Below the pieces are notes generated by a model. It did not search any database and was not told the DNA's origin. It saw nothing but the letters and a program-made list of their open reading frames with translations. A program made the position numbers and the translations under genes. A stretch of 61,318 nt of DNA from Lachnospiraceae bacterium (GTDB lineage Bacteria > Bacillota > Clostridia > Lachnospirales > Lachnospiraceae): contig JAFUGL010000024.1 of NCBI GenBank assembly GCA_017469405.1, forward strand, positions 1 to 61,318. Direction: 5' to 3'. Of the stretch, positions 1-61,318 are shown piece after piece. How positions within the stretch are numbered: position 1 is the stretch's first letter; every line of letters starts with the position of its first letter.

Positions 1-249
<249 letters not shown>

Positions 250-278
250 TAAATGCTTATGATAAAATAAGATATAAA

Positions 279-322
279 AAAAGAAATGGCGTACAGATGA
301 TTTCTGTACGCCGTTTCTTTTT
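279..322. terminator. Bidirectional rho-independent terminator after rpoC
   Basis: An almost perfect inverted repeat pairs 279-297 with 303-321 around a five-base loop. The core is GGCGTACAGA/TCTGTACGCC, flanked by an A-run on the left and a T-run on the right, so it can end transcription from both directions. It sits between convergent genes: rpoC from the left and the GT87-like gene from the right. Confidence 0.9.
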
Positions 323-333
323 ATGGTATTTAA

Positions 334-1680
334 TTATTTTGATTCTTTATCATTTTTGTTCTTTTTCTTATTGTTGGCTTTAGTGTTTTCGGTTTTTGGA
401 TCATTTAATTCTATACCTGCAAGAGGCATAGTAACTGTTTCAATAAACAGCATAAAGATAAATAACATTATTGCAATGGATACAAGGTATGAATGAAGGT
501 ATATTTCGTAACCTGTGTTTTGCTCAAAACTTATAATACAGTCGGTGATTGCGAGTGGAGCCATGACAAGTACAAATAAAAATACATGAACCATATCCAT
601 AGCTTTTCTTTCTTCATCACTGTCAAGACAGAGTATAAGTGGTATAAATAAAAGAATAAGTGATGTTTCATATTCGGCAAATGGTCCTGCGACAACAACA
701 AGCGTGAGTGCCAAAACACGTTTCCACTTTGATTTACTGATAAATCCGCAGACTATAAGTGAAATAATAAGTATAGCCCATATAATATATTTTACGGGAC
801 TGTTATTGGAAAGCGGATTATAACCAAGTGACATGGAAAGCATATCAAGGCCGGCAAATATATCGGTTCTGTATGCAGCACCTCCATCCTGAATTTGATT
901 AATTACATCAGGAATTTTTTCAAATATCTTACCTATAACTGATAATCCTCCGACAAAAAATGAAGGAATAACATATAACAATATGCTGTATAAAAGTGAA
1001 AGCAGACTGTCTTTCCATCTCTTTTCTCTAAGAAGTAAAACCACAAATATGATTGCATATGGCTTTATTGCAACTGCAAGTGCAAGAGCAACCAGAGAAA
1101 GATGTCTGGCATAAGCTTTTTCACTATTATAGTTTAAAATATATAAAAACAGGAAAAACAAAGCAATTATAATTATATTTCCACGTTCAAAATTATAGAT
1201 CATAGGTGCTGAGAAAAGACAAAGAAATAAAAACCATACCTTTGTTACGGTGTTGCCCTTTTTGATATTATATATAACAATTGAAAGTGCAGCTACTGTT
1301 ATGGCTGTAAAAAAAACATAAATTAAATTTGTTTCCGGAAAATGAGTAAGATATGATCGGTCATACTCGTATACTTCAGAGTTTGCAAAATATGTTAAAA
1401 ATCTGAAAAGTAAAATGTAAAGAGGTGAATAAAAGGAATATTCGCCTATATTTGAAGAATTATATGGCTCTTTTAACAAAGAAGCTTTAAATGGAGTAAA
1501 GAAATCCATATATGTATCGGTATAGTAGTTAAACATAATTGAATTCATAGCAAAGCCTTTGGAGGCTATAGCGGATATATAAAGAACAAGCTGAGTTAGC
1601 GAAAGTGCTATAAAAAAAATACAAAAGGTTATTTTGCCCTTTTGTTCATTGGTTAATTTTTTAGTTACGGGTTTATTCAT
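334..1680 (-). CDS. Polytopic membrane glycosyltransferase, GT87/DUF2029-like
   Basis: This 448-residue protein is a multi-pass membrane protein with about ten hydrophobic segments and a Lys/Asn-rich cytoplasmic tail of about 20 residues. The first segment is followed by an external loop. A later SPLYILLFRFL stretch and the central AVAIKPYAIIF segment resemble GT87 (DUF2029) polyprenyl-phosphate-dependent sugar transferases of the GT-C fold. Such enzymes use lipid-linked sugars and act on the outer face of the membrane. The acceptor cannot be deduced. The gene stands alone, convergent with rpoC and divergent from ireB. A purine-rich ribosome-binding stretch precedes the ATG. The GT87 assignment rests on pattern similarity only. 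Confidence 0.6.
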   Translation of the reverse strand: MNKPVTKKLTNEQKGKITFCIFFIALSLTQLVLYISAIASKGFAMNSIMFNYYTDTYMDFFTPFKASLLKEPYNSSNIGEYSFYSPLYILLFRFLTYFANSEVYEYDRSYLTHFPETNLIYVFFTAITVAALSIVIYNIKKGNTVTKVWFLFLCLFSAPMIYNFERGNIIIIALFFLFLYILNYNSEKAYARHLSLVALALAVAIKPYAIIFVVLLLREKRWKDSLLSLLYSILLYVIPSFFVGGLSVIGKIFEKIPDVINQIQDGGAAYRTDIFAGLDMLSMSLGYNPLSNNSPVKYIIWAILIISLIVCGFISKSKWKRVLALTLVVVAGPFAEYETSLILLFIPLILCLDSDEERKAMDMVHVFLFVLVMAPLAITDCIISFEQNTGYEIYLHSYLVSIAIMLFIFMLFIETVTMPLAGIELNDPKTENTKANNKKKNKNDKESK

Positions 1681-1784
1681 TGCTTTTCTCTCTCTTTCTT
1701 AGGAAAATATGGGTCAATATCATTTGTCTGATATTGATAATATTTTATTTCAAAATATATAAGGTGTCAATAATAATAAATAAG

Positions 1785-1813
1785 TTGATATTTTAAATTA
1801 AATAGGTTACAAT
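1785..1813 (+). promoter_or_regulatory. Putative sigma-A promoter of the ireB operon
   Basis: TTGATA at 1785-1790 and TACAAT at 1808-1813 are separated by exactly 17 bases. They lie about 60 bases upstream of the ireB start, in the intergenic region between two divergent genes. Confidence 0.6.
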
Positions 1814-1871
1814 ACTAATAATTGGGTAAAATACTGATAAATGGGATACATATTATAAAGGACGTGATCGG

Positions 1872-2138
1872 ATGAGTAATTTAAATACACAGAATACACA
1901 GGATATTGATATTATTAAGGAAAGTACCATAGAAGTGCCTGACATATTGGCACAGGTTTATGATGCTTTGTCTGAAAAAGGATACAATCCTGTTAGTCAG
2001 ATAGTTGGATATGTTATGAGCGGCGATCCTACTTATATAACCAGCTATAAAAATGCAAGAAGTCTTATTATGAAGGCTGAGCGTGATGAAATCATAGAAG
2101 TACTTCTTGAAAACTATATTGATACAAGACTTAAGTAA
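1872..2138 (+). CDS. ireB: IreB family regulatory phosphoprotein
   Basis: The 88-residue product matches the IreB (DUF965, B. subtilis YrzL) family over nearly its whole length, including the core LAQVYDALSEKGYNP and the GYVMSGDPTYI motif. In Enterococcus, IreB is the substrate of the PASTA kinase IreK and phosphatase IreP and influences cephalosporin resistance; this is family knowledge and not visible here. Thr residues near the N-terminus (around position 7-10) fit the known phosphorylated Thr-rich start. The gene heads a block whose order (ireB, ruvX, DUF1292 gene) is the same as in B. subtilis and many Clostridia. Confidence 0.93.
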   Translation: MSNLNTQNTQDIDIIKESTIEVPDILAQVYDALSEKGYNPVSQIVGYVMSGDPTYITSYKNARSLIMKAERDEIIEVLLENYIDTRLK

Positions 2139-2195
2139 AGCAGGCTTGTTTATTTTACGTGTTTTTGTGCTTTACTTTTGGGATTGGAGAATTAC

Positions 2196-2624
2196 TTGAG
2201 AATAATAGGTTTAGATTACGGAACAAAGACTGTGGGTGTTTCAATAAGTGATGAAACCGGGCTTATTGCACAGCCACTTCTCACTATTGAGAGAAAACAT
2301 GCGGACAAGTTAAGACAAACATACGCACAGATAGAGAGTATTATTGCAGAGTACGGGTGTGAAAAAATAGTTTTGGGACTTCCCAAAAATATGAATAATA
2401 CTGAAGGGGAAAGAGCTGCGGCAACGAGAGAATTTGCCGCAAATCTTGAAAGAAGAACGGGATTATCCGTTATTTTTGAGGATGAGAGGCTTACAACAGT
2501 AGAAGCAGACAGAATACTTGAAGAAACTGACGTTGCATATAGCCGGAGAAAAGAATATATAGATAAGATGGCTGCGGCTATTATACTGCAGGCATATCTT
2601 GATCGGGAAAATAATAGTAAATAA
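2196..2624 (+). CDS. ruvX: Putative pre-16S rRNA nuclease / Holliday junction resolvase RuvX (YqgF)
   Basis: The protein begins RIIGLDYGTKTVG, the RNase H-like first strand with the catalytic Asp, and carries the conserved IVLGLPKNMNNTEG and FEDERLTTVEA motifs and a late Asp (YIDKMAAAIIL). It belongs to the YqgF/RuvX family, linked to 16S rRNA 5'-end maturation and Holliday-junction resolution. I chose the TTG at 2196 because GGAG at 2185-2188 precedes it by 7 bases; the in-frame TTG at 2178 has no Shine-Dalgarno sequence. This gives 142 residues, the usual family length. Confidence 0.92.
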   Translation: MRIIGLDYGTKTVGVSISDETGLIAQPLLTIERKHADKLRQTYAQIESIIAEYGCEKIVLGLPKNMNNTEGERAAATREFAANLERRTGLSVIFEDERLTTVEADRILEETDVAYSRRKEYIDKMAAAIILQAYLDRENNSK

Positions 2625-2726
2625 AATACACAAAGGTATATTAAGATACATGGACAGATTAGTATAATTAATTACCGCTATGACATTAATTTGGAAATTA
2701 TTAATCAATATATGAGGATAAATATT

Positions 2727-3002
2727 ATGGAAAAAAACGAAAAGCTTGTTTTTGAAACTGAAGATGGAGATGTAGATTTTTTTGTGCTTGAGCAGACGAT
2801 GATTGCAGGCACCAATTATATATTAGTAACAGATGATATGGAAAGTGAGGAGGGAAGCTTTCTTATTCTAAAGGAAGAAAAAATTGTGAATCCTGATGAT
2901 GAAGAGATAGCAACCTACGGCGTGATTGAGGACGAAAATGAATTAAAGGCAGTTGTCAAGGTGTTTGACGAGCTGTTAGATGATATTGATTTGGAGGTAT
3001 AG
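2727..3002 (+). CDS. DUF1292 family protein (YrzB-like)
   Basis: This is a small acidic protein of 91 residues with the DUF1292 pattern: a FETEDGDVDFFVLEQT strand, the INYILV-like strand (here TNYILVTDD), an acidic turn, and a C-terminal helix ending in LLDD. The function of the family is unknown. It sits at its conserved place, after ruvX. I chose the ATG at 2727, preceded by GAGGA at 2714-2718, over an in-frame start 36 bases upstream. The stop codon is 2 bases before the RNase J start, so the two are probably translated together. Confidence 0.88.
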   Translation: MEKNEKLVFETEDGDVDFFVLEQTMIAGTNYILVTDDMESEEGSFLILKEEKIVNPDDEEIATYGVIEDENELKAVVKVFDELLDDIDLEV

Positions 3003-3004
3003 TT

Positions 3005-4669
3005 TTGAAACCAGATGACAATAAGCCGGTAAAGATAATTCCTTTGGGCGGACTTGAACAGATAGGAATGAATATTACCGCAATAGAGTATGAGGACAGC
3101 ATAATCGTTATAGATTGCGGTTTGTCCTTCCCTGAAGATGAGATGTTGGGAATTGATCTTGTTATTCCTGATGTAACTTATCTGAAGGAAAATGCCGATA
3201 AGGTTAAAGGTCTTGTGGTTACACACGGACATGAGGATCATATCGGTGCGATTCCTTATGTGGAAAATGAGATAAATATGCCAATATATGCAACTAAGCT
3301 TACTATGGCACTTATTGAGCATAAGCTTGAAGAACATAACAATTTAAATAATGTCAGAAGAAAGGTGGTTTCTCACGGACAGATTATAAATCTTGGCTGT
3401 TTTAGAATTGAATTTATAAGAACAAATCATTCAATTGCCGATGCTGCGGCACTTGCAATATATACACCGGCAGGTATAATAGTCCATACTGGTGATTTTA
3501 AGGTTGATTTTACTCCTGTATTTGGTGAAACCATAGATTTGCCGAGATTTGGTGAGTTGGGTAAAAAGGGCGTGCTTGCGCTTATGGCAGACTCGACTAA
3601 TGTTGAAAGACCGGGTTATACACAGTCTGAAAAGACAGTTGGTAAGACCTTTGATAATCTGTTTAATGATAACAGGAACCACAGAATAATAATTGCAACC
3701 TTTGCATCCAATGTTGACAGAGTTCAGCAGATAATTAATTCGGCATATAAGTATGGCAGAAAGGTTGTTATAGAAGGCAGAAGCATGGTAAATATTATAA
3801 ATACTGCTTCTGAGCTTGGATATATCAATATACCTGAGAATACTCTTATTGAGATAGACAGGATAAAGGATTATCCGGATGAACAGCTTGTACTTATCAC
3901 TACCGGCAGCCAGGGAGAAAATATGGCGGCTTTATCAAGGATAGCTGCTTCTATACACAATAAAGTTACAATTCAGCCGGGAGATGTGGTTATTTTTTCA
4001 TCAAATCCTATACCGGGCAACGAAAAAGCAGTATTTAAGGTGATAAATGAGCTTGAGATGAAAGGTGCGCATGTTATATTTCAGGATACTCATGTATCAG
4101 GACATGCCTGTCAGGAAGAACTTAAGCTTATGTATGCACTTACAAAGCCAAAATATGCAATTCCGGTGCATGGCGAGTATAGACATTTAAAACGTCACGC
4201 TGAGCTTGCTGTCGAGATGGGAGTACCTAAAGAAAATGTAAAGATTCTGACCACCGGAGATGTTCTTGAGATAGACGACGATACATTTAAGGTGACGGGA
4301 AGAGTTCCTGCACAAGGTATACTTGTAGACGGACTTGGAGTTGGAGATGTAGGAAATATAGTTCTTCGCGACAGACAACACTTATCACAGAATGGTCTTT
4401 TGATTGTGGTTGTAACTCTTGAAAGGGAATCAAATCAGCTTCTTGCAGGACCGGATATAGTATCAAGAGGTTTTGTTTATGTAAGAGAATCCGAAACACT
4501 TATGGAGGATTGTCGTGAGGTTATACAGGAAGCTCTTGATATATGCCTTGCAAAAGGTGTATCCGATTGGAACAAAATCAAGACTAGTATTAAGGATTCA
4601 GTAAGTGAATTTTTATGGAAGAGAACCAAAAGAAGTCCTATGATTTTGCCTATAATAACAGAGGTTTGA
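3005..4669 (+). CDS. rnjA: Ribonuclease J
   Basis: At 554 residues this has the length of RNase J. The metallo-beta-lactamase zinc motif THGHEDHIGA is at residues 73-82, further ligand motifs follow (VHTGDFK, MADSTN), and the beta-CASP part contains the GSQGE and HVSGHA motifs. RNase J combines 5'-3' exonuclease and endonuclease activity and is central to mRNA decay and rRNA maturation in Firmicutes. The start is a TTG preceded by GGAGGT at 2993-2998. Whether it corresponds to J1 or J2 cannot be settled here. It lies between the DUF1292 gene and ylbF in one tightly packed operon. Confidence 0.95.
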   Translation: MKPDDNKPVKIIPLGGLEQIGMNITAIEYEDSIIVIDCGLSFPEDEMLGIDLVIPDVTYLKENADKVKGLVVTHGHEDHIGAIPYVENEINMPIYATKLTMALIEHKLEEHNNLNNVRRKVVSHGQIINLGCFRIEFIRTNHSIADAAALAIYTPAGIIVHTGDFKVDFTPVFGETIDLPRFGELGKKGVLALMADSTNVERPGYTQSEKTVGKTFDNLFNDNRNHRIIIATFASNVDRVQQIINSAYKYGRKVVIEGRSMVNIINTASELGYINIPENTLIEIDRIKDYPDEQLVLITTGSQGENMAALSRIAASIHNKVTIQPGDVVIFSSNPIPGNEKAVFKVINELEMKGAHVIFQDTHVSGHACQEELKLMYALTKPKYAIPVHGEYRHLKRHAELAVEMGVPKENVKILTTGDVLEIDDDTFKVTGRVPAQGILVDGLGVGDVGNIVLRDRQHLSQNGLLIVVVTLERESNQLLAGPDIVSRGFVYVRESETLMEDCREVIQEALDICLAKGVSDWNKIKTSIKDSVSEFLWKRTKRSPMILPIITEV

Positions 4670-4687
4670 TAAAATCGAGGTTAAGCT

Positions 4688-5023
4688 ATGAGAGATGTTA
4701 TAAGACAAAGCAAAGAGTTAAATGAAAAAATAAAGCAGTCTGAGGAATATAGGATATATATTGAAACAAAGACCGCATTATATGAACATGACGATTTATG
4801 CATTAGGCTTAAGGAATTTAAAAATAGAAATGAAAGTTTGCAAAATAATCCTGTATCGGATGCTTATGATGCAGTTTCGTCATTAGTTAAAGAGTATGAT
4901 GATTTGTTGCATAATGCCTTAGTAGGAGATTTTTTAAGAGCTGAGCAGAAAATATGCAGACTTATGCAACAGGTATATATATCTATATCAGAAGGATTGG
5001 AGCTGGAGTATTTAGATGAGTGA
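4688..5023 (+). CDS. YlbF family regulator
   Basis: The 111-residue, largely helical protein resembles the YlbF/YmcA (Com_YlbF) family. It has an N-terminal EYxxY-type helix, the central LCIRLKEFKNRNE segment and a LRAEQKICRLMQQV C-terminal helix. In B. subtilis, YlbF, YmcA and YaaT form a complex that stimulates RNase Y-dependent mRNA processing. Placement directly after RNase J fits a shared role in RNA turnover, although that link is inferred. The stop overlaps the next gene by 8 bases, indicating coupled translation. Confidence 0.85.
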   Translation: MRDVIRQSKELNEKIKQSEEYRIYIETKTALYEHDDLCIRLKEFKNRNESLQNNPVSDAYDAVSSLVKEYDDLLHNALVGDFLRAEQKICRLMQQVYISISEGLELEYLDE

Positions 5024-5555
5024 TAATAATGTACAGGCAAATAAATCACAGAATAAGCCACAAAAAAAATCAAATAATTCACAAAGAAAGCAGACTGATG
5101 CAAATAATAAATCTGCAAATACTAAAGCAGTAAGCAAAAAAAATTCTAAGAAAAAAATCAGATGGGATGAAATAATCAGAAAAGGATTAAAGCATTCATC
5201 AGGTTTTATGTTAAGTTTGCTTATAAATATAGTTATAGTATTTATTATAGCAAGGATGTTTACATATTCGTTTAACTTTGCATACAGTGTTTTTGGTGAT
5301 GTTGCAAAAGATCCGTCAGGAAGAGAATATGCAGTTATTGAAATACCTGCCGACTCATCTACACTTCAGATAGGCAAAGCGCTTGAGGATAATGAAATTA
5401 TTGAAGATAAATATGTTTTTTGGGCAAAGGTAAGAATAAAAAATCTCGGAGGTAAGATAAAGGCCGGGAAGTATGGTCTTTCTTCATCCATGACATATGA
5501 GGAAATAATTAATCTTATTTGTGGCATAAATGATGAAGATGAAGAGGGGGATTGA
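5016..5555 (+). CDS. MltG-related membrane protein lacking the catalytic domain
   Basis: The 179-residue protein has three parts. Residues 1-50 are a disordered Lys/Asn/Gln/Ser-rich cytoplasmic tail. A transmembrane helix follows at roughly 66-90. After it comes an external domain of about 80 residues (VIEIPADSS, ALEDNEIIEDKYVF, GKIKAGKYGLSSSMTYEEII) that looks like the LysM-like N-terminal domain of MltG/YceG. Full MltG enzymes continue for another 200 or so residues with the lytic transglycosylase domain; here the frame stops cleanly. The gene occupies the yrrL (mltG) place before trmR, so it is the positional counterpart of mltG. It probably binds glycan or a divisome partner without cleaving it. 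Confidence 0.75.
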   Translation: MSDNNVQANKSQNKPQKKSNNSQRKQTDANNKSANTKAVSKKNSKKKIRWDEIIRKGLKHSSGFMLSLLINIVIVFIIARMFTYSFNFAYSVFGDVAKDPSGREYAVIEIPADSSTLQIGKALEDNEIIEDKYVFWAKVRIKNLGGKIKAGKYGLSSSMTYEEIINLICGINDEDEEGD

Positions 5556-5557
5556 CC

Positions 5558-6202
5558 ATGAGTGATATTAAGAGAATATCCTCGTTCGTTAATTCTTACA
5601 TAAAGGACGATGAAGGTTTGCTTGGAGAGATATATTATAAGGCGGTATCAGATGGAGTGCCTGTAATAAGAAAAGAAGCCAGGGAACTTTTAAAAACTCA
5701 ATTGCTGATTAAGAAACCGAAAAATATTTTGGAAATAGGAACGGCGGTTGGATATTCTTCACTTTTTATGAGCCAATTTATAAGCAATGAAAGTCGTATA
5801 ACTACCATAGAGCTTGATGAACAAAGAGTTATTGAAGCAGGTAATAATATTAAGCTGCTTGGTAAAGAAGAAGTCATAAAAGTGATAAAGGGAGATGCGT
5901 TGGAAATAATAAGCGGGCTTCCTGATGCTTCATATGACTTTTTGTTTGTTGATGCGGCGAAGGGGCAATATATAAATTATTATGAAAATCTTGTAAGGAT
6001 TGCCGAACCGGGAGCAATAATTGTTTCTGACAATATACTTCAGGATGGCGAAATTCTTGAGTCGCATTATACTGTGGAAAAAAGGAACAGAACCATTCAT
6101 GACAGAATGAGGGAATATCTGTATAAAATAACTCATGACGAACGAGTGGAAAGTGCGATTCTTTCAGTGGCTGACGGGATGGCTGTAACAATTAAAAAGT
6201 AA
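5558..6202 (+). CDS. trmR: tRNA 5-hydroxyuridine methyltransferase TrmR (YrrM-like O-methyltransferase)
   Basis: This is a class I SAM-dependent O-methyltransferase of the catechol-O-methyltransferase-like family. The SAM-binding ILEIGTAVGYSS motif, the acidic TTIELDEQR strand end and the FLFVDAAKGQY metal-site motif are clear, as is the late SDNIL motif. In B. subtilis the equivalent gene yrrM (trmR) lies just upstream of the U32 peptidase genes and methylates 5-hydroxyuridine at tRNA position 34; the same neighbour is present here. I take the ATG at 5558, with GAGGGGG at 5544-5550, giving 214 residues. The preceding stop codon lies only 2 bases before it. Confidence 0.87.
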   Translation: MSDIKRISSFVNSYIKDDEGLLGEIYYKAVSDGVPVIRKEARELLKTQLLIKKPKNILEIGTAVGYSSLFMSQFISNESRITTIELDEQRVIEAGNNIKLLGKEEVIKVIKGDALEIISGLPDASYDFLFVDAAKGQYINYYENLVRIAEPGAIIVSDNILQDGEILESHYTVEKRNRTIHDRMREYLYKITHDERVESAILSVADGMAVTIKK

Positions 6203-6251
6203 GTAATAATACTACTAAAAAATAAAAGGTTATTTATTATAAGGGAAAACT

Positions 6252-7562
6252 ATGGTTGAAAAGATAACAAAGAAACCTGAGCTCTTAATCCCTGCAGGAG
6301 GTATGGACACCTTAAAGGTAGCTATAGATTATGGTGCCGATGCGGTATATATGGGCGGACAGAAATTCGGACTAAGAGCAAAGGCCGACAATTTTTCAAT
6401 TGAAGAGATGAAAGAAGCAGTAAGGTACGTACATGCTCATGGAAAAAAAGTGTATGTTACTGTCAATATTTTTGCACATAATGATGATATAGAAGGTGTC
6501 AAAGAGTATTTTGAAACAATTCATAACGAGGGTTTAGATAGGGGCGATACCGCTATAGATGCACTTCTTATATCGGATTTTGGAATATTTACACTTGCAA
6601 AAGAGATTTTACCTGATATAGATATTCACATTAGCACACAGGCTAACAATACCAATTATATGACCTATAATTTTTGGTATAAGCAGGGCGCAAAAAGAGT
6701 TGTTGCTGCCAGGGAGCTTTCACTAAACGAGCTTAAGAAGATACGTGATAATATTCCGGAAGATATGGAGATTGAGGCTTTTATGCATGGTGCTATGTGC
6801 ATATCATATTCCGGCAGATGTCTTTTATCAAGTTATTTTACCGGAAGAGATGCAAATAAGGGTGCTTGCACTCATCCGTGCAGATGGAAATATGCTGTTG
6901 TTGAAGAAAAAAGACCGGGAGAGTATCTTCCTGTTGAGGAGGATGAAAGGGGTACATATATCTTCAATTCAAAGGACTTATGTATGATAGAGTACATACC
7001 TGAAATGATAGCTGCGGGAATTGATTCGTTTAAAGTGGAAGGCCGTATGAAAACGGCACTTTATGTTGCTGCTGTAACCAGAACTTATAGAAAAGCAATT
7101 GATGATTATTATGAATCGGAAGAACTCTATAGAGCCAATATGGACTATTATAAAGAGGAAATAGCTGCCTGTACATACAGACAGTTTACAACCGGTTTTT
7201 ATTTTCACAAACCGGATGAAAATACGCAGATATATGATAATAATACATATGTAAATAATTATATTTATCTTGGCTGTGTTGAGGAGATTGTGAGCAATAA
7301 AGATGGCTTAAATGATGACCGCAAAGCAGGTGGAGAGGTTAAGCTTGTTATGATTCATCAAAAAAATAAATTTTCTGTTGGTGAAAAAGTAAGTGTAATG
7401 TCTTTTGATGGAAGCAATATTGATGTTATTGTTGAAGGTATTTATGATGAGAAGATGAATCCAATGGAATCAGCTCCTCATCCGAAACAGCTTCTCTATA
7501 TAAAATTTAATGATTTAAATGGCATTAAGCCGGGTATGATTATAAGAGTAAAGCGCTTCTGA
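6252..7562 (+). CDS. trhP: U32 family tRNA hydroxylation protein (TrhP-like)
   Basis: The 436-residue protein is a U32 'peptidase' family member. It opens with PELLIPAGGMDTLKVAI and the YGADAVYMGG motif. Four cysteines at 183, 190, 206 and 210 lie in the family signature (GRCLLSS and GACTHPCRW), as expected for an iron-sulfur cluster in the TrhP/RlhA subgroup. Family members such as B. subtilis YrrN/YrrO and E. coli TrhP are needed for prephenate-dependent formation of 5-hydroxyuridine in tRNA, the substrate for TrmR encoded just upstream. B. subtilis has two such genes in tandem; here there is one, corresponding in length to the longer YrrO. Confidence 0.88.
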   Translation: MVEKITKKPELLIPAGGMDTLKVAIDYGADAVYMGGQKFGLRAKADNFSIEEMKEAVRYVHAHGKKVYVTVNIFAHNDDIEGVKEYFETIHNEGLDRGDTAIDALLISDFGIFTLAKEILPDIDIHISTQANNTNYMTYNFWYKQGAKRVVAARELSLNELKKIRDNIPEDMEIEAFMHGAMCISYSGRCLLSSYFTGRDANKGACTHPCRWKYAVVEEKRPGEYLPVEEDERGTYIFNSKDLCMIEYIPEMIAAGIDSFKVEGRMKTALYVAAVTRTYRKAIDDYYESEELYRANMDYYKEEIAACTYRQFTTGFYFHKPDENTQIYDNNTYVNNYIYLGCVEEIVSNKDGLNDDRKAGGEVKLVMIHQKNKFSVGEKVSVMSFDGSNIDVIVEGIYDEKMNPMESAPHPKQLLYIKFNDLNGIKPGMIIRVKRF

Positions 7563-8163
7563 GTTTAAGAAGTGCTTTTTTTTCTATACGAGAAACATAT
7601 GAACGTGAAATACCAAGCATTTTTGCTACTTCTTTTTGAGTAAGTTCGTCTTTGCCGTTTAAACCGTAGCGCATCTCTATAATTTTCTGCTCCCGGTTAT
7701 CCAATACTTTGTCAAAGATTTTTGATACATAATTTATATTATCATTATGAATTATATCAATTAATACATTTTCATCATCATTTTTAATTATATCCATAAG
7801 ACTTATTTCATTACCTTCTTTATCTGTTCCGATTGGCTCATATAATGAGACTTCTCTTGATTCCTTGCGCTCTTGTCTAAGCCGCATAAGAAGTTCGTTT
7901 TCTATACATCTTGAGGCATAAGTGGCAAGCCGGTTTCCTTTATCTATGTCATAGGTATTAACAGCCTTGATAAGTCCGATTGTTCCGATAGAAATTAAAT
8001 CTTCGGTATTTCTTTCAGCAGTTTGATATTTTTTGACTATATGGGCTACTAATCTTAAATTATATTCTACAAGCGTATTTCTGGCTTCGATATCTCCTTG
8101 TTTGCTTAAAAGAAGATAATGACGTTCCTCTTCCTGTGATAGGGGATGTTTAAAAGTATCCAA
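7540..8163 (-). CDS. sigK: RNA polymerase sporulation sigma factor SigK
   Basis: The protein matches sigma-K of the sigma-70 family: region 1.2/2 (LVEYNLRLVAHIVKKYQ), the region 2 core (DLISIGTIGLIKAVNTYD, LATYASRCIENELLM), and the region 4 helix-turn-helix (TQKEVAKMLGISRSYVSRIEKKAL). Sigma-K directs late mother-cell genes for cortex and coat during sporulation. I place the start at the TTG at 8161-8163, where GAGG lies 8 bases upstream and the product (207 residues) begins MDTFKHPLSQEEE. The frame stays open to a TTG at 8286, giving a hydrophobic 41-residue extension like a pro-sequence, but that start has no ribosome-binding site and overlaps a promoter for the next gene. The gene is uninterrupted, with no skin-type element. 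Confidence 0.9.
   Translation of the reverse strand: MDTFKHPLSQEEERHYLLLSKQGDIEARNTLVEYNLRLVAHIVKKYQTAERNTEDLISIGTIGLIKAVNTYDIDKGNRLATYASRCIENELLMRLRQERKESREVSLYEPIGTDKEGNEISLMDIIKNDDENVLIDIIHNDNINYVSKIFDKVLDNREQKIIEMRYGLNGKDELTQKEVAKMLGISRSYVSRIEKKALLKLRSALLL
7550..7584 (+). terminator. Rho-independent terminator of the ireB-trhP operon, inside sigK
   Basis: AAAGCGCTTCT at 7550-7560 pairs with AGAAGTGCTTT at 7568-7578, followed by a run of T. The stem contains the trhP stop codon on the plus strand. On the minus strand the same bases encode the last residues of SigK. Confidence 0.8.
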
Positions 8164-8250
8164 ATTATACGCCTCATGATAATCCCTGTTTATATATGAT
8201 ATGATTTCTTGAAAGAAAAGTGCTTTTCCAAGAAAAATTTGTTGATAAAC

Positions 8251-8279
8251 TTGATATATAAATATTATTAGAGTAAAAT
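8251..8279 (+). promoter_or_regulatory. Putative promoter of the glycan island's first gene
   Basis: TTGATA at 8251-8256 and TAAAAT at 8274-8279 are separated by exactly 17 bases. The start codon of the GT-C gene follows about 40 bases downstream. The site lies inside the possible N-terminal extension of sigK on the other strand. Confidence 0.6.
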
Positions 8280-8319
8280 AATACAAGTAAAGTCGTAATG
8301 AAAAACAGGGGATCTTAGT

Positions 8320-10065
8320 ATGGCAAAATCCAATAAAATAATTGAAAAAAAAGAATTAATTTTATTATTTGTCATTATTTTGCAGTGTGTATTTATTGCG
8401 CTGCTTTTTGCATTTAAAAAAGAAGGATATCATTCTGATGAAATATGGAATTACGGCTTTGCAAACAGCACCGATGGAGAACATATTTATACTCAAAATG
8501 GTGAAGAAAAGAATTGTTATGAGTGGCTCGATTCGAAAATATTATTGGAATATTTAAGCGTTGATAAAACTGAAATATTTGCTTATGGTAGTATATATAA
8601 TAATTGTGCCAATGATATTAATCCACCATTTCAAAATATGCTTTTGCATCTTATATGCTCTTTCTTTCCAAATGTCTGGTCAAGATGGTTTTGCTTTATT
8701 GTAAATATTATTTCCTTTATCATTACACAGATTTTCTTATATAAAACGATAAAAATAATCACCGATGATAAAAGCCTTTCGCTTATAGGAGTTTTGTTCT
8801 TTGGATTTTGTGCAGGGGCTGTAAATATAACCATTTTTTTGAGAATATATGCTTTGGGAGTATCGTTTGCAATGATGTATACGTATTATTCTACAAAGAT
8901 ATATAAAGAAAGCAGAGGCGTTAAAGATTATATAAAATTGTTTATAGTCGGTTTTTTAGGGGCTATGACAATTCATATGTTTTTAATTATATCTTTTGCA
9001 ATCACATTAATGTATTCCCTGAATTATTTATTTAGAAAAAAATATAAAAAAATGTTTGCATATGGCATGACGGCGATTTTGTTTGTTTTGTGTTCGGTTT
9101 TGGCTTTTCCAAGTACGATAACACATCTTACAACCAAAGATACAGCTTATAATGCAGGTAAATTATCATTATTCTATCAAATATCAAAATATTTTGAGTA
9201 TATATCTACTGATATTATCGGAATTCATAATTTTGCTAATCCGACTATGATTGAGTCGATAGCAAGTTTGATGATAGGACTTTTATTATTGGTTATATTC
9301 ATTGTATTTTATATCAATCGCAGGAAAGATAAATATATTAAATTCAAAAACTTGGTTATTAGCTATTTACAAAAAATAATTACCATACTAAAAAAATTCG
9401 GATATCCGGTTATAGCTTTATTTTTCAGTTTTTTGATATACCTGATTATAACTTCAAAGATGTCGTCTGTTGGAACAATGGGTGAATATTCAAGAAGATA
9501 TGCTTTTTTATCATATCCTTTGTTTGCATGTGTGGTTTTGATATTGGTTAAATCAGTGATTTTGCCTTTTGAAAATAAAATTAAAAATCTGAATTTTGCG
9601 GTTTTAATTGTTGTAGTTTTATTGATATTGCTATCGCACATTTTTTCGGATAAAGCCTTTTATTTCAAGGAAAAAAGAGAGGGCAGCTCTTTTGATGATA
9701 TAGAAAAAAACGCCGACTGCATTGTGGTTCTTGACAGTGCATGGCTTTTTACTTGTGCTACTAATGAGTTATATGATACCGATAAATTCTATCTGGCTGA
9801 AAGGTCTGATTATGAACAAGATAATTATGACACGTTGGAAAAAAGCAAAAATCCGGTATATCTTTTACTTGATGTATCAAATGAATATACCGGTGATGAG
9901 GATGATGAAGATGCAAAAAGAGTTGCAAAGATTAATGGAAGCATGACTGATAAACAGGATATTTTAAATTATTATAAAAATCTTTCCATATCATCGGGGT
10001 GTGTATTTGAAGGATGCGATTATCTTTTTGGAAGGAAAATAGAAATTTATAAACTAACACCATAA
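8320..10065 (+). CDS. GT-C fold membrane glycosyltransferase (paralogue A)
   Basis: The 581-residue protein has a first membrane helix at about 12-32, then an external loop with YHSDEIWNYGFANS, about ten further membrane helices, and a soluble C-terminal domain of about 130 residues. An acidic pair in the first external loop is typical of GT-C enzymes such as the GT39/GT83 families, which use polyprenyl-phosphate sugars outside the membrane. A close paralogue (28184-29962, minus strand) shares this loop, the NPPFQNMLLHLICSFF-like segment and the C-terminal domain, and the two bracket the glycan island. The family could not be named more precisely. Substrate and acceptor are unknown. Confidence 0.65.
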   Translation: MAKSNKIIEKKELILLFVIILQCVFIALLFAFKKEGYHSDEIWNYGFANSTDGEHIYTQNGEEKNCYEWLDSKILLEYLSVDKTEIFAYGSIYNNCANDINPPFQNMLLHLICSFFPNVWSRWFCFIVNIISFIITQIFLYKTIKIITDDKSLSLIGVLFFGFCAGAVNITIFLRIYALGVSFAMMYTYYSTKIYKESRGVKDYIKLFIVGFLGAMTIHMFLIISFAITLMYSLNYLFRKKYKKMFAYGMTAILFVLCSVLAFPSTITHLTTKDTAYNAGKLSLFYQISKYFEYISTDIIGIHNFANPTMIESIASLMIGLLLLVIFIVFYINRRKDKYIKFKNLVISYLQKIITILKKFGYPVIALFFSFLIYLIITSKMSSVGTMGEYSRRYAFLSYPLFACVVLILVKSVILPFENKIKNLNFAVLIVVVLLILLSHIFSDKAFYFKEKREGSSFDDIEKNADCIVVLDSAWLFTCATNELYDTDKFYLAERSDYEQDNYDTLEKSKNPVYLLLDVSNEYTGDEDDEDAKRVAKINGSMTDKQDILNYYKNLSISSGCVFEGCDYLFGRKIEIYKLTP

Positions 10066-10112
10066 TAAAGTGTTATTGTATTGGTTAACTTGTTTATTTT
10101 GAATATGTTTTA

Positions 10113-10121
10113 TGCTATAAT
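10113..10121 (+). promoter_or_regulatory. Putative extended -10 promoter
   Basis: TGCTATAAT at 10113-10121 is a perfect extended -10 element (TGnTATAAT). It lies 27 bases before the ATG of the SDR gene, after an 83-base gap. A clear -35 box at standard spacing is lacking; TTGTTT at 10090-10095 is 20 bases away. Confidence 0.5.
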
Positions 10122-10148
10122 ATTACATATATTCCGTTTGGAGGTTAT

Positions 10149-11051
10149 ATGAAAAAAGTTATTGTAACAGGTGCAAATGGCTTTCTGGGATCATATCTGG
10201 TCAGAAGATTGATTGATGAAGATATATTTGTATACGCGCTTATTAGAAATTCCTCAGATAAACTGAACGATATAAGCAATGATAAAATTTGTATTATAAG
10301 GGATATTGAAGAAGTTGGAGAAGATAATATAGATGTATTGTATCACTTTGCTTGGTCGGGCAATTCAGGAAAACTTAGAGGAGATATAAAAATTCAGCAA
10401 AATAATATAGAATATGCTTGTGAGATACTTCAGTATGCTGCAAAAATCGGATGTAAAAAATTCATTTATGCCGGAAGTGTGATGGAGTATGAGGCGTTAA
10501 AGATATTGGATGATAATTCTGATTTTGGTATGGGATATATTTATAGTACATCAAAGCTGACAGCAGATTTATATTTGAAAATATTATCAAATAAACTTGA
10601 TATAGATTTTGCTACACTAATCATATCAAATATTTACGGCCCTAAAGAAAAATCAGACAGATTAATAAACACTACAATAAAAAAACTTCTAAAAGGAGAA
10701 GAAACTGCCTTTTCCACAGGTGAGCAGTTATATGATTTTATTTACATATCAGATGCTATAGAAAAGATATATGCATTGGGAAAAATCAGCGGCCTAAATG
10801 GCTCATATTATATCGGCAATACGATACAGAAGCCTTTAAGAAGTTACCTGGAAACAATCGGAGAGATATGTATAAACAGTAAAGAAATCGGTATAGGTAA
10901 ACTGGGAAAATCAAGTCAGGTTATCGACTATTCAAAAATTGATGTATCAAGAATAGAAAGAGAATTAAATGTATTCAATAAGATTAGCTTTGAAGAAGGA
11001 ATAAAAAATACCAAAGAGTATCTGGAGGAGGAAATAAATGCAGGAATTTAG
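10149..11051 (+). CDS. NAD(P)-dependent sugar epimerase/reductase, extended SDR family
   Basis: This 300-residue extended short-chain dehydrogenase has the nucleotide-binding VTGANGFLGSYL at residues 5-16, the catalytic Tyr/Lys pair in YSTSK, and the NIYGP motif. Such enzymes act on nucleotide sugars as epimerases, dehydratases or 4-ketoreductases. It overlaps the following RmlC-like epimerase gene by 14 bases. That pairing recalls 3,5-epimerase plus 4-ketoreductase couples, such as AscE/AscF in CDP-ascarylose synthesis or RmlC/RmlD. Because the island makes CDP-4-keto-3,6-dideoxyglucose through RfbF, RfbG and RfbH, a final 4-ketoreductase role is plausible but inferred. Confidence 0.8.
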   Translation: MKKVIVTGANGFLGSYLVRRLIDEDIFVYALIRNSSDKLNDISNDKICIIRDIEEVGEDNIDVLYHFAWSGNSGKLRGDIKIQQNNIEYACEILQYAAKIGCKKFIYAGSVMEYEALKILDDNSDFGMGYIYSTSKLTADLYLKILSNKLDIDFATLIISNIYGPKEKSDRLINTTIKKLLKGEETAFSTGEQLYDFIYISDAIEKIYALGKISGLNGSYYIGNTIQKPLRSYLETIGEICINSKEIGIGKLGKSSQVIDYSKIDVSRIERELNVFNKISFEEGIKNTKEYLEEEINAGI

Positions 11052-11610
11052 CATTTCGGATGCTTGTATAGATGGGATAAAGATAATAAATCCATTTATA
11101 TATGAAGATGAAAGAGGAGTATTTGTTAAAGATTTTGACAGCACGGTTTTCATTGATAACGGGCTTGGAGATAAATTTGTTTTTAATGAAGAGTTTTTCA
11201 GTGTTTCAAAAAAAGGTGTGGTCAGGGGACTTCATTTTCAAGTCCTTAATCCACAGGCGAAGCTTGTTTCATGTACCAGAGGAAAAGTATGCGATGTAAT
11301 TGTTGATTTAAGAAAAAATTCCAAATCATTTGGTAAATATTTTATGATTGAATTATCCGAAGATAATCATAAGGTTGTATATATTCCAAAGGGTTTTGCT
11401 CATGGCTTTTTATCCCTCGAAGATAATAGCGTAACATCATATAAGTGTATAGGAGAATTTTCTAAAAGCAATGACTCTAATATTTTATGGAATGATAAAG
11501 AACTGGATATAAAATGGCCGTTGGAAATGATAAATGAAATTATTTTAAGTGACAGGGATAAAAAAGCTATGTCATTTAAAGAGTTTTGCGATAAATATGG
11601 GGGACTGTAA
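11038..11610 (+). CDS. RmlC-like (dTDP-4-dehydrorhamnose 3,5-epimerase family) nucleotide-sugar epimerase
   Basis: The 190-residue cupin protein has the RmlC landmarks: GVVRGLHFQ with the catalytic His, KLVSCTRGKVCDVIVDLR, and the IPKGFAHGFLSL motif. RmlC enzymes epimerise C3/C5 of 4-keto-6-deoxy nucleotide sugars. No other rhamnose gene (RmlA, RmlB, RmlD) is recognisable nearby, whereas the CDP-dideoxyhexose genes are. A C5 epimerase for CDP-4-keto-3,6-dideoxyglucose, as in ascarylose synthesis, is therefore a reasonable alternative to the rhamnose role. The start ATG at 11038 has a strong GGAGG and overlaps the upstream SDR gene. Confidence 0.85.
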   Translation: MQEFSISDACIDGIKIINPFIYEDERGVFVKDFDSTVFIDNGLGDKFVFNEEFFSVSKKGVVRGLHFQVLNPQAKLVSCTRGKVCDVIVDLRKNSKSFGKYFMIELSEDNHKVVYIPKGFAHGFLSLEDNSVTSYKCIGEFSKSNDSNILWNDKELDIKWPLEMINEIILSDRDKKAMSFKEFCDKYGGL

Positions 11611-11613
11611 ATA

Positions 11614-12660
11614 ATGGATGAGGTTAAAATATATAAACCGGATTCGTTTATTGATGAACCGTTTTTTTCAATAATTGTCGTTTCATATAATTATGAAAAG
11701 ACATTGGGGAGAACTCTAAAAGCTATAAAAAGACAAACATATAAAAATTATGAGATTGTATTGGTTGATAATGGCTCAGCAGATAATACTGATAAATTAA
11801 TTAAAAGGTTTATAGATAAGAATTCGGATTTATATATAACACATGTAAAAATCGAGGAGAATATCGGACTTCCTAATGGCAGAAACAAAGGAATAGAAAA
11901 TGCTCATGGAAAGTATATTATATTTAATGATGCGGATGATTGGATGGAAAAGGATTGCCTGAATGAAATGTTTGTTGCATCCGATGATGGTAAGGTTGAC
12001 AGGATTATTGTCCAAATAAGAGATGTGTCAACGGATGGAAAAATACTTCAGGTTAGAAATTTTACTGATAATGCTCCAAGGTGGATTGCTACTTTGCTTC
12101 AGGGAAATGCGTTTAAAAGGGAGTATTTTATTAAGTATAATATAAGAGTGCCGCAAACCTATATGGATGATATGTATATTTGCCTGAATTTTTCTGGATA
12201 TACAGACAGTTACAAGGTTGTAAGGAAAACTTTATATAATTTTCTGATCAATATAAATTCGACATCAGGGGTAAACAGCCTTGATACCAACATGGTTTAT
12301 AAATATATGGATGATTTAGTTGATTGCATAATGCCTATTAAATCAAGAATTACTGAAAGAGAATGGATGGAATTGGAATATCAGTTTATTAAAAATTATT
12401 ATTCGTTGATGTTTAATTATGGTCGTAATAAAAAAATAAAAGATATATATAATTTTTATAATGTTCTTCATTCTAAAATGATAAAAAACGATAGAAATTA
12501 TTTGAAAAATAAAAAGATATCTTTTATTAAAAACAATGGAGACAGATTTTACGGACGCGCCTTAACATCATTTTTTGCTTTTGCAGAGCGTATAAAAATA
12601 ATGCTAGGTCTTTTGTATATATATGTTTTTCTTTCTAAAATATTTTATTTTAATGTTTAA
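11614..12660 (+). CDS. Glycosyltransferase family 2
   Basis: The 348-residue protein has a GT-A, family 2 nucleotide-sugar binding region: FFSIIVVSYNYEKTL, EIVLVDNGSADNT and the metal-binding FNDADDW motif (DxD-type). The N-terminal 220 residues are the catalytic domain. The C-terminal part is basic and ends in a hydrophobic segment (about residues 325-345) that probably anchors it to the membrane. It would add a sugar to a lipid-linked glycan on the cytoplasmic side. The donor cannot be deduced. Confidence 0.85.
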   Translation: MDEVKIYKPDSFIDEPFFSIIVVSYNYEKTLGRTLKAIKRQTYKNYEIVLVDNGSADNTDKLIKRFIDKNSDLYITHVKIEENIGLPNGRNKGIENAHGKYIIFNDADDWMEKDCLNEMFVASDDGKVDRIIVQIRDVSTDGKILQVRNFTDNAPRWIATLLQGNAFKREYFIKYNIRVPQTYMDDMYICLNFSGYTDSYKVVRKTLYNFLININSTSGVNSLDTNMVYKYMDDLVDCIMPIKSRITEREWMELEYQFIKNYYSLMFNYGRNKKIKDIYNFYNVLHSKMIKNDRNYLKNKKISFIKNNGDRFYGRALTSFFAFAERIKIMLGLLYIYVFLSKIFYFNV

Positions 12661-12701
12661 ATGCAATAATGCGTAAGAGAATAATTGTAGTGGAGGGTAA
12701 T

Positions 12702-13478
12702 ATGAAAGTTGTTATTTTAGCAGGAGGATTTGGAACCAGAATAAGCGAAGAAAGCCATCTTAGACCAAAGCCGATGATAAAAATCGGCAATAAGCCTATT
12801 TTGTGGCATATTATGAAAGAATATTCTTATTATGGATTTAACGAGTTTATTATTTGTGCCGGTTATAAACAGGATATGATAAAAGAATGGTTTGCTAACT
12901 ATTATCTTCATAATAGCGATGTAACCTTTGATTTTTCTGCCGGAAATAAAATGACTGTACATAATAATGTGGCCGAACCATGGAAAGTAACCGTGGTTGA
13001 TACCGGATATAATACGATGACAGGTGGAAGAATTAAGAGGATAAAGCCATATGTAAATGATGAGCCTTTTATGATGACATATGGAGACGGAGTGTGCGAT
13101 ATTGATTTAAAGAAGCTTTTTGAATTTCATAAATCACATGGTAAAATTGCTACTTTGACAGCTGTAAATGAGGAGCAGAGATTTGGTGTTCTTGATATAG
13201 ATAAAGATACCAGCGAGATTAAATCTTTCAGAGAAAAATCCGAAAGTGACAGATCGAGAATCAATGCAGGATATATGGTTTTGAATCCGGAAGTATTTGA
13301 TTATATAGAAGGTGATGCTACAGTTTTTGAAAAGGATCCTTTGCAGAATCTTGCTGCAGATGGCGAGCTTGTAGCATATAAATATGATGGCTTTTGGCAG
13401 TGTATGGATACATTAAGAGAGCAGGAAGCGCTGGCTGCTATGGTAGAGAGCGGTAAAGCTCCATGGATGGTTTGGTAG
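12702..13478 (+). CDS. rfbF: Glucose-1-phosphate cytidylyltransferase
   Basis: The 258-residue protein starts MKVVILAGGFGTRISEES with the pyrophosphorylase signature. It continues with LRPKPMIKIGNKPILWHIMK and MTYGDGVCDIDL, all characteristic of RfbF, which forms CDP-glucose from CTP and glucose-1-phosphate. The usual family length is about 257. I chose the ATG at 12702 with GGAGGG at 12692-12697; an in-frame ATG 33 bases upstream lacks a comparable site. RfbG and RfbH, the next two enzymes of CDP-3,6-dideoxyhexose synthesis, are encoded 3.5 kb downstream, separated by three other sugar genes. Confidence 0.93.
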   Translation: MKVVILAGGFGTRISEESHLRPKPMIKIGNKPILWHIMKEYSYYGFNEFIICAGYKQDMIKEWFANYYLHNSDVTFDFSAGNKMTVHNNVAEPWKVTVVDTGYNTMTGGRIKRIKPYVNDEPFMMTYGDGVCDIDLKKLFEFHKSHGKIATLTAVNEEQRFGVLDIDKDTSEIKSFREKSESDRSRINAGYMVLNPEVFDYIEGDATVFEKDPLQNLAADGELVAYKYDGFWQCMDTLREQEALAAMVESGKAPWMVW

Positions 13479-13496
13479 GTAAGGAGACTGAAAGAT

Positions 13497-14900
13497 ATGA
13501 TTCCTGATAGTTTCAAAGACAACAGAAAAACAGTTTGTGTCCAGGGATTGGGCTTTGTAGGTTCTGCAATGGCCTTGGCTATAGCGGATGCTGATGATTC
13601 AAATGGTAATCCGCTCTATAACGTTATAGGTGTGGATGTACCAAATGAAGCAGGCTACAGGAAGGCTGATTCTTTGAATGACGGCGTATTTCCTTTTGAA
13701 AACAATGATAAAAAGCTGGAACAGGCTATGAAAAAGGTACATGATAACGGCAATTTGTGGGCAACCACAGAAAAGGAAAACTTTAAGTATGCGGATGTTG
13801 TTGTGGTTGATATCAATCTTGATGTTTATTATGATGACAAAAAGGAACCTTATCTTGACCTGACGATGTTTAAAAACGCCATGCATGACCTGGGGGAAAA
13901 TATTAAAGAAGGCACGCTTGTAATAGTTGAGACGACTGTACCTCCGGGAACCTGCGAAAAGGTTGTTTATCCGATTCTAAAAGAAGAATTGAAAAAACGT
14001 GGTCTTGATGAAAATGATTTATATGTTGCACATTCATACGAAAGAGTTATGCCGGGAGAAAACTATTTTGACTCAATAGTTAATTTTTGGAGAGTGTATT
14101 CGGGCATAAATGATGAATCTGCGGATAGATGTGAAGAATTCCTTAAAACAGTAATTAAAACCGATCAATATCCTTTGACACGTTTGGAAAAGACTACTGC
14201 TACAGAGATATCAAAGGTGCTTGAAAATTCTTATCGTGCGACAACTATAGCATTTATGGAAGAGTGGGGACGATTTGCTGAAGCGGTTGGCGTTGATCTG
14301 TTTGATGTTATAAATGCTATAAGAATGAGACCAACACATTCGAATATGAGACAGCCGGGATTTGGTGTTGGAGGATACTGTCTTACAAAGGATCCATATT
14401 TTGCCAAATTAGCGGCTAAAGATATATTTGGCTTAAGCGGGATGGATTTCCCTTTTTCAACTCTGGCTGTAAAAACAAATAATGTTATGCCGCTGGTAAG
14501 TCTTGATAAGATTGAGGAGATAATCGGAGACTTATCCGGTAAAAAAATGCTTGTATTGGGTGTAAGCTACAGACAGGATGTGGGAGATACAAGATATTCA
14601 CCTACAGAAATATTTGTGAAAGATGCAGTTAAAAGAGGATGTGTGGTAGAGTGTCAGGATCCTCTGGTTGGATATTGGCAGGAGATGGAATGTGAGGTTT
14701 TAAATGATATTCCTTCATTTGAGGATTACGATATAATTATGTTTGCCGTACAACATAAGCAATATGAGCAGATAGATTTTTCTGACTTGAAGTTTAAGGA
14801 AAATGCTTTGATTTTTGATGGAAACTGTGTTTTGAGCAAAGAGCAAATCAGAGAGGTAAAAGCAAGAAAAGATATACGATTCGGAAGTATAGGCAGATAA
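13497..14900 (+). CDS. UDP-glucose/GDP-mannose dehydrogenase family nucleotide-sugar dehydrogenase
   Basis: The 467-residue protein contains the Rossmann motif VQGLGFVGSAMALA near residue 12, ETTVPPGTCEKV, the central helix segment SKVLENSYRA, and the catalytic cysteine at residue 295 in GVGGYCLTKDP. These enzymes oxidise C6 of a UDP- or GDP-sugar to the uronate. The substrate (UDP-glucose, UDP-ManNAc, UDP-GlcNAc or another) cannot be settled from sequence alone. The following gene encodes an SDR resembling UDP-glucuronate decarboxylase or epimerase, so the pair may make a uronate- or pentose-type donor. Confidence 0.87.
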   Translation: MIPDSFKDNRKTVCVQGLGFVGSAMALAIADADDSNGNPLYNVIGVDVPNEAGYRKADSLNDGVFPFENNDKKLEQAMKKVHDNGNLWATTEKENFKYADVVVVDINLDVYYDDKKEPYLDLTMFKNAMHDLGENIKEGTLVIVETTVPPGTCEKVVYPILKEELKKRGLDENDLYVAHSYERVMPGENYFDSIVNFWRVYSGINDESADRCEEFLKTVIKTDQYPLTRLEKTTATEISKVLENSYRATTIAFMEEWGRFAEAVGVDLFDVINAIRMRPTHSNMRQPGFGVGGYCLTKDPYFAKLAAKDIFGLSGMDFPFSTLAVKTNNVMPLVSLDKIEEIIGDLSGKKMLVLGVSYRQDVGDTRYSPTEIFVKDAVKRGCVVECQDPLVGYWQEMECEVLNDIPSFEDYDIIMFAVQHKQYEQIDFSDLKFKENALIFDGNCVLSKEQIREVKARKDIRFGSIGR

Positions 14901-14918
14901 GTATTAAGGAGGATTAAG

Positions 14919-15908
14919 ATGAAGGCTTTAATAACCGGTGGAGCGGGATTTATAGGATATCATTTGGCAGGTAAGCTGGTAGAAGAGGGCTATGAAATAG
15001 TTCTGGTTGATAATTTTTCCAGAGGAGTATCTGACAGCTTTTTAAATGAGCTTGAAAAAAATGATAAGGTAAGCTTTAAATCAATAGATTTGATGGATAA
15101 AGAAAAAATAAACGAATTGGATGATGATTTTGATTATATCTACCATCTGGCAGCTATAATAGGAGTTCAAAATGTTTTAAATCATTCATATGACGTTTTA
15201 AAGAAAAATGTTGAGCTTTTAATTAACATGATTGATTTTGCAGGTAAGCAGAAAAATTTGAAACGATTCATATTTGCTTCAACCAGTGAGATATATGCAG
15301 GAACATTACAGTTTTACGGAATGGACATACCTACACCGGAGACAACGCCTCTTACTATTACGCCACTTGAACATCCGCGTACATCTTATATGTTGTCAAA
15401 GATATATGGTGAGGCATTATTGAACCAAAGCAATATCCCTTATACTATTATCAGACCGCACAACTTTTACGGGCCGAGGATGGGTATGTCACATGTTATA
15501 CCTGAATTATTGAAAAAAGCTTATAATCTGGATGATGGAAGTAAGCTTGAAGTCTTTTCGGTGGAACATAAAAGAACATTTTGCTATATAAGCGATGCAG
15601 TTGAAATAATAGTAAAGCTTGCAGAAAGCGATAATTCTATAGGTCAGGCCTTTAATGTGGGAAATGAAGCTCCTGAAGTACCTATTATGGATGTTGCAAA
15701 AACAGTTATAGAGGTTACGGGCAAAAAATTGGATATAGAACCAATGCCTGCTACAGCGGGTTCTCCGGAAAGAAGATGCCCAAGTATGAAAAAAACATAC
15801 GAGTGTATCGGATACAAAGGCAAAGTTTCTCTGACAGAGGGAATACAAAAGACATATGATTGGTACAAAACATATATTTTTGAAGGAAACGAGTTGAGTG
15901 CAAAATGA
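14919..15908 (+). CDS. NAD-dependent epimerase/dehydratase (extended SDR)
   Basis: The 329-residue protein has the N-terminal ITGGAGFIGYHLA motif, a TSEIY serine motif, the Tyr/Lys pair in YMLSK, and RPHNFYGPRMG. The C-terminal GSPERRCPSMKK segment is shared with dTDP-glucose dehydratases and UDP-glucuronate decarboxylases. It follows a nucleotide-sugar dehydrogenase, so decarboxylation or epimerisation of its uronate product is a sensible guess. A 4,6-dehydratase feeding the aminotransferase further downstream is the alternative. Its last 4 bases overlap the start of the CBS-nucleotidyltransferase gene (ATGA). Confidence 0.8.
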   Translation: MKALITGGAGFIGYHLAGKLVEEGYEIVLVDNFSRGVSDSFLNELEKNDKVSFKSIDLMDKEKINELDDDFDYIYHLAAIIGVQNVLNHSYDVLKKNVELLINMIDFAGKQKNLKRFIFASTSEIYAGTLQFYGMDIPTPETTPLTITPLEHPRTSYMLSKIYGEALLNQSNIPYTIIRPHNFYGPRMGMSHVIPELLKKAYNLDDGSKLEVFSVEHKRTFCYISDAVEIIVKLAESDNSIGQAFNVGNEAPEVPIMDVAKTVIEVTGKKLDIEPMPATAGSPERRCPSMKKTYECIGYKGKVSLTEGIQKTYDWYKTYIFEGNELSAK

Positions 15909-16948
15909 TTGAAAAATATGTCATTGATAAAAGTTATACTGTAAAAAAAGCAATTGAAAAAATGGAAGAAGAGCTGATAAAAGCAGTTGTTGTTTTGGAT
16001 GAAGACAGTAAAATTTCAGGCCTTTTTTCAAATGGTGATATGCGCGCATTTTTCTTGAAGGGTGGAAGCCTTTCGGCAAATATTACGGAAGCAATGAATC
16101 CGAATCCAAAGTTATATAATTCATTAGATGAAGTTAAAGAAGAAAGAGAATTGTTTAACAGAGTTATTTATCCTATAGTTGATGATAACGGTTTTCTTAT
16201 CTCTGTTGTTGATTATGACAATGATAATGTTGGTGAAATTATCTGTGATTCATTAAAAGATATTCCACTGGTTATAATGGCCGGAGGAAAAGGAACCAGA
16301 CTTTATCCTTATACAAAAATACTTCCAAAAGCATTGGTTCCGGTGGGCGATTTAACAATAACCGAAAGAATAATAGAATCATTTGAGAGATATGGCTGCA
16401 ATAATTATATTATGATTTTAAATCATAAAGCCGGAATGATAAAGGCGTATATGAATGATTTAAATAAAAATTATAATATTGAATATGAGGTTGAGGATAA
16501 ATTTCTTGGAACTGCCGGAGGCCTTAGACTGATTAAAGATAAAATTAATTCGACTTTTTTTATGACCAATTGTGATATATTGATAGACGCAGATTTGGAC
16601 TGCATTTATAAAACACATAAAAAGAACAATAATTTAATTACTTTTGTGTGCTCCATGAAGGATATCGTTATTCCTTATGGCGTGGTCGAAACGGATGAAA
16701 CAGGTTCTATAAAGAAACTGCAGGAAAAACCTGATTTTTCTTTTTTGGTCAATACAGGTCTATATATGATTGAGCCTGAAGTGATTGATTATATAAAAGA
16801 GGATGAGTTTATTCATCTTCCTGAACTTGCAAAAAGGTGTATTGATAATGGAAAAAAAGTCGGGGTATTTCCTATATCAGAAAGATCCTGGATGGATATG
16901 GGACAATTAAGCGAGTTTGAGGAAATGAGAAAAAGATTAGGAGTTTGA
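15905..16948 (+). CDS. CBS-domain sugar-1-phosphate nucleotidyltransferase (PtmE-like)
   Basis: Residues 1 to about 115 form a pair of CBS domains (VKKAIEKMEE, VVLDEDSKISGLFSNGDMR). From about residue 122 a nucleotidyltransferase domain follows, with MAGGKGTRLYPYTKILPKAL, DKFLGTAGGL and TNCDILIDAD. This domain order is that of Campylobacter PtmE, a glucosamine-1-phosphate guanylyltransferase that feeds legionaminic acid synthesis. Relatives occur in many glycan loci with other or unknown substrates. The presence of nonulosonate-type genes downstream (22133-25947) makes a PtmE-like role attractive, but base and sugar specificity are inferred. Confidence 0.78.
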   Translation: MIEKYVIDKSYTVKKAIEKMEEELIKAVVVLDEDSKISGLFSNGDMRAFFLKGGSLSANITEAMNPNPKLYNSLDEVKEERELFNRVIYPIVDDNGFLISVVDYDNDNVGEIICDSLKDIPLVIMAGGKGTRLYPYTKILPKALVPVGDLTITERIIESFERYGCNNYIMILNHKAGMIKAYMNDLNKNYNIEYEVEDKFLGTAGGLRLIKDKINSTFFMTNCDILIDADLDCIYKTHKKNNNLITFVCSMKDIVIPYGVVETDETGSIKKLQEKPDFSFLVNTGLYMIEPEVIDYIKEDEFIHLPELAKRCIDNGKKVGVFPISERSWMDMGQLSEFEEMRKRLGV

Positions 16949-16976
16949 TATAAATTATATATGGGTGGTATAGGAA

Positions 16977-18038
16977 ATGGAAATGATTGATATGGATTTT
17001 TTTAAAGACAAAAACATTTTTTTAACAGGTCATACAGGATTTAAAGGTACATGGCTTTCTGTTATATTGGCAAATGCCGGTGCAAATGTTACCGGATATG
17101 CTTTAAAGCCGGAAGGTAAAGAAAATTTATATGATCTGTCAGGCATTGATAAAAAAATTAATTCTGTTATCGGAGATATTCGTGATTATGAAAAACTTGA
17201 AAATGCTTTTTCGCAAGCGAAGCCTGAGATAGTTATTCATTTGGCAGCTCAACCGTTAGTTAGAGAATCCTACAAAAATCCAAGATATACTTATGATACA
17301 AATGTTATGGGTACAGTTAATATATGTGAGTGTGTAAGAAATAGTAATACCGTTAAGTCTTTCCTTAATGTAACCACTGATAAGGTATATTTAAATATGG
17401 AATGGGACAGAGGATACAAAGAGGATGATATACTTGATGGATATGATCCGTATTCAAATAGCAAGTCCTGTTCCGAACTTGTAACGCATAGTTATAAAAA
17501 TTCTTTTTTTAATGATATGAATGTAGCTGTTTCTACTGCTCGTGCAGGAAACGTTATAGGCGGTGGAGATTTTGCAAAAGACAGAATAGTGCCTGATTGT
17601 GTTATGGCAGCTGTAAATAAAGAAAAAATAATAGTAAGAAATCCGTATTCAGTAAGACCGTATCAGCATGTTTTAGAACCACTTTTTGCATATCTTATGA
17701 TAGTGAAAAAGCAATACGAGGACATTAAATATTCGGGTTATTACAATATAGGACCTGAATATGAGGATTGTATTACAACAGGAACTCTTGTGGATATATT
17801 TTGCGAAAAATGGGGAGAGGATTTGGAATGGATCAATAAGCATGACGGTGGACCTCATGAAGCTAATTTTTTAAAGCTTGACTGTGGAAAGCTGAAAGAA
17901 ACCTTTGATTGGAAACCTAATTGGGATGTTAAGAAAGCTATAGAGAAAACTGTAGAATGGTATAAAGCATATAGGGATAAAAAAGATATAGTTTTATGCA
18001 TGAATAGTCAGATAAAAGATTTTATTGAAACGAGGTAA
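16977..18038 (+). CDS. rfbG: CDP-glucose 4,6-dehydratase
   Basis: The 353-residue SDR has FLTGHTGFKGTWL at residues 15-27, HLAAQPLVRESYKNP, NVTTDKVY, and the active-site Tyr/Lys in DPYSNSKSCSEL, all hallmarks of RfbG. It converts CDP-glucose, made by RfbF, into CDP-4-keto-6-deoxyglucose, the substrate of RfbH encoded 4 bases downstream. The start is the ATG at 16977; GGTGG at 16964-16968 serves as ribosome-binding site, with a second ATG 6 bases later also possible. Confidence 0.93.
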   Translation: MEMIDMDFFKDKNIFLTGHTGFKGTWLSVILANAGANVTGYALKPEGKENLYDLSGIDKKINSVIGDIRDYEKLENAFSQAKPEIVIHLAAQPLVRESYKNPRYTYDTNVMGTVNICECVRNSNTVKSFLNVTTDKVYLNMEWDRGYKEDDILDGYDPYSNSKSCSELVTHSYKNSFFNDMNVAVSTARAGNVIGGGDFAKDRIVPDCVMAAVNKEKIIVRNPYSVRPYQHVLEPLFAYLMIVKKQYEDIKYSGYYNIGPEYEDCITTGTLVDIFCEKWGEDLEWINKHDGGPHEANFLKLDCGKLKETFDWKPNWDVKKAIEKTVEWYKAYRDKKDIVLCMNSQIKDFIETR

Positions 18039-18042
18039 AAAA

Positions 18043-19380
18043 ATGTTTGATAATAAAACAGAAGAACAAGCAAGAAAAGAAATACTTGATATGGTAAAAG
18101 CATATTGTGAGCAGTATCATAACAAAAAAGATGAGTTTACACCGGGGGACAGAATACCTTATGCATCAAGGGTATACGATTATAATGAAATGGTTAACCT
18201 TGTCGATTCGTCTTTGGAATTCTGGCTTACATCAGGGAGATACACTATTGAATTTGAAAATAAATTAGCTGATTATCTTGGCGTAAAATATTGTTCTCTT
18301 GTTAATTCCGGCTCATCAGCTAATCTTTTGGCGTTTATGACGCTTACTTCCCCTATGCTTAAAGACAGGCAGATTAAGAGGGGCGATGAGGTTATAACCG
18401 TTGCTGCCGGTTTTCCTACGACAATTGCGGCGATAATTCAGTATGGTGCTGTTCCTGTATTTGTTGATATGACAATTCCACAATATAATATAGATGTAAA
18501 CATGCTTGAGGAAGCATTATCTGATAAAACTAAAGCTGTTATGATTGCGCATACTTTGGGAAATCCGTTTAATCTTGATGCTGTAAAGAAATTCTGTGAT
18601 AAAAATAATCTGTGGCTGATTGAAGATAATTGTGATGCACTTGGTTCAAAATACGAAATAGACGGAGTTGAAAAATTTACCGGAACTATCGGAGATATAG
18701 GTACTTCGAGCTTTTATCCGCCTCACCATATGACTATGGGAGAGGGAGGCGCAGTTTATACAGATAATCCTTTGTTAAATAAGATAATAAGATCAATGAG
18801 GGATTGGGGAAGGGATTGCATTTGTCCTTCCGGAAAAGACAACATGTGTGGTCATAGATTTGACAATCAATATGGAGACCTTCCAAAGGGCTATGATCAT
18901 AAATATGTATATTCGCATTTCGGATATAATCTTAAGGCTACAGATATGCAGGCTGCAATCGGATGTGCACAGCTTGAGAAGATAGATGGATTTGTTGAAA
19001 GACGAAGACATAATTTTGATAGGCTTAAATCAGGACTTAATGGTCTTGAAGATAAGATAATTCTTCCTGAACCGTGTGAAAATTCCAGACCAAGCTGGTT
19101 TGGATTCTTGATTACTTGTAAGGAAAATACTGATAAGAATAAAGTTGTGCAGTATCTTGAAAAGCATAATGTCCAAACAAGAATGCTTTTCGGAGGCAAT
19201 ATGTTAAAACAGCCTTGTTTTTCTGAAATGAAGGATTCTAAAGAAGGTTATCGTGTGGTTGGAGATTTGAAGGTTACAGATACCATTATGAATAATACTT
19301 TTTGGATAGGAGTATATCCGGGTATGACGGATGAAATGATAGATTACATGATAAAATGCATCAAAGATGCATTGGAATAG
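18043..19380 (+). CDS. rfbH: CDP-6-deoxy-4-hexulose 3-dehydrase (E1), RfbH
   Basis: This is a PLP-fold enzyme of 445 residues with the RfbH/E1 signature. In place of the PLP-binding lysine there are histidines at 228-229 in PPHHMTMGEGG. Cysteines at 197, 259, 261 and 269 match the C-x1-C-x7-C plus distant Cys pattern that holds the [2Fe-2S] cluster of E1. It removes the C3 hydroxyl of CDP-4-keto-6-deoxyglucose using PMP. The partner reductase E3 (AscD/RfbI/DdhD) is not in the window and may be elsewhere. The start is the ATG at 18043 with GAGG 8 bases upstream. The gene ends in a short tandem repeat. Confidence 0.95.
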   Translation: MFDNKTEEQARKEILDMVKAYCEQYHNKKDEFTPGDRIPYASRVYDYNEMVNLVDSSLEFWLTSGRYTIEFENKLADYLGVKYCSLVNSGSSANLLAFMTLTSPMLKDRQIKRGDEVITVAAGFPTTIAAIIQYGAVPVFVDMTIPQYNIDVNMLEEALSDKTKAVMIAHTLGNPFNLDAVKKFCDKNNLWLIEDNCDALGSKYEIDGVEKFTGTIGDIGTSSFYPPHHMTMGEGGAVYTDNPLLNKIIRSMRDWGRDCICPSGKDNMCGHRFDNQYGDLPKGYDHKYVYSHFGYNLKATDMQAAIGCAQLEKIDGFVERRRHNFDRLKSGLNGLEDKIILPEPCENSRPSWFGFLITCKENTDKNKVVQYLEKHNVQTRMLFGGNMLKQPCFSEMKDSKEGYRVVGDLKVTDTIMNNTFWIGVYPGMTDEMIDYMIKCIKDALE

Positions 19381-19406
19381 TGCTTTGGAATAGTATTTGG
19401 AATAGT
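19372..19406 (+). repeat. Three-copy tandem repeat over the rfbH stop codon
   Basis: TTGGAATAGT occurs at 19372-19381, 19385-19394 and 19397-19406, a period of 12-13 bases. The first copy encodes the last residues and stop codon of rfbH; the others are untranslated duplicates of it. This looks like replication slippage. Confidence 0.85.
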
Positions 19407-19433
19407 GCATTGAGATGATTTAGGAGGATTTGT

Positions 19434-20327
19434 ATGCCTAAGAAAGTGTTAATTACCGGAGGAAGTGGTTTCATCGGCAGAAATGTTTTTGAACATTTGA
19501 AGGATAATCCGCAATTTGAGGTAATGGCTCCTGACAGTAAAGAACTAAACTGCATAGAAGAAAATGAAGTGAAAGATTATCTTAAAAAGAATAATTTTGA
19601 TCTCGTTCTTAATTTTGCGGTATACGGTGATGGTATAGATAAGAGCAAAGATGGAACAAAAATTCTGGATTATAATTTAAGAATGTACTATAACTTTGCC
19701 AGATACAGTGATATGTATGGAAAGATGATTTACGCCGGTTCGGGTGCAGAGTATGATAAAAGATTTCCGATAATTGATGTTAAGGAAGAAGATTTAAAAG
19801 ACAGATGGATGCCTTCTGACCAGTATGGACTCATGAAAAGAATTGTGGGAGAACATATAGAAGCATCTGATAATATATATAATTTCAGACTGTTTGGGAT
19901 ATTTGGAAAATATGAGTATTATCCTTTAAAATTCATATCAAATGTATGTTGCAAATCTATTTTTGATTTACCGCTGTCAATAAGACAAGATGTATATTTT
20001 GATTATTTGTGGATAGATGATTTTTTGTCAATATTGGATAGATTTCTTGAGATAGATGTGCCCAAATATCATACATACAATGTATGTCATGGTGAAAAAA
20101 TTTTGCTTTCGGATATATGTAAGACAGTAAATAAAATTTCAAATAAAGATAATAGAATCATTATATGTAAGGAAGGCCTGGCAAATGAATATACAGGAAG
20201 CAGCAACAGGATTGTTAAAGAATTACAAGGTTTTGATTTTACTGGGTATTATGATTCCATAGAACAGCTTTATAAGTGGTATTATGATAATAAAAATGAA
20301 ATAGAAATTTATAAATTATTATATTAG
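19434..20327 (+). CDS. Extended SDR, candidate 4-ketoreductase/epimerase of a CDP-sugar
   Basis: The 297-residue protein has VLITGGSGFIGRNVF at the N-terminus, a YAGSGAEYD serine motif, and the Tyr/Lys pair in DQYGLMK. It lies between RfbH and a ThDP-dependent enzyme of the acetolactate synthase family. In Yersinia, YerF is the reductase that follows the ThDP enzyme YerE in CDP-yersiniose synthesis; by position this gene is the best candidate for such a reductase. A simpler 4-ketoreductase giving abequose- or paratose-like sugars is the main alternative. Confidence 0.75.
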   Translation: MPKKVLITGGSGFIGRNVFEHLKDNPQFEVMAPDSKELNCIEENEVKDYLKKNNFDLVLNFAVYGDGIDKSKDGTKILDYNLRMYYNFARYSDMYGKMIYAGSGAEYDKRFPIIDVKEEDLKDRWMPSDQYGLMKRIVGEHIEASDNIYNFRLFGIFGKYEYYPLKFISNVCCKSIFDLPLSIRQDVYFDYLWIDDFLSILDRFLEIDVPKYHTYNVCHGEKILLSDICKTVNKISNKDNRIIICKEGLANEYTGSSNRIVKELQGFDFTGYYDSIEQLYKWYYDNKNEIEIYKLLY

Positions 20328-20343
20328 AATTAGAGGTTTAAAA

Positions 20344-22119
20344 ATGAAAAAACGAGTTGCGGATATTATAATTGAAACCTTATTGGAACTTGGAATAAAT
20401 GATTGCTTTTGCGTTGTTGGCGGAGGTGCGATGCATATCGATAATGCATTGAAGGTCCATGATAAGATGAAGGTAACATTTTGCCATCATGAGCAGGCGT
20501 GTGCTTTTGCGGCAGAAGGCTATGCTAAATATTCCGGAAAAATTGCATTAGTTTCTGTTACAAGCGGACCGGGTGGAGTAAATACTTTAAATGGTGTATA
20601 TAGTGCATGGGTTGATAGTGCGCCGATGTTTGTAATAGCCGGTCATCCAAGAAGTGATACTACTGTTGAAGCAACCGGGCTTAATTTAAGATGCCGTGGT
20701 GTTCAGGAATTCGATATAATATCTTCAATTAAAAATATGACAAAGTATTCAAAAATGATTTTGGATGCGCGCGAGATTAAAAGAGAAATAATTAAGGCGT
20801 ATAATATTGCAATGTCAGGAAGAAGAGGACCGGTTTGGCTTAGCGTACCATTGGACATACAGTCAGCAACAGTCGATGAAGACGAATTATTTGAGTATCA
20901 GCATTCTGAATACGACATTTTTTCGGATTTTGACACAAAAGAAGTTATAGATAAAATAAAAAATGCAAAAAGTCCTTGTATATTAACCGGTTCCGCTATA
21001 AGATATGCGGATGCTTATGATGAATTTATTGAGTTCATACATAAAATAAAAATACCGGTTATAGGGGCGGCGCTTCTTCCTGATATATTGCCGGAGGATT
21101 ATCCGTTGTATTATGGACTTTCAGGAAACATCGGACCAAGAACCGGAAATTATATACTTCAAAATGCTGATTTGATTTTAGTACTGGGTAACAGTTTATC
21201 TGTAAGACAAACTGGATTTGATGCAACCAAATTTGCCCCTGATGCATATTTTATAATGGTTGATGCTGAAAAGGATGAAATGAAAAAACCAGATTTGCAT
21301 ATAGATTTTGCAGTTCATACGGATATAAAAACATTTTTCAATGCTTTAAATGATTATATTAAAGATGAGATAAAAGCTCCTGATAAATGGGTGGAATTTT
21401 GTGATAATACATATAAAATATTGAAAGATATTGATGATCCAAACGTAGATGAAAAATCAAGAATACCTGCAAAATATTTTTGGAAGGTATTTAGAAAAAA
21501 AATTGAAGACGATGCAATTATTGCACTGGGCAATAGTAATTGTGTAACAGGATTATATCAATACGGAGTGGACAAGCTTAAACAAAGAGTGATTACCAAT
21601 GCAAATGCCGGATCTATGGGATATGATCTTCCTGAAGCTGTAGGTGTAAGCATTGTTTCGGATGTTCCTGTTTATTGCGTAACAGGTGATGGCTCTATAA
21701 TGATGAATTTACAGGAATTGGAAACTATATCGTATAATAATCTTGATATCAAGATTGTAATATTTTCAAATGATGGCTATGGAGCTATAAGGCAAACCTG
21801 TAAGAATTATTTTAATGGCGATATTTTTGGCTGCGATGATAAAAGCGGAGTGGGATTGCCTGATTTTGAAAAAGTTGCATATGCATTTGATTTTGGATAT
21901 ATGTGTTGTAATACAAATTCAGAGTTGGATGAGTGCCTGGATGATTTTATAAATTCCAAAGGACGGACTATTCTTGAAATAAAGCAGCTGCTGGATGATC
22001 CTGTTGTTCCGAAACTTATGTCAAAGATGAATGAGGATGGTGTGTTTGAGGCACCACAGTTTACAAGCTTTTATCCTTTTTTGGATGATGAAACAGAAGA
22101 AAAATTGATTTATAAATAA
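20344..22119 (+). CDS. ThDP-dependent enzyme, acetolactate synthase family (YerE-like candidate)
   Basis: At 591 residues this has the full three-domain layout of the family. The N-terminal domain carries the cofactor-activating Glu50 in HHEQACAFAAEGYA and the TSGPGGVNTLNG motif; the middle domain is of the FAD/DHS type; the C-terminal ThDP motif runs from GDGS at 448-451 to Asn476. Biosynthetic acetolactate synthase is an obvious homologue, but there is no IlvN small-subunit gene or other amino-acid gene here. Directly downstream of RfbH and an SDR, it resembles the setting of YerE. YerE transfers a two-carbon acetyl unit from pyruvate onto C4 of CDP-4-keto-3,6-dideoxyglucose. The specific reaction is inferred. 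Confidence 0.8.
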   Translation: MKKRVADIIIETLLELGINDCFCVVGGGAMHIDNALKVHDKMKVTFCHHEQACAFAAEGYAKYSGKIALVSVTSGPGGVNTLNGVYSAWVDSAPMFVIAGHPRSDTTVEATGLNLRCRGVQEFDIISSIKNMTKYSKMILDAREIKREIIKAYNIAMSGRRGPVWLSVPLDIQSATVDEDELFEYQHSEYDIFSDFDTKEVIDKIKNAKSPCILTGSAIRYADAYDEFIEFIHKIKIPVIGAALLPDILPEDYPLYYGLSGNIGPRTGNYILQNADLILVLGNSLSVRQTGFDATKFAPDAYFIMVDAEKDEMKKPDLHIDFAVHTDIKTFFNALNDYIKDEIKAPDKWVEFCDNTYKILKDIDDPNVDEKSRIPAKYFWKVFRKKIEDDAIIALGNSNCVTGLYQYGVDKLKQRVITNANAGSMGYDLPEAVGVSIVSDVPVYCVTGDGSIMMNLQELETISYNNLDIKIVIFSNDGYGAIRQTCKNYFNGDIFGCDDKSGVGLPDFEKVAYAFDFGYMCCNTNSELDECLDDFINSKGRTILEIKQLLDDPVVPKLMSKMNEDGVFEAPQFTSFYPFLDDETEEKLIYK

Positions 22120-22132
22120 TAAGGAGTATAAA

Positions 22133-23272
22133 ATGGCGTACAATATACCTTTGTTTAATCTTAATTTTGATGAAGAAGAAAAAAATAATGTTATAAAAAC
22201 ACTTGATTCAAAATGGATTTCCAGTGGGCCGCAATGTGCCGAACTGGAAAAGAGATTTGCGGAAATGTTGGATGTTAAATATGCGCTGGCGGTGACTAAC
22301 TGTACAGCTGCATTGCATTTATCAATGATTTGTAATGAAATAGGACCGGGCGATGAAGTTATTTTGCCATCCATGACATTTGTTGCAACTGCCAATGCAG
22401 TAAGATATGTTGGGGCAACGCCGGTTTTCTGTGATATAAAAGGATATGATGAGATTGTTATAGACGATAATAAGATAGAGAGCCTTATTACCAAAAAAAC
22501 CAAAGCTATTGTTCCGATGCATTATGGTGGATTTCCTTGTAATATGGATGTAATAATGAATTTGGCAAAAAAATACAATTTGAAGGTTATTGAGGACGCA
22601 TGTCATGGACCTCTTTCACGTTATCATGGCAGGTGCCTTGGAACAATAGGTGACACAGGATGCTTTAGCTTCTTTTCCAACAAGAACCTTTCGACAGGAG
22701 AGGGCGGAATGCTGGTTACAAATAATGAAGAAATATATAATCGAGCTAAAATATTAAGATCACACGGGATGACAACTATGACATATGAACGTTCAAAGGG
22801 ACATAATTCCGGATACGATGTTTTAGACTTGGGATATAATTACAGACTTGATGACATCAGGGCATCTATTGGTCTTGCTCAGCTGGATAAACTTAAATGC
22901 GATATTGATAAAAGAATTGAAGTAAGGAAATTATACTTGGATGAGCTTTTAGGTGAGGATGATATTATATTACCTTTTGCCGATTATAAAGAATATTCAT
23001 CTTCGTATATTTTCCCTATTGTATTAAAATGTGGCAGCAGAGAGAAAAGAGAATCATTCAGATCATATCTGTCTGAAAACGGTATTCAGACAAGCGTACA
23101 TTATCCGTGTATTCACAGATTTAAGATATATGCCGATTTTGCAACAGATGATTTAAAGAATACAGAATACATAGCGGATAATGAAGTAACATTACCGATG
23201 TATGGCGCATTGAAGAAAGAAGAAGTAGTTTATATTTGCGATACTGTAAAGAAGGGTATTGGAAAGCTATGA
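22133..23272 (+). CDS. DegT/DnrJ/EryC1/StrS family sugar aminotransferase
   Basis: The 379-residue PLP enzyme has ALAVTNCTAALHLS, PSMTFVATANAV, VIEDACHG with the PLP-ring Asp, and the PLP-lysine in FFSNKNLSTGEGG. The normal lysine is present, unlike in RfbH, so it should transaminate a keto sugar. It is the first of four tightly linked genes (13-base gap upstream, 4-base overlap downstream) resembling nonulosonate cassettes, where PseC or LegC puts an amino group on C4 of a 4-keto-6-deoxy sugar. The exact substrate is not determined. Confidence 0.87.
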   Translation: MAYNIPLFNLNFDEEEKNNVIKTLDSKWISSGPQCAELEKRFAEMLDVKYALAVTNCTAALHLSMICNEIGPGDEVILPSMTFVATANAVRYVGATPVFCDIKGYDEIVIDDNKIESLITKKTKAIVPMHYGGFPCNMDVIMNLAKKYNLKVIEDACHGPLSRYHGRCLGTIGDTGCFSFFSNKNLSTGEGGMLVTNNEEIYNRAKILRSHGMTTMTYERSKGHNSGYDVLDLGYNYRLDDIRASIGLAQLDKLKCDIDKRIEVRKLYLDELLGEDDIILPFADYKEYSSSYIFPIVLKCGSREKRESFRSYLSENGIQTSVHYPCIHRFKIYADFATDDLKNTEYIADNEVTLPMYGALKKEEVVYICDTVKKGIGKL

Positions 23273-23880
23273 AAAAAATAATTCTTATAGGTGCTTTTGT
23301 TGAAATTATAGAATTATGCGAAAAGTGTGGATATTCCATAGAAGGTGTAGTTGACGAATTAAGTGATAGAAAATTTTGTGGATATGATGTGCTTGGAAAT
23401 GACGATTTTATAATTTCAAACAAAGAAAAGTTTTTGGATAGTAAACTTATTATGGTACCTGATAAACCTCTGATACGTGAAAAATTATATAAAAGGTATA
23501 AAGCTGCGGGCTTTAGCTTTGAAACTGTTATCTCATCGGGAGCAAATGTGTCAAAATATGCTGTAATTGAAGAAGGTGCAATAGTACAGGATTTTTGCAA
23601 TGTTTCTGCAAATGCTCATATTGGAAGGTGCGCAAGATTAAATGTCGGTGCAAATGTAATGCATGACAGTACAGTTGGAGATTTTTCGATTTTAGCTCCA
23701 AACTGTGTGGTGCTTGGAAGAAGCAGTATTGGTGAGAAATGCTATGTGGGAGCTAACAGCACAATTCTACCGGAAAAGACTATAGGAAATGAAGCGGTAA
23801 TCGGTGCCTCTTCCGTAGTTACAAAAAATGTTGGCAAAGGACTTACAGTAATTGGAAATCCTGCCAGAGTGATGGTTTGA
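23269..23880 (+). CDS. NeuD/PglD-like sugar O- or N-acyltransferase
   Basis: The 203-residue protein starts with a small Rossmann-like domain (KKIILIGAFVEI) and continues with a left-handed beta-helix of hexapeptide repeats (about residues 95-195), ending VIGNPARVMV. This is the layout of NeuD and PglD acyltransferases. In PglD the enzyme N-acetylates a UDP-4-amino sugar, so following an aminotransferase gene a similar step is plausible. The start codon overlaps the aminotransferase stop codon (ATGA), showing tight coupling. Confidence 0.85.
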   Translation: MKKIILIGAFVEIIELCEKCGYSIEGVVDELSDRKFCGYDVLGNDDFIISNKEKFLDSKLIMVPDKPLIREKLYKRYKAAGFSFETVISSGANVSKYAVIEEGAIVQDFCNVSANAHIGRCARLNVGANVMHDSTVGDFSILAPNCVVLGRSSIGEKCYVGANSTILPEKTIGNEAVIGASSVVTKNVGKGLTVIGNPARVMV

Positions 23881-23897
23881 TTTATGAGGTAAAAATA

Positions 23898-24860
23898 GTG
23901 ATTGCATTATGTATTGAGAGTTCAAATAAAAGAGGCATGGGACATCTTTTTAGATCGTTACTGTATGTTGAATATTTGAACAAAAGAAATATCGATTTTA
24001 TATATCTGATAAATAATGACGAAGCATCGTTAAAGATACTTGATGAAAATAAGATAAAATATATTATTGTTGATTTCGAGGACGTTACTTCAAATTGGGA
24101 AAAGGATATAATAGAAAAATATTGTATCAATGCGTGGTTCAATGACAAATTTGAAACAACCAGGCAGATGGCAGAGCATATATGTGATAAAAAAATAAAA
24201 TTCTTTGTGATAGATGAAGCAGGTGATTCGGATAAATATGCAGATGTTCATTTTGCGGGAATGATATATCCGTCAAAGCCTAATCCGAAAGGAAAAGAGG
24301 TTTTGTGCGGTACAGACTATATAGTTTTAAATAAAGAAGTTGATGAACATAGGAAGATAAGAAGCGGACTTGATAAAATATTAGTCACGCTTGGAGGTAG
24401 TGATCCTTTCAATGTAACAAAGGAGGCTGCTTGTGAGCTTTTAAAATATGATTATGATGTGGATATTGTTATAGGTCCAAATTACAGACATAAAGAAGAG
24501 CTTGAGCAATTGGTAAAAGGAAGATATAGTATATATCAAAATGTTGAGTCGCTGATTGCTATGTTTGATAACTATTCTTTTGCAATAACCGGTGGCGGCT
24601 TTACCTGTTGTGAAGCGAATGCTTGTGGTCTTCCCTGCATGATAATTGCAAATGCCGAACATGAAATATATACAGGAAGATATGTTCAAAAACTGGGCTC
24701 TTCAATATTTCTTGGAAAACATGGAGAATGGGATAAAGCTGCTATTGCGGATATTCCACATAAAGATATAGAAAAAATGAGCAAAAGGGGATTGGAACTG
24801 TTTAATACAAATGCCATCGATAAAATATTTGAAAAAATAATGGATGAGATAAAGAAGTGA
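23898..24860 (+). CDS. PseG-like nucleotide-sugar hydrolase / GT-B fold protein
   Basis: The 320-residue protein resembles PseG, the hydrolase that removes UDP from the bacillosamine-derived sugar in pseudaminic acid synthesis. An N-terminal KRGMGHLFRSL loop carries the catalytic-type His, VTLGGSDPFNVT sits at the start of the second domain, and GGGFTCCEANACGLP follows. I start it at the GTG at 23898, 7 bases after GAGGT; an in-frame TTG at 23877 would overlap the previous gene. Its product would feed the NeuB-like synthase that follows. Exact substrate stereochemistry (Pse- or Leg-type) cannot be read from sequence. Confidence 0.78.
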   Translation: MIALCIESSNKRGMGHLFRSLLYVEYLNKRNIDFIYLINNDEASLKILDENKIKYIIVDFEDVTSNWEKDIIEKYCINAWFNDKFETTRQMAEHICDKKIKFFVIDEAGDSDKYADVHFAGMIYPSKPNPKGKEVLCGTDYIVLNKEVDEHRKIRSGLDKILVTLGGSDPFNVTKEAACELLKYDYDVDIVIGPNYRHKEELEQLVKGRYSIYQNVESLIAMFDNYSFAITGGGFTCCEANACGLPCMIIANAEHEIYTGRYVQKLGSSIFLGKHGEWDKAAIADIPHKDIEKMSKRGLELFNTNAIDKIFEKIMDEIKK

Positions 24861-24879
24861 TATAAATGGAGGCTTGTTT

Positions 24880-25947
24880 ATGGATTATTACAGTAAAATA
24901 AAAGAACAGGGATATTATATTATCGCTGAGGTTGGCGTTAATTACTATGAGATTGCTGAAAAATATGATATCAGCCTTATAGATGCGGCAAAAAAAATGA
25001 TGTTTGAGGCAAAAAATGCCGGTGCGGATTGTGTTAAATTTCAGACATATAAAGCGGGAAAGCTTGCAATGAAAGATTCGCCGGGAAGTTGGGACAGAAA
25101 TGATATAGCGGTTGAAACACAGTATGAGCTTTTTACTTTATATGATAAATTTAATGCTTCGGATTATGAGGAGTTATACGAATATTCAAAGGAAATCGGG
25201 ATAGATTTTATGTCTACACCATTTGATGAAGATTCTTCGGATTATTTAAATGATTATATGGAAGTTTATAAAATTTCATCATCCGACATAAGCAATTATC
25301 CTTTGATTACCAATATTGCCAAGAAGAACAAACCGATAATTATGTCGGTGGGGGCAGCTGATTTGGATGAAATTGAAGCGGAAATAGAGTTGATAAAAAA
25401 ATATAATGATAAGCAAATTACAATTCTCCATTGTGTATTGGAGTATTCTACTCCGTATGAGCATGCAAATCTTTTAAAGATAAAATCTTTAAAAGAAAAA
25501 TATCCGGATGCTATAATAGGATATTCAGATCATACAAAACCTGATGAACATATGGATGTAATAAAAACAGCATATTTGCTTGGAGCCAAAGTTATAGAAA
25601 AACATTTCACTCTGGACAAGACAATTAAATTTAAAAACGATCATTTTCATTCTATGGATCCGGATGACCTTAGAAAAATTAAACAAGGATTTGATTTTAT
25701 CAACAAAATAAAAGGCAGTGGTGATATAATATGTTTGCCTTCAGAGGTTACAACAAAAGAGAGCGTCAGGAGATCGGCAGTTTGTAAAGATGGCATTAAA
25801 AAAGGCGAGATACTAACATATGATAAAATAGTTTTTAAGAGACCTTTTAAAGGATTATCACCTTCTGAAACTGATAGACTGATTGGTAAGAAAGCAAAAA
25901 AAGATATAGCTGAAGATGAATTGATATTAAAAAATGATTTTGAATAA
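24880..25947 (+). CDS. NeuB family nonulosonic acid synthase
   Basis: The 355-residue protein has a TIM-barrel NeuB domain (YYIIAEVGVNY, DCVKFQTYKA, FMSTPFDE, KISSSDISNYPL, IIMSVGAA, YSDHT, EKHFTLDK). It ends with a SAF/antifreeze-like domain (about residues 290-350, RSAVCKDGIKKGEIL). NeuB-type enzymes condense PEP with a 6-carbon amino sugar to give a nine-carbon acid such as sialic, legionaminic or pseudaminic acid. GGAGG at 24868-24872 marks the ATG at 24880. No CMP-nonulosonate synthetase is encoded in the window, which leaves the activation step unassigned. Confidence 0.9.
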   Translation: MDYYSKIKEQGYYIIAEVGVNYYEIAEKYDISLIDAAKKMMFEAKNAGADCVKFQTYKAGKLAMKDSPGSWDRNDIAVETQYELFTLYDKFNASDYEELYEYSKEIGIDFMSTPFDEDSSDYLNDYMEVYKISSSDISNYPLITNIAKKNKPIIMSVGAADLDEIEAEIELIKKYNDKQITILHCVLEYSTPYEHANLLKIKSLKEKYPDAIIGYSDHTKPDEHMDVIKTAYLLGAKVIEKHFTLDKTIKFKNDHFHSMDPDDLRKIKQGFDFINKIKGSGDIICLPSEVTTKESVRRSAVCKDGIKKGEILTYDKIVFKRPFKGLSPSETDRLIGKKAKKDIAEDELILKNDFE

Positions 25948-25965
25948 AAATGGTGGTGAATGGTA

Positions 25966-26916
25966 TTGAAAAAAGTCAGTATATGTGTGCCCTGCTATAA
26001 TGAAGAAGAGAATATTGAAAATATGTACAACAAGCTTAAATCAATTTTTGATGAGCTTGGAAAATATGATTATGAAATAATTTTTTCAGATAACTGTTCT
26101 ACAGACAGTTCATCAGATATTTTAAAAAGAATATCCGCTAAAGATAAACATGTAAAAGTTATTCTCAATATGAGAAACTATGGACCGGATCGTTCATGTC
26201 TTAATTGCCTTTTTCGTGCAACCGGAGATGCTATAATAAGTATGCCGTGTGATTTTCAGGAACCGCCGGATATGATACCTGTTTTTCTTGAAGAATGGGA
26301 AAAAGGAAATCTTGTTGTATGGGGACAAAAGCTTAAGAGTAAAGAGAACCCGATAAAATTCTTTTTTAGAAAAATATTTTATAAAATCATAAAGAGCTTT
26401 TCCGAGAACCCGCAGATAGAGAACACAACCGGATTTGGAGTAATGGACAGAACAGTTCTGGAATGCGTTAAAGAAACTGGTGAGACAAAAGAAGGATTAA
26501 GAAATTTGATTCCGGAATTGGGATTTGCAGTTAAGCTTATTCCTTATACCCAGCAAAAAAGACAGGCCGGAAAGTCAAGCTACAATATGATAAGATATCT
26601 TAATTTTTCAATAGATACGCTTATTACCACGTCAAAACTTCCGCTTAGACTTGCTACTATTTTGGGAAGTATAGTTTCTTTTTTCAGTATTGTGATATTT
26701 ATAGTTTATTTTATTTATAAGCTTGTACACTGGGATTCATTTGAGGTCGGTATGTTCCCTGTTATATGCGGAATCTTTCTGGTCGGCGCAATAGAAATTA
26801 TGTTTATTGGAATAATAGGAGAGTACATAGGCATATTGGTTGAAAGGTCAGAAAAAAGACCGTTGGTTCTGGAAAAAGAATTAATTAATTTTGAAAAAGA
26901 AGATGAAAATGATTAG
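25966..26916 (+). CDS. GtrB/DPM1-like polyprenyl-phosphate glycosyltransferase, GT2
   Basis: The 316-residue protein has a GT2 domain (KVSICVPCYNEEENI, EIIFSDNCSTDSS, the MPCDFQEPP metal motif) followed by two C-terminal membrane helices (about 230-255 and 265-290). This is the layout of GtrB and dolichyl/undecaprenyl-phosphate sugar transferases. Such enzymes charge the lipid carrier with a sugar that GT-C enzymes then use on the outside, and two GT-C genes flank this island. The TTG at 25966 is placed better relative to GGTGGTGA than the ATG 6 bases upstream. It converges with the flippase gene with only 2 bases between stops. Confidence 0.87.
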   Translation: MKKVSICVPCYNEEENIENMYNKLKSIFDELGKYDYEIIFSDNCSTDSSSDILKRISAKDKHVKVILNMRNYGPDRSCLNCLFRATGDAIISMPCDFQEPPDMIPVFLEEWEKGNLVVWGQKLKSKENPIKFFFRKIFYKIIKSFSENPQIENTTGFGVMDRTVLECVKETGETKEGLRNLIPELGFAVKLIPYTQQKRQAGKSSYNMIRYLNFSIDTLITTSKLPLRLATILGSIVSFFSIVIFIVYFIYKLVHWDSFEVGMFPVICGIFLVGAIEIMFIGIIGEYIGILVERSEKRPLVLEKELINFEKEDEND

Positions 26917-26918
26917 TT

Positions 26919-28175
26919 TTATTTTTGACTCTGCTTTATAAAATATATTGAAAAGATTATAAATAATACTGATGACAAAAACATTAATATCAAATACAGA
27001 TAAGAAGCTCCTCTCAAAGAGTAGCTTCTTACTATTTTGCTTGAAAAAATGAGAGCAATTAATGAAATAAAGGCATAAATATATACGGCTTTGTTTTGCT
27101 TTCTCATAATTGTTAATACTGTGTTGAATAATCCTGATAGTACCAGAAAACCTCCACCTAAAAGGAGAATTAATAAATCTGTTTTATATTTATTTAAATC
27201 TGTACTGTAAAGCATTGAAAGAAGCGGTATACCTGCTATATAAGCAGCTGATTCACATAATAATGTTATAATAGCGATAATCACAATCTGTTTAATGATT
27301 ATTGCTTTAAATCTATGCATATTTCTTTTGCTCCATTCTTTTGCGAGTGTATATATTACCGGATTGAAAATAAAGCCGTTAAGAAGTTCTATTATAAATA
27401 CCGGCATCACAATAAAACCGTAACATGCCTGAAGCTCATCATTTAATATGCTGTCGATGGCATATTTTGGAGCATTGTTAATATAAAATGATAAAAAGAC
27501 ACTTAAAAAAAGAGGAAAGCAGATTTTTAATAATAAAATAACATTTTTTAAAATTGGCTTTTTTTCTATTTTATATTCCCTATATGCTATTGAAGTCAGA
27601 TATATAAATATTATACTACTGGCTATAGTTGTAATTATCAGAGAAATTAATAAAGATTTTGATATAAATATAGATAATGAAAAGATGATTATCGAACAAA
27701 ACATACGTATCGATAATGCTTTTCCGGCGATATCGAGTCTGTTCTCCTGTTGGAAGAGACCGTGGTATACATCTTCAAATGAATCAATTGCTTTGTAGAC
27801 ACACATAATTAATACAGTTAAACTTTTGGTGACTGAATAGTCGTTTAGATTTGAAATAATTAATATGTATATCAAAGATACCGACACCATTGCTAAAGTG
27901 GTATAAAGTCGAGATAATTTATATTCACTAAATGAAAATTGAGAGTCGTAATCTGAAACCTGAAAATTCCTCATGCCATACTTGCCGATGTTAAGCATTA
28001 AAATAGAATTTGCATATGCAATTGTAAAAATACCTGCATCATTAAGATTTGTTACACGAGTGATTACGGCTAACATAATAACAGATTGAAATGCATTTAA
28101 GGTACTTCCGATTAAATTCCAAATATAGCTTTCGCGTTCAATATTTTCTGATTTTGTTAAAAAACTTTTAAACAT
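26919..28175 (-). CDS. Wzx-type oligosaccharide flippase
   Basis: The 418-residue protein is hydrophobic throughout, with about 12 membrane helices and short loops. The N-terminus (ESYIWNLIGSTLNAFQSVIMLAVITR) is characteristic of polysaccharide flippases of the MOP/Wzx superfamily. It would move undecaprenyl-linked oligosaccharides across the membrane. It is 8 bases downstream of the second GT-C gene, in the same minus-strand operon. No Wzy polymerase is recognisable. Confidence 0.85.
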   Translation of the reverse strand: MFKSFLTKSENIERESYIWNLIGSTLNAFQSVIMLAVITRVTNLNDAGIFTIAYANSILMLNIGKYGMRNFQVSDYDSQFSFSEYKLSRLYTTLAMVSVSLIYILIISNLNDYSVTKSLTVLIMCVYKAIDSFEDVYHGLFQQENRLDIAGKALSIRMFCSIIIFSLSIFISKSLLISLIITTIASSIIFIYLTSIAYREYKIEKKPILKNVILLLKICFPLFLSVFLSFYINNAPKYAIDSILNDELQACYGFIVMPVFIIELLNGFIFNPVIYTLAKEWSKRNMHRFKAIIIKQIVIIAIITLLCESAAYIAGIPLLSMLYSTDLNKYKTDLLILLLGGGFLVLSGLFNTVLTIMRKQNKAVYIYAFISLIALIFSSKIVRSYSLRGASYLYLILMFLSSVLFIIFSIYFIKQSQK

Positions 28176-28183
28176 TTTTGCTC

Positions 28184-29962
28184 CTAATTTAATCGATATA
28201 TTTCAAAGACTCTTTCGAAAAGAACATCTTCACCAACTAATTCAAGTTTGGTTGATATAGGCAGATTTTCATAATATTTTAAAATCTCATCTTTATTTGT
28301 ATGAAAACCGAATGTTTCTGCTGACGTGTTGCCTTCTACCTCTATTCCGTTTACAGTATCTAAGCTTTCGGTATCGGAAAAACCCGAAGTATCAACTATT
28401 AGATAAAGCGGGTTTTGAATATCAGGATTATCGGTGTAGTTATCCTGTTTGTAACTTTGATATATGGTAGCATAAAATGAATTGGTATTGTATAATTCAT
28501 TTGTTGCACAGGTTAGCATCCATATATCTTTAAAAACAATAATGCAGTTGGCATTTGTTTCAATTTTGTTGAAGGTAATTCCACTCTCATTATGTCTGAA
28601 CGAAAAGAAGTCGCTTGAATATACATAAGTTAATGAAACAGATAATATGCTTATTATGGCAAATATTATATTATTGACTTTTCTTTTTGATGTGAATATC
28701 TTTACAAAATAGTAGATTAACAGCACAAAGACAATCGCATAGAGAGGATATATAAGGAAGATATATCTTCTTGAGTATATTCCCATTCTTGGTATGGAAG
28801 TATGGGCTGCATCTATAAAAATGAAAAAATTGATGCTAAACAGTAAAACAATCAAAACATAAGGAAATTTTCTTCTTGAAAGCCATAATGATTTAATTCT
28901 TTCTTTTGATTTATGGATGAAATTTTTAAACCAGCTTTCGTTTCGCATAATAAAAACAAAAGGTATAGCTATAAATGTAACTATGATTATTCCGACCAAA
29001 ACATAATATTTTGTCATTGTATAAAGAGCTGAATTGTGCAATCCGGAGATATCCTTAGTTAGAAAAGACCAGTATATTTTAAACTGCCATCCGGTAGGAT
29101 ACTTCTTGGTTTCCAGGAAGTTTGAATTATCAAACATGTGCGAGACTGCTGATGGAAATAAAAGGATTGCCATACCTACCGAAGCGGCACATGAAAGACC
29201 GTATTTAAACAGCAATTTAATATTCTTGCTGAACAGATAGTATAATGAAAACATAAAAACTATGATAAAAGCAATCGAAAAGAAGAGATGGATTGTCAAA
29301 GAACCCATCAGGCATGATAAAAATGCCAATAAAATATATTTATTCTGCTTTCCCTGCTCCTTTGAGTTTTTATATGTCATATAAGAATAATACATAAACA
29401 TCATTACAAAAGCTACGCCTAAGCCGTATATTCTTAAAAATGATGATATATTAATTATACCGATACCAAAACCGTATATAAATACCCCGGCCAATGCGGT
29501 AAACTGACTTTTGGTTTCTTCATACAGCAGTTTATACAAATAAATCTGAGTAATGATAAATGCTGCCATATTAATAATGAAACAAAACCACTTTGACCAC
29601 TTATTTAAAAAGAATGAACAAATTAAATGAAGCAGCATGTTTTGAAGCGGAGGATTTAGATCGTGTGAAGTATTTTTATAGATACTGTAATAATCAAATA
29701 TCTCACTTTTATCCACACTTATGTATTTCAGCAGGACTTTGGAATCGACCCATTTTAGATAATTGTCTGCAGTTTCGTTATCTGTTGTATAAACGTGCAT
29801 GCGGTCTGAACTGTTAGCAAAGCCGTAATTCCATAATTCGTCGGAATGATATCCCTGTTTTCGTATTCCGAAGAAAACTGATATATAAATAACCTGAACT
29901 GATATAAGAATGAATAGTATAAGTTTTTTGCTTTGAAATTTGCTTTGTTTTTTTGACTCCAT
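28184..29962 (-). CDS. GT-C fold membrane glycosyltransferase (paralogue B)
   Basis: The 592-residue polytopic protein is a paralogue of 8320-10065. Both share the external-loop motif YHSDELWNYGFANS, the NPPLQNMLLHLICSFF segment, SRRYIFLIYPL near the end of the membrane region, a TCATNELYNT motif, and a soluble C-terminal domain ending in an EIYRL-type strand. As a GT-C enzyme it would use a polyprenyl-phosphate sugar, possibly made by the GtrB-like protein encoded 1.3 kb away. Why the island has two copies at opposite ends is unknown; different donors are the simplest idea. Confidence 0.65.
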   Translation of the reverse strand: MESKKQSKFQSKKLILFILISVQVIYISVFFGIRKQGYHSDELWNYGFANSSDRMHVYTTDNETADNYLKWVDSKVLLKYISVDKSEIFDYYSIYKNTSHDLNPPLQNMLLHLICSFFLNKWSKWFCFIINMAAFIITQIYLYKLLYEETKSQFTALAGVFIYGFGIGIINISSFLRIYGLGVAFVMMFMYYSYMTYKNSKEQGKQNKYILLAFLSCLMGSLTIHLFFSIAFIIVFMFSLYYLFSKNIKLLFKYGLSCAASVGMAILLFPSAVSHMFDNSNFLETKKYPTGWQFKIYWSFLTKDISGLHNSALYTMTKYYVLVGIIIVTFIAIPFVFIMRNESWFKNFIHKSKERIKSLWLSRRKFPYVLIVLLFSINFFIFIDAAHTSIPRMGIYSRRYIFLIYPLYAIVFVLLIYYFVKIFTSKRKVNNIIFAIISILSVSLTYVYSSDFFSFRHNESGITFNKIETNANCIIVFKDIWMLTCATNELYNTNSFYATIYQSYKQDNYTDNPDIQNPLYLIVDTSGFSDTESLDTVNGIEVEGNTSAETFGFHTNKDEILKYYENLPISTKLELVGEDVLFERVFEIYRLN

Positions 29963-30085
29963 AAAAATAGCTCCCTGATTTGATTAAATCGTTTTAAATT
30001 GAATATATTATACTTTAATTTTTTGAATAATACAATAAAACATGTTAAATCAGATATATTTGAAATTAAATAGTAAATTTTTTCT

Positions 30086-30113
30086 TTGCATTTATAATCT
30101 TGTGTGGTATAAT
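30086..30113 (+). promoter_or_regulatory. Putative promoter of the type IV pilus locus
   Basis: TTGCAT at 30086-30091 and TATAAT at 30108-30113 have a 16-base spacer, and TG at 30105-30106 makes an extended -10. The pilB start is 40 bases downstream. Confidence 0.7.
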
Positions 30114-30153
30114 ATCATTTAGCTAACTATACTAATATGAGAGGGGTCTTGTA

Positions 30154-31872
30154 ATGCGTTTAAGTAGTGGTAGAAAAAAGATACGTATAGGTGACTTGCT
30201 TGTTGAAGCCGGAGCTATTACAGCGGAAGAGCTTGAAGAGGCGATTGCCTATCAGAAAGAAAATGGGGGCAAACTTGGTACTGTTCTTGTAAATCAGGGT
30301 TTCATAAGTCAGGAACTTCTTATTACAGTACTTACAACTCAGATGGGTATAGACTTCATAGAGCTTAAAGCATGTAAGCTGGATGATGATATACTCAAGC
30401 TGGTTCCGGAAAATCTTGTTAACAAATATAAAGCTATTCCAATCGGTTATGATGAAAATAATCCTAATATTTTAAAGGTCGCAATGGTTGATCCTATGGA
30501 TCTTAACGCTATAGATGATATCGGTATAGCAACCAATACCCAGGTAGAACCTATGCTTGCCATGGAAGATGACATGAATGAAACCATAGGTAAGTACTTT
30601 GGTAATGCACAGGCTATGGAGGCTGCGGAGCAGTATCGTAAGGAACGTGAATCGGATTTGCTCTCAGAAGCCGAAGAAGAAGCGTTAAATGAGGATATCG
30701 AGAATTCACCTATCGTTCTTTTGGTTAAACAGATTATAGAGGGTGGAGTCAGACAGAGAGCATCTGATATACATATTGAACCGCTTGAATCAAGTGTTCG
30801 TGTCAGATACCGTATAGATGGTGCGTTAAAACAGGTTATGTCATATGATTATTCGCTTCTTTCAGCAATTAGTGCCCGTATCAAAATCATAGGTGGTATG
30901 GATATCGCAGAAAAGAGAAAACCTCAGGATGGTCGTATTACCATTATGGTAGACAGAAGGGAGTTTGATGTCCGTGTTTCCATTCTTCCGACTGTATATG
31001 GAGAAAAGACAGTTATGAGACTTACTTCCAAGGACGGTCTTACAAAACCTAAGAGCGCACTTGGATTTGGACCTCAGGAACTTAAGGTATTCGATGGTAT
31101 ACTGAGTAACCCGCATGGAATCATTCTTGTTACCGGACCTACAGGTTCCGGAAAATCAACTACACTTTATACATCTTTAAGTGAGCTTAATACTGAGGAT
31201 GTTAATATAATAACAGTAGAAGACCCTGTCGAGGCAAATATAGACGGTATAAATCAGGTTCAGGTTAATGTTAAAGCGGAACTTACATTTGCAGCTGCAC
31301 TTCGTTCTATCCTCCGTCAGGACCCGGATATTATAATGATAGGAGAGATCCGTGATGGTGAGACTGCACAGATTGCCGTACAGGCGGCTATCACGGGACA
31401 CTTGGTTGTATCTACACTCCATACTAACTCTGCTGCATCTACGGTTACGCGTATCATAGATATGGGAATTGAACCTTATGTTGCCGGCGACGCGCTGGTT
31501 GGTGTTATTGCACAGAGACTTGTCAGAAGACTTTGCAATTCCTGCAAGCAGCCGAGACTTGCCGAAGATGATGAAAAGATTATTCTTGGTGTAGAACCTG
31601 ACGATGATACTGTAGTTTATGAACCGGTTGGATGTCCTCTTTGCGGTGATACCGGATACTCCGGACGTATTGGTGTATACGAGATGATGCCTGTTTCAAA
31701 GGAACTTCAGGCGGTTATCGCCAGAGGTTCAACAGCTGATGTAATAGAAAAGCAGGCTCTTTCAGAGGGTATGCTTACACTTAAGATGGGTGCTGCTAAG
31801 CACGTGCTTTCAGGAATTACTTCATTAGCGGAGATGAAGAAGATTACTTATGAGACCGGTGATGAGTACTAA
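30154..31872 (+). CDS. pilB: Type IV pilus extension ATPase PilB
   Basis: The 572-residue protein has an MshEN-type N-terminal domain (IGDLLVEAGAITAEELEEA), then the secretion-ATPase core. The core shows DIHIEP, the Walker A motif GPTGSGKST at about 328-336, the Asp box (ITVEDPVE), Walker B (DPDIIMIGEIRD) and the His box (GHLVVSTLHTN). The C-terminal part carries a zinc-binding tetracysteine set (CNSC and CPLC), as in PilB/GspE. It powers pilin polymerisation at the inner face of the membrane. It heads a locus of twelve co-directional pilus genes ending at 49707. Confidence 0.95.
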   Translation: MRLSSGRKKIRIGDLLVEAGAITAEELEEAIAYQKENGGKLGTVLVNQGFISQELLITVLTTQMGIDFIELKACKLDDDILKLVPENLVNKYKAIPIGYDENNPNILKVAMVDPMDLNAIDDIGIATNTQVEPMLAMEDDMNETIGKYFGNAQAMEAAEQYRKERESDLLSEAEEEALNEDIENSPIVLLVKQIIEGGVRQRASDIHIEPLESSVRVRYRIDGALKQVMSYDYSLLSAISARIKIIGGMDIAEKRKPQDGRITIMVDRREFDVRVSILPTVYGEKTVMRLTSKDGLTKPKSALGFGPQELKVFDGILSNPHGIILVTGPTGSGKSTTLYTSLSELNTEDVNIITVEDPVEANIDGINQVQVNVKAELTFAAALRSILRQDPDIIMIGEIRDGETAQIAVQAAITGHLVVSTLHTNSAASTVTRIIDMGIEPYVAGDALVGVIAQRLVRRLCNSCKQPRLAEDDEKIILGVEPDDDTVVYEPVGCPLCGDTGYSGRIGVYEMMPVSKELQAVIARGSTADVIEKQALSEGMLTLKMGAAKHVLSGITSLAEMKKITYETGDEY

Positions 31873-31899
31873 AATATTTAAATAAAAGGAGACTATATA

Positions 31900-32952
31900 A
31901 TGTTAGATATGAAGGAACTGCTTGCATTTGCAGTAGAACAAAATGCATCCGACGTACACTTGGCTTGTGGCATACCACCGAAGCTTCGTATAAATGGTAA
32001 ACTTACCGAAGTTGAGGTGCCGCCTCTTACACCTGCTGATGCAGCTGAGGCGATTGGATCCACAATGCATGAGAGACATAAGGCTATACTTAAAGAAAGA
32101 GGAGAGGTCGACTTCTCATTTGCAGCAGCAGAAACCGGACGTTTTCGTGTAAACGTTTTTATGGACAGAGGAAATATGGCGGCTGCATACAGAAAGGTTG
32201 ATACTCAGATTCCAAGACCGGATATGCTTGGTATACCTGATTCGGTTGTACAATTATATAAGAAGAAAAGAGGACTTGTACTTGTAACGGGACCTACAGG
32301 TTCAGGTAAGTCAACAACACTTGCTTCTATTATTAATAAGGCGAATGAAAATCTTACCGATCACATCATTACACTTGAGGATCCTATAGAGTATGTACAT
32401 AAACATAAAAAGTCGGTTGTAAATCAGCGTGAGATAGGAATGGATACGCTTAGTTATGCAAATGCCTTAAGAGCTGCTCTTCGTGAGGATCCTGATATAA
32501 TCCTCGTAGGAGAGATGCGTGACCTTGAGACTATATCAACTGCCATAACCGCAGCTGAAACCGGTCACTTGGTTTTCTCGACACTTCATACAATCGGTGC
32601 TGCTTCGACTATCGACCGTATCGTCGATGTATTCCCACCTCATCAGCAGCAGCAGACAAGAATTCAGCTTTCTATGGTTCTTGAAGGCGTTATCTCTCAG
32701 TCGCTTATACCAACTGCTGATGGTAACGGACGAGTAGCTGCTTTCGAGGTTATGCTTGCTAATCCTGCTATCCGAAGCCTTATAAGAGAAGCAAAGACTC
32801 ACCAGATACAGTCAACTATTCAGACAAGCAGACAGTCGGGCATGGTAACCATGGATGATTTCATAATGGAATTATACATAGGTGGCGTAATTACTAGAGA
32901 TAATGCACTGATTTATGCACAGGATCAGGTTGCAATGAAGAAACAAATGTAG
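31900..32952 (+). CDS. pilT: Type IV pilus retraction ATPase PilT
   Basis: The 350-residue protein has no MshEN domain and shows the PilT pattern: ASDVHLACGIPP at the N-terminus, Walker A GPTGSGKST at about 131, LEDPIEYVHKHK, Walker B DPDIILVGEMRD, and the GHLVFSTLHT His box. The C-terminal AIRSLIREAKTHQI is the conserved retraction motif region of PilT (AIRNLIRE). Its presence argues for a dynamic, retractable pilus rather than a static secretion pseudopilus. Confidence 0.95.
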   Translation: MLDMKELLAFAVEQNASDVHLACGIPPKLRINGKLTEVEVPPLTPADAAEAIGSTMHERHKAILKERGEVDFSFAAAETGRFRVNVFMDRGNMAAAYRKVDTQIPRPDMLGIPDSVVQLYKKKRGLVLVTGPTGSGKSTTLASIINKANENLTDHIITLEDPIEYVHKHKKSVVNQREIGMDTLSYANALRAALREDPDIILVGEMRDLETISTAITAAETGHLVFSTLHTIGAASTIDRIVDVFPPHQQQQTRIQLSMVLEGVISQSLIPTADGNGRVAAFEVMLANPAIRSLIREAKTHQIQSTIQTSRQSGMVTMDDFIMELYIGGVITRDNALIYAQDQVAMKKQM

Positions 32953-32998
32953 TTTTTTGTGCAATATTAACAAAAAAACAAAAAATTATTCAATATTA

Positions 32999-33027
32999 TT
33001 GAAAAAGTAGACATAATATTATATACT
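32999..33027 (+). promoter_or_regulatory. Putative internal promoter before pilC
   Basis: TTGAAA at 32999-33004 and TATACT at 33022-33027 are separated by 17 bases in the 139-base gap between pilT and pilC. This could give the platform protein and major pilin extra transcription. Confidence 0.55.
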
Positions 33028-33091
33028 ACATTTAGATACATATTGTTAATAATTTATTCATAATTTATAACAAAGGGTCGGAGGAGTAAGA

Positions 33092-34294
33092 ATGGCACAG
33101 TATATATGCAAGGTCATGGATCAAAACGGCAAGAGCAAAAGCCTGACCGTTGAAGCTGCTGGCGAAGATAAGGCCAGAGAGAAACTAAAGTCCGAAGGAT
33201 ATATGATACAGGACGTTAAGGAAAAAGGTGCTAAAGGCGCTAAGAAAGGAAAAAAAGTTAAGGATAAAGATTTAGCTGTATTTTGTAAGCAGTTTGTATC
33301 AGTTCTTAATGCCGGTGTTACTGTTATCACAGCTCTTGATATGATGGCAGAGCAGATGGACAATAAAACTCTTCAGCAAGGCTTAAGAGATGCTCAGGCT
33401 TATGTTCAAAAGGGTGGAACGCTTGCAGATGCATTTAAACTTAATCCGAAGATATTCCCACCTATACTTGTTAATATGACTGCAGCAGGTGAGATGTCAG
33501 GTAATCTTGAGACTGCGTTTGAAAGACTTACGACGCACTTCGAAAAGAACAATAAATTAAAGTCAAAGATAAAGGGTGCTATGACATATCCTATAATCAT
33601 ACTTATAGTAGTTTTGGCGGTAGTAGTAGTCCTTCTTTGTACGGTTATACCACAGTTTGCAGATATGTTTGCCGACATGGGCGCAGAACTTCCGGCAGCG
33701 ACACAGATGTTGGTTAACTTGAGTCAATTTATGATACATAAGTGGTACATTGTTATATTGATAGTAGTTGCAATTATTGCTGCATTTAAGCTCTTTGGCA
33801 AGACAGAAGTTGGTTCAACAGTATATGCAAATATAGCTATTAAGGCTCCGCTTTTTGGTAATCTTACCATTAAGTCTGCAGCAGCAAGCTTTTCAAGAAC
33901 ACTTAGTACTCTTATGGCATCAGGTATACCTCTTCTTGATGCAATTGAGCAGGTTGCTAAGATGCAGAACAATAAGATCATAAGAGAAGGCCTTATGGAT
34001 GCAAAAGTTCAGGTTGCTAAAGGTTTACCACTTTCCAAGCCGATAAGAGATATGGAACTTTTCCCACCTATGCTTCCGCAGATGATTAAGATAGGTGAAG
34101 AGACCGGTAATATTGAAGACATGATGGATAAAGTTGCAGATTATTATGAAATGGAAGTTGAAAATGCAACTGATGCTCTTACAGCTGCTATGGAGCCGAT
34201 GGTTATCGTCCTTATGGCTGTTGTAGTTGGTGGTATAGTAATTGCGATTTACTCACCTATGCTTGGTATGTACGACGCAATTGATAATTATTAA
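33092..34294 (+). CDS. pilC: Type IV pilus inner-membrane platform protein PilC
   Basis: The 400-residue GspF/PilC-family protein begins with a short domain (YICKVMDQNGK). Two homologous cytoplasmic T2SSF domains follow, each ending in membrane helices (first at about 165-190 with TYPIIILIVVLAVVVV; second near the C-terminus with MEPMVIVLMAVVVGG). The GEMSGNLE and GEETGNIEDM motifs are the paired conserved turns of the two domains. It connects the ATPases to the growing pilus. Confidence 0.93.
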   Translation: MAQYICKVMDQNGKSKSLTVEAAGEDKAREKLKSEGYMIQDVKEKGAKGAKKGKKVKDKDLAVFCKQFVSVLNAGVTVITALDMMAEQMDNKTLQQGLRDAQAYVQKGGTLADAFKLNPKIFPPILVNMTAAGEMSGNLETAFERLTTHFEKNNKLKSKIKGAMTYPIIILIVVLAVVVVLLCTVIPQFADMFADMGAELPAATQMLVNLSQFMIHKWYIVILIVVAIIAAFKLFGKTEVGSTVYANIAIKAPLFGNLTIKSAAASFSRTLSTLMASGIPLLDAIEQVAKMQNNKIIREGLMDAKVQVAKGLPLSKPIRDMELFPPMLPQMIKIGEETGNIEDMMDKVADYYEMEVENATDALTAAMEPMVIVLMAVVVGGIVIAIYSPMLGMYDAIDNY

Positions 34295-34325
34295 AACGGA
34301 TATTCATCGTCAGGCGAGGATGGCG

Positions 34326-34339
34326 ATATGATATCATAT
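34326..34339. promoter_or_regulatory. Perfect 14-base palindrome upstream of the pilin gene
   Basis: ATATGATATCATAT is a perfect inverted repeat ending 40 bases before the pilin ATG. It may be an operator or an mRNA stem; no regulator is identified. Such AT-rich palindromes can also occur by chance. Confidence 0.35.
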
Positions 34340-34379
34340 ATAATTTAAAAAAATTTAAAAAAGAAAAGGAGAATGATTT

Positions 34380-34895
34380 ATGAAGAAGATGAACAACAAA
34401 GGTTTCTCATTGGTTGAGCTTATCATCGTTATAGCTATCATGGCTATACTTGCTGGTGCTATAGCTCCTGCACTTATCAGATACATTGATAAGTCAAGAA
34501 AGTCTAACGACGTTTCTAGTGGTAAGACTATTAAGACAGCAGTTGAGACTGCTATGGGTACTGAGGATGCTTACGAGCAGCTTACTGCAGCTGGTACTGG
34601 TTCAGTATTAACTATTAAGCCAGGTGAGACAAGTGCTTCAAACGGTGTTACACTTACTACTGGTGGTTCAGGCGTTACTGCAGATACTAGAGATGAGATC
34701 TTCCAGAACATTGGTGAGAAGACTCCAAAGATTAAGTATAAGAAGAACAACGCAACTAACTTCTATGTACTTGTATCTGGTAAGGGTACTATAAGTGTAT
34801 GGATCGGTTCAGGCGCTCCTGGAATCTCACAGACAGGTACTAAGGGAACAAACTGCTGGCAGTTAGCTCCAGAGCTTGACAAAGAGTATCAGTAA
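34380..34895 (+). CDS. pilA: Type IV major pilin (PilA)
   Basis: The 171-residue prepilin has a short basic leader, MKKMNNKG, cleaved before Phe9. The N-methylation helix FSLVELIIVIAIMAIL has the canonical Glu at mature position 5, and a second half helix ends IRYIDKSRKS. The globular domain is rich in Thr, Gly and Ser, with a single Cys near the C-terminus, so the usual disulfide loop is absent. Codon use leans on AAG, AAC, GGT and ACT more than neighbouring genes, as expected for very high expression. Its position between PilC and PilD, with a hairpin behind it, supports the major-pilin call. Confidence 0.9.
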   Translation: MKKMNNKGFSLVELIIVIAIMAILAGAIAPALIRYIDKSRKSNDVSSGKTIKTAVETAMGTEDAYEQLTAAGTGSVLTIKPGETSASNGVTLTTGGSGVTADTRDEIFQNIGEKTPKIKYKKNNATNFYVLVSGKGTISVWIGSGAPGISQTGTKGTNCWQLAPELDKEYQ

Positions 34896-34911
34896 GATTT
34901 AAATCATTATT

Positions 34912-34952
34912 CAGCTATAATTCCACCTGATTCGCCAGGTGGAATTTAGCTG
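34912..34952 (+). terminator. Strong hairpin after the major pilin gene
   Basis: CAGCTATAATTCCACCTG pairs with CAGGTGGAATTTAGCTG around a short loop. The T-run after the stem is weak, so it may act as a partial terminator or as a 3' stabilising stem that lets pilin mRNA outnumber downstream mRNA. Confidence 0.65.
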
Positions 34953-35002
34953 TATAATAATACTTATATAAGCGAGGCTTACGTTGAAAGGATAAACTGA
35001 AT

Positions 35003-35788
35003 ATGAATATAGATATAGAAATTGGAGAAAAAATCCTTTTTTCTGTGGTTTTTGGACTATATGGCATAGTCATAGGAAGCTTTCTGAATGTTCTTATATT
35101 AAGAACACCAATAAAAGAAAGCATAACCTTCAAACGCTCGCATTGTATGAGTTGTGGTCATACACTTGCGTGGTATGACTTATTTCCATTATTTAGTTAT
35201 TTGTTTTTGGGTGGAAAGTGCAGATATTGTAAAGCACATATTTCTTGTCAATATCCTATTGTTGAAGGAGCGAATGGTATTCTATATATAATTCTTTATC
35301 TGTACCATGGCTTAACGATAGAAACAATTCTTTATTGTTTGTGCACTTCAGCTTTATTGTCATTGAGCGTCATAGATGCTCGTACACGGGAGATACCCGT
35401 TGGATTTAATATTTTTATATTTATTTTAGGACTGATTAGGCTTTTAACAGACTTAAGTCATTGGAGCCAGTATGTAATCGGTTTTTTTGCGGTCAGCGGT
35501 TTTTTGTTTCTTCTTATCCTTATTACCAAAGGAAGAGGCATGGGCGGAGGAGATATGAAACTCATGGCAGCAACCGGCTTACTATTGGGCTGGAAGCTTA
35601 ATATTTTAGCATTTTTGCTGGGATGTGTACTGGCATCAGTTATACATCTTACGATGATGGCTATTGAGAAAGCGGATAGATATATGTCCTTTGGACCGTA
35701 TCTTTCGGCAGGAATTTATATAGCAATGATATGGGGTGAACAGCTTGTAAGCTGGTACCTGAGTATGTGGGCTTTTAAGTCCTTATAA
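35003..35788 (+). CDS. pilD: Prepilin peptidase / N-methyltransferase PilD
   Basis: The 261-residue membrane protein has GSFLNVLILRTP at the N-terminus. Two CxxC pairs in the first cytoplasmic loop (CMSCGH and CRYCKAH) form the zinc motif of the methyltransferase domain. The aspartyl protease residues lie in VIDARTREIP and GGGDMKLMAATG. About seven membrane helices are visible. It should remove leader peptides from all the prepilins of this locus and methylate their first residue. Confidence 0.95.
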   Translation: MNIDIEIGEKILFSVVFGLYGIVIGSFLNVLILRTPIKESITFKRSHCMSCGHTLAWYDLFPLFSYLFLGGKCRYCKAHISCQYPIVEGANGILYIILYLYHGLTIETILYCLCTSALLSLSVIDARTREIPVGFNIFIFILGLIRLLTDLSHWSQYVIGFFAVSGFLFLLILITKGRGMGGGDMKLMAATGLLLGWKLNILAFLLGCVLASVIHLTMMAIEKADRYMSFGPYLSAGIYIAMIWGEQLVSWYLSMWAFKSL

Positions 35789-35823
35789 TTAAAATCACTG
35801 ATTAGCGAGGGAGGCTATAACGA

Positions 35824-37449
35824 ATGGCAAAAAACGGTAAGGTGTTATCAATTGATATCACAAATGAAAGTATTACAATTATTGAATTGACTGCTTCAGC
35901 TAAGAAGCAGACCTACATTCACAATGTTATCATCTTTGAAACTCCTGAAGATGCTTATGAAGATGGAGTTATCAAGGAACCAGACAAGATTGCTGCAGCA
36001 ATAAGAGATCAGCTGGCGGCAAGAGGAATATCTAACAGAAATGCTATCTTTGTATTATCATCTACCAAGATAGTTAACAGAGAAGTAGTTATTCCATTTG
36101 TAAAAGAGAATAAAATCAGAGGAATCATAAACGCAAACTCATCAGAGTATTTCCCTGTAAATATAGAGGATTATGTGGTTTCTCATTCGGTACTTGAGAC
36201 AGTTACAGACGCAGAAGGCAACAAGCAGTTAAGAGTTCTTGCTGTTGCAGCTCCTTCACAGATGGTTAAGTCTTATTATGATCTTGGAACAAGAGCAGGA
36301 CTTAATGTAGTATCTCTTGACTACATTGGTAACGCAATGCTTCAGCTCATCAAGACTCAGACTACAGCAAGTACAACCACAATGGTAATCCAGTTAGGAA
36401 GTGAGTCAACAGTACTTAATATAGTACAGGGTGACAACCTCCTTCTTCAAAGAACAGTACCTCATGGTACAAACCCTGTTGTAAATGTAGTTATGGATGA
36501 AAAAGGTGTTGATGCTACAACAGCTATGACACTTCTTCAGAATGACAGACTTATAACAGTTGATTTTGACGACAATGAAACAACAGGTGCATTTAGATAT
36601 TTGATTAACAATATTGGACGTGTAATGGACTTCTATGCATCAAAGAATCCTGATAAGCCTATTGAGGATGTATTCCTTACAGGTGATGGAGCACTTATAA
36701 GAGGTATAGATGGTCTCTTTAAAGTTCAGTTAAATGTAAATACAAGAATCATGGACAGCTTATATAATATTAAGTTTGATCCAAGCATAGATTTAAAGGT
36801 TTATAACCCGGTATATCTTGTTACTCCTATCGGTGCAGCTTTTGCTCCTATGGACTTTGTTCCACTTGATGCTTCAAAGGCAAAGGGAGATGGCTCAGGA
36901 AATGGTGCAGTGATAGCAAGTGCTGCTGTATTTGCTGTAGCAGTTATAGCAGCTGCAATTATGGCATTTATGTCAATTAAAGCTAAAAACGATGCACAAT
37001 CCAAGAAAGAGCAGTTGGAACAGGATATTGCGCGTATAAGCGATATCGAACAGATTGTAAATGAAATGAATGCTGCACAGATGAGATATACAGATGTAGC
37101 TACAATGTACAATACTACATACAGCTTAAATGAAAATGCAAGAACATTTATAAGCCAGCTTGAAGCAAAGATTCCTACTAATGTTATAATTTCAAGCTTT
37201 ACCAGCACTGCTGAAAACATTATAATTCCTGCAGTATCAACCAGCTGGGATGGTGTTGCAGACTTTATTATACAGCTCAAGTCAATTGATTGCATATCTG
37301 ATGCATATGTATCAAGCGTTACGAAGACAGTTTCCGAAACTGGAGACGTTACTTTCAACTTTACTGCAACAGCAGTATATGTTGACACAAGAACAGCAGA
37401 AGATCTTGGTGTTATAGCAGATGATGCAGCAACACAGGAAGCTGAATAA
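35824..37449 (+). CDS. PilM-PilN fusion protein of the type IV pilus
   Basis: The 541-residue protein combines two proteins that are normally separate. Residues 1 to about 345 are an actin-like PilM domain (VLSIDITNESITIIEL, MVIQLGSESTVLNIVQGD, DVFLTGDGALIRGIDG). After a short linker, a membrane helix at about 362-384 is followed by a coiled coil (KAKNDAQSKKEQLEQDIARI) and a PilN-like external domain to the end (FISQLEAKIPTNVIISSF). In canonical systems the cytoplasmic tail of PilN binds PilM, so the fusion makes that contact permanent. PilO is encoded immediately downstream, as expected. PilM would sit in the cytoplasm and PilN outside. Confidence 0.85.
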   Translation: MAKNGKVLSIDITNESITIIELTASAKKQTYIHNVIIFETPEDAYEDGVIKEPDKIAAAIRDQLAARGISNRNAIFVLSSTKIVNREVVIPFVKENKIRGIINANSSEYFPVNIEDYVVSHSVLETVTDAEGNKQLRVLAVAAPSQMVKSYYDLGTRAGLNVVSLDYIGNAMLQLIKTQTTASTTTMVIQLGSESTVLNIVQGDNLLLQRTVPHGTNPVVNVVMDEKGVDATTAMTLLQNDRLITVDFDDNETTGAFRYLINNIGRVMDFYASKNPDKPIEDVFLTGDGALIRGIDGLFKVQLNVNTRIMDSLYNIKFDPSIDLKVYNPVYLVTPIGAAFAPMDFVPLDASKAKGDGSGNGAVIASAAVFAVAVIAAAIMAFMSIKAKNDAQSKKEQLEQDIARISDIEQIVNEMNAAQMRYTDVATMYNTTYSLNENARTFISQLEAKIPTNVIISSFTSTAENIIIPAVSTSWDGVADFIIQLKSIDCISDAYVSSVTKTVSETGDVTFNFTATAVYVDTRTAEDLGVIADDAATQEAE

Positions 37450-37467
37450 TAAAGGGGGTTGATGAAT

Positions 37468-38589
37468 ATGACAAAGAATAGCATTATAGCATTATTATTA
37501 ATTCTTGCGGTAGCTGTTGTAGGTGGAGTATATATGTATGTATTTAAGCCTAATATGGATGATAAGTCTACTATTGACAGTGAGGTTGAAACATTACAGG
37601 CAAGATATGATGAACTTAAGGCACAGGAAGTGCATAGAGATGAATATATAGCATTAACTAAAGAATATAATGAGAAATTTGATGAAGCAATCGAGATTTT
37701 CCCTGCTACACTTGATCAGGAAATTTCAGTTATGTTTATGAAGGGCATTGAAAAAGATCAGGGAAATCTTCAGATGGATATAAGAACTGTAGGACTTGGT
37801 CCGGAAGAACTCTTCTATACTCTTGGTGGTTCACCAGCAGTAGCTGAAGGAGAAGCAACTGAAACTGAGGAAGTTGTTGTAAATACAAGTGGTTCATATG
37901 ATTGCTACAGAGCTACTTTCCCGATTACATATGAAGGTTCATATGAAGGAATTAAGGATCTTATGGATTATATAATGGCTTACAAGTACAGAATGAATGT
38001 TACAGCTATTAATATTTCTTATGATTCTAACGAAGATATATATGCAGGTACTATAACTCTTAATGCTTATTGTGTTAAGGGCGGTGACAGACAGGCTGAT
38101 ACTGTAACAACAGACGTATCAAATGGTGTTAGCAATATCTTCTTAGGTGGAAGCGGTGCAGCTGCTCCAGCTTCAACAGGTTCAGCTTCAACTGTTAGTG
38201 CAAGTTCTAATGATGTTAAGATTCTTCTTAACAATGCAGCAAATGATGCTGGCGACGGAATTGTTATCTCAGCAGGAAGCTCAAGTCTTTCTTATGGAGA
38301 AAATGATGTAGCAACTGTTGATGTAAAGATTGAGGATAACGGCGGAAAGAAGGTTGCTACTATATCACTTGGTGGTGACGATATAACAGTAGATATAGCT
38401 GATGATGCAACAAGCTTCGGAATTTATGTTGGTTCATCAGAAAGAGTTGACTCAGGTGATAAGAATGGTATCAAGCTTAATGTTTCAAATGATACAGATA
38501 TAGCTGTCGATGTAAAGGTTGACGGAGATGACAGCTCATCACCTAGATTTACAATGGGCAGCAAAGGTGGAACTGTAAGGGTTAATTAA
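37468..38589 (+). CDS. pilO: PilO-like pilus assembly protein with extra C-terminal domain
   Basis: The 373-residue protein has a membrane helix at about 5-26, a coiled coil (TLQARYDELKAQE), and a ferredoxin-like PilO domain up to about 225 (DQEISVMFMKGIEKDQ, GSYEGIKDLMDYIM). PilO normally ends there. A Ser/Ala/Thr linker at about 228-249 then leads into an extra domain of about 120 residues rich in beta-strand, Asp and Gly (GGDDITVDIADDATSFGIYVG). The ATG at 37468 has GGGGG 9 bases upstream; two in-frame starts just before it are too close to that site. Confidence 0.8.
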   Translation: MTKNSIIALLLILAVAVVGGVYMYVFKPNMDDKSTIDSEVETLQARYDELKAQEVHRDEYIALTKEYNEKFDEAIEIFPATLDQEISVMFMKGIEKDQGNLQMDIRTVGLGPEELFYTLGGSPAVAEGEATETEEVVVNTSGSYDCYRATFPITYEGSYEGIKDLMDYIMAYKYRMNVTAINISYDSNEDIYAGTITLNAYCVKGGDRQADTVTTDVSNGVSNIFLGGSGAAAPASTGSASTVSASSNDVKILLNNAANDAGDGIVISAGSSSLSYGENDVATVDVKIEDNGGKKVATISLGGDDITVDIADDATSFGIYVGSSERVDSGDKNGIKLNVSNDTDIAVDVKVDGDDSSSPRFTMGSKGGTVRVN

Positions 38590-38605
38590 GAGAGGATGAG
38601 GATTT

Positions 38606-40099
38606 ATGGCAAGAAAAAACAATAAAGGTTTTTCTGTAGTTGAAATTGTCATAGCCATTACCATACTGTCGTTACTTTTGGTGCCGATAGTATCTCAGAT
38701 TAGTCAGACGTTTAAAACCAGCCGTATGGCTAAACAGCAGCAGTACGTTATGGATGATGCGGTTTATCTTATGGAAGACTTTCAAAAGTCTTCCTTGGAT
38801 GAACTTGAAACTAAGTATGGAACTCCTGCTGTAAAACCTGAAACTGTAGAGTGCAGGATCTATGATGCGGCAGGAACTGACACAGGAAAAACTGTTAAGT
38901 ATCATGCTTATAGATATACTCTGAGTAATGCCAATATGGGACCTGAACAAAAGGAGTATACCAGAGTTGTTATCTTAGATGATTTGGATACGGCATTAAA
39001 AGGATGCGAGGCAGGTTTGGGATTAGGCTACAAGATGGCAGATTCTGATACGGCTCCGACTGGTTTTACTTTAAATGGTGAAGGTCATGCTGTTAAATTA
39101 AATGCAGCAGGTTATGTAGAAGCTGCAATATGTGAAACTACAGACTTAATTAAGAATCCTAATGATGTAAACCTTGGTAACATGCAGGACATGGATAGTT
39201 CAAAGGTGGCAATAGTTCCAGGTACTTCATCAAACTTTGACTCACAGGCTGAAAAAGCATTTTTCGCACTTGCTATGGAAGATTTGAGAGAAAGAGATCC
39301 GGAAGCATGGGCACAGGCTTTGGGACATACATCAAGCGATAGTGTTATAAACCAGTCATACAGCTTAAGTAATAATATTAAGCTTACAAAGGTTTATATA
39401 AATAAGGAGTCAGAAGCAGGTAAGGATTTTTATGTCGTAAGTGTTGATGTTTATTATTATAACAGCGTTATAGATGAAACATTATCATACAATGTATTCG
39501 CACAGAAGTTTTATATGGATGAGTGCCCAGCTACATATATTGAGTATCAGCCATATGCAGTTGAGTCCAGTAGAACAGATGTGATATATGCAGCCAATGA
39601 ATATTTTATGATTGATAATTATATTCCTGAGGCTAAGATATATCTTTATAAGCCATATAGCGATCAGATGATGGCTACTTATGGTGTAGACACAGCAGAT
39701 GATTCTACAGGAGAAACATTATATAAGTTCTATACACAGAGCAATAAGCGTACAGCTGTTAAAATTCATCTGTGTAATCTGAACAGTTATGAAGCAGAAA
39801 AGACAATAACTAATGATGATGGAACAACAAGTACAGTTAATGTATCATCATCAAATGTATACACAAATATAGATAAGTCAAATTTTGATACATCAGTTAT
39901 CAGTGATACACTTTTTGCCGATGTAAAAACTGATAATATATCAAATCCGGACAGATCAGAATATAAGGGATTGAAATATCTGTCAGAGGATGAGAGATTC
40001 CAGAGCAGATTATATACTATTAATGTTACATTGACGCCGGTTGATGATGAGGCGGGAAGCAATGCGGTTACGTTTACAGGAGCAAAGGGGGAAAATTAG
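38606..40099 (+). CDS. Large minor pilin (prepilin-type N-terminus, 497 aa)
   Basis: The leader MARKNNKG is followed by FSVVEIVIAITILSLLL, a class III prepilin signal with Glu5 in the mature protein. The N-terminal region (SQISQTFKTSRMAKQQQYVMDDA) resembles PilV/GspI-type minor pilins. The remaining 450 or so residues form a large Asp-, Tyr- and Ser-rich extracellular part with no family I recognise. Position directly after pilO is usual for a minor pilin operon. It ends one base before the next gene's start. Confidence 0.82.
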   Translation: MARKNNKGFSVVEIVIAITILSLLLVPIVSQISQTFKTSRMAKQQQYVMDDAVYLMEDFQKSSLDELETKYGTPAVKPETVECRIYDAAGTDTGKTVKYHAYRYTLSNANMGPEQKEYTRVVILDDLDTALKGCEAGLGLGYKMADSDTAPTGFTLNGEGHAVKLNAAGYVEAAICETTDLIKNPNDVNLGNMQDMDSSKVAIVPGTSSNFDSQAEKAFFALAMEDLRERDPEAWAQALGHTSSDSVINQSYSLSNNIKLTKVYINKESEAGKDFYVVSVDVYYYNSVIDETLSYNVFAQKFYMDECPATYIEYQPYAVESSRTDVIYAANEYFMIDNYIPEAKIYLYKPYSDQMMATYGVDTADDSTGETLYKFYTQSNKRTAVKIHLCNLNSYEAEKTITNDDGTTSTVNVSSSNVYTNIDKSNFDTSVISDTLFADVKTDNISNPDRSEYKGLKYLSEDERFQSRLYTINVTLTPVDDEAGSNAVTFTGAKGEN

Positions 40100-43000
40100 T
40101 TGAAGAAAATAAAAAATTTATTTAAGAAACTAAAAAATAATGGCTCCAGTACTATAATGGTCGTTGTTTCTATGGCATTTATAGGTATAATTGTCGGAGC
40201 ACTCCTTACTGCGGCAGGTTATGCATACAGACTTAGAATGCAGGACGTCAATGCAAGAGACAACTTCTATTATGTTGAGCAGGCGATGAATGAAATATAT
40301 TCGGGCGTTGGTTCTGAGACTCTTAAAAATATGCAGGATGCTTATGTTTATACCGTGGAAAATATGGTATATTACGATATTTCCACTCAGACTTATATGA
40401 AGAGAAGTGATGAAGATGCTGAAAAGATGTTCAAAGAAAAATTTATGGACAATGTCAGCGGAAATGATTTCTTCCAGAAGGCTAATATAGCTACGTCATT
40501 GAGCAAATATATTTCAGATCCTAATATTGTACTTGATCCTACAAGGATTGATGTTATAGTAACAAAAGATGAAAATGGCAAGGTTGAGCTTATAACTATC
40601 AAGAATGTTACTCTTACAAGAACAGTAAAGTATAATAAGACAGTTGGTGATTATAAGCAGACAATTTCAACAGACATTGAGATTGGCAATCCTGATTTTA
40701 CAGTTTTGTTCAATTCAACAAGTGGAGGAAGTCCTAATATATTCAATTTCTCACTTGTAGCAGATATGGGTGTTGAGGTTGATTCTACCATGCCTGTGAC
40801 TATAGCTGGTAATATTTATGCAGCAGCTGATTATTATAATAAAGATTATAATAAGAGTACTTATAAAACTTATAGTGGTGTTAATGAAACAACTCCAAAG
40901 GACGAAGATCAGAAATTTGAAAAAACATATACTGACGGAACCGGAGAGAGTGTAGATTTTAGTTATCAGCATGGAAGTGTTACTTCAAGAACTTATGATA
41001 CTAAAAATACTTTAGATAATACATACTATAATATGCAGTCTACAATTATGAACACTACCAATATAGCTGATGTAACTAACAGACAGTACTTTGATGGTGT
41101 TAATAAGAGAAGTATGTATTCAGGATTCTTTGTTGATGGAACAAATGTTTCAATTCTTGCAGATATGGTTATTGTACCGGGATCTATATCAGTTATGGAT
41201 AATGGATTCCTTACCATATACGGAAAGAATGGTATGGCAATTAATGAAGCAGAGGTTTGGGCAGATAACTTTATTCTTGGAGGATATAGTACAAAGGTTC
41301 CAACAACAGAAAAAGATGATGATGGAAATACTATATTCTTATATAATGGTTCAAAAGCAGATATCCGTGCAAATATGTACGTGAGAGATGATACTGAAAT
41401 CAATTCTGTTGGTTCAACATTCAAGCTTCGTGGTAAGTACTACGGATATGGTGACAGTACTTCAAAGGATAGCAGAACTTTTGTACCTACTGTTGATTTG
41501 GAGAATTTCCAGAGAGAATTCCTTCAGTACAATAATAACAGCCTTGTTACCGATGCAAATGGTAAACCTGTTCTTTCAACTGAAAACAGAGGACATTATA
41601 ACAGTAGTGCAATTATCGTAAATGGTGAGAAGTCTACATTGGACTTCAAAGATGTTACTTCAATTTATCTTGCAGGACGTTCATATATTGAACTTTCAAA
41701 AACTGTTGACGTTGCTGAAGATGATGATACTGTAAAAGATTCAGCAGGAAATGTATTGACAAATGTACAGACTATTGAGTTTAATCCTGCTAACAAAACT
41801 ACAAATTCTAATGGAACTGTAGATACTGTATTTATAAGAGATTATAAGACAGGTGAAAGTTTATCATTAAAGTCAAATCAGGTTGCATATATACCAATCC
41901 AGTACACAGGTATTCCTACACCTGCTGTTGCATTGGATGGAAATGTTTCTTTAACTGATGATTGGGGTAAAAGAGCATATGATGCAGACTTACATCCTGC
42001 TTTAAGAGGAAGCGCATTATTTGAAGAGTACTTCCCGGCAGCAAGATTTGTAGATGCAAAAGATAAATATGCTATACCATGTATCATGCAGGAAGTATCA
42101 GGAAAGAAATATTACTATTATGATTTTGACAGAGCTTACAGATATATAGCAAGTGGTAGTGCTTCATATTATGGTGCGGCAAACAGAAATCCGGTTGCAG
42201 TAAGTACACTTGGTGCAGCTTATTGTGATAACTTTGTTGCTAAGTATCCATCAGCAGAAGCATATGCAGCAAGCTTTATAGAAGATTATGTAGCAGAGTT
42301 AAATGATCCTACAAGCGTAATAAAAGATTATCTTACTGATATAACTGATTATGATGGTTTTGATGCAGGTAATATCATATTACCAAAATCAGATTCAGTA
42401 ATGTACTCAAGTGGTGCTATAACTACAAAAGAAGGTGCAGAATTTAATGTGGCAGTAAAAGATTCAGCAGATCTTTCCACACTCTTTTCTTCATCCAATT
42501 ACAATGTTTCAGGATTAAATCCTTCTGCAACAGAGTATTCGGATGGACTTGAGAAAGAATATAATTATGTTAAGTGGAATCTTGGTCACTTTGATGATGC
42601 CTCATCTTTGGAGAAGAGATACATTGATGATCTTGTTACAGATTCAACAGGAAAGTTTAGTGAAGCTTCAATCACACCTATAAATAAATTCCTTAATTTT
42701 GATAAGATTAATTCTGTTAGAAAACTTAATCTTTCATCAGGATATTATGTTATTGCTTCTAATGCAAATGTAAATGTTGATGAAACCGGAGTTGTTAAGG
42801 GAATTATTTTAACAAAGGGTGATGTTACATTTGGTGAAAACGTTACAGGATTTGAAGGCTTGATAGTTTCAGGTGGTAAGATTTATATTTCGAACCGTAT
42901 GCAGACTATCAATGCAAGTGCTGAGATTTGTAGAGCAGTACTTAGAGAGTGCCAGTTATCCGGTGATGATGACTGCCAGCAGTTCCTTAAGCTTTTCAAG

Positions 43001-43117
43001 GGATATGAGGGATCAGAAATCATAGAAAATATAGAAGATTCTGATGCAAAGACAATTGACACTATTGACTATTCAGACGTTGTTAGATTCAACAACTGGA
43101 TGAAGAACGTAGAATAG
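40100..43117 (+). CDS. Giant GspK/PilX-like minor pilin (1005 aa)
   Basis: The N-terminus, a basic leader of about 15 residues followed by GSSTIMVVVSMAFIGIIVGALL, is a prepilin-like signal in which position 5 of the mature protein is not Glu. This is known for GspK and PilX proteins, which sit at the tip of the (pseudo)pilus. The ectodomain of more than 950 residues is Tyr-, Asp- and Ser-rich. It has a repetitive strand region near the C-terminus (GDVTFGENVTGFEGLIVSGG) that looks like a beta-solenoid, then three Cys around ICRAVLRECQ. It starts with TTG, right after the previous stop codon. Size is several times that of typical PilX. Confidence 0.75.
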   Translation: MKKIKNLFKKLKNNGSSTIMVVVSMAFIGIIVGALLTAAGYAYRLRMQDVNARDNFYYVEQAMNEIYSGVGSETLKNMQDAYVYTVENMVYYDISTQTYMKRSDEDAEKMFKEKFMDNVSGNDFFQKANIATSLSKYISDPNIVLDPTRIDVIVTKDENGKVELITIKNVTLTRTVKYNKTVGDYKQTISTDIEIGNPDFTVLFNSTSGGSPNIFNFSLVADMGVEVDSTMPVTIAGNIYAAADYYNKDYNKSTYKTYSGVNETTPKDEDQKFEKTYTDGTGESVDFSYQHGSVTSRTYDTKNTLDNTYYNMQSTIMNTTNIADVTNRQYFDGVNKRSMYSGFFVDGTNVSILADMVIVPGSISVMDNGFLTIYGKNGMAINEAEVWADNFILGGYSTKVPTTEKDDDGNTIFLYNGSKADIRANMYVRDDTEINSVGSTFKLRGKYYGYGDSTSKDSRTFVPTVDLENFQREFLQYNNNSLVTDANGKPVLSTENRGHYNSSAIIVNGEKSTLDFKDVTSIYLAGRSYIELSKTVDVAEDDDTVKDSAGNVLTNVQTIEFNPANKTTNSNGTVDTVFIRDYKTGESLSLKSNQVAYIPIQYTGIPTPAVALDGNVSLTDDWGKRAYDADLHPALRGSALFEEYFPAARFVDAKDKYAIPCIMQEVSGKKYYYYDFDRAYRYIASGSASYYGAANRNPVAVSTLGAAYCDNFVAKYPSAEAYAASFIEDYVAELNDPTSVIKDYLTDITDYDGFDAGNIILPKSDSVMYSSGAITTKEGAEFNVAVKDSADLSTLFSSSNYNVSGLNPSATEYSDGLEKEYNYVKWNLGHFDDASSLEKRYIDDLVTDSTGKFSEASITPINKFLNFDKINSVRKLNLSSGYYVIASNANVNVDETGVVKGIILTKGDVTFGENVTGFEGLIVSGGKIYISNRMQTINASAEICRAVLRECQLSGDDDCQQFLKLFKGYEGSEIIENIEDSDAKTIDTIDYSDVVRFNNWMKNVE

Positions 43118-43128
43118 AGGTGGTGTTG

Positions 43129-43755
43129 ATGATAAAGATTAAAGAGAGAATTAAAAAAAGCTTAAAAGATAATAAAGGTTTTTCTTTAACAGAGCTTATA
43201 ATTGTTATAGCAATAATACTTTTAATGACGGCGGCTTCTTTTGTAACACTTAGTATTGTGCATGGTGCAAGAGCTAAAGATGCAGCAAGTTCATTTGAAA
43301 ATTCACTTGCCGAAGTTATAAGCCTATCTAAGAATAATGGTGTCGATCAAAATGACAATGGTGGAAGCGATGGCGAAGAGGATAAGTACACAATAGGCCT
43401 CAAGATTTATAAGATTGGTCAGAAGTATTATCTTCAAAAGTGCATTTGCAAAAAAAGTGCAACCGGAGTATATACTGATGCAGGATTCACATCTAGTGAT
43501 GCATACATTAAATCTATAAATGAAAGTTCCGGAAAGGGAATATGTTTATCAGCATATGTTGATATAAAGTTTTACGATTTAGATGGTAATGATGCCAGTG
43601 CGGATTCTTACATCATAGCTTTTAACAAAAAAGGTGAATGTGTACTCGGATATGGTAAGTATGAATTTAAAAAGAGTAACACAGGTAACACGATAGTTAC
43701 AGTTTCTGTTAATAAAAACGGAGGCTATATATCAAGTAAATATCAAGGTAGATAA
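43129..43755 (+). CDS. Minor pilin, GspH/FimT-like
   Basis: The 208-residue prepilin has a long basic leader (IKERIKKSLKDNKG), then FSLTELIIVIAIILLM with the conserved Glu5. Length and a compact beta-rich C-terminal domain (VTVSVNKNGGYISSKY) fit GspH/FimT-type minor pilins. ATG at 43129 is preferred over upstream GTG and TTG codons because the GAGGTGG site lies just before it. It is 11 bases downstream of the giant minor pilin. Confidence 0.82.
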   Translation: MIKIKERIKKSLKDNKGFSLTELIIVIAIILLMTAASFVTLSIVHGARAKDAASSFENSLAEVISLSKNNGVDQNDNGGSDGEEDKYTIGLKIYKIGQKYYLQKCICKKSATGVYTDAGFTSSDAYIKSINESSGKGICLSAYVDIKFYDLDGNDASADSYIIAFNKKGECVLGYGKYEFKKSNTGNTIVTVSVNKNGGYISSKYQGR

Positions 43756-43768
43756 GGAGTGATGAACG

Positions 43769-44629
43769 TTGACGAAAAAAATTAAAAGCAATAACGGTTT
43801 CACCCTTATAGAATTGGTTATTGCTCTAGCGATGCTTGCCTTTATCATGACGGCAGTAAGTGCACTTATGGGAAGTAGTGTACTGAGTTTTAGAAAGTCA
43901 AAGGCAAACATAAGTGTACAAAACTCTGCACAAGCAACATATGATAAGATGTCAGATGTTATTATGCAGGCAAAAAGGGTAGTAATTTATGGTTATGAAA
44001 TCAGTTCAGATGTCGATTTTGAACACCTTAAGCCGGGAGATGATGCTTCAGGAACTTTAACACCTAAGTATTATGTATCTAATCAGGCAACTAAGAAAGA
44101 ACTTACTGATTCCGGTATTAATGAAGCTAATATAACTGTTGTTAGTTCCGTAAGTAAAGATACAAAGATATATGTTAAGAAAATGATTATTGATATTTCT
44201 GTACCGATTGAGGAAATAACAGCTGTAGATAGCAGTTATACGGAAGCAACAACAGGCGTTGAGGTATTTGATGCATTACATACGGGTAAAAAGGTAAAGA
44301 TTAATAAAATAGAAGACGGCGTGTATGATGCAAACGATACATTGAGAAATACATTTACATTTGATAAAAATTCTATGTATTATGAACGTCAATATGCTCT
44401 TCAAACCGGCAAGAACGATTTAATGGGTGCTAACCCTGAAAATAACCTGTATACAAATGTTTTCAATTATGCGACACTTGGATCAGATAGTGTTACAGGA
44501 TGTATAGCAACGATTGATTCAAAGAATGGTGCCATAGGGTTAAATTTATATTTTTATGATAAAAATATGAGATTTTCCACAGATGGTATGGTGAAACTTA
44601 GAAACTCAGATGTTTTAGAGAATAATTAA
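43769..44629 (+). CDS. Minor pilin, PilW/GspJ-like
   Basis: The 286-residue protein has the leader MTKKIKSNNG and the helix FTLIELVIALAMLAFIM with Glu5. Then comes SSVLSFRKSKANISVQNSA and the DKMSDVIMQAKRVVIYG stretch, typical of GspJ/PilW proteins. With the H-like, I-like and K-like proteins encoded just upstream it completes a set comparable to the four tip pseudopilins of type II secretion. It starts with TTG; AAGGAG lies 9 bases before it. Confidence 0.82.
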   Translation: MTKKIKSNNGFTLIELVIALAMLAFIMTAVSALMGSSVLSFRKSKANISVQNSAQATYDKMSDVIMQAKRVVIYGYEISSDVDFEHLKPGDDASGTLTPKYYVSNQATKKELTDSGINEANITVVSSVSKDTKIYVKKMIIDISVPIEEITAVDSSYTEATTGVEVFDALHTGKKVKINKIEDGVYDANDTLRNTFTFDKNSMYYERQYALQTGKNDLMGANPENNLYTNVFNYATLGSDSVTGCIATIDSKNGAIGLNLYFYDKNMRFSTDGMVKLRNSDVLENN

Positions 44630-44649
44630 GAAAGGGTGGTAAAAGCAAA

Positions 44650-47600
44650 ATGAAAAAAAACATGAAACTCAAAGTAACTGCATTAGTTGCAATGCTTTTT
44701 ATGGCTATTGCCGTAACCTTCTTATCATTCTCTCATGCGGATGAGGAATTGGAAGATGATAATATATTAAAAGCAGCTGATACAGCAGCTGATGTAGGTA
44801 CTAAGACCAATATTGATTACATAATTGCTAATTCAAATACTACAGATCCTGATATTGATCCGTATTATAATATTATAGAGATATATTCGGATGCTACACC
44901 TTCAGGTCTTAAGGATTTTGTTGAAAATAAAGGTTTTGAAAATTATGTAATTAATGGTTATTCAACGCTTGGTGAAGCGATGAAGACTGGTATGGTAAAG
45001 TATACAGCTTATCAGACCAAATCAATTACAAATGCCAGTACAGACGAACTTATAGCGATATCAAATGCAGACCTTATATATGTAAATCAGGGAACTACTC
45101 CATTTAGTGCCACAAATGATATATGTGAGAGTTTGTATGATATACTTCATACCTATGCTGTAGGTGATTATAAGCCTGTTATTATTAACAGTGAGAGTAA
45201 ATCCGGTAGCAACAGTGGTGGAAATACAACTACTCAGGAAACTATGGCTACTCTTGCTACAGATGCATTTTCAGCAGGTTCGTACTATTATACTTTTGCA
45301 TGGGATACAAGTAAGCAAACTGTTACTCAGTTCCTTGCACATAAGGAAGGTTCCATGTACCTTGGTATAAATGGTAGAACACAGAACTCAAAGGGAAAGT
45401 GGACTACGCTTGTTAAGGATGAAGATACAAAACTAATGGCTAAGTTCCTTATTTTAAGTAGTTCAGGAACAAGCACAAGCAGTATGAAGAGTGATCTTTT
45501 CTCTACATCATTTACTACTGCTAATGAGTTTGATCCTACCGGTTATCATGCAAATGGAGCTGTAGATGAATATGCAGTACCGACAGAGATAAATTCAAAG
45601 CTTTATAGTATTTCAGGAACAGTTATTGAAAATGGTATTTATAATGGTAAGTATACTACTCCTGATGTTATTCAGTTAGATGAAGCTAAGATTTCAGATA
45701 TCGATGATGGTACAATTGATCTTGGAAATTATGATTTTATATTAATTGATGAAACTGTTACAGGCAATATTTCGAATGATGTATATAATAAGTTTTCAGG
45801 TGCGATGTATGCAAGTATAAGTATAGTTTATCCTGCAAGTTTGAAGTCATCAACTTCAACAACTACAGGAACTACAGTTACAAACGTTCAGGCATACAAC
45901 TATTTAGAGCTTTATTATATGGTTGCAACATCCGACAATATAGCAAGATATGACAATGTAATGGTTACAAGTAAGAAAGAGCTTGATACGATTATGGCAG
46001 GTGGAGAAACAGGCGCCGGAGCTATAGCAAGCCTTATCAATAAATCTACTTACAGAGGTATAGGTGGTAAGGGAAGCTCTTCAAATATGTATACAGTACT
46101 TGAGATTCAGCCTTGTTATCCTATAGATGAAGATTTGGCAACAAGACAGGGTGGAAAGTATTACACTATACCTGCTAACGTGCTCAATGATGTTGACAAA
46201 GATACTCTTTCAAGAGATGAAGATGGCAATATCAATGTAGAGTATTATGATTGGGAAATCAGCAAGAAAAAGATAGCTGATGCAGTAGGTATAGATGAGA
46301 GTAAGATTCAGATAGTTCATATGTCAACTGAAGAGCTTGCAGCAAGCAAGCAAACAATTCTTGGTACTTATGACCTTATATATGTTGGTGGTAACAAATC
46401 AGCACTTAAAGAACCTCAGAATTGGAGAAACCTTACAGGACTTATGAACTGGGGATATATGAGTACTTCAGGTGCAGCACTTGAAAATTATAAGTATTTC
46501 CCTATATATACAATGTACACACATAACGGTGATATGGTTGCTGTTTCCGTATCTTCACTTGGATATTCAGGTGGTGATGTTAAATCAGGAAACCCGGCAG
46601 CAGAAGTATACTTAAATGGTTCATATCAGTCATCATTCTCACTTTTAAATGGTAATGATATATCATATGACAGATTGGGTGAACTTAATGCTTATGTTGA
46701 AGCAGGTATGCCGGTCATCGTTGAAAAGAGTGTTACAGATGCATATAATTCGGTTATTAATAATCCGGATGGAAATGAATATCTTCAGAATTCAATCGAT
46801 CCTGATAGTAATATGAGGAAGTTCCTTGATACATGTTATGCTAGGAAGACTACAGATGGAAGTACTTCTCCTGCTAAGGCTAGTGATCCAAAGAATACTG
46901 TATTATGGGGCATAACTAATAGTTCTGATGATGTTACATTTACTGATTATGATAAGGTTAACAGCCTTGTAAAAGGTTCTACATCAAGACCTAAGCTTGT
47001 AGTAACTTCCATGCCGGTAGAATATAACTACTATGATGCAAGTACAAGACTTAGTGAAGGAACTCTTAACTTCTCTTATGAGGTTGAAGGTTCAACAAAT
47101 TATACAACAAAGCTTCTTGTTGATGATGATGGAGACTGTGTATTTGAAACTGAGATTTCAAGTGATCTTGGTGATATAACAATAACTCCAAATAGTGTTA
47201 AGTGTACACTGTCAGATAAGTTCTTTGGACCTATATATTGGAAGCTTGAAGTAACTGATAAAACTTCAGGTATGACAGCATATACAACCGGAATATCTTA
47301 TATTAAGAATAAGACAGGTCAAAAACAGACCGTAAGAGTTCTTCAGATTATGCCGGGTGCAGCTGTAGAAGAGACTAACTGGGCAGGTACAAAACTTGTA
47401 TCTTCTCATGGTGAGGGTGCACAGGGTTCAAATGCACTTTACTTCTGTCCTATATGTCAGCAGGCTTATCAGAGACTTGAGTATTATCCACTTGCCAACA
47501 GTACCGATCCGGTTGGTATAAGATATAGTGGAACAGGTGCTTATAATGAAAGTACAAATACTACTCCTAGTACAGGTCATACAACAAGTAATGATCCATA

Positions 47601-49707
47601 TCTTGGACAGCATGAGCATATCTTTGGTCTTCCAAAGTATGACAGTAATATGACATTGGGAACATATACCGGTGTTGATGACTGGTCTACTAACCTTGCA
47701 GATGATGTTGGAGATCTTTATGATTTCGATCTTGATATCATGCTTAGAGGTGAGTTTGAAGAGTATTCAAGAAATATAGCAGCAGCTTATGATTTTTCAA
47801 GTATGAGTGCTGCCGATAAGACAGCTAAGATTAATGCATTTACAATTGATGCATCTGATCCTGATTATAATGAATGGTCAGCTCTTACAACTGATGATGC
47901 AAAGCTTAAGTTTATAACTAAGAGAGAGTATCAGCAGTTGGCAAACGGTGCATATCAGAATTATTTATTAGCAAAGGCTGATACTGAGACAGCTATCCCT
48001 GCACTTGAAACAGCACTTAATACTGCTATAGCAAGTAACTCAGGTGGATATGCTACAGATTTAAATATTGTTTTAAGGACAAGAAGATATTCAGATATCT
48101 TCTCAGCAGTTGGAAATGGAGGAAGCTTTAGATATACTTATCCATGGAATACTGATCAATTAAATGTTGCAAATGCATATTTTGACTACAGAGATCTGAA
48201 AGAGATTGAGGTTACATATCATAAGCAATATAAAGAATATAGCAGATATGCTTATCCTGATAACTGGTTGCTTGGATGTTATGATATGATAATCATCGGA
48301 CCATCAGATGACTTTGCAGGCGATGATATGACAGATGCTACCGCACTTGCAGACCTTATTGATTATATGGCTAATGATGGAAGCTTACTTTTGTTCCATG
48401 ATACATTGACAGCATCAAGAAATTCCGGTTCTCATGTACTTACCTCTACTCTTAGAGATTACTTCGGTATGAACAGAAACAGAGGACTTTCGCTTGGATC
48501 AAGTGCAGCAACCGGTATGTATTATCTGCCATATGCATCATCTAATCCAGACAGATACTTTATGACTAACCTTTCATATAAACCTACAACAGATACCGGA
48601 AGGTATGCTTCATGGGTTAATGATATGAAGGCAGGATTTAATGGATTTGGACCTGGCAGATACTTGACAGATGTTGTTTATACAGACTCATTTGCAACAA
48701 CTGATTATGGTACAAACGGTGCAAGCGGTGGTTCACCTTATAAGTATGGACAGCAGTATTGGGAGCTTGCTACAACATATATGAAGAGTAGTAATGCTAA
48801 CTTCGTTCCTGATTTAAAGGCAAAGAACCAGTATGGTACAGATAAGGCAAGTCAGAATAATAAGGGTATAGTAACACAATATCCGTTTACTCTTAGTGAT
48901 GACCTTAATATATCACCTACACATGCTCAGCATTATGCTCTTGAGCTTGATGCTACCAAGATGACCGTATGGTATTCACTTGCAGGTGGTAACAATGGTG
49001 CAGCTAATGGAAAAGCAGCTTCAGCTTCATCCATGTATGCAGCATCAAGAAATGATGGTATGGATAACTACTTCATCTATTCATACGGAAATGTAAACTA
49101 CTGTGGTGCCGGACATTCGAAGGTAACAGGTGTTTACAAGGATAATAATGATGAACGTAGACTTTACATCAATATAATTGTTAACTCAGTTAAGAATTCA
49201 GTTAACCAGCCTGGTATTACAGTTTACGATTATAAGACTGAGAAGAAGAAGAGTAAGGATGGAACAGACTACTTAATTGAAGTTAAGGATGTTGATTCAT
49301 GGCCTGAATTCAGTTTCAGTGCAACAGTTGATACAAGTGAAGCAGGTAATAAGCTTGAAAGAGTAAGAATTTACTATGATTTAGATTATCTTACTGTAAC
49401 AGGTAACAAGGATGCTTATGTAAATAATCAATATCATATATTGATTGCAGATATGACTAAGGATAAGGATGGTAATCCTCTTAAGTCAGGAACTATATAT
49501 GATGTTGGTAAAGAATTATCAGCATTACAGCTTAAAGCAGAATACTTTGAACCGTACAATCAAGAATATACTTATATAGTAATTGAGGCTACAGATTCAA
49601 AGGGCAATATAGCTTACCAGCGTATTAAGATTAAGCTGTTACCATACTTGTTCGAAATGACTCAAAATAATATCAACATAGTTTTAGATATGATTGATAA
49701 AGCATAA
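44650..49707 (+). CDS. Giant secreted protein of the pilus locus (1685 aa)
   Basis: A signal peptide spans residues 1-30 with likely cleavage after SHA. There is no transmembrane tail, LPxTG or cell-wall repeat. A two-part pattern recurs along the protein: an opening strand (NIIEIYS at 74, VLEIQP at 483, VLQIMP at 897), and a later strand with the form [YA]D-hydrophobic-G (ADLIYVN at 140, YDFILID at 361, YDLIYVGG at 574, YDMIIIG at 1211). This suggests several related alpha/beta domains, perhaps of the DUF5057 or GATase-like type. Cys933, Cys936, His988 and His990 could bind a metal. The C-terminal 130 residues look like an Ig-like sandwich. As the last gene of the locus, a PilY1-like tip or adhesin role is plausible but unproven. 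Confidence 0.7.
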   Translation: MKKNMKLKVTALVAMLFMAIAVTFLSFSHADEELEDDNILKAADTAADVGTKTNIDYIIANSNTTDPDIDPYYNIIEIYSDATPSGLKDFVENKGFENYVINGYSTLGEAMKTGMVKYTAYQTKSITNASTDELIAISNADLIYVNQGTTPFSATNDICESLYDILHTYAVGDYKPVIINSESKSGSNSGGNTTTQETMATLATDAFSAGSYYYTFAWDTSKQTVTQFLAHKEGSMYLGINGRTQNSKGKWTTLVKDEDTKLMAKFLILSSSGTSTSSMKSDLFSTSFTTANEFDPTGYHANGAVDEYAVPTEINSKLYSISGTVIENGIYNGKYTTPDVIQLDEAKISDIDDGTIDLGNYDFILIDETVTGNISNDVYNKFSGAMYASISIVYPASLKSSTSTTTGTTVTNVQAYNYLELYYMVATSDNIARYDNVMVTSKKELDTIMAGGETGAGAIASLINKSTYRGIGGKGSSSNMYTVLEIQPCYPIDEDLATRQGGKYYTIPANVLNDVDKDTLSRDEDGNINVEYYDWEISKKKIADAVGIDESKIQIVHMSTEELAASKQTILGTYDLIYVGGNKSALKEPQNWRNLTGLMNWGYMSTSGAALENYKYFPIYTMYTHNGDMVAVSVSSLGYSGGDVKSGNPAAEVYLNGSYQSSFSLLNGNDISYDRLGELNAYVEAGMPVIVEKSVTDAYNSVINNPDGNEYLQNSIDPDSNMRKFLDTCYARKTTDGSTSPAKASDPKNTVLWGITNSSDDVTFTDYDKVNSLVKGSTSRPKLVVTSMPVEYNYYDASTRLSEGTLNFSYEVEGSTNYTTKLLVDDDGDCVFETEISSDLGDITITPNSVKCTLSDKFFGPIYWKLEVTDKTSGMTAYTTGISYIKNKTGQKQTVRVLQIMPGAAVEETNWAGTKLVSSHGEGAQGSNALYFCPICQQAYQRLEYYPLANSTDPVGIRYSGTGAYNESTNTTPSTGHTTSNDPYLGQHEHIFGLPKYDSNMTLGTYTGVDDWSTNLADDVGDLYDFDLDIMLRGEFEEYSRNIAAAYDFSSMSAADKTAKINAFTIDASDPDYNEWSALTTDDAKLKFITKREYQQLANGAYQNYLLAKADTETAIPALETALNTAIASNSGGYATDLNIVLRTRRYSDIFSAVGNGGSFRYTYPWNTDQLNVANAYFDYRDLKEIEVTYHKQYKEYSRYAYPDNWLLGCYDMIIIGPSDDFAGDDMTDATALADLIDYMANDGSLLLFHDTLTASRNSGSHVLTSTLRDYFGMNRNRGLSLGSSAATGMYYLPYASSNPDRYFMTNLSYKPTTDTGRYASWVNDMKAGFNGFGPGRYLTDVVYTDSFATTDYGTNGASGGSPYKYGQQYWELATTYMKSSNANFVPDLKAKNQYGTDKASQNNKGIVTQYPFTLSDDLNISPTHAQHYALELDATKMTVWYSLAGGNNGAANGKAASASSMYAASRNDGMDNYFIYSYGNVNYCGAGHSKVTGVYKDNNDERRLYINIIVNSVKNSVNQPGITVYDYKTEKKKSKDGTDYLIEVKDVDSWPEFSFSATVDTSEAGNKLERVRIYYDLDYLTVTGNKDAYVNNQYHILIADMTKDKDGNPLKSGTIYDVGKELSALQLKAEYFEPYNQEYTYIVIEATDSKGNIAYQRIKIKLLPYLFEMTQNNINIVLDMIDKA

Positions 49708-49713
49708 AATTAT

Positions 49714-49755
49714 AAAGATATCCTCTTTATGAGAAATCATAAAGGGGATATCTTT
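49714..49755 (+). terminator. Rho-independent terminator of the pilus locus
   Basis: AAAGATATCCTCTTTATGA at 49714-49732 pairs with TCATAAAGGGGATATCTTT at 49737-49755 around a four-base loop, followed by a T-run. It closes the pilus gene cluster. Confidence 0.9.
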
Positions 49756-49761
49756 TTATTA

Positions 49762-49846
49762 TGCGGGAAGCCGCAGAAAGGAATATGTCAGATGAAGCTG
49801 ACCGGTGGCTCACGCGGCGTGTAGGGTACGAGTTCATCTTCCCTAC
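49762..49846. ncRNA. Compact GC-rich structured segment, candidate small RNA or element remnant
   Basis: About 85 bases are clearly richer in G+C than the surrounding AT-rich intergenic DNA and contain no convincing reading frame. Visible helices are TGCGG/CCGCA (49762-49775), GTCAG/CTGAC (49787-49791 with 49798-49802) and GTAGGG/CCCTAC (49821-49826 with 49841-49846). GCCGC near 49770 can alternatively pair with GCGGC near 49814. The loop of the second helix (AGATGAA, 49790-49796) is complementary over 7 bases to the loop of the third (TTCATCT, 49833-49839), a possible kissing interaction. The strand is uncertain. It does not match any riboswitch or RNA family that I can recall. Confidence 0.4.
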
Positions 49847-49879
49847 TCGATTTTATCAACAGATATATTCATTATTTTA

Positions 49880-49907
49880 TTGATTATATATTTTAAAAGG
49901 TTATAAT
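49880..49907 (+). promoter_or_regulatory. Putative promoter of pepP
   Basis: TTGATT at 49880-49885 and TATAAT at 49902-49907 have a 16-base spacer. The start codon of the peptidase gene follows 33 bases downstream. Confidence 0.6.
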
Positions 49908-49940
49908 AAATATATCAATTAATTAAAGAGGTTTATTAAT

Positions 49941-51101
49941 ATGGACAGAATTTATAATCTTATGAAAAAATTTAGGATGAATGCAATAATTCTTACGGAT
50001 GGATATAATATTCATTATCTCTCCGGATACAGTGGTCATACCGGTATGGCGCTTATAACATTAAAACATAAGCGTATTTTGACAGATTCAAGATATACTG
50101 AGCAGGTTTCTCTAGAAGCACCGGATTTTGAATGTATCGATATAAAATCTGATGGATATGCAAAAAGTATAAATAGACTTCTTGTCGAAGAATTCTTTCC
50201 GGTGGCAAATTTTAATGAAGATATAAATTGTACACAGGATTCGGTGGAAAACTCGTGTAAAACATGTGCAAACACTGTGTGTAAGGGTAATACAATTCGT
50301 GTAGGTTTTGAAAATGAAGAAATATCTTATAAGCAGTTTAAGCAATTTTTAGATGAGCTTGATGATAAAATAGGATTAATGCCATTAGACGACAAAATTA
50401 ATAAATTAAGACGGATTAAGTCTGAATCGGAAATTGAAAAGATTGCCATGGCAGAGCATATAGGAGATATGGCTTTTGATTATGTTAAAGAAAAGATCAT
50501 TCCGGGGATGACTGAAGTTGAAGTGGCCCTTTTATTGGAAAACTATATGAGAAGTCATGGTGCATCGGGATTAAGTTTTGATACTATAGCTGCATCGGGA
50601 AGTAATTCATCTTTGCCGCATGCCGTGCCTACCGATAAAGTAATTGAAGAAGGTGATTTTCTTACTATGGACTTTGGTTGTATATATAAAGGATATTGCT
50701 CTGATATGACCAGAACTGTTTTTATAGGAAAAGAACCAACTGAAAAACAAAAACATGTATATGAAACGGTTCTTAAGGCCCAGATTGAAGCTTTGAAGCT
50801 TGTTAAACCGGGAGCTGTTTGTTCAGAAATTGATAAATATGCAAGAAATATAATAGCTGATGCCGGCTACGGCGATTATTTCGGACATGGATTAGGTCAT
50901 AGTGTCGGACTCTTTATCCATGAAGAACCAAGGCTCTCACCAAAATGTCAAGATATACTTGAACCCGGTATAACTGTTACTGTTGAACCGGGAATCTATA
51001 TCCCAGGTGAATTCGGTGTAAGAATAGAAGATCTTGTGGTTGTAACCGAAGATGGTTATAGAAATTTTGCTTCTTCACCGAAAGAATTAATATGTATATA
51101 A
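49941..51101 (+). CDS. pepP: Xaa-Pro aminopeptidase, M24 family
   Basis: The 386-residue protein has a creatinase-like N-terminal domain (ILTDGYNIHYLSGYSG) and an M24 'pita-bread' domain. Its metal ligands are visible: Asp in TMDFGCIYKGYCSDMTRT, His in GHGLGHSVG, and Glu in TVEPGIYIPGEFGVRIED. It would cleave N-terminal residues before proline. A pepP-type gene next to efp and spoIIIA is the standard order in Bacilli and Clostridia (B. subtilis yqhT-efp). Here efp is on the opposite strand, separated by a bidirectional terminator. Confidence 0.93.
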   Translation: MDRIYNLMKKFRMNAIILTDGYNIHYLSGYSGHTGMALITLKHKRILTDSRYTEQVSLEAPDFECIDIKSDGYAKSINRLLVEEFFPVANFNEDINCTQDSVENSCKTCANTVCKGNTIRVGFENEEISYKQFKQFLDELDDKIGLMPLDDKINKLRRIKSESEIEKIAMAEHIGDMAFDYVKEKIIPGMTEVEVALLLENYMRSHGASGLSFDTIAASGSNSSLPHAVPTDKVIEEGDFLTMDFGCIYKGYCSDMTRTVFIGKEPTEKQKHVYETVLKAQIEALKLVKPGAVCSEIDKYARNIIADAGYGDYFGHGLGHSVGLFIHEEPRLSPKCQDILEPGITVTVEPGIYIPGEFGVRIEDLVVVTEDGYRNFASSPKELICI

Positions 51102-51148
51102 GTACTGATACCCTGTCATATCTAATATGTATTTCAGTCTGTATGATA

Positions 51149-51200
51149 AAAATGCGCACGCATGACGTTAAGTAACACATGTCATGCGTGCGCATTTTTT
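51149..51200. terminator. Bidirectional terminator between pepP and efp
   Basis: A perfect 16-base inverted repeat (AATGCGCACGCATGAC, 51151-51166, with its complement at 51181-51196) is bordered by A-runs and T-runs. It can stop both convergent transcripts. Confidence 0.93.
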
Positions 51201-51241
51201 CATACAGGATAATCACCATCTCCAAATTATACTTTGAAATA

Positions 51242-51799
51242 TTATGCTCTTGATGAATATTCACCTGTTCTGGTGTCGATTCTTATCATATCACCCTGAT
51301 TTATGAAGAGTGGTACATTAAGAGTTGCACCGGTCTCAACTGTACATGGCTTTGTAGCACCGGTAGCAGTATCACCTTTAACGCCCGGCTCACACTCAGT
51401 AACAAGTAAGTCTACTGAAATAGGTGGCTCAACTGCAAATACTGAACCGTTATGTGAAGCTATCTTACAAGTTTCATTTTCCTTTACAAACTTAAGTGCA
51501 TCGCCTATAACATCAGCATTTATAGCTATCTGATCATACGTCTCACTATCCATGAAATAGTATAAATCGCCGTCCTGATATAAGTACTGCATATCCTTTC
51601 TGTCGATATGAGCATTTTCAAATTTTTCGGTTGGGCGGAAGGTCTTTTCTACAACACCACCACTTTTTATATTTTTAAGCTTTGTTCTTACGAATGCTGC
51701 ACCTTTACCTGGTTTTACATGCTGAAATTCGATTATCTGGTAGATATTACCTTCTAACTCAATTGTTATACCGTTCTTAAAATCTCCTGCTGATACCAT
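51242..51799 (-). CDS. efp: Translation elongation factor P
   Basis: The 185-residue protein has the three-domain EF-P layout. The N-terminal KOW-like domain carries the tip loop [10 protein letters not shown] with Lys32, the residue modified in other bacteria, and the C-terminal signature is near the end ([13 protein letters not shown]). EF-P relieves ribosome stalling at polyproline. In the usual Firmicute order efp points the same way as spoIIIA; here it is inverted relative to both neighbours. ATG is preceded on the minus strand by AAGGAGG-like bases. Confidence 0.96.
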
Positions 51800-51872
51800 A
51801 ATTTTCCTCCTTAAAATCGCATATAAATTATTCTAATATAAATACAGCTTTTTTTCAACTGTTTTTTATAAT

Positions 51873-51901
51873 GTAATATTTTTTTGTTTATTACATATAT
51901 T
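51873..51901 (+). promoter_or_regulatory. Possible sigma-E promoter of the spoIIIA operon
   Basis: GTAATATT at 51873-51880 and CATATATT at 51894-51901 resemble the sigma-E pattern (ATATT, then CATAnnnT) with a 13-base spacer, slightly short of the usual 14. In B. subtilis spoIIIA is transcribed by sigma-E in the mother cell. Confidence 0.4.
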
Positions 51902-51927
51902 TAATTTAAAGGAGGTACGTAAAGAAA

Positions 51928-52926
51928 ATGAAAAATGAAATTTTAAAACTTTTATCACCATCAATCAAGTGCCTGATTAAGGATATTAATATAGATTTTT
52001 CCAAGCTTACGGAAATAAGGCTTAGAATAAATGAACCGATTATTTTTGTTTTCAATGATGGTGAGTATTTCTTATGTGAAAAGAGAAACTTTACTGTTAA
52101 TCGAAAGCTGGCATATAGAGTAAATGCTGAGGATATAAGGTTTGCTTTGGATATGATTTCAAATTATTCACTTTATGCTTATGAGGATGAGCTTAGACAA
52201 GGATTTATAACTATTTGTGGAGGTCACAGGGTTGGTCTGATGGGACAGGCAGTTATGGACAATAAAAGTATAAAGAGCGTTAAGCATATTTCTTTTATCA
52301 ATATAAGAATAGCGCATCAGATAAAGGGCTGTGCAAATGAAGTTTTACCATATATTTATAATGACGAAAGAGTTCTTCATACATTGATTATTTCTCCGCC
52401 GGGCGGAGGAAAGACTACATTGCTTCGGGATATGGTCAGATGCATTTCAGATGGAAACGGAATATGTAAGGGAATGAATGTAGGTGTAGTTGATGAGCGT
52501 TCTGAGATAGCAGCATGCTATATGGGTGTACCTCAAAATGATGTTGGTATTAGAACTGATATACTTGATGCCTGTCCTAAAGCTGAAGGGATGCTTATGA
52601 TGCTTCGCTCCATGAATCCAAAGGTTATTGCTGTAGATGAGATAGGAGGAAGGGAAGATATTGATGTCATCTCTTATGTTATTAACAGTGGTTGCAGCAT
52701 ACTTGCAACGGTTCATGGATATTCTATAGATGATATAAGAACTAAGCCGGTCTTAAGAAAACTGGTGGATGAAAAGGCTTTTGAAAGATATATTGTTTTG
52801 GATGGCAGGCACCGGGGACAAAAAGTTAGTAAATCTGATGAGAGATATATTATAGGGCGAGTAAGTAATATATTTGACGAAAGGGGTAATGAACTATTTC
52901 TAAAGTCGTATTTGCATGCAAATTAG
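51928..52926 (+). CDS. spoIIIAA: Stage III sporulation protein AA (ATPase)
   Basis: The 332-residue protein has a Walker A motif SPPGGGKTTLLRD near residues 156-168, VDERSEIA, a Walker B-like AVDEIGGREDID, and ATVHGYS. It belongs to the secretion-ATPase group related to GspE/VirB11. In the mother cell it powers or supports the SpoIIIA-SpoIIQ channel linking mother cell and forespore, required for late forespore gene expression. GGAGG lies upstream of the ATG. It heads the eight-gene operon spoIIIAA-AH. Confidence 0.95.
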   Translation: MKNEILKLLSPSIKCLIKDINIDFSKLTEIRLRINEPIIFVFNDGEYFLCEKRNFTVNRKLAYRVNAEDIRFALDMISNYSLYAYEDELRQGFITICGGHRVGLMGQAVMDNKSIKSVKHISFINIRIAHQIKGCANEVLPYIYNDERVLHTLIISPPGGGKTTLLRDMVRCISDGNGICKGMNVGVVDERSEIAACYMGVPQNDVGIRTDILDACPKAEGMLMMLRSMNPKVIAVDEIGGREDIDVISYVINSGCSILATVHGYSIDDIRTKPVLRKLVDEKAFERYIVLDGRHRGQKVSKSDERYIIGRVSNIFDERGNELFLKSYLHAN

Positions 52927-52937
52927 CAGGTGTTTGC

Positions 52938-53501
52938 ATGGTTATAGGAGGTTCTCTTTTTTTCGGTATTAATTATGCTTTAAAAATGTATAAAAGAAGG
53001 GAAAACCTAAAATCTTTAGAGAGAATACTGATTTATCTTGAAAGCGAAATACGGTATAGTCATTCGATTATCAGTGAAGCATTTTTAAATGCCGCAAAAA
53101 AATCAGACGAGCCCTTCAAAACATGGCTTTTTTATCTTGGGAAGAGATTAAATGACACTGCGTTTGATGATATAAAAAAAGATAATGATTTTAAATTCTT
53201 AAATAGTGTAAGCGATAGTTACAGACAGGTTGAAAACAATTTTTTTGATATATGGAAGGATTCCCTTATTTTTCTTTCTTTTTCTACCTGTCTTTTAGAT
53301 GAGGATTTGGAAGAACTTGCCAATATAGGACAAACACTTGGGTATCTTGACATAGAGGCACATAAAATGGGGCTCAGACTGGAGATAGATAATTTTCATA
53401 AAAAGATAATTGATTATAATTCTGATTTAAAAGAAAAAATGAAGGTTTCTGTTATATCAGGTGCGGTTATTGGAATTTTGGTTGTAATAGTGTTGGTGTA
53501 A
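52938..53501 (+). CDS. spoIIIAB: Stage III sporulation protein AB
   Basis: The 187-residue protein has an N-terminal hydrophobic segment, a cytoplasmic helical region (ENLKSLERILIYLESEIRYS) and a C-terminal membrane helix (VISGAVIGILVVIVLV). This is the SpoIIIAB/GspF-related layout. It is thought to be the platform partner of SpoIIIAA. The ATG at 52938 has AGGTG just upstream. The frame stays open upstream to 52893 without ATG, GTG or TTG, and the residues there (KLAGVCMVIGG) look like the usual start of the family, so a rare start codon about 40 bases upstream is conceivable. Confidence 0.9.
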   Translation: MVIGGSLFFGINYALKMYKRRENLKSLERILIYLESEIRYSHSIISEAFLNAAKKSDEPFKTWLFYLGKRLNDTAFDDIKKDNDFKFLNSVSDSYRQVENNFFDIWKDSLIFLSFSTCLLDEDLEELANIGQTLGYLDIEAHKMGLRLEIDNFHKKIIDYNSDLKEKMKVSVISGAVIGILVVIVLV

Positions 53502-53512
53502 GGGGATTAAAA

Positions 53513-53707
53513 ATGACAATTTCACTTATATTTAAAATAGCAGCAGTGGGTATAGTGGTAGCGTTATTAAATCAGGTTTTAAAGCATTCAGGTCGGGATG
53601 ACCAGGCATATCTGGTCAGTCTGACCGGACTTATCATAGTGTTGTCATGGATTGTTCCCTACATATATCAGCTTTTTAGTGATATTAACAGTTTGTTTAA
53701 TTTTTGA
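53513..53707 (+). CDS. spoIIIAC: Stage III sporulation protein AC
   Basis: The 64-residue protein has two membrane helices joined by a conserved short loop (NQVLKHSGRDDQAYLVSLTG). This is the full SpoIIIAC family length and motif. It is an integral membrane component of the SpoIIIA complex. Confidence 0.94.
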   Translation: MTISLIFKIAAVGIVVALLNQVLKHSGRDDQAYLVSLTGLIIVLSWIVPYIYQLFSDINSLFNF

Positions 53708-53800
53708 ATTTATTGGATAACAGTAAGACTTTTAAATTATATAAATTTAGACTGTTTTGATTAAAAATTTAGATAAATTGTGAAAAGAGGCGCAAATACT

Positions 53801-54187
53801 ATGAGCACCGGTGGGTTGATGGCGTTAATTATTATAGCTGTAATGCTTGCTGTAAGTTTAAAAAATAAAAATCCTGAGATAAGCAGTATCATTAGTTTGG
53901 GACTTTGTCTTTGTATTATTGCCATATGTGTTGAAAGAATGAAAATAATTGTTTTCAGGATTAAAAATATAGCAATAAATGTAGATATTGATAAGAGCTA
54001 TATATTGATTTTAATTAAGCTTATAGGAATTGCTTACATATGTGAATTTGCAGCCGGTATAAGTAAGGATGCAGGATATGGAGCAGTTGCATCACAGATT
54101 GAGCTTATGGGTAAGCTTACCATGCTTATGGTTTCGCTTCCGGTTTTATCGCAGGTTATTGATATCATTATCAGTTTGATGAGGTGA
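53801..54187 (+). CDS. spoIIIAD: Stage III sporulation protein AD
   Basis: The 128-residue membrane protein has three to four hydrophobic helices and the family motif KLIGIAYICEFAAGISKDAGYGAVASQIE. It is an integral membrane component of the SpoIIIA complex, related to SpoIIIAC. I start it at the ATG at 53801, with AGAGG 10 bases upstream; an in-frame GTG at 53780 has no ribosome-binding site. Confidence 0.92.
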   Translation: MSTGGLMALIIIAVMLAVSLKNKNPEISSIISLGLCLCIIAICVERMKIIVFRIKNIAINVDIDKSYILILIKLIGIAYICEFAAGISKDAGYGAVASQIELMGKLTMLMVSLPVLSQVIDIIISLMR

Positions 54188-54191
54188 GCAA

Positions 54192-55415
54192 TTGAAACTA
54201 AGACTTTATGGATTGGCGATATTATTTATAACAGGTCTTAATTTGATTAATGATAACGTGGATTATAAAAGTCATGATTATATGATTTATGAATCAACGA
54301 CAATAACCAAAGAAGAGGAAAATTATGATGATACAGACTACTATGATCAGGATGTTTATGACAGTGTATATGATAAGCTTGAATTAGAAAGCATAGACAG
54401 AGAACTAAAAAAAAGCGGAATCAATATGTCGCTTAGTGTAAAGGATATGATTAAAGATATATCAAAGGATAATACAAAAGGTATAACTGTCAGATTTAAA
54501 ACTATTATAAAAGATACTTTAACCGGTCAGGTAGCTGATAATAAAAGCTTAATGATTATGCTGATAACAGTTGTTTTAATCGGTTCATTGTTTGTTAATT
54601 TGTCCGGTTCCATGGGAAATGGGTTTATAAGTGAAAATGGTTTCTATATCACATATCTTATAATTACTGCAATTTTACTTACTTCATTTATGATAACTTT
54701 GGATATGGTTAGTGATTCGATTGTACTTTTAATTAATTTGATAAAAATAGTTATTCCTTTTTTTGCTATTGCGATTAATTTTGTGGGACATGCATCATCG
54801 GCAGCTTCTATGTATGAAATTATTATGATAGGTATATGGCTTGTAGAATCAGTTATCTTAAATATTATTCTTCCCATGATAAGATTTTTTGTTATAGTAA
54901 CGCTTATTAATAATATTAATAAAGAGGATTATTTTTCCAGACTTACTAAACTAATTAATAGTATTATAAACTGGATTTTAAAGTCAGTTGTATTTTTTAT
55001 AGCAGGACTTAATATTATAAAAAGTTTGATTGAGCCACATATTGATATGCTTGGAAAAAATGCTGTAAGTAAGGTGGTTTCAGCACTACCGTCCGGAACC
55101 ATGATTTCCGTTCTTACCGGAACTTTTTTAGGTGCGGGAGTTGTAATAAAAAACAGTATAGGTATAGCAGGAATAATTTTGATGGGGCTTATAGTTTGTG
55201 TGCCGGTTTTGAAAACTGTATTTGTTATGCTTATTATAAGGGTAACATCAGTTATACTTCAACCTGTTGGAGAAAAACGTTATATTGAAGGACTTGAAGG
55301 TTTGGCACAGGGTATAAAGCTTTTACTTCTTTGCCTTTTTTCGTCTGTTACCTTATTTGTACTTACGATTGCAATAATGGCATATTCAACCAATTCGGGA
55401 GGAGGATTATATTGA
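54192..55415 (+). CDS. spoIIIAE: Stage III sporulation protein AE
   Basis: The 407-residue protein has an N-terminal signal or anchor helix, an acidic Tyr/Asp-rich external stretch, and about eight membrane helices. The conserved segments SALPSGTMISVLTGTFLGAGVVIKN and LQPVGEKRYIEGLEGL match SpoIIIAE. It is the large membrane subunit of the mother cell to forespore channel. It begins with TTG 4 bases after the spoIIIAD stop; GAGGTGAG is the ribosome-binding site. Confidence 0.94.
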   Translation: MKLRLYGLAILFITGLNLINDNVDYKSHDYMIYESTTITKEEENYDDTDYYDQDVYDSVYDKLELESIDRELKKSGINMSLSVKDMIKDISKDNTKGITVRFKTIIKDTLTGQVADNKSLMIMLITVVLIGSLFVNLSGSMGNGFISENGFYITYLIITAILLTSFMITLDMVSDSIVLLINLIKIVIPFFAIAINFVGHASSAASMYEIIMIGIWLVESVILNIILPMIRFFVIVTLINNINKEDYFSRLTKLINSIINWILKSVVFFIAGLNIIKSLIEPHIDMLGKNAVSKVVSALPSGTMISVLTGTFLGAGVVIKNSIGIAGIILMGLIVCVPVLKTVFVMLIIRVTSVILQPVGEKRYIEGLEGLAQGIKLLLLCLFSSVTLFVLTIAIMAYSTNSGGGLY

Positions 55416-55879
55416 TTAGTGCTTGGATGAGAGGTTTGGTTATCTATCTCATTTTATCAGGAATTGTAATGAAACTTGTCCCGGGTAAAAGCTATGAGAG
55501 ATATATTTCTCTCTATATGGGGCTTATTCTTGTTGCGATTTTGTTTAAACCTGTTTTCATGCTTTTTAATTTCGATGATTCTTATGCAAATACTCTAATG
55601 AAGAGTTTTGACAGCTATCTTTCATTTGAGCCGGATGGCTTTAATGCAGTTAGCAGCCATGATACATATTATGAGCTTGGAATAGGAGAGGCAATAAAGG
55701 AAAAATGCAGGGAAGAAGGGATAGAAATTTATGATATTTCTGTTGTGACTGATGATAAGAATAATGTTCTTAGTATAACTGTTTATACAGGACAAATAAC
55801 AGATGAAAATTATTTAAAAAGTTTAATTAATGATGTCTATAAATCTGATTTTGAGAGTATACATATAGTAAGACGGTGA
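55412..55879 (+). CDS. spoIIIAF: Stage III sporulation protein AF
   Basis: The 155-residue protein has two membrane helices at the N-terminus (AWMRGLVIYLILSGIVMKLVP and YISLYMGLILVAILFKPVF), then a soluble alpha/beta domain (YELGIGEAIKEKCREEGIEI). This is the SpoIIIAF layout; the soluble domain resembles ring-forming domains of secretion systems. The start is the TTG at 55412, overlapping the spoIIIAE stop, with GGAGG at 55401-55405. Confidence 0.9.
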   Translation: MISAWMRGLVIYLILSGIVMKLVPGKSYERYISLYMGLILVAILFKPVFMLFNFDDSYANTLMKSFDSYLSFEPDGFNAVSSHDTYYELGIGEAIKEKCREEGIEIYDISVVTDDKNNVLSITVYTGQITDENYLKSLINDVYKSDFESIHIVRR

Positions 55880-55880
55880 A

Positions 55881-56354
55881 ATGATGGAGCTTAATTCTTT
55901 ATTTAATATTTTCAAGGGTAAATCAAACAAATTAATTACATTTATTTTAATTGGTGTGCTTTTGCTTATTATAGTTATGCCTGTAAAAAACAAAAGCATC
56001 TATCCGGGTACCTCTGATACGGAGGTCAAGGGAAGCAGTTATGATGTTTCTACAGATTATCAAAAAGATGCTTCTGATACTTACGGAAGTATGGCTGCTT
56101 ATTATGAGGATAAGCTTAAAGGGATTTTGGAAAAATCTTATGGTGAGGGTACTATGAGTGTTATGGTTACCATGAAAGGTCATGATGATTCAGGAGATTT
56201 TTATGGTAATTCCTCATATGAGGATGAATATCAGGTAGATGGTGTTTTGATAGTTGCAGATGTAAGGAGCGATGAGGCGGCGGATATAGCATTTGCAGTA
56301 TGCGCACTTTTTAATCTGCCTGCGCATAAGGTAGCTGTATTGATTAAAAAGTAG
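55881..56354 (+). CDS. spoIIIAG: Stage III sporulation protein AG
   Basis: The 157-residue protein has one membrane helix (about 20-35), then an external domain with YYEDKLKGILEKSYGEGTMSVMVTM and a C-terminal GVLIVADVRSDEAAD segment. It is SpoIIIAG, which forms a large ring in the intermembrane space. Two adjacent ATG codons are possible starts. It begins 1 base after the spoIIIAF stop. Confidence 0.92.
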   Translation: MMELNSLFNIFKGKSNKLITFILIGVLLLIIVMPVKNKSIYPGTSDTEVKGSSYDVSTDYQKDASDTYGSMAAYYEDKLKGILEKSYGEGTMSVMVTMKGHDDSGDFYGNSSYEDEYQVDGVLIVADVRSDEAADIAFAVCALFNLPAHKVAVLIKK

Positions 56355-56394
56355 GATGTATCAATAAGAAATTAATCAGGAGGTAGGTTTTATT

Positions 56395-57036
56395 ATGAAA
56401 AAGGCTTTTAAGAAAAATCAGGTGGTTATAGCAGCTTTGACGGTGTTGCTTGGTGTAGCCGGTTACATAAATTTTTCCGGTAATGATGTCAATCTTGGAA
56501 AAAAGAGTAAGGATAACGGTAAGGAAGCTACGGAGGAGGTTTTTGCGGAAAACGGGCAGGAGGATATCGTGGTTGATGTGGCAGAGGGAGAGCTTACACT
56601 TTATGATGTAGAGGGTGAGGAAAATATCGAGCTTAATTCGGACGAAGAGGATATAGGAGAGGCAGTTTTTACTTCTGCGGATGTGTCCGGAAGCCTTGTA
56701 AATATCAAGCTTAACAGAGAACAGGCACGTTCAAAGAGTAAGGAATATTATCTTGAGATAATCAACAGCGACAGTATGGAGGAAGCAGTGGTTCAGGAAG
56801 CAACATCGGCATATGTCAAGCTTACAGAGGATATGGAAAAGGAAGCGGATGCAGAAACCTTACTTATGGCTAAGGGCTTTGACAACGCAATTGTGTCAAT
56901 AAGTGATAACTCTGTAGACGTGGTTGTAAGCAATACTGAACTTACAGACATTGAAAGAGCACAGATAGAGGATATTGTTGTCAGAAAAACAGGCTGCAGT
57001 GTCGATCAGATTGTTATAACATCCATGGCAAAGTAG
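56395..57036 (+). CDS. spoIIIAH: Stage III sporulation protein AH
   Basis: The 213-residue protein has a membrane helix at about 10-27, a Glu/Asp-rich linker, and a YscJ/FliF-like C-terminal domain (LNREQARSKSKEYYLEI, AKGFDNAIVSISDNSVDVVV). In B. subtilis SpoIIIAH binds forespore SpoIIQ across the intermembrane space. It is the last gene of the spoIIIA operon. A new promoter precedes the next gene. Confidence 0.93.
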   Translation: MKKAFKKNQVVIAALTVLLGVAGYINFSGNDVNLGKKSKDNGKEATEEVFAENGQEDIVVDVAEGELTLYDVEGEENIELNSDEEDIGEAVFTSADVSGSLVNIKLNREQARSKSKEYYLEIINSDSMEEAVVQEATSAYVKLTEDMEKEADAETLLMAKGFDNAIVSISDNSVDVVVSNTELTDIERAQIEDIVVRKTGCSVDQIVITSMAK

Positions 57037-57070
57037 AATAATAAAACTGATAATTCTATATGTGATTTTG

Positions 57071-57099
57071 TTGCAATATCATAAAATATTGGGTATAAT
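57071..57099 (+). promoter_or_regulatory. Putative sigma-A promoter of the asp23-nusB-xse-ispA-dxs operon
   Basis: TTGCAA at 57071-57076 and TATAAT at 57094-57099 are separated by exactly 17 bases in the gap after spoIIIAH. This lets the housekeeping genes be expressed without sporulation. Confidence 0.7.
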
Positions 57100-57132
57100 T
57101 AGATAAATATTTTTTGATAGGAGGCAATTGTC

Positions 57133-57483
57133 GTGGAGGAAAAAAAGATTGAAAATATCGGAAAGATTAATATAGCAGATGATGTTGTTGCATCTATAGC
57201 AGGTATTGCTGCAATCGAGGTTGACGGTGTTGCAAGACTCACAGGAGGAATCTCTAAGGAGGTTGTAAGTAAGCTTGGTAAAAAGAAACTTGCAAAGGGT
57301 GTAGAGGTTTCTATAGTTGACGGAAATGTTGAAGCAGATGTATCTGTAGAGCTTGAATATGGCAACAATATAGCTAAGATTTCTAAAGAGGTTCAGGCAA
57401 GAGTTAAGCAGTCTATTGAAAATATGACCGGCCTTAATGTTACCGTTGTAAACGTTGTAGTTTCAGGGATAAAGCTTGACTAG
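57133..57483 (+). CDS. Asp23/Gls24 family envelope stress protein (YqhY-like)
   Basis: The 116-residue protein has the Asp23 core: IGKINIADDVVASIAGIAAIEVDGVARL near the start, VEVSIVDGNVEADVSVELEYG in the middle, and a C-terminal VKQSIENMTGLNVTVVNVVV. In B. subtilis the gene at this place is yqhY, linked to control of acetyl-CoA carboxylase, and is preceded by accB-accC; those genes are absent here. It begins with GTG. The upstream GGAGG supports this start. Confidence 0.92.
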   Translation: MEEKKIENIGKINIADDVVASIAGIAAIEVDGVARLTGGISKEVVSKLGKKKLAKGVEVSIVDGNVEADVSVELEYGNNIAKISKEVQARVKQSIENMTGLNVTVVNVVVSGIKLD

Positions 57484-57510
57484 TTTACATAGGGGAAAGC
57501 AGGTTTAATT

Positions 57511-57909
57511 ATGACTAGAAGAAGTCTCAGAGAAAACATATTTAAAATCTTGTTTAAGATTGAATTTAATGATATTCATGAGATGCAGGAGCAGATTGAT
57601 TTTTCCCTTGAGGGGATAGATGATCTATCCGAGGAAGATGAAGCATATATCACCGATAAGACTAAGAAAATCATATCTCTTATCGGTGAAATTGATGCTG
57701 TAATAAGTGATATTTCGGTAGGTTGGAGTATTGAGCGAATCGGTAAGGCTGAACTTGCCATACTTCGTCTGGCTGTTTATGAGATAAAGTATGATGAAGA
57801 TATACCTCTAAATGTAGCAGTTAGTGAGGCGGTAGAGCTTTCCAAGATTTACTGTGGAGAAGAAGCGGGAAGCTTTGTCAACGGTGTTTTGACCAAGCTA
57901 AATGATTAA
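57511..57909 (+). CDS. nusB: Transcription antitermination factor NusB
   Basis: The 132-residue all-helical protein has the NusB pattern: SLRENIFKILFKIEF at the N-terminus, WSIERIGKAELAILRLAVYEI, and the C-terminal IPLNVAVSEAVELSKIYCGEEAGSFVNGVL. NusB binds boxA RNA with NusE (S10) in rRNA antitermination. The position between asp23-like and xseA is conserved in Firmicutes. Confidence 0.96.
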   Translation: MTRRSLRENIFKILFKIEFNDIHEMQEQIDFSLEGIDDLSEEDEAYITDKTKKIISLIGEIDAVISDISVGWSIERIGKAELAILRLAVYEIKYDEDIPLNVAVSEAVELSKIYCGEEAGSFVNGVLTKLND

Positions 57910-57914
57910 ACAAT

Positions 57915-59120
57915 ATGAAGATATACAGTGTAGGACAAATAAATAATTATATAAAAAATATTATAACCCAGGATTATGTACTGAAAAAGCTCACAATTAA
58001 AGGTGAGGTTTCTAATTGTAAGTATCATAGCCTGGGACACATTTATTTTTCGTTAAAGGATGAGACCGGTACCATACCTGCAGTTATGTTTAAAGGCAAT
58101 ATAGAAAAAGGTCTTTCATTTAAAATGCAGGATGGACAAAAGGTTTTGGTAACGGGAAGTGTAGGTGTCTACGAAAAAGAAGGAAAGTACCAGCTATATG
58201 CATCCTATATAAAGCTTGAGGGTGTAGGGGATTTGCATGCCGAGTTTGAACGTCTAAAAAATAAACTCAATGAAGAAGGGCTTTTTGATCCGGATTTAAA
58301 AAAACCTATCCCTAAATTTCCTAAAAAAGTAGGTATAGTAACAGCTAAAACAGGAGCTGCCATACAGGATATTTTAAATATAGCCCGTAGAAGAAATCCT
58401 TATGTAGAGCTTTTCTTATATTCGGCTAAGGTTCAGGGCGAAGGTGCTGCCGACACTATAGTACAGGGTATAAAGAAGCTTGATACAATGGGCATGGATA
58501 CAATAATTGTAGGTCGTGGCGGTGGTTCGATAGAGGATCTTTGGGCATTTAATGAGGAAAAGGTTGTAAGGGCTATATATGAGGCTAAAACTCCTATTAT
58601 ATCCGGAGTAGGTCATGAGATTGATATTACGCTTTCGGATTATGCTGCTGACCTAAGGGCACCGACTCCGTCTGCGGCATGTGAACTTGCATTGCCGGAT
58701 GTTATGACTACCGTTAATCAGATAAAAAGTTATAAAGGCTCTCTTGACAACCTTATGAGGTCTAAGCTTTCCATGTATAAGCTTAAGCTTGAAAAACAAC
58801 AGGAGATGCTTTTAAGGCTTAATCCCAAGACTAAACTTGATAATCAGAATCAGTATCTTTCGGAGCTTTACGACAGACTTAAAAAAGCGATGGAGGATAA
58901 ATTTAACAGGTATAAACACAGATATGAGCTGTTAAGTGTAAGGCTCAATGGTCTTTCGCCTACGGCAAAGCTTGTCGGCGGTTTCGGATATATAGAAAAA
59001 AACGGAAAGCCGGTTTCTGATGTCAGTATAATAAAAGAAAATGATGAAATTGATATAACTATTAACAATGGTCGGATAAGTACAGTTGTAAAAAAGGTTG
59101 AGGGTGATAATAATGAGTAA
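57915..59120 (+). CDS. xseA: Exodeoxyribonuclease VII large subunit
   Basis: The 401-residue protein has an N-terminal OB-fold (VGQINNYIKNI, LTIKGEVSNCKYHSLGHIYFSLKDE) and a catalytic core (FPKKVGIVTAKTGAAIQDI, VGRGGGSIEDLWAFNEE, PIISGVGHEIDITLSDYAADLRAPTPSAA). A coiled coil follows, then a short C-terminal domain (GFGYIEKNGKPV). With XseB it degrades single-stranded DNA. It starts 5 bases after the nusB stop and overlaps xseB by 8 bases. Confidence 0.96.
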   Translation: MKIYSVGQINNYIKNIITQDYVLKKLTIKGEVSNCKYHSLGHIYFSLKDETGTIPAVMFKGNIEKGLSFKMQDGQKVLVTGSVGVYEKEGKYQLYASYIKLEGVGDLHAEFERLKNKLNEEGLFDPDLKKPIPKFPKKVGIVTAKTGAAIQDILNIARRRNPYVELFLYSAKVQGEGAADTIVQGIKKLDTMGMDTIIVGRGGGSIEDLWAFNEEKVVRAIYEAKTPIISGVGHEIDITLSDYAADLRAPTPSAACELALPDVMTTVNQIKSYKGSLDNLMRSKLSMYKLKLEKQQEMLLRLNPKTKLDNQNQYLSELYDRLKKAMEDKFNRYKHRYELLSVRLNGLSPTAKLVGGFGYIEKNGKPVSDVSIIKENDEIDITINNGRISTVVKKVEGDNNE

Positions 59121-59331
59121 TGTAAAGGATAAAAATGACAATGGTAAGGACAAGCTTGCTATAGAGGAAGCTTTTGAGAGACTTGAAAAGATTAACAGGC
59201 TTTTGGAAAATCCCGATACAAGCCTTAAGGATTCTCTTTTGCTTTACAGTGAGGGAGTTAAGCTTGTAAATGCATGCAAGGAAAATCTTGAGGGAGTTGA
59301 AAAGGAGATACAGATAATAAATGGGGATTGA
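59113..59331 (+). CDS. xseB: Exodeoxyribonuclease VII small subunit
   Basis: The 72-residue helical protein has the XseB motif LAIEEAFERLEKINRLLENPDTSLKDSLLLYSEGVKL (in two parts). The ATG at 59113 has GAGGGTG 7 bases upstream, inside the end of xseA. The last bases overlap the start of ispA, so xseA, xseB and ispA are translationally coupled. Confidence 0.94.
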   Translation: MSNVKDKNDNGKDKLAIEEAFERLEKINRLLENPDTSLKDSLLLYSEGVKLVNACKENLEGVEKEIQIINGD

Positions 59332-60217
59332 TGTATCGGATATTGAAAAGATAATTTATAAGTATATCCCTACTGCAAAGGGATATCAGCAGGATGTGCT
59401 TTCGGCTATGGATTATGCTTTTTCAGCAGGCGGAAAGAGGATTCGTCCCATGATGATGAAGCTTTGTTTTGATATGCTTTCTGAACCTTTAGATACATAT
59501 GATGAAAGTATTATAGGTCCTTTTATGGCTGCTATAGAGATGATTCATACATCCTCACTTATACATGATGATTTGCCTGCACTTGATAATGATGAATTAA
59601 GAAGGGGAAAGCCTACAGTACATGTTAAGTATGGTGAAGATGTTGCTATACTTGCAGGTGATGGGCTTCTTAATTATGCATATGAAACGGCAGCAAAGGC
59701 ATTTGCAATTAACCCCGGGGATTATGGGATTGAAAAGGCATTTGCAATTCTTGCGTCTAAAGCAGGTGTGTACGGTATGCTTGGCGGACAGTCTCTGGAT
59801 GTTGTTATGACAGGAAAAAAGCTTTCTGATGATGAGCTGGAGTTTATTTATCTCAATAAAACCTCGGCACTTATTGAAAGCTCTATGATGGTAGGAGCCG
59901 CACTTGCAGGTGCAGATGATACGGTGGTATCAAAGATTGAAGATGCTGCCCGTGCGGTGGGTATGGCTTTTCAGGTTCAGGATGATATACTTGACATAAA
60001 GGGTGATGAGGCAGTAATCGGAAAGCCGGTTCACAGTGACGAAAAAAATGATAAATATACTTATGCAACTATTCATGGGATAGAGGAATCAAAGAAGTAT
60101 GTAAAGGAAATGTCAGATAAGGCAAATGCTATTATAAGAGGAATAGCGGTAAAAAATGATTCTGCAAGGGATGAGCTTTGCGGTCTTATCAATGCACTTA
60201 TTGACAGGGATAGATAA
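59321..60217 (+). CDS. ispA: Farnesyl/geranylgeranyl diphosphate synthase (polyprenyl synthetase)
   Basis: The 298-residue protein has the two Asp-rich motifs of trans-prenyltransferases: the first in LIHDDLPALDND, the second in QVQDDILDIKGD. GGKRIRPMM at the N-terminus and GQSLDVVM in the middle are also typical. It condenses IPP with allylic diphosphates to give C15 or longer chains, precursors of undecaprenyl phosphate. That carrier is also used by the glycan enzymes of this window. It lies directly before dxs, the first enzyme of the MEP isoprenoid pathway. Confidence 0.94.
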   Translation: MGIDVSDIEKIIYKYIPTAKGYQQDVLSAMDYAFSAGGKRIRPMMMKLCFDMLSEPLDTYDESIIGPFMAAIEMIHTSSLIHDDLPALDNDELRRGKPTVHVKYGEDVAILAGDGLLNYAYETAAKAFAINPGDYGIEKAFAILASKAGVYGMLGGQSLDVVMTGKKLSDDELEFIYLNKTSALIESSMMVGAALAGADDTVVSKIEDAARAVGMAFQVQDDILDIKGDEAVIGKPVHSDEKNDKYTYATIHGIEESKKYVKEMSDKANAIIRGIAVKNDSARDELCGLINALIDRDR

Positions 60218-60218
60218 A

Positions 60219-61318
60219 ATGGCGCTTTTAGATAGTATTAATAAGGCAAATGATATAAAAAAAATTGATAAAGAGGATTATAACCTCCTCGCTTCTGAAA
60301 TCAGGGAATTTTTGATTGATAAGGTCAGTGAGAAGGGTGGTCATCTTGCTTCTAATCTGGGTGCGGTGGAGCTTACCATGGCACTACATCTTTGTATGGA
60401 TTTTCCTTCGGACAAGCTTATATTTGATGTGGGACATCAGGCTTATACCCACAAGCTTCTGACAGGAAGAAAAGAGGAGTTTGATCACTTAAGAGAATAT
60501 GGTGGAATAAGCGGTTTTCCCAAGGCCTGTGAGAGTGAAGCGGATGCATTTGATACCGGACACAGCTCAACCAGTATCTCTGCGGCGCTAGGATATGCAG
60601 TTGCAAGAGATTTAAAGAAGGAAAATTATAAGGTTGCTGCGATAATCGGTGACGGCTCTATGACAGGTGGTATGGCATTTGAGGCGATTAACAGTCTGTC
60701 ACAGATAAAAACCGGTTGCGTGATTATTTTAAATGACAATGAAATGTCTATAGATAAAAATGTCGGCGGAATGTCCAGGTACTTAAACAGTATAAGACTT
60801 GGCGATGCATATAACGGATTTAAATCAGGGGTTGAGCAGAGCCTGCTTGCAACCAGAACAGGTACCAAGGTGGCAAGGATCCTTAAGCGTTCCAAGGACA
60901 ATATAAAACAGTTCTTTGTATCCGGTTCAGTTTTTGATGAGCTCGGTGTCACATATGTAGGTCCTGTTGACGGACATGATATAGAAAATATGGTTTCCGT
61001 GTTTAAGCAGGCTTTTAAGCTCAATAAACCGATAATAATACATGTTAAAACCAAAAAGGGAAAGGGCTACAGGTTTGCGGAAAGACATCCGGATTATTTT
61101 CATGGTATATCTGCGTTTGATAAGGAAACCGGACATTTGATAGAAAAGAAAAACCATAAAACTTATACGGATATATTTAAACATAAGCTGGTTTCACTCG
61201 GTGATGCACATGAGGATGTGGTAGCGGTTACAGCTGCTATGTCTATCGGAACCGGTGTATTTAAATTCGCTGAAAAGTATCCTGACAGATGCTGTGATGT
61301 GGGCATAGCAGAACAGCA
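60219..61318 (+). CDS. dxs: 1-deoxy-D-xylulose-5-phosphate synthase, N-terminal part (cut by window end)
   Basis: A frame opens at the ATG at 60219, one base after the ispA stop, and runs to the window end (366 codons of the usual 620 or so). It contains LLASEIREFLIDKVSEKGGH, DVGHQAYTHKLLTGR, DTGHSSTSISAALGYA, and the ThDP motif GDGSMTGGMAFEA with NDNEMSID. These are typical of DXS, which makes DXP from pyruvate and glyceraldehyde-3-phosphate. The order xseA-xseB-ispA-dxs is conserved in Firmicutes. Confidence 0.95.
   Translation, partial: MALLDSINKANDIKKIDKEDYNLLASEIREFLIDKVSEKGGHLASNLGAVELTMALHLCMDFPSDKLIFDVGHQAYTHKLLTGRKEEFDHLREYGGISGFPKACESEADAFDTGHSSTSISAALGYAVARDLKKENYKVAAIIGDGSMTGGMAFEAINSLSQIKTGCVIILNDNEMSIDKNVGGMSRYLNSIRLGDAYNGFKSGVEQSLLATRTGTKVARILKRSKDNIKQFFVSGSVFDELGVTYVGPVDGHDIENMVSVFKQAFKLNKPIIIHVKTKKGKGYRFAERHPDYFHGISAFDKETGHLIEKKNHKTYTDIFKHKLVSLGDAHEDVVAVTAAMSIGTGVFKFAEKYPDRCCDVGIAEQ

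What the first reader, a model, noticed from the sequence alone, without database searches (positions are those of the whole stretch)
30154..49707. A complete type IV pilus locus in a spore-former with giant minor-pilin and secreted components
Twelve co-directional genes encode both ATPases, platform, major pilin, prepilin peptidase, PilM/N/O functions, four minor-pilin-like proteins and a 1,685-residue exported protein. The four minor pilins look like H-, I-, J- and K-type tip proteins of secretion systems. However, the I-like (497 aa) and K-like (1,005 aa) ones are far larger than usual, and the last gene adds a separate giant. Together they could build an unusually large tip structure on a retractable (PilT-containing) Gram-positive pilus. 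The pilus machinery calls are firm; the tip assembly is inferred.
Basis: partly seen in the sequence, partly recalled or inferred. Interest (0 to 1): 0.8.

Follow-up and report, generated by a model that had tools for sequence, protein, structure and literature searches.

The report
Gut-bacterial pilus with giant tip protein
A spore-forming gut bacterium carries a standard grappling-hook pilus gene set that ends in a very large exported protein of unknown function, and related bacteria nearly always keep that protein beside the pilus-tip genes, which suggests a tip adhesin of a kind that Gram-positive pili were thought to lack.

Summary
Twelve co-directional genes at 30154-49707 encode a type IVa pilus: PilB, PilT, PilC, major pilin, PilD, a PilM-N fusion, a PilO-like protein, four minor pilins and a 1,685-aa exported protein, here called G. 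The minor pilins show the HIJK pattern: K lacks Glu5 in 101 of 101 distinct loci, while I, H and J have it in 97, 98 and 98 of 99. The large sizes are normal for this lineage (medians I 513, K 961, G 1,806 aa). G is the uncharacterised Pfam family DUF5057. Among 200 same-family genomes, 43 of 44 with DUF5057 also have K; 98 of 100 distinct fetched loci have exactly two genes between K and G. In five genomes of three other families G also lies in a pilus locus, beside an E5-less K or two genes from it. G has an export signal, no anchor of its own and a confident multidomain fold. My reading is a non-pilin tip protein docked on HIJK that works like PilY1 but shows no sequence relation to it. A paper states that monoderms lack PilY1. 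Tip location is inferred, not shown. The same genome has a second pilus locus with a 4,283-aa prepilin.

The parts
30154..31872 (+). pilB, extension ATPase (572 aa) with N-terminal MshEN domain (c-di-GMP-binding family)
   Evidence: T2SSE E 8e-132, MshEN E 1.6e-15
31900..32952 (+). pilT, retraction ATPase (350 aa)
   Evidence: T2SSE E 1.5e-47; AIRSLIRE seen in the translation (that this marks PilT is recalled)
33092..34294 (+). pilC, platform protein (400 aa)
   Evidence: T2SSF E 3e-61; GspF/PilC models below their cut-offs
34380..34895 (+). major pilin (171 aa)
   Evidence: N_methyl E 4.5e-9; 'major' by position and size
35003..35788 (+). pilD, prepilin peptidase (261 aa)
   Evidence: A24_N_bact E 2e-33, Peptidase_A24 E 3e-20
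35824..37449 (+). PilM-PilN fusion (541 aa)
   Evidence: PilM_2 E 1.3e-27; PilN E 1.4e-4, just under the cut-off
37459..38589 (+). PilO-like protein (376 aa)
   Evidence: position; of 20 aligned members 6 hit PilO and 8 hit T2SSM, weakly
38606..40099 (+). I-like minor pilin (497 aa), Glu5 present
   Evidence: N_methyl; ComGE/PilV weak; Glu5 in 97 of 99 loci
40100..43117 (+). K-like minor pilin (1005 aa) without Glu5; large beta-rich body
   Evidence: 0 of 101 distinct loci have Glu5; AlphaFold2 pLDDT 82.9
43120..43755 (+). H-like minor pilin (211 aa)
   Evidence: N_methyl, GspH E 1.6e-4, below its cut-off
43769..44629 (+). J-like minor pilin (286 aa)
   Evidence: N_methyl; Glu5 in 98 of 99 loci at this position
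44650..49707 (+). G: giant exported non-pilin protein (1,685 aa), DUF5057 family; proposed tip protein
   Evidence: PF16480 E 1.8e-24; single N-terminal hydrophobic segment; synteny
46081..47010 (+). G residues 478-787: alpha/beta domain 2 (VLEIQP...DLIYVGG); domain limits are my reading of the predicted secondary structure
   Evidence: AlphaFold2
47011..47325 (+). G residues 788-892: predicted beta-sandwich (Ig-like) with an acidic loop that is DxNxDG-type in many relatives
   Evidence: Ig-like by the type of Foldseek hits
47326..49230 (+). G residues 893-1527: alpha/beta domain 3 with a helical insert; most conserved stretch is 1478-1517 (GxGH)
48499..48504 (+). insertion hotspot after G residue 1284
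   Evidence: 35 of 57 relatives carry an insert here, median 117, max 333 aa
49267..49650 (+). G residues 1540-1667: C-terminal predicted beta-sandwich

Best explanation
The locus makes a retractable type IVa pilus. Its tip is started by an HIJK complex with the Glu5-less K at the very end. The exported giant G (DUF5057) docks on that complex, caps the filament and carries the binding surfaces, so the pilus can be thrown out, stick by G, and be pulled back by PilT. Shown here: gene content, the Glu5 pattern, the near-obligate linkage of G to K, an export signal without any anchor of its own, a confident multidomain fold for residues 478-1677, and lineage-specific modules in some G and J proteins. 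Inferred: docking on K, tip location, adhesive function and ligand (perhaps glycan; by record titles the relatives are mostly gut and rumen Lachnospiraceae). G works like PilY1/PilC but is not a member of that family by sequence.
For: Linkage in 200 same-family genomes: 43 of 44 DUF5057 genomes have K (G042 counted on a contig-end fragment), 8 have K without DUF5057; Fisher p 2.4e-34, not corrected for relatedness. Order: 98 of 100 distinct fetched loci with K and G have exactly two genes between them (106 of 108 before 8 duplicates are removed). Beyond the family: all five genomes over the cut-off in other families (one f10, three f33, one f195) have G in a pil locus, adjacent to an E5-less K-type gene or, in f10, two genes away. 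K lacks Glu5 in 101 of 101 while I, H and J nearly always have it; PMC10191384 (passages) says the tip complex is capped by the subunit lacking Glu5. G: N-terminal hydrophobic segment in 100 of 101, C-terminal TM in 0, LPxTG in 0, prepilin motif in 0, so something else must hold it. Adhesin-like modules in relatives: insertion hotspot; Listeria-Bacteroides repeats (Flg_new) in two giants of one genome and a sub-cut-off ricin-type lectin hit in another; an ice-binding-like adhesive domain plus Big_2 in one f33 giant; F5/8 type C or Ig domains on 2 of 10 long J pilins scanned. On 88 loci G's distance matrix follows K's most closely (r 0.93; 0.68 given PilM).
Against: No direct evidence of contact or location. 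The distance correlations can come from shared descent: PilO, which is no tip part, also correlates with G (0.90; 0.54 given PilM), and all five tested partners beat 999 of 999 permutations. Of the eight genomes with K but no DUF5057 hit, the giant profile finds a G in three (802, 918, 2,847 aa), a 903-1,024-aa protein that the profile does not match fills the slot in three, one has none and one is cut by a contig end; in seven further fetched loci with weaker K matches no G is found. So G is not needed by every such pilus. Pfam found no adhesive domain in the window's own G, and 8 of 10 long J pilins had no module hit over a cut-off. One over-cut-off DUF5057 protein (L076, 29.3 bits against 27.9) and two sub-cut-off ones (L078, L202) stand without pil genes.
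Confidence: 0.6

Rival explanations
1. G is an exported effector or enzyme that the HIJK-tipped filament helps to release (as TcpF and CofJ bind T4b minor pilins), and it acts away from the pilus.
For: G has no anchor. Its most conserved stretch (residues 1478-1517, 70% identity to the window among 57 relatives) looks like a functional site, and its GxGH motif is kept in the four distant giants checked. Domain 3 hints at a ThuA-like fold in a plausible register (hhalign P 8.5e-4, probability only 24%). TcpF/CofJ precedent: PMC9565799 (passages).
Against: A monoderm needs no pilus to pass an outer membrane. Size, inserted modules and the tight linkage to K fit a structural tip part better. No catalytic family was recognised.
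Confidence: 0.17
2. G is a wall-side gate or guide that lets the pilus pass the thick peptidoglycan, in place of secretin and outer-membrane parts; it stays at the base.
For: Large, multidomain and tightly linked to the pilus; diderm PilY1 is also part of the priming complex in the machine (PMC7541494, abstract).
Against: No sortase motif or TM anchor and no wall-binding domain in the window's G. G's mean pairwise identity is like that of the tip pilins (0.27 over 109 loci, against 0.65 for PilB over 28).
Confidence: 0.1
3. Nothing beyond an ordinary T4aP: G is a surface protein whose gene travels with the operon but has no role in the filament.
For: Some pilus loci of the family lack G.
Against: G is beside or near K in three other families with different gene order or orientation, and 43 of 44 DUF5057 genomes have K.
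Confidence: 0.08

Closest known systems
PilY1/PilC non-pilin tip adhesin of diderm T4aP (Myxococcus, Neisseria, Pseudomonas)
   Same: Very large exported non-pilin protein encoded beside the minor pilins; a conserved part plus variable modules; a possible calcium loop.
   Different: No PilY1 family hit at E 0.01 or better in 28 giants; predicted alpha/beta and beta-sandwich domains instead of the PilY1 propeller (propeller recalled); reported absent in monoderms (PMC9934059, passage).
Streptococcus sanguinis PilABC tip complex
   Same: Monoderm T4aP with an adhesive tip and grafted modules; the long J pilins with F5/8C or Ig domains in two relatives are the same idea.
   Different: Here a four-pilin HIJK-type set is present, and the largest part is not a pilin.
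TcpF and CofJ, exported proteins bound to T4b minor pilins
   Same: Exported, non-pilin, linked to a minor pilin (PMC9565799, passages; TcpF's gene is in the pilus operon by its abstract).
   Different: Smaller (recalled), on type IVb pili; no relation appeared in the solved-structure search with the giant profile.
Clostridium and Paenibacillus T4P loci (C. perfringens, C. difficile, P. thiaminolyticus)
   Same: Clustered pil genes with an MshEN domain on PilB (PMC9765702, passages).
   Different: No DUF5057 giant is mentioned in the passages read; their own loci were not searched by name here.
Pfam PF16480 (DUF5057)
   Same: G is a member over the curated cut-off.
   Different: No function is given and no paper in the library names it; the pilus link is drawn here.

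Membership tests
Type IVa pilus (T4aP) | PilB, PilC, PilD, major pilin | tested here: met
Type IVa pilus (T4aP) | PilM, PilN, PilO subcomplex | tested here: met
   PilM_2 firm, PilN borderline in a fusion; PilO/T2SSM weak and only in relatives
Type IVa pilus (T4aP) | Retraction ATPase PilT | tested here: met
   gene present; retraction itself not testable
HIJK minor-pilin tip complex | Four minor pilins, K without Glu5, the others with it | tested here: met
   Glu5 in K 0 of 101, I 97 of 99, H 98 of 99, J 98 of 99; the H, I and J labels rest on weak profile hits
HIJK minor-pilin tip complex | They form one complex at the tip | not testable with these tools
   no complex prediction available
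PilY1/PilC | PilY1 family domain | tested here: not met
   not among the seven families hit at E 0.01 or better by 28 giants
PilY1/PilC | Exported non-pilin encoded with the minor pilins | tested here: met
PilY1/PilC | Calcium-binding loop | tested here: inconclusive
   D.[DN].DG at one aligned place in 39 of 99 giants (looser form 57 of 99); shuffled segments mean 0.9, max 4, not allowing for relatedness; the window's copy is a variant
PilY1/PilC | Located at the pilus tip and adhesive | not testable with these tools
   needs experiment
DUF5057 (PF16480) | Score over the curated cut-off | tested here: met
   87.3 bits against 27.9
ThuA-like (class-I amidotransferase-like) fold | Recognisable family profile or fold | tested here: inconclusive
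   ThuA E 0.042 in 1 of 28 giants; hhalign probability 24%; no such match among the 50 Foldseek rows shown

The most novel reading that the evidence does not exclude
DUF5057 giants are the non-pilin tip protein of monoderm type IVa pili. They arose apart from PilY1, cap an HIJK complex, and take up lineage-specific modules at a fixed insertion site. Together with the 4,283-aa prepilin of the second pilus in the same genome, this would show that gut Lachnospiraceae have built giant pilus tips in two independent ways.
Probability: 0.5. Interest if true: 0.78.

Novelty: new variant of a known kind. Interest (0 to 1): 0.6.

Why it matters
[quoted passage not shown] A conserved giant next to the tip pilins, found in 44 of 200 sampled genomes of the family, gives a domain of unknown function a testable role and a candidate for how these gut and rumen bacteria hold on to surfaces. 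If true, the non-pilin tip cap arose more than once.

Tried and rejected
Rejected: that the giant sizes are special to this genome. Rejected: PilY1 membership. Not established: a ThuA-like fold of domain 3 and internal repetition of domains 2 and 3 (hhalign P 9.5e-4, probability 22%). Solved-structure searches by sequence gave nothing for G at E 1 and only weak pilin-helix hits for K. Foldseek gave two matches at E 0.001 or better for G, both short (up to 169 alignment columns, TM-score 0.07 by query) and of beta-sandwich type by my reading, and none at that level for K, where weak ice-binding-protein hits appear lower down. Promoter and terminator scans were at chance and were not used. The Rfam scan at the gathering threshold and the tRNA scan found nothing in the window. 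Distance correlations weigh little, because PilO correlates as well.

Full report
What is there. The twelve ORFs are at the stated coordinates and sizes. PilB carries an MshEN domain and PilT is separate. PilC, PilD, the major pilin and the PilM-N fusion are supported by Pfam. The 376-aa protein is PilO-like only through relatives: of 20 aligned members, 6 hit PilO (best E 7.8e-4) and 8 hit T2SSM (best E 2.6e-5). Upstream lie a glycosyltransferase and a polysaccharide-flippase-type gene; downstream lie an M24 peptidase and spoIIIA genes.

Minor pilins. I, H and J have N_methyl hits; K has none. I counted 109 loci including the window; removing 8 that two collections share leaves 101. K never has Glu5; Glu5 is present in 97 of 99 I, 98 of 99 H and 98 of 99 J (by a script that picks the best prepilin-like site). 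In one locus (L156) the gene in the J place is a 1,234-aa exported protein, not a pilin. The H, I and J labels rest on weak NCBIfam hits; K is marked by its missing Glu5. A review read in passages (PMC10191384) says the tip complex is capped by the subunit lacking Glu5.

Sizes. In 108 fetched loci, duplicates included, median lengths are I 513, K 961, J 299 and G 1,806 aa, with ranges 273-687, 703-1,275, 168-1,234 (the upper end is the L156 protein) and 802-2,847. The window's values are ordinary for this lineage.

Linkage of G. G is DUF5057. Of 200 same-family genomes, the window's own included, 44 have it. In the same 200, 63 match the K profile at E 0.001; 50 of them do so at E 1e-60 or better, and G042 has a fragment at a contig end. 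So 43 of 44 DUF5057 genomes have K; the exception, G025, keeps pilB, pilT, pilC and a 652-aa G remnant (L046). Fisher p is 2.4e-34; the genomes are related, so this overstates independence. Of 48 DUF5057 places outside the window genome I fetched 47 (one short contig of G092 was left out): 42 show pil genes beside G, three end at a contig edge (L047, L056, L077) and two have none (L076, L078). Of 68 loci from named genomes, 64 have pilin genes directly upstream and four begin at the contig start. Of 108 loci with K and G, 106 have exactly two genes between them; without duplicates and the window this is 98 of 100.

Beyond the family. In 398 genomes of the phylum, 7 have DUF5057: the window genome, one congener, one more of the family and four others. 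In 291 of the class, 6 have it, among them one new over-cut-off genome (G741) and one below the cut-off (G632). The five over-cut-off genomes of other families all have G in a pil locus. In the three f33 genomes G lies between pilB, which runs the other way, and a minor-pilin trio whose 599-632-aa K-type member is next to G and lacks Glu5. In G741, G follows K directly. In G557 a J-like pilin and a 1,234-aa exported protein lie between K and G. G632 has no pil genes in the 20 kb read. The tool gives these families no names.

Nature of G. In 100 of 101 distinct giants a hydrophobic segment lies in the first 70 residues; none has a C-terminal TM, an LPxTG or a prepilin motif (simple hydropathy and pattern tests). 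AlphaFold2 with 58 sequences gave pLDDT 87.9 and pTM 0.86 for residues 478-1677: an alpha/beta domain, a beta-sandwich, a second alpha/beta domain with a helical insert, and a C-terminal sandwich (limits are mine). Residues 1-477 were not modelled. Foldseek found only short matches, so the alpha/beta parts have no clear solved relative in the rows shown. The best conserved stretch, residues 1478-1517, averages 70% identity to the window among 57 relatives, and GxGH is kept in the four distant giants checked and in the L046 remnant, but not in L076 or L078. Inserts cluster after residue 1284: 35 of 57 relatives, median 117, maximum 333 aa. Modules found in relatives: Listeria-Bacteroides repeats (Flg_new) in the two giants of G039 and a sub-cut-off ricin-lectin hit in L061; an ice-binding-like adhesive domain and Big_2 in one f33 giant. 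Of 28 giants scanned together, no other family than DUF5057 was hit by more than one member at E 0.01. An acidic D.[DN].DG loop stands at one aligned place in 39 of 99 giants (shuffled mean 0.9).

The slot varies. Ten long J pilins (676-1,075 aa) were scanned; one (L037) carries F5/8 type C and one (L039) Ig domains, the other eight showed no such domain (L034 a sub-cut-off CofB_C hit). Of eight genomes with K but no DUF5057 hit, the giant profile finds G in three (802, 918, 2,847 aa); three have a 903-1,024-aa protein in the slot that neither the profile nor Pfam matches; one has nothing there; one is cut by the contig end. Seven more loci with weaker K matches have no G. Machinery is conserved and tip parts are less so: mean pairwise identity PilB 0.65 (28 loci), PilT 0.64 (30), PilM 0.42, K 0.31, G 0.27, J 0.25, I 0.24 (105-109 loci). 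The sets of loci differ, so this is only a rough comparison.

K. AlphaFold2 gave pLDDT 82.9 and pTM 0.74 for all 1,005 aa: a long N-terminal helix, then mostly beta structure with helical inserts. No PDB match reaches E 0.001; ice-binding proteins are among the weak hits. W1000 and N1003 near the C-terminus are invariant in 61 sequences, and the end reads WMKNVE in 25 of 101 with close variants after it. That end is a candidate docking strand; PMC13190605 (abstract) predicts PilX-PilY1 strand complementation in myxobacteria.

Mechanism. I propose HIJK priming with K outermost, G docked on it, extension by PilB (c-di-GMP control is likely from MshEN), adhesion through G and its modules, and retraction by PilT. 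The general cycle follows the T4aP literature (PMC7541494 abstract; PMC10191384 passages; PMC8833165 abstract and part of the introduction). Docking and adhesion of G are inference. Distance matrices of 88 loci tie G most closely to K (0.93), but PilO reaches 0.90, so this is weak support.

Novelty. No paper in the library names DUF5057. Searches for Lachnospiraceae or rumen T4P listed 4 of 4, 20 of 74, 12 of 63 and 1 of 1 papers; none of those listed describes this locus by its title and the start of its abstract. PMC3244431 (passages) surveyed Gram-positive pili and does not use the word Lachnospiraceae in its main text; PMC9765702 (passages) describes a Paenibacillus pil operon. PMC9934059 (passage) says PilC/PilY1 is absent in monoderms.

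Second pilus. The same genome has another T4P locus on contig C46, led by a 4,283-aa protein with a prepilin motif. Its first 800 residues match 31 of 150 same-family genomes, own included, at E 0.001, many only through the pilin helix; 20 other genomes have matching open frames over 1,400 aa. Of six checked, three lie among pil machinery genes (G036, G086, G107), two beside pilin-like genes only (G148, G052), and for G012 no pil gene was recognised in the stretch read.

Noticed in passing
window genome G000 contig C46:17914-30765 (-), L204: A 4,283-aa ORF begins with a prepilin motif (N_methyl E 6.3e-6; GLUG motif E 0.0016, below cut-off) and heads a second T4P locus (K-like 236 aa, 141, 222, 144, D, C, M, O-like, B, T, two pilins). 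It would be one of the largest modular pilins I know of (recalled).
   Followed up: partly
20 same-family genomes, e.g. G036, G086, G107, G148, G052, G012: Relatives of that giant prepilin have open frames of 1,435-4,540 aa; of six checked, three lie among pil machinery genes, two beside pilin-like genes only, one (G012) showed no pil gene in the stretch read.
   Followed up: partly
L046 (G025): Eroded pilus locus: pilB, pilT, pilC beside a 652-aa DUF5057 remnant, with the pilin and M-O genes gone.
   Followed up: no
L076, L078, L202: Proteins of 651-1,209 aa with weak DUF5057 similarity and no pil genes nearby; possible non-pilus cousins.
   Followed up: no
L110, L116, L117, L127, L128, L131, L134, L135, L138 (and L120, cut off) downstream of G: A gene of 1,611-1,772 aa on the opposite strand beside EF-P recurs next to the pilus locus in a subgroup; identity not checked.
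   Followed up: no
window G residues 933-936 and 988-990: A CxxC and a HxH pair (FCPICQ ... GQHEHIFG) are kept in most close relatives; possible metal site.
   Followed up: no
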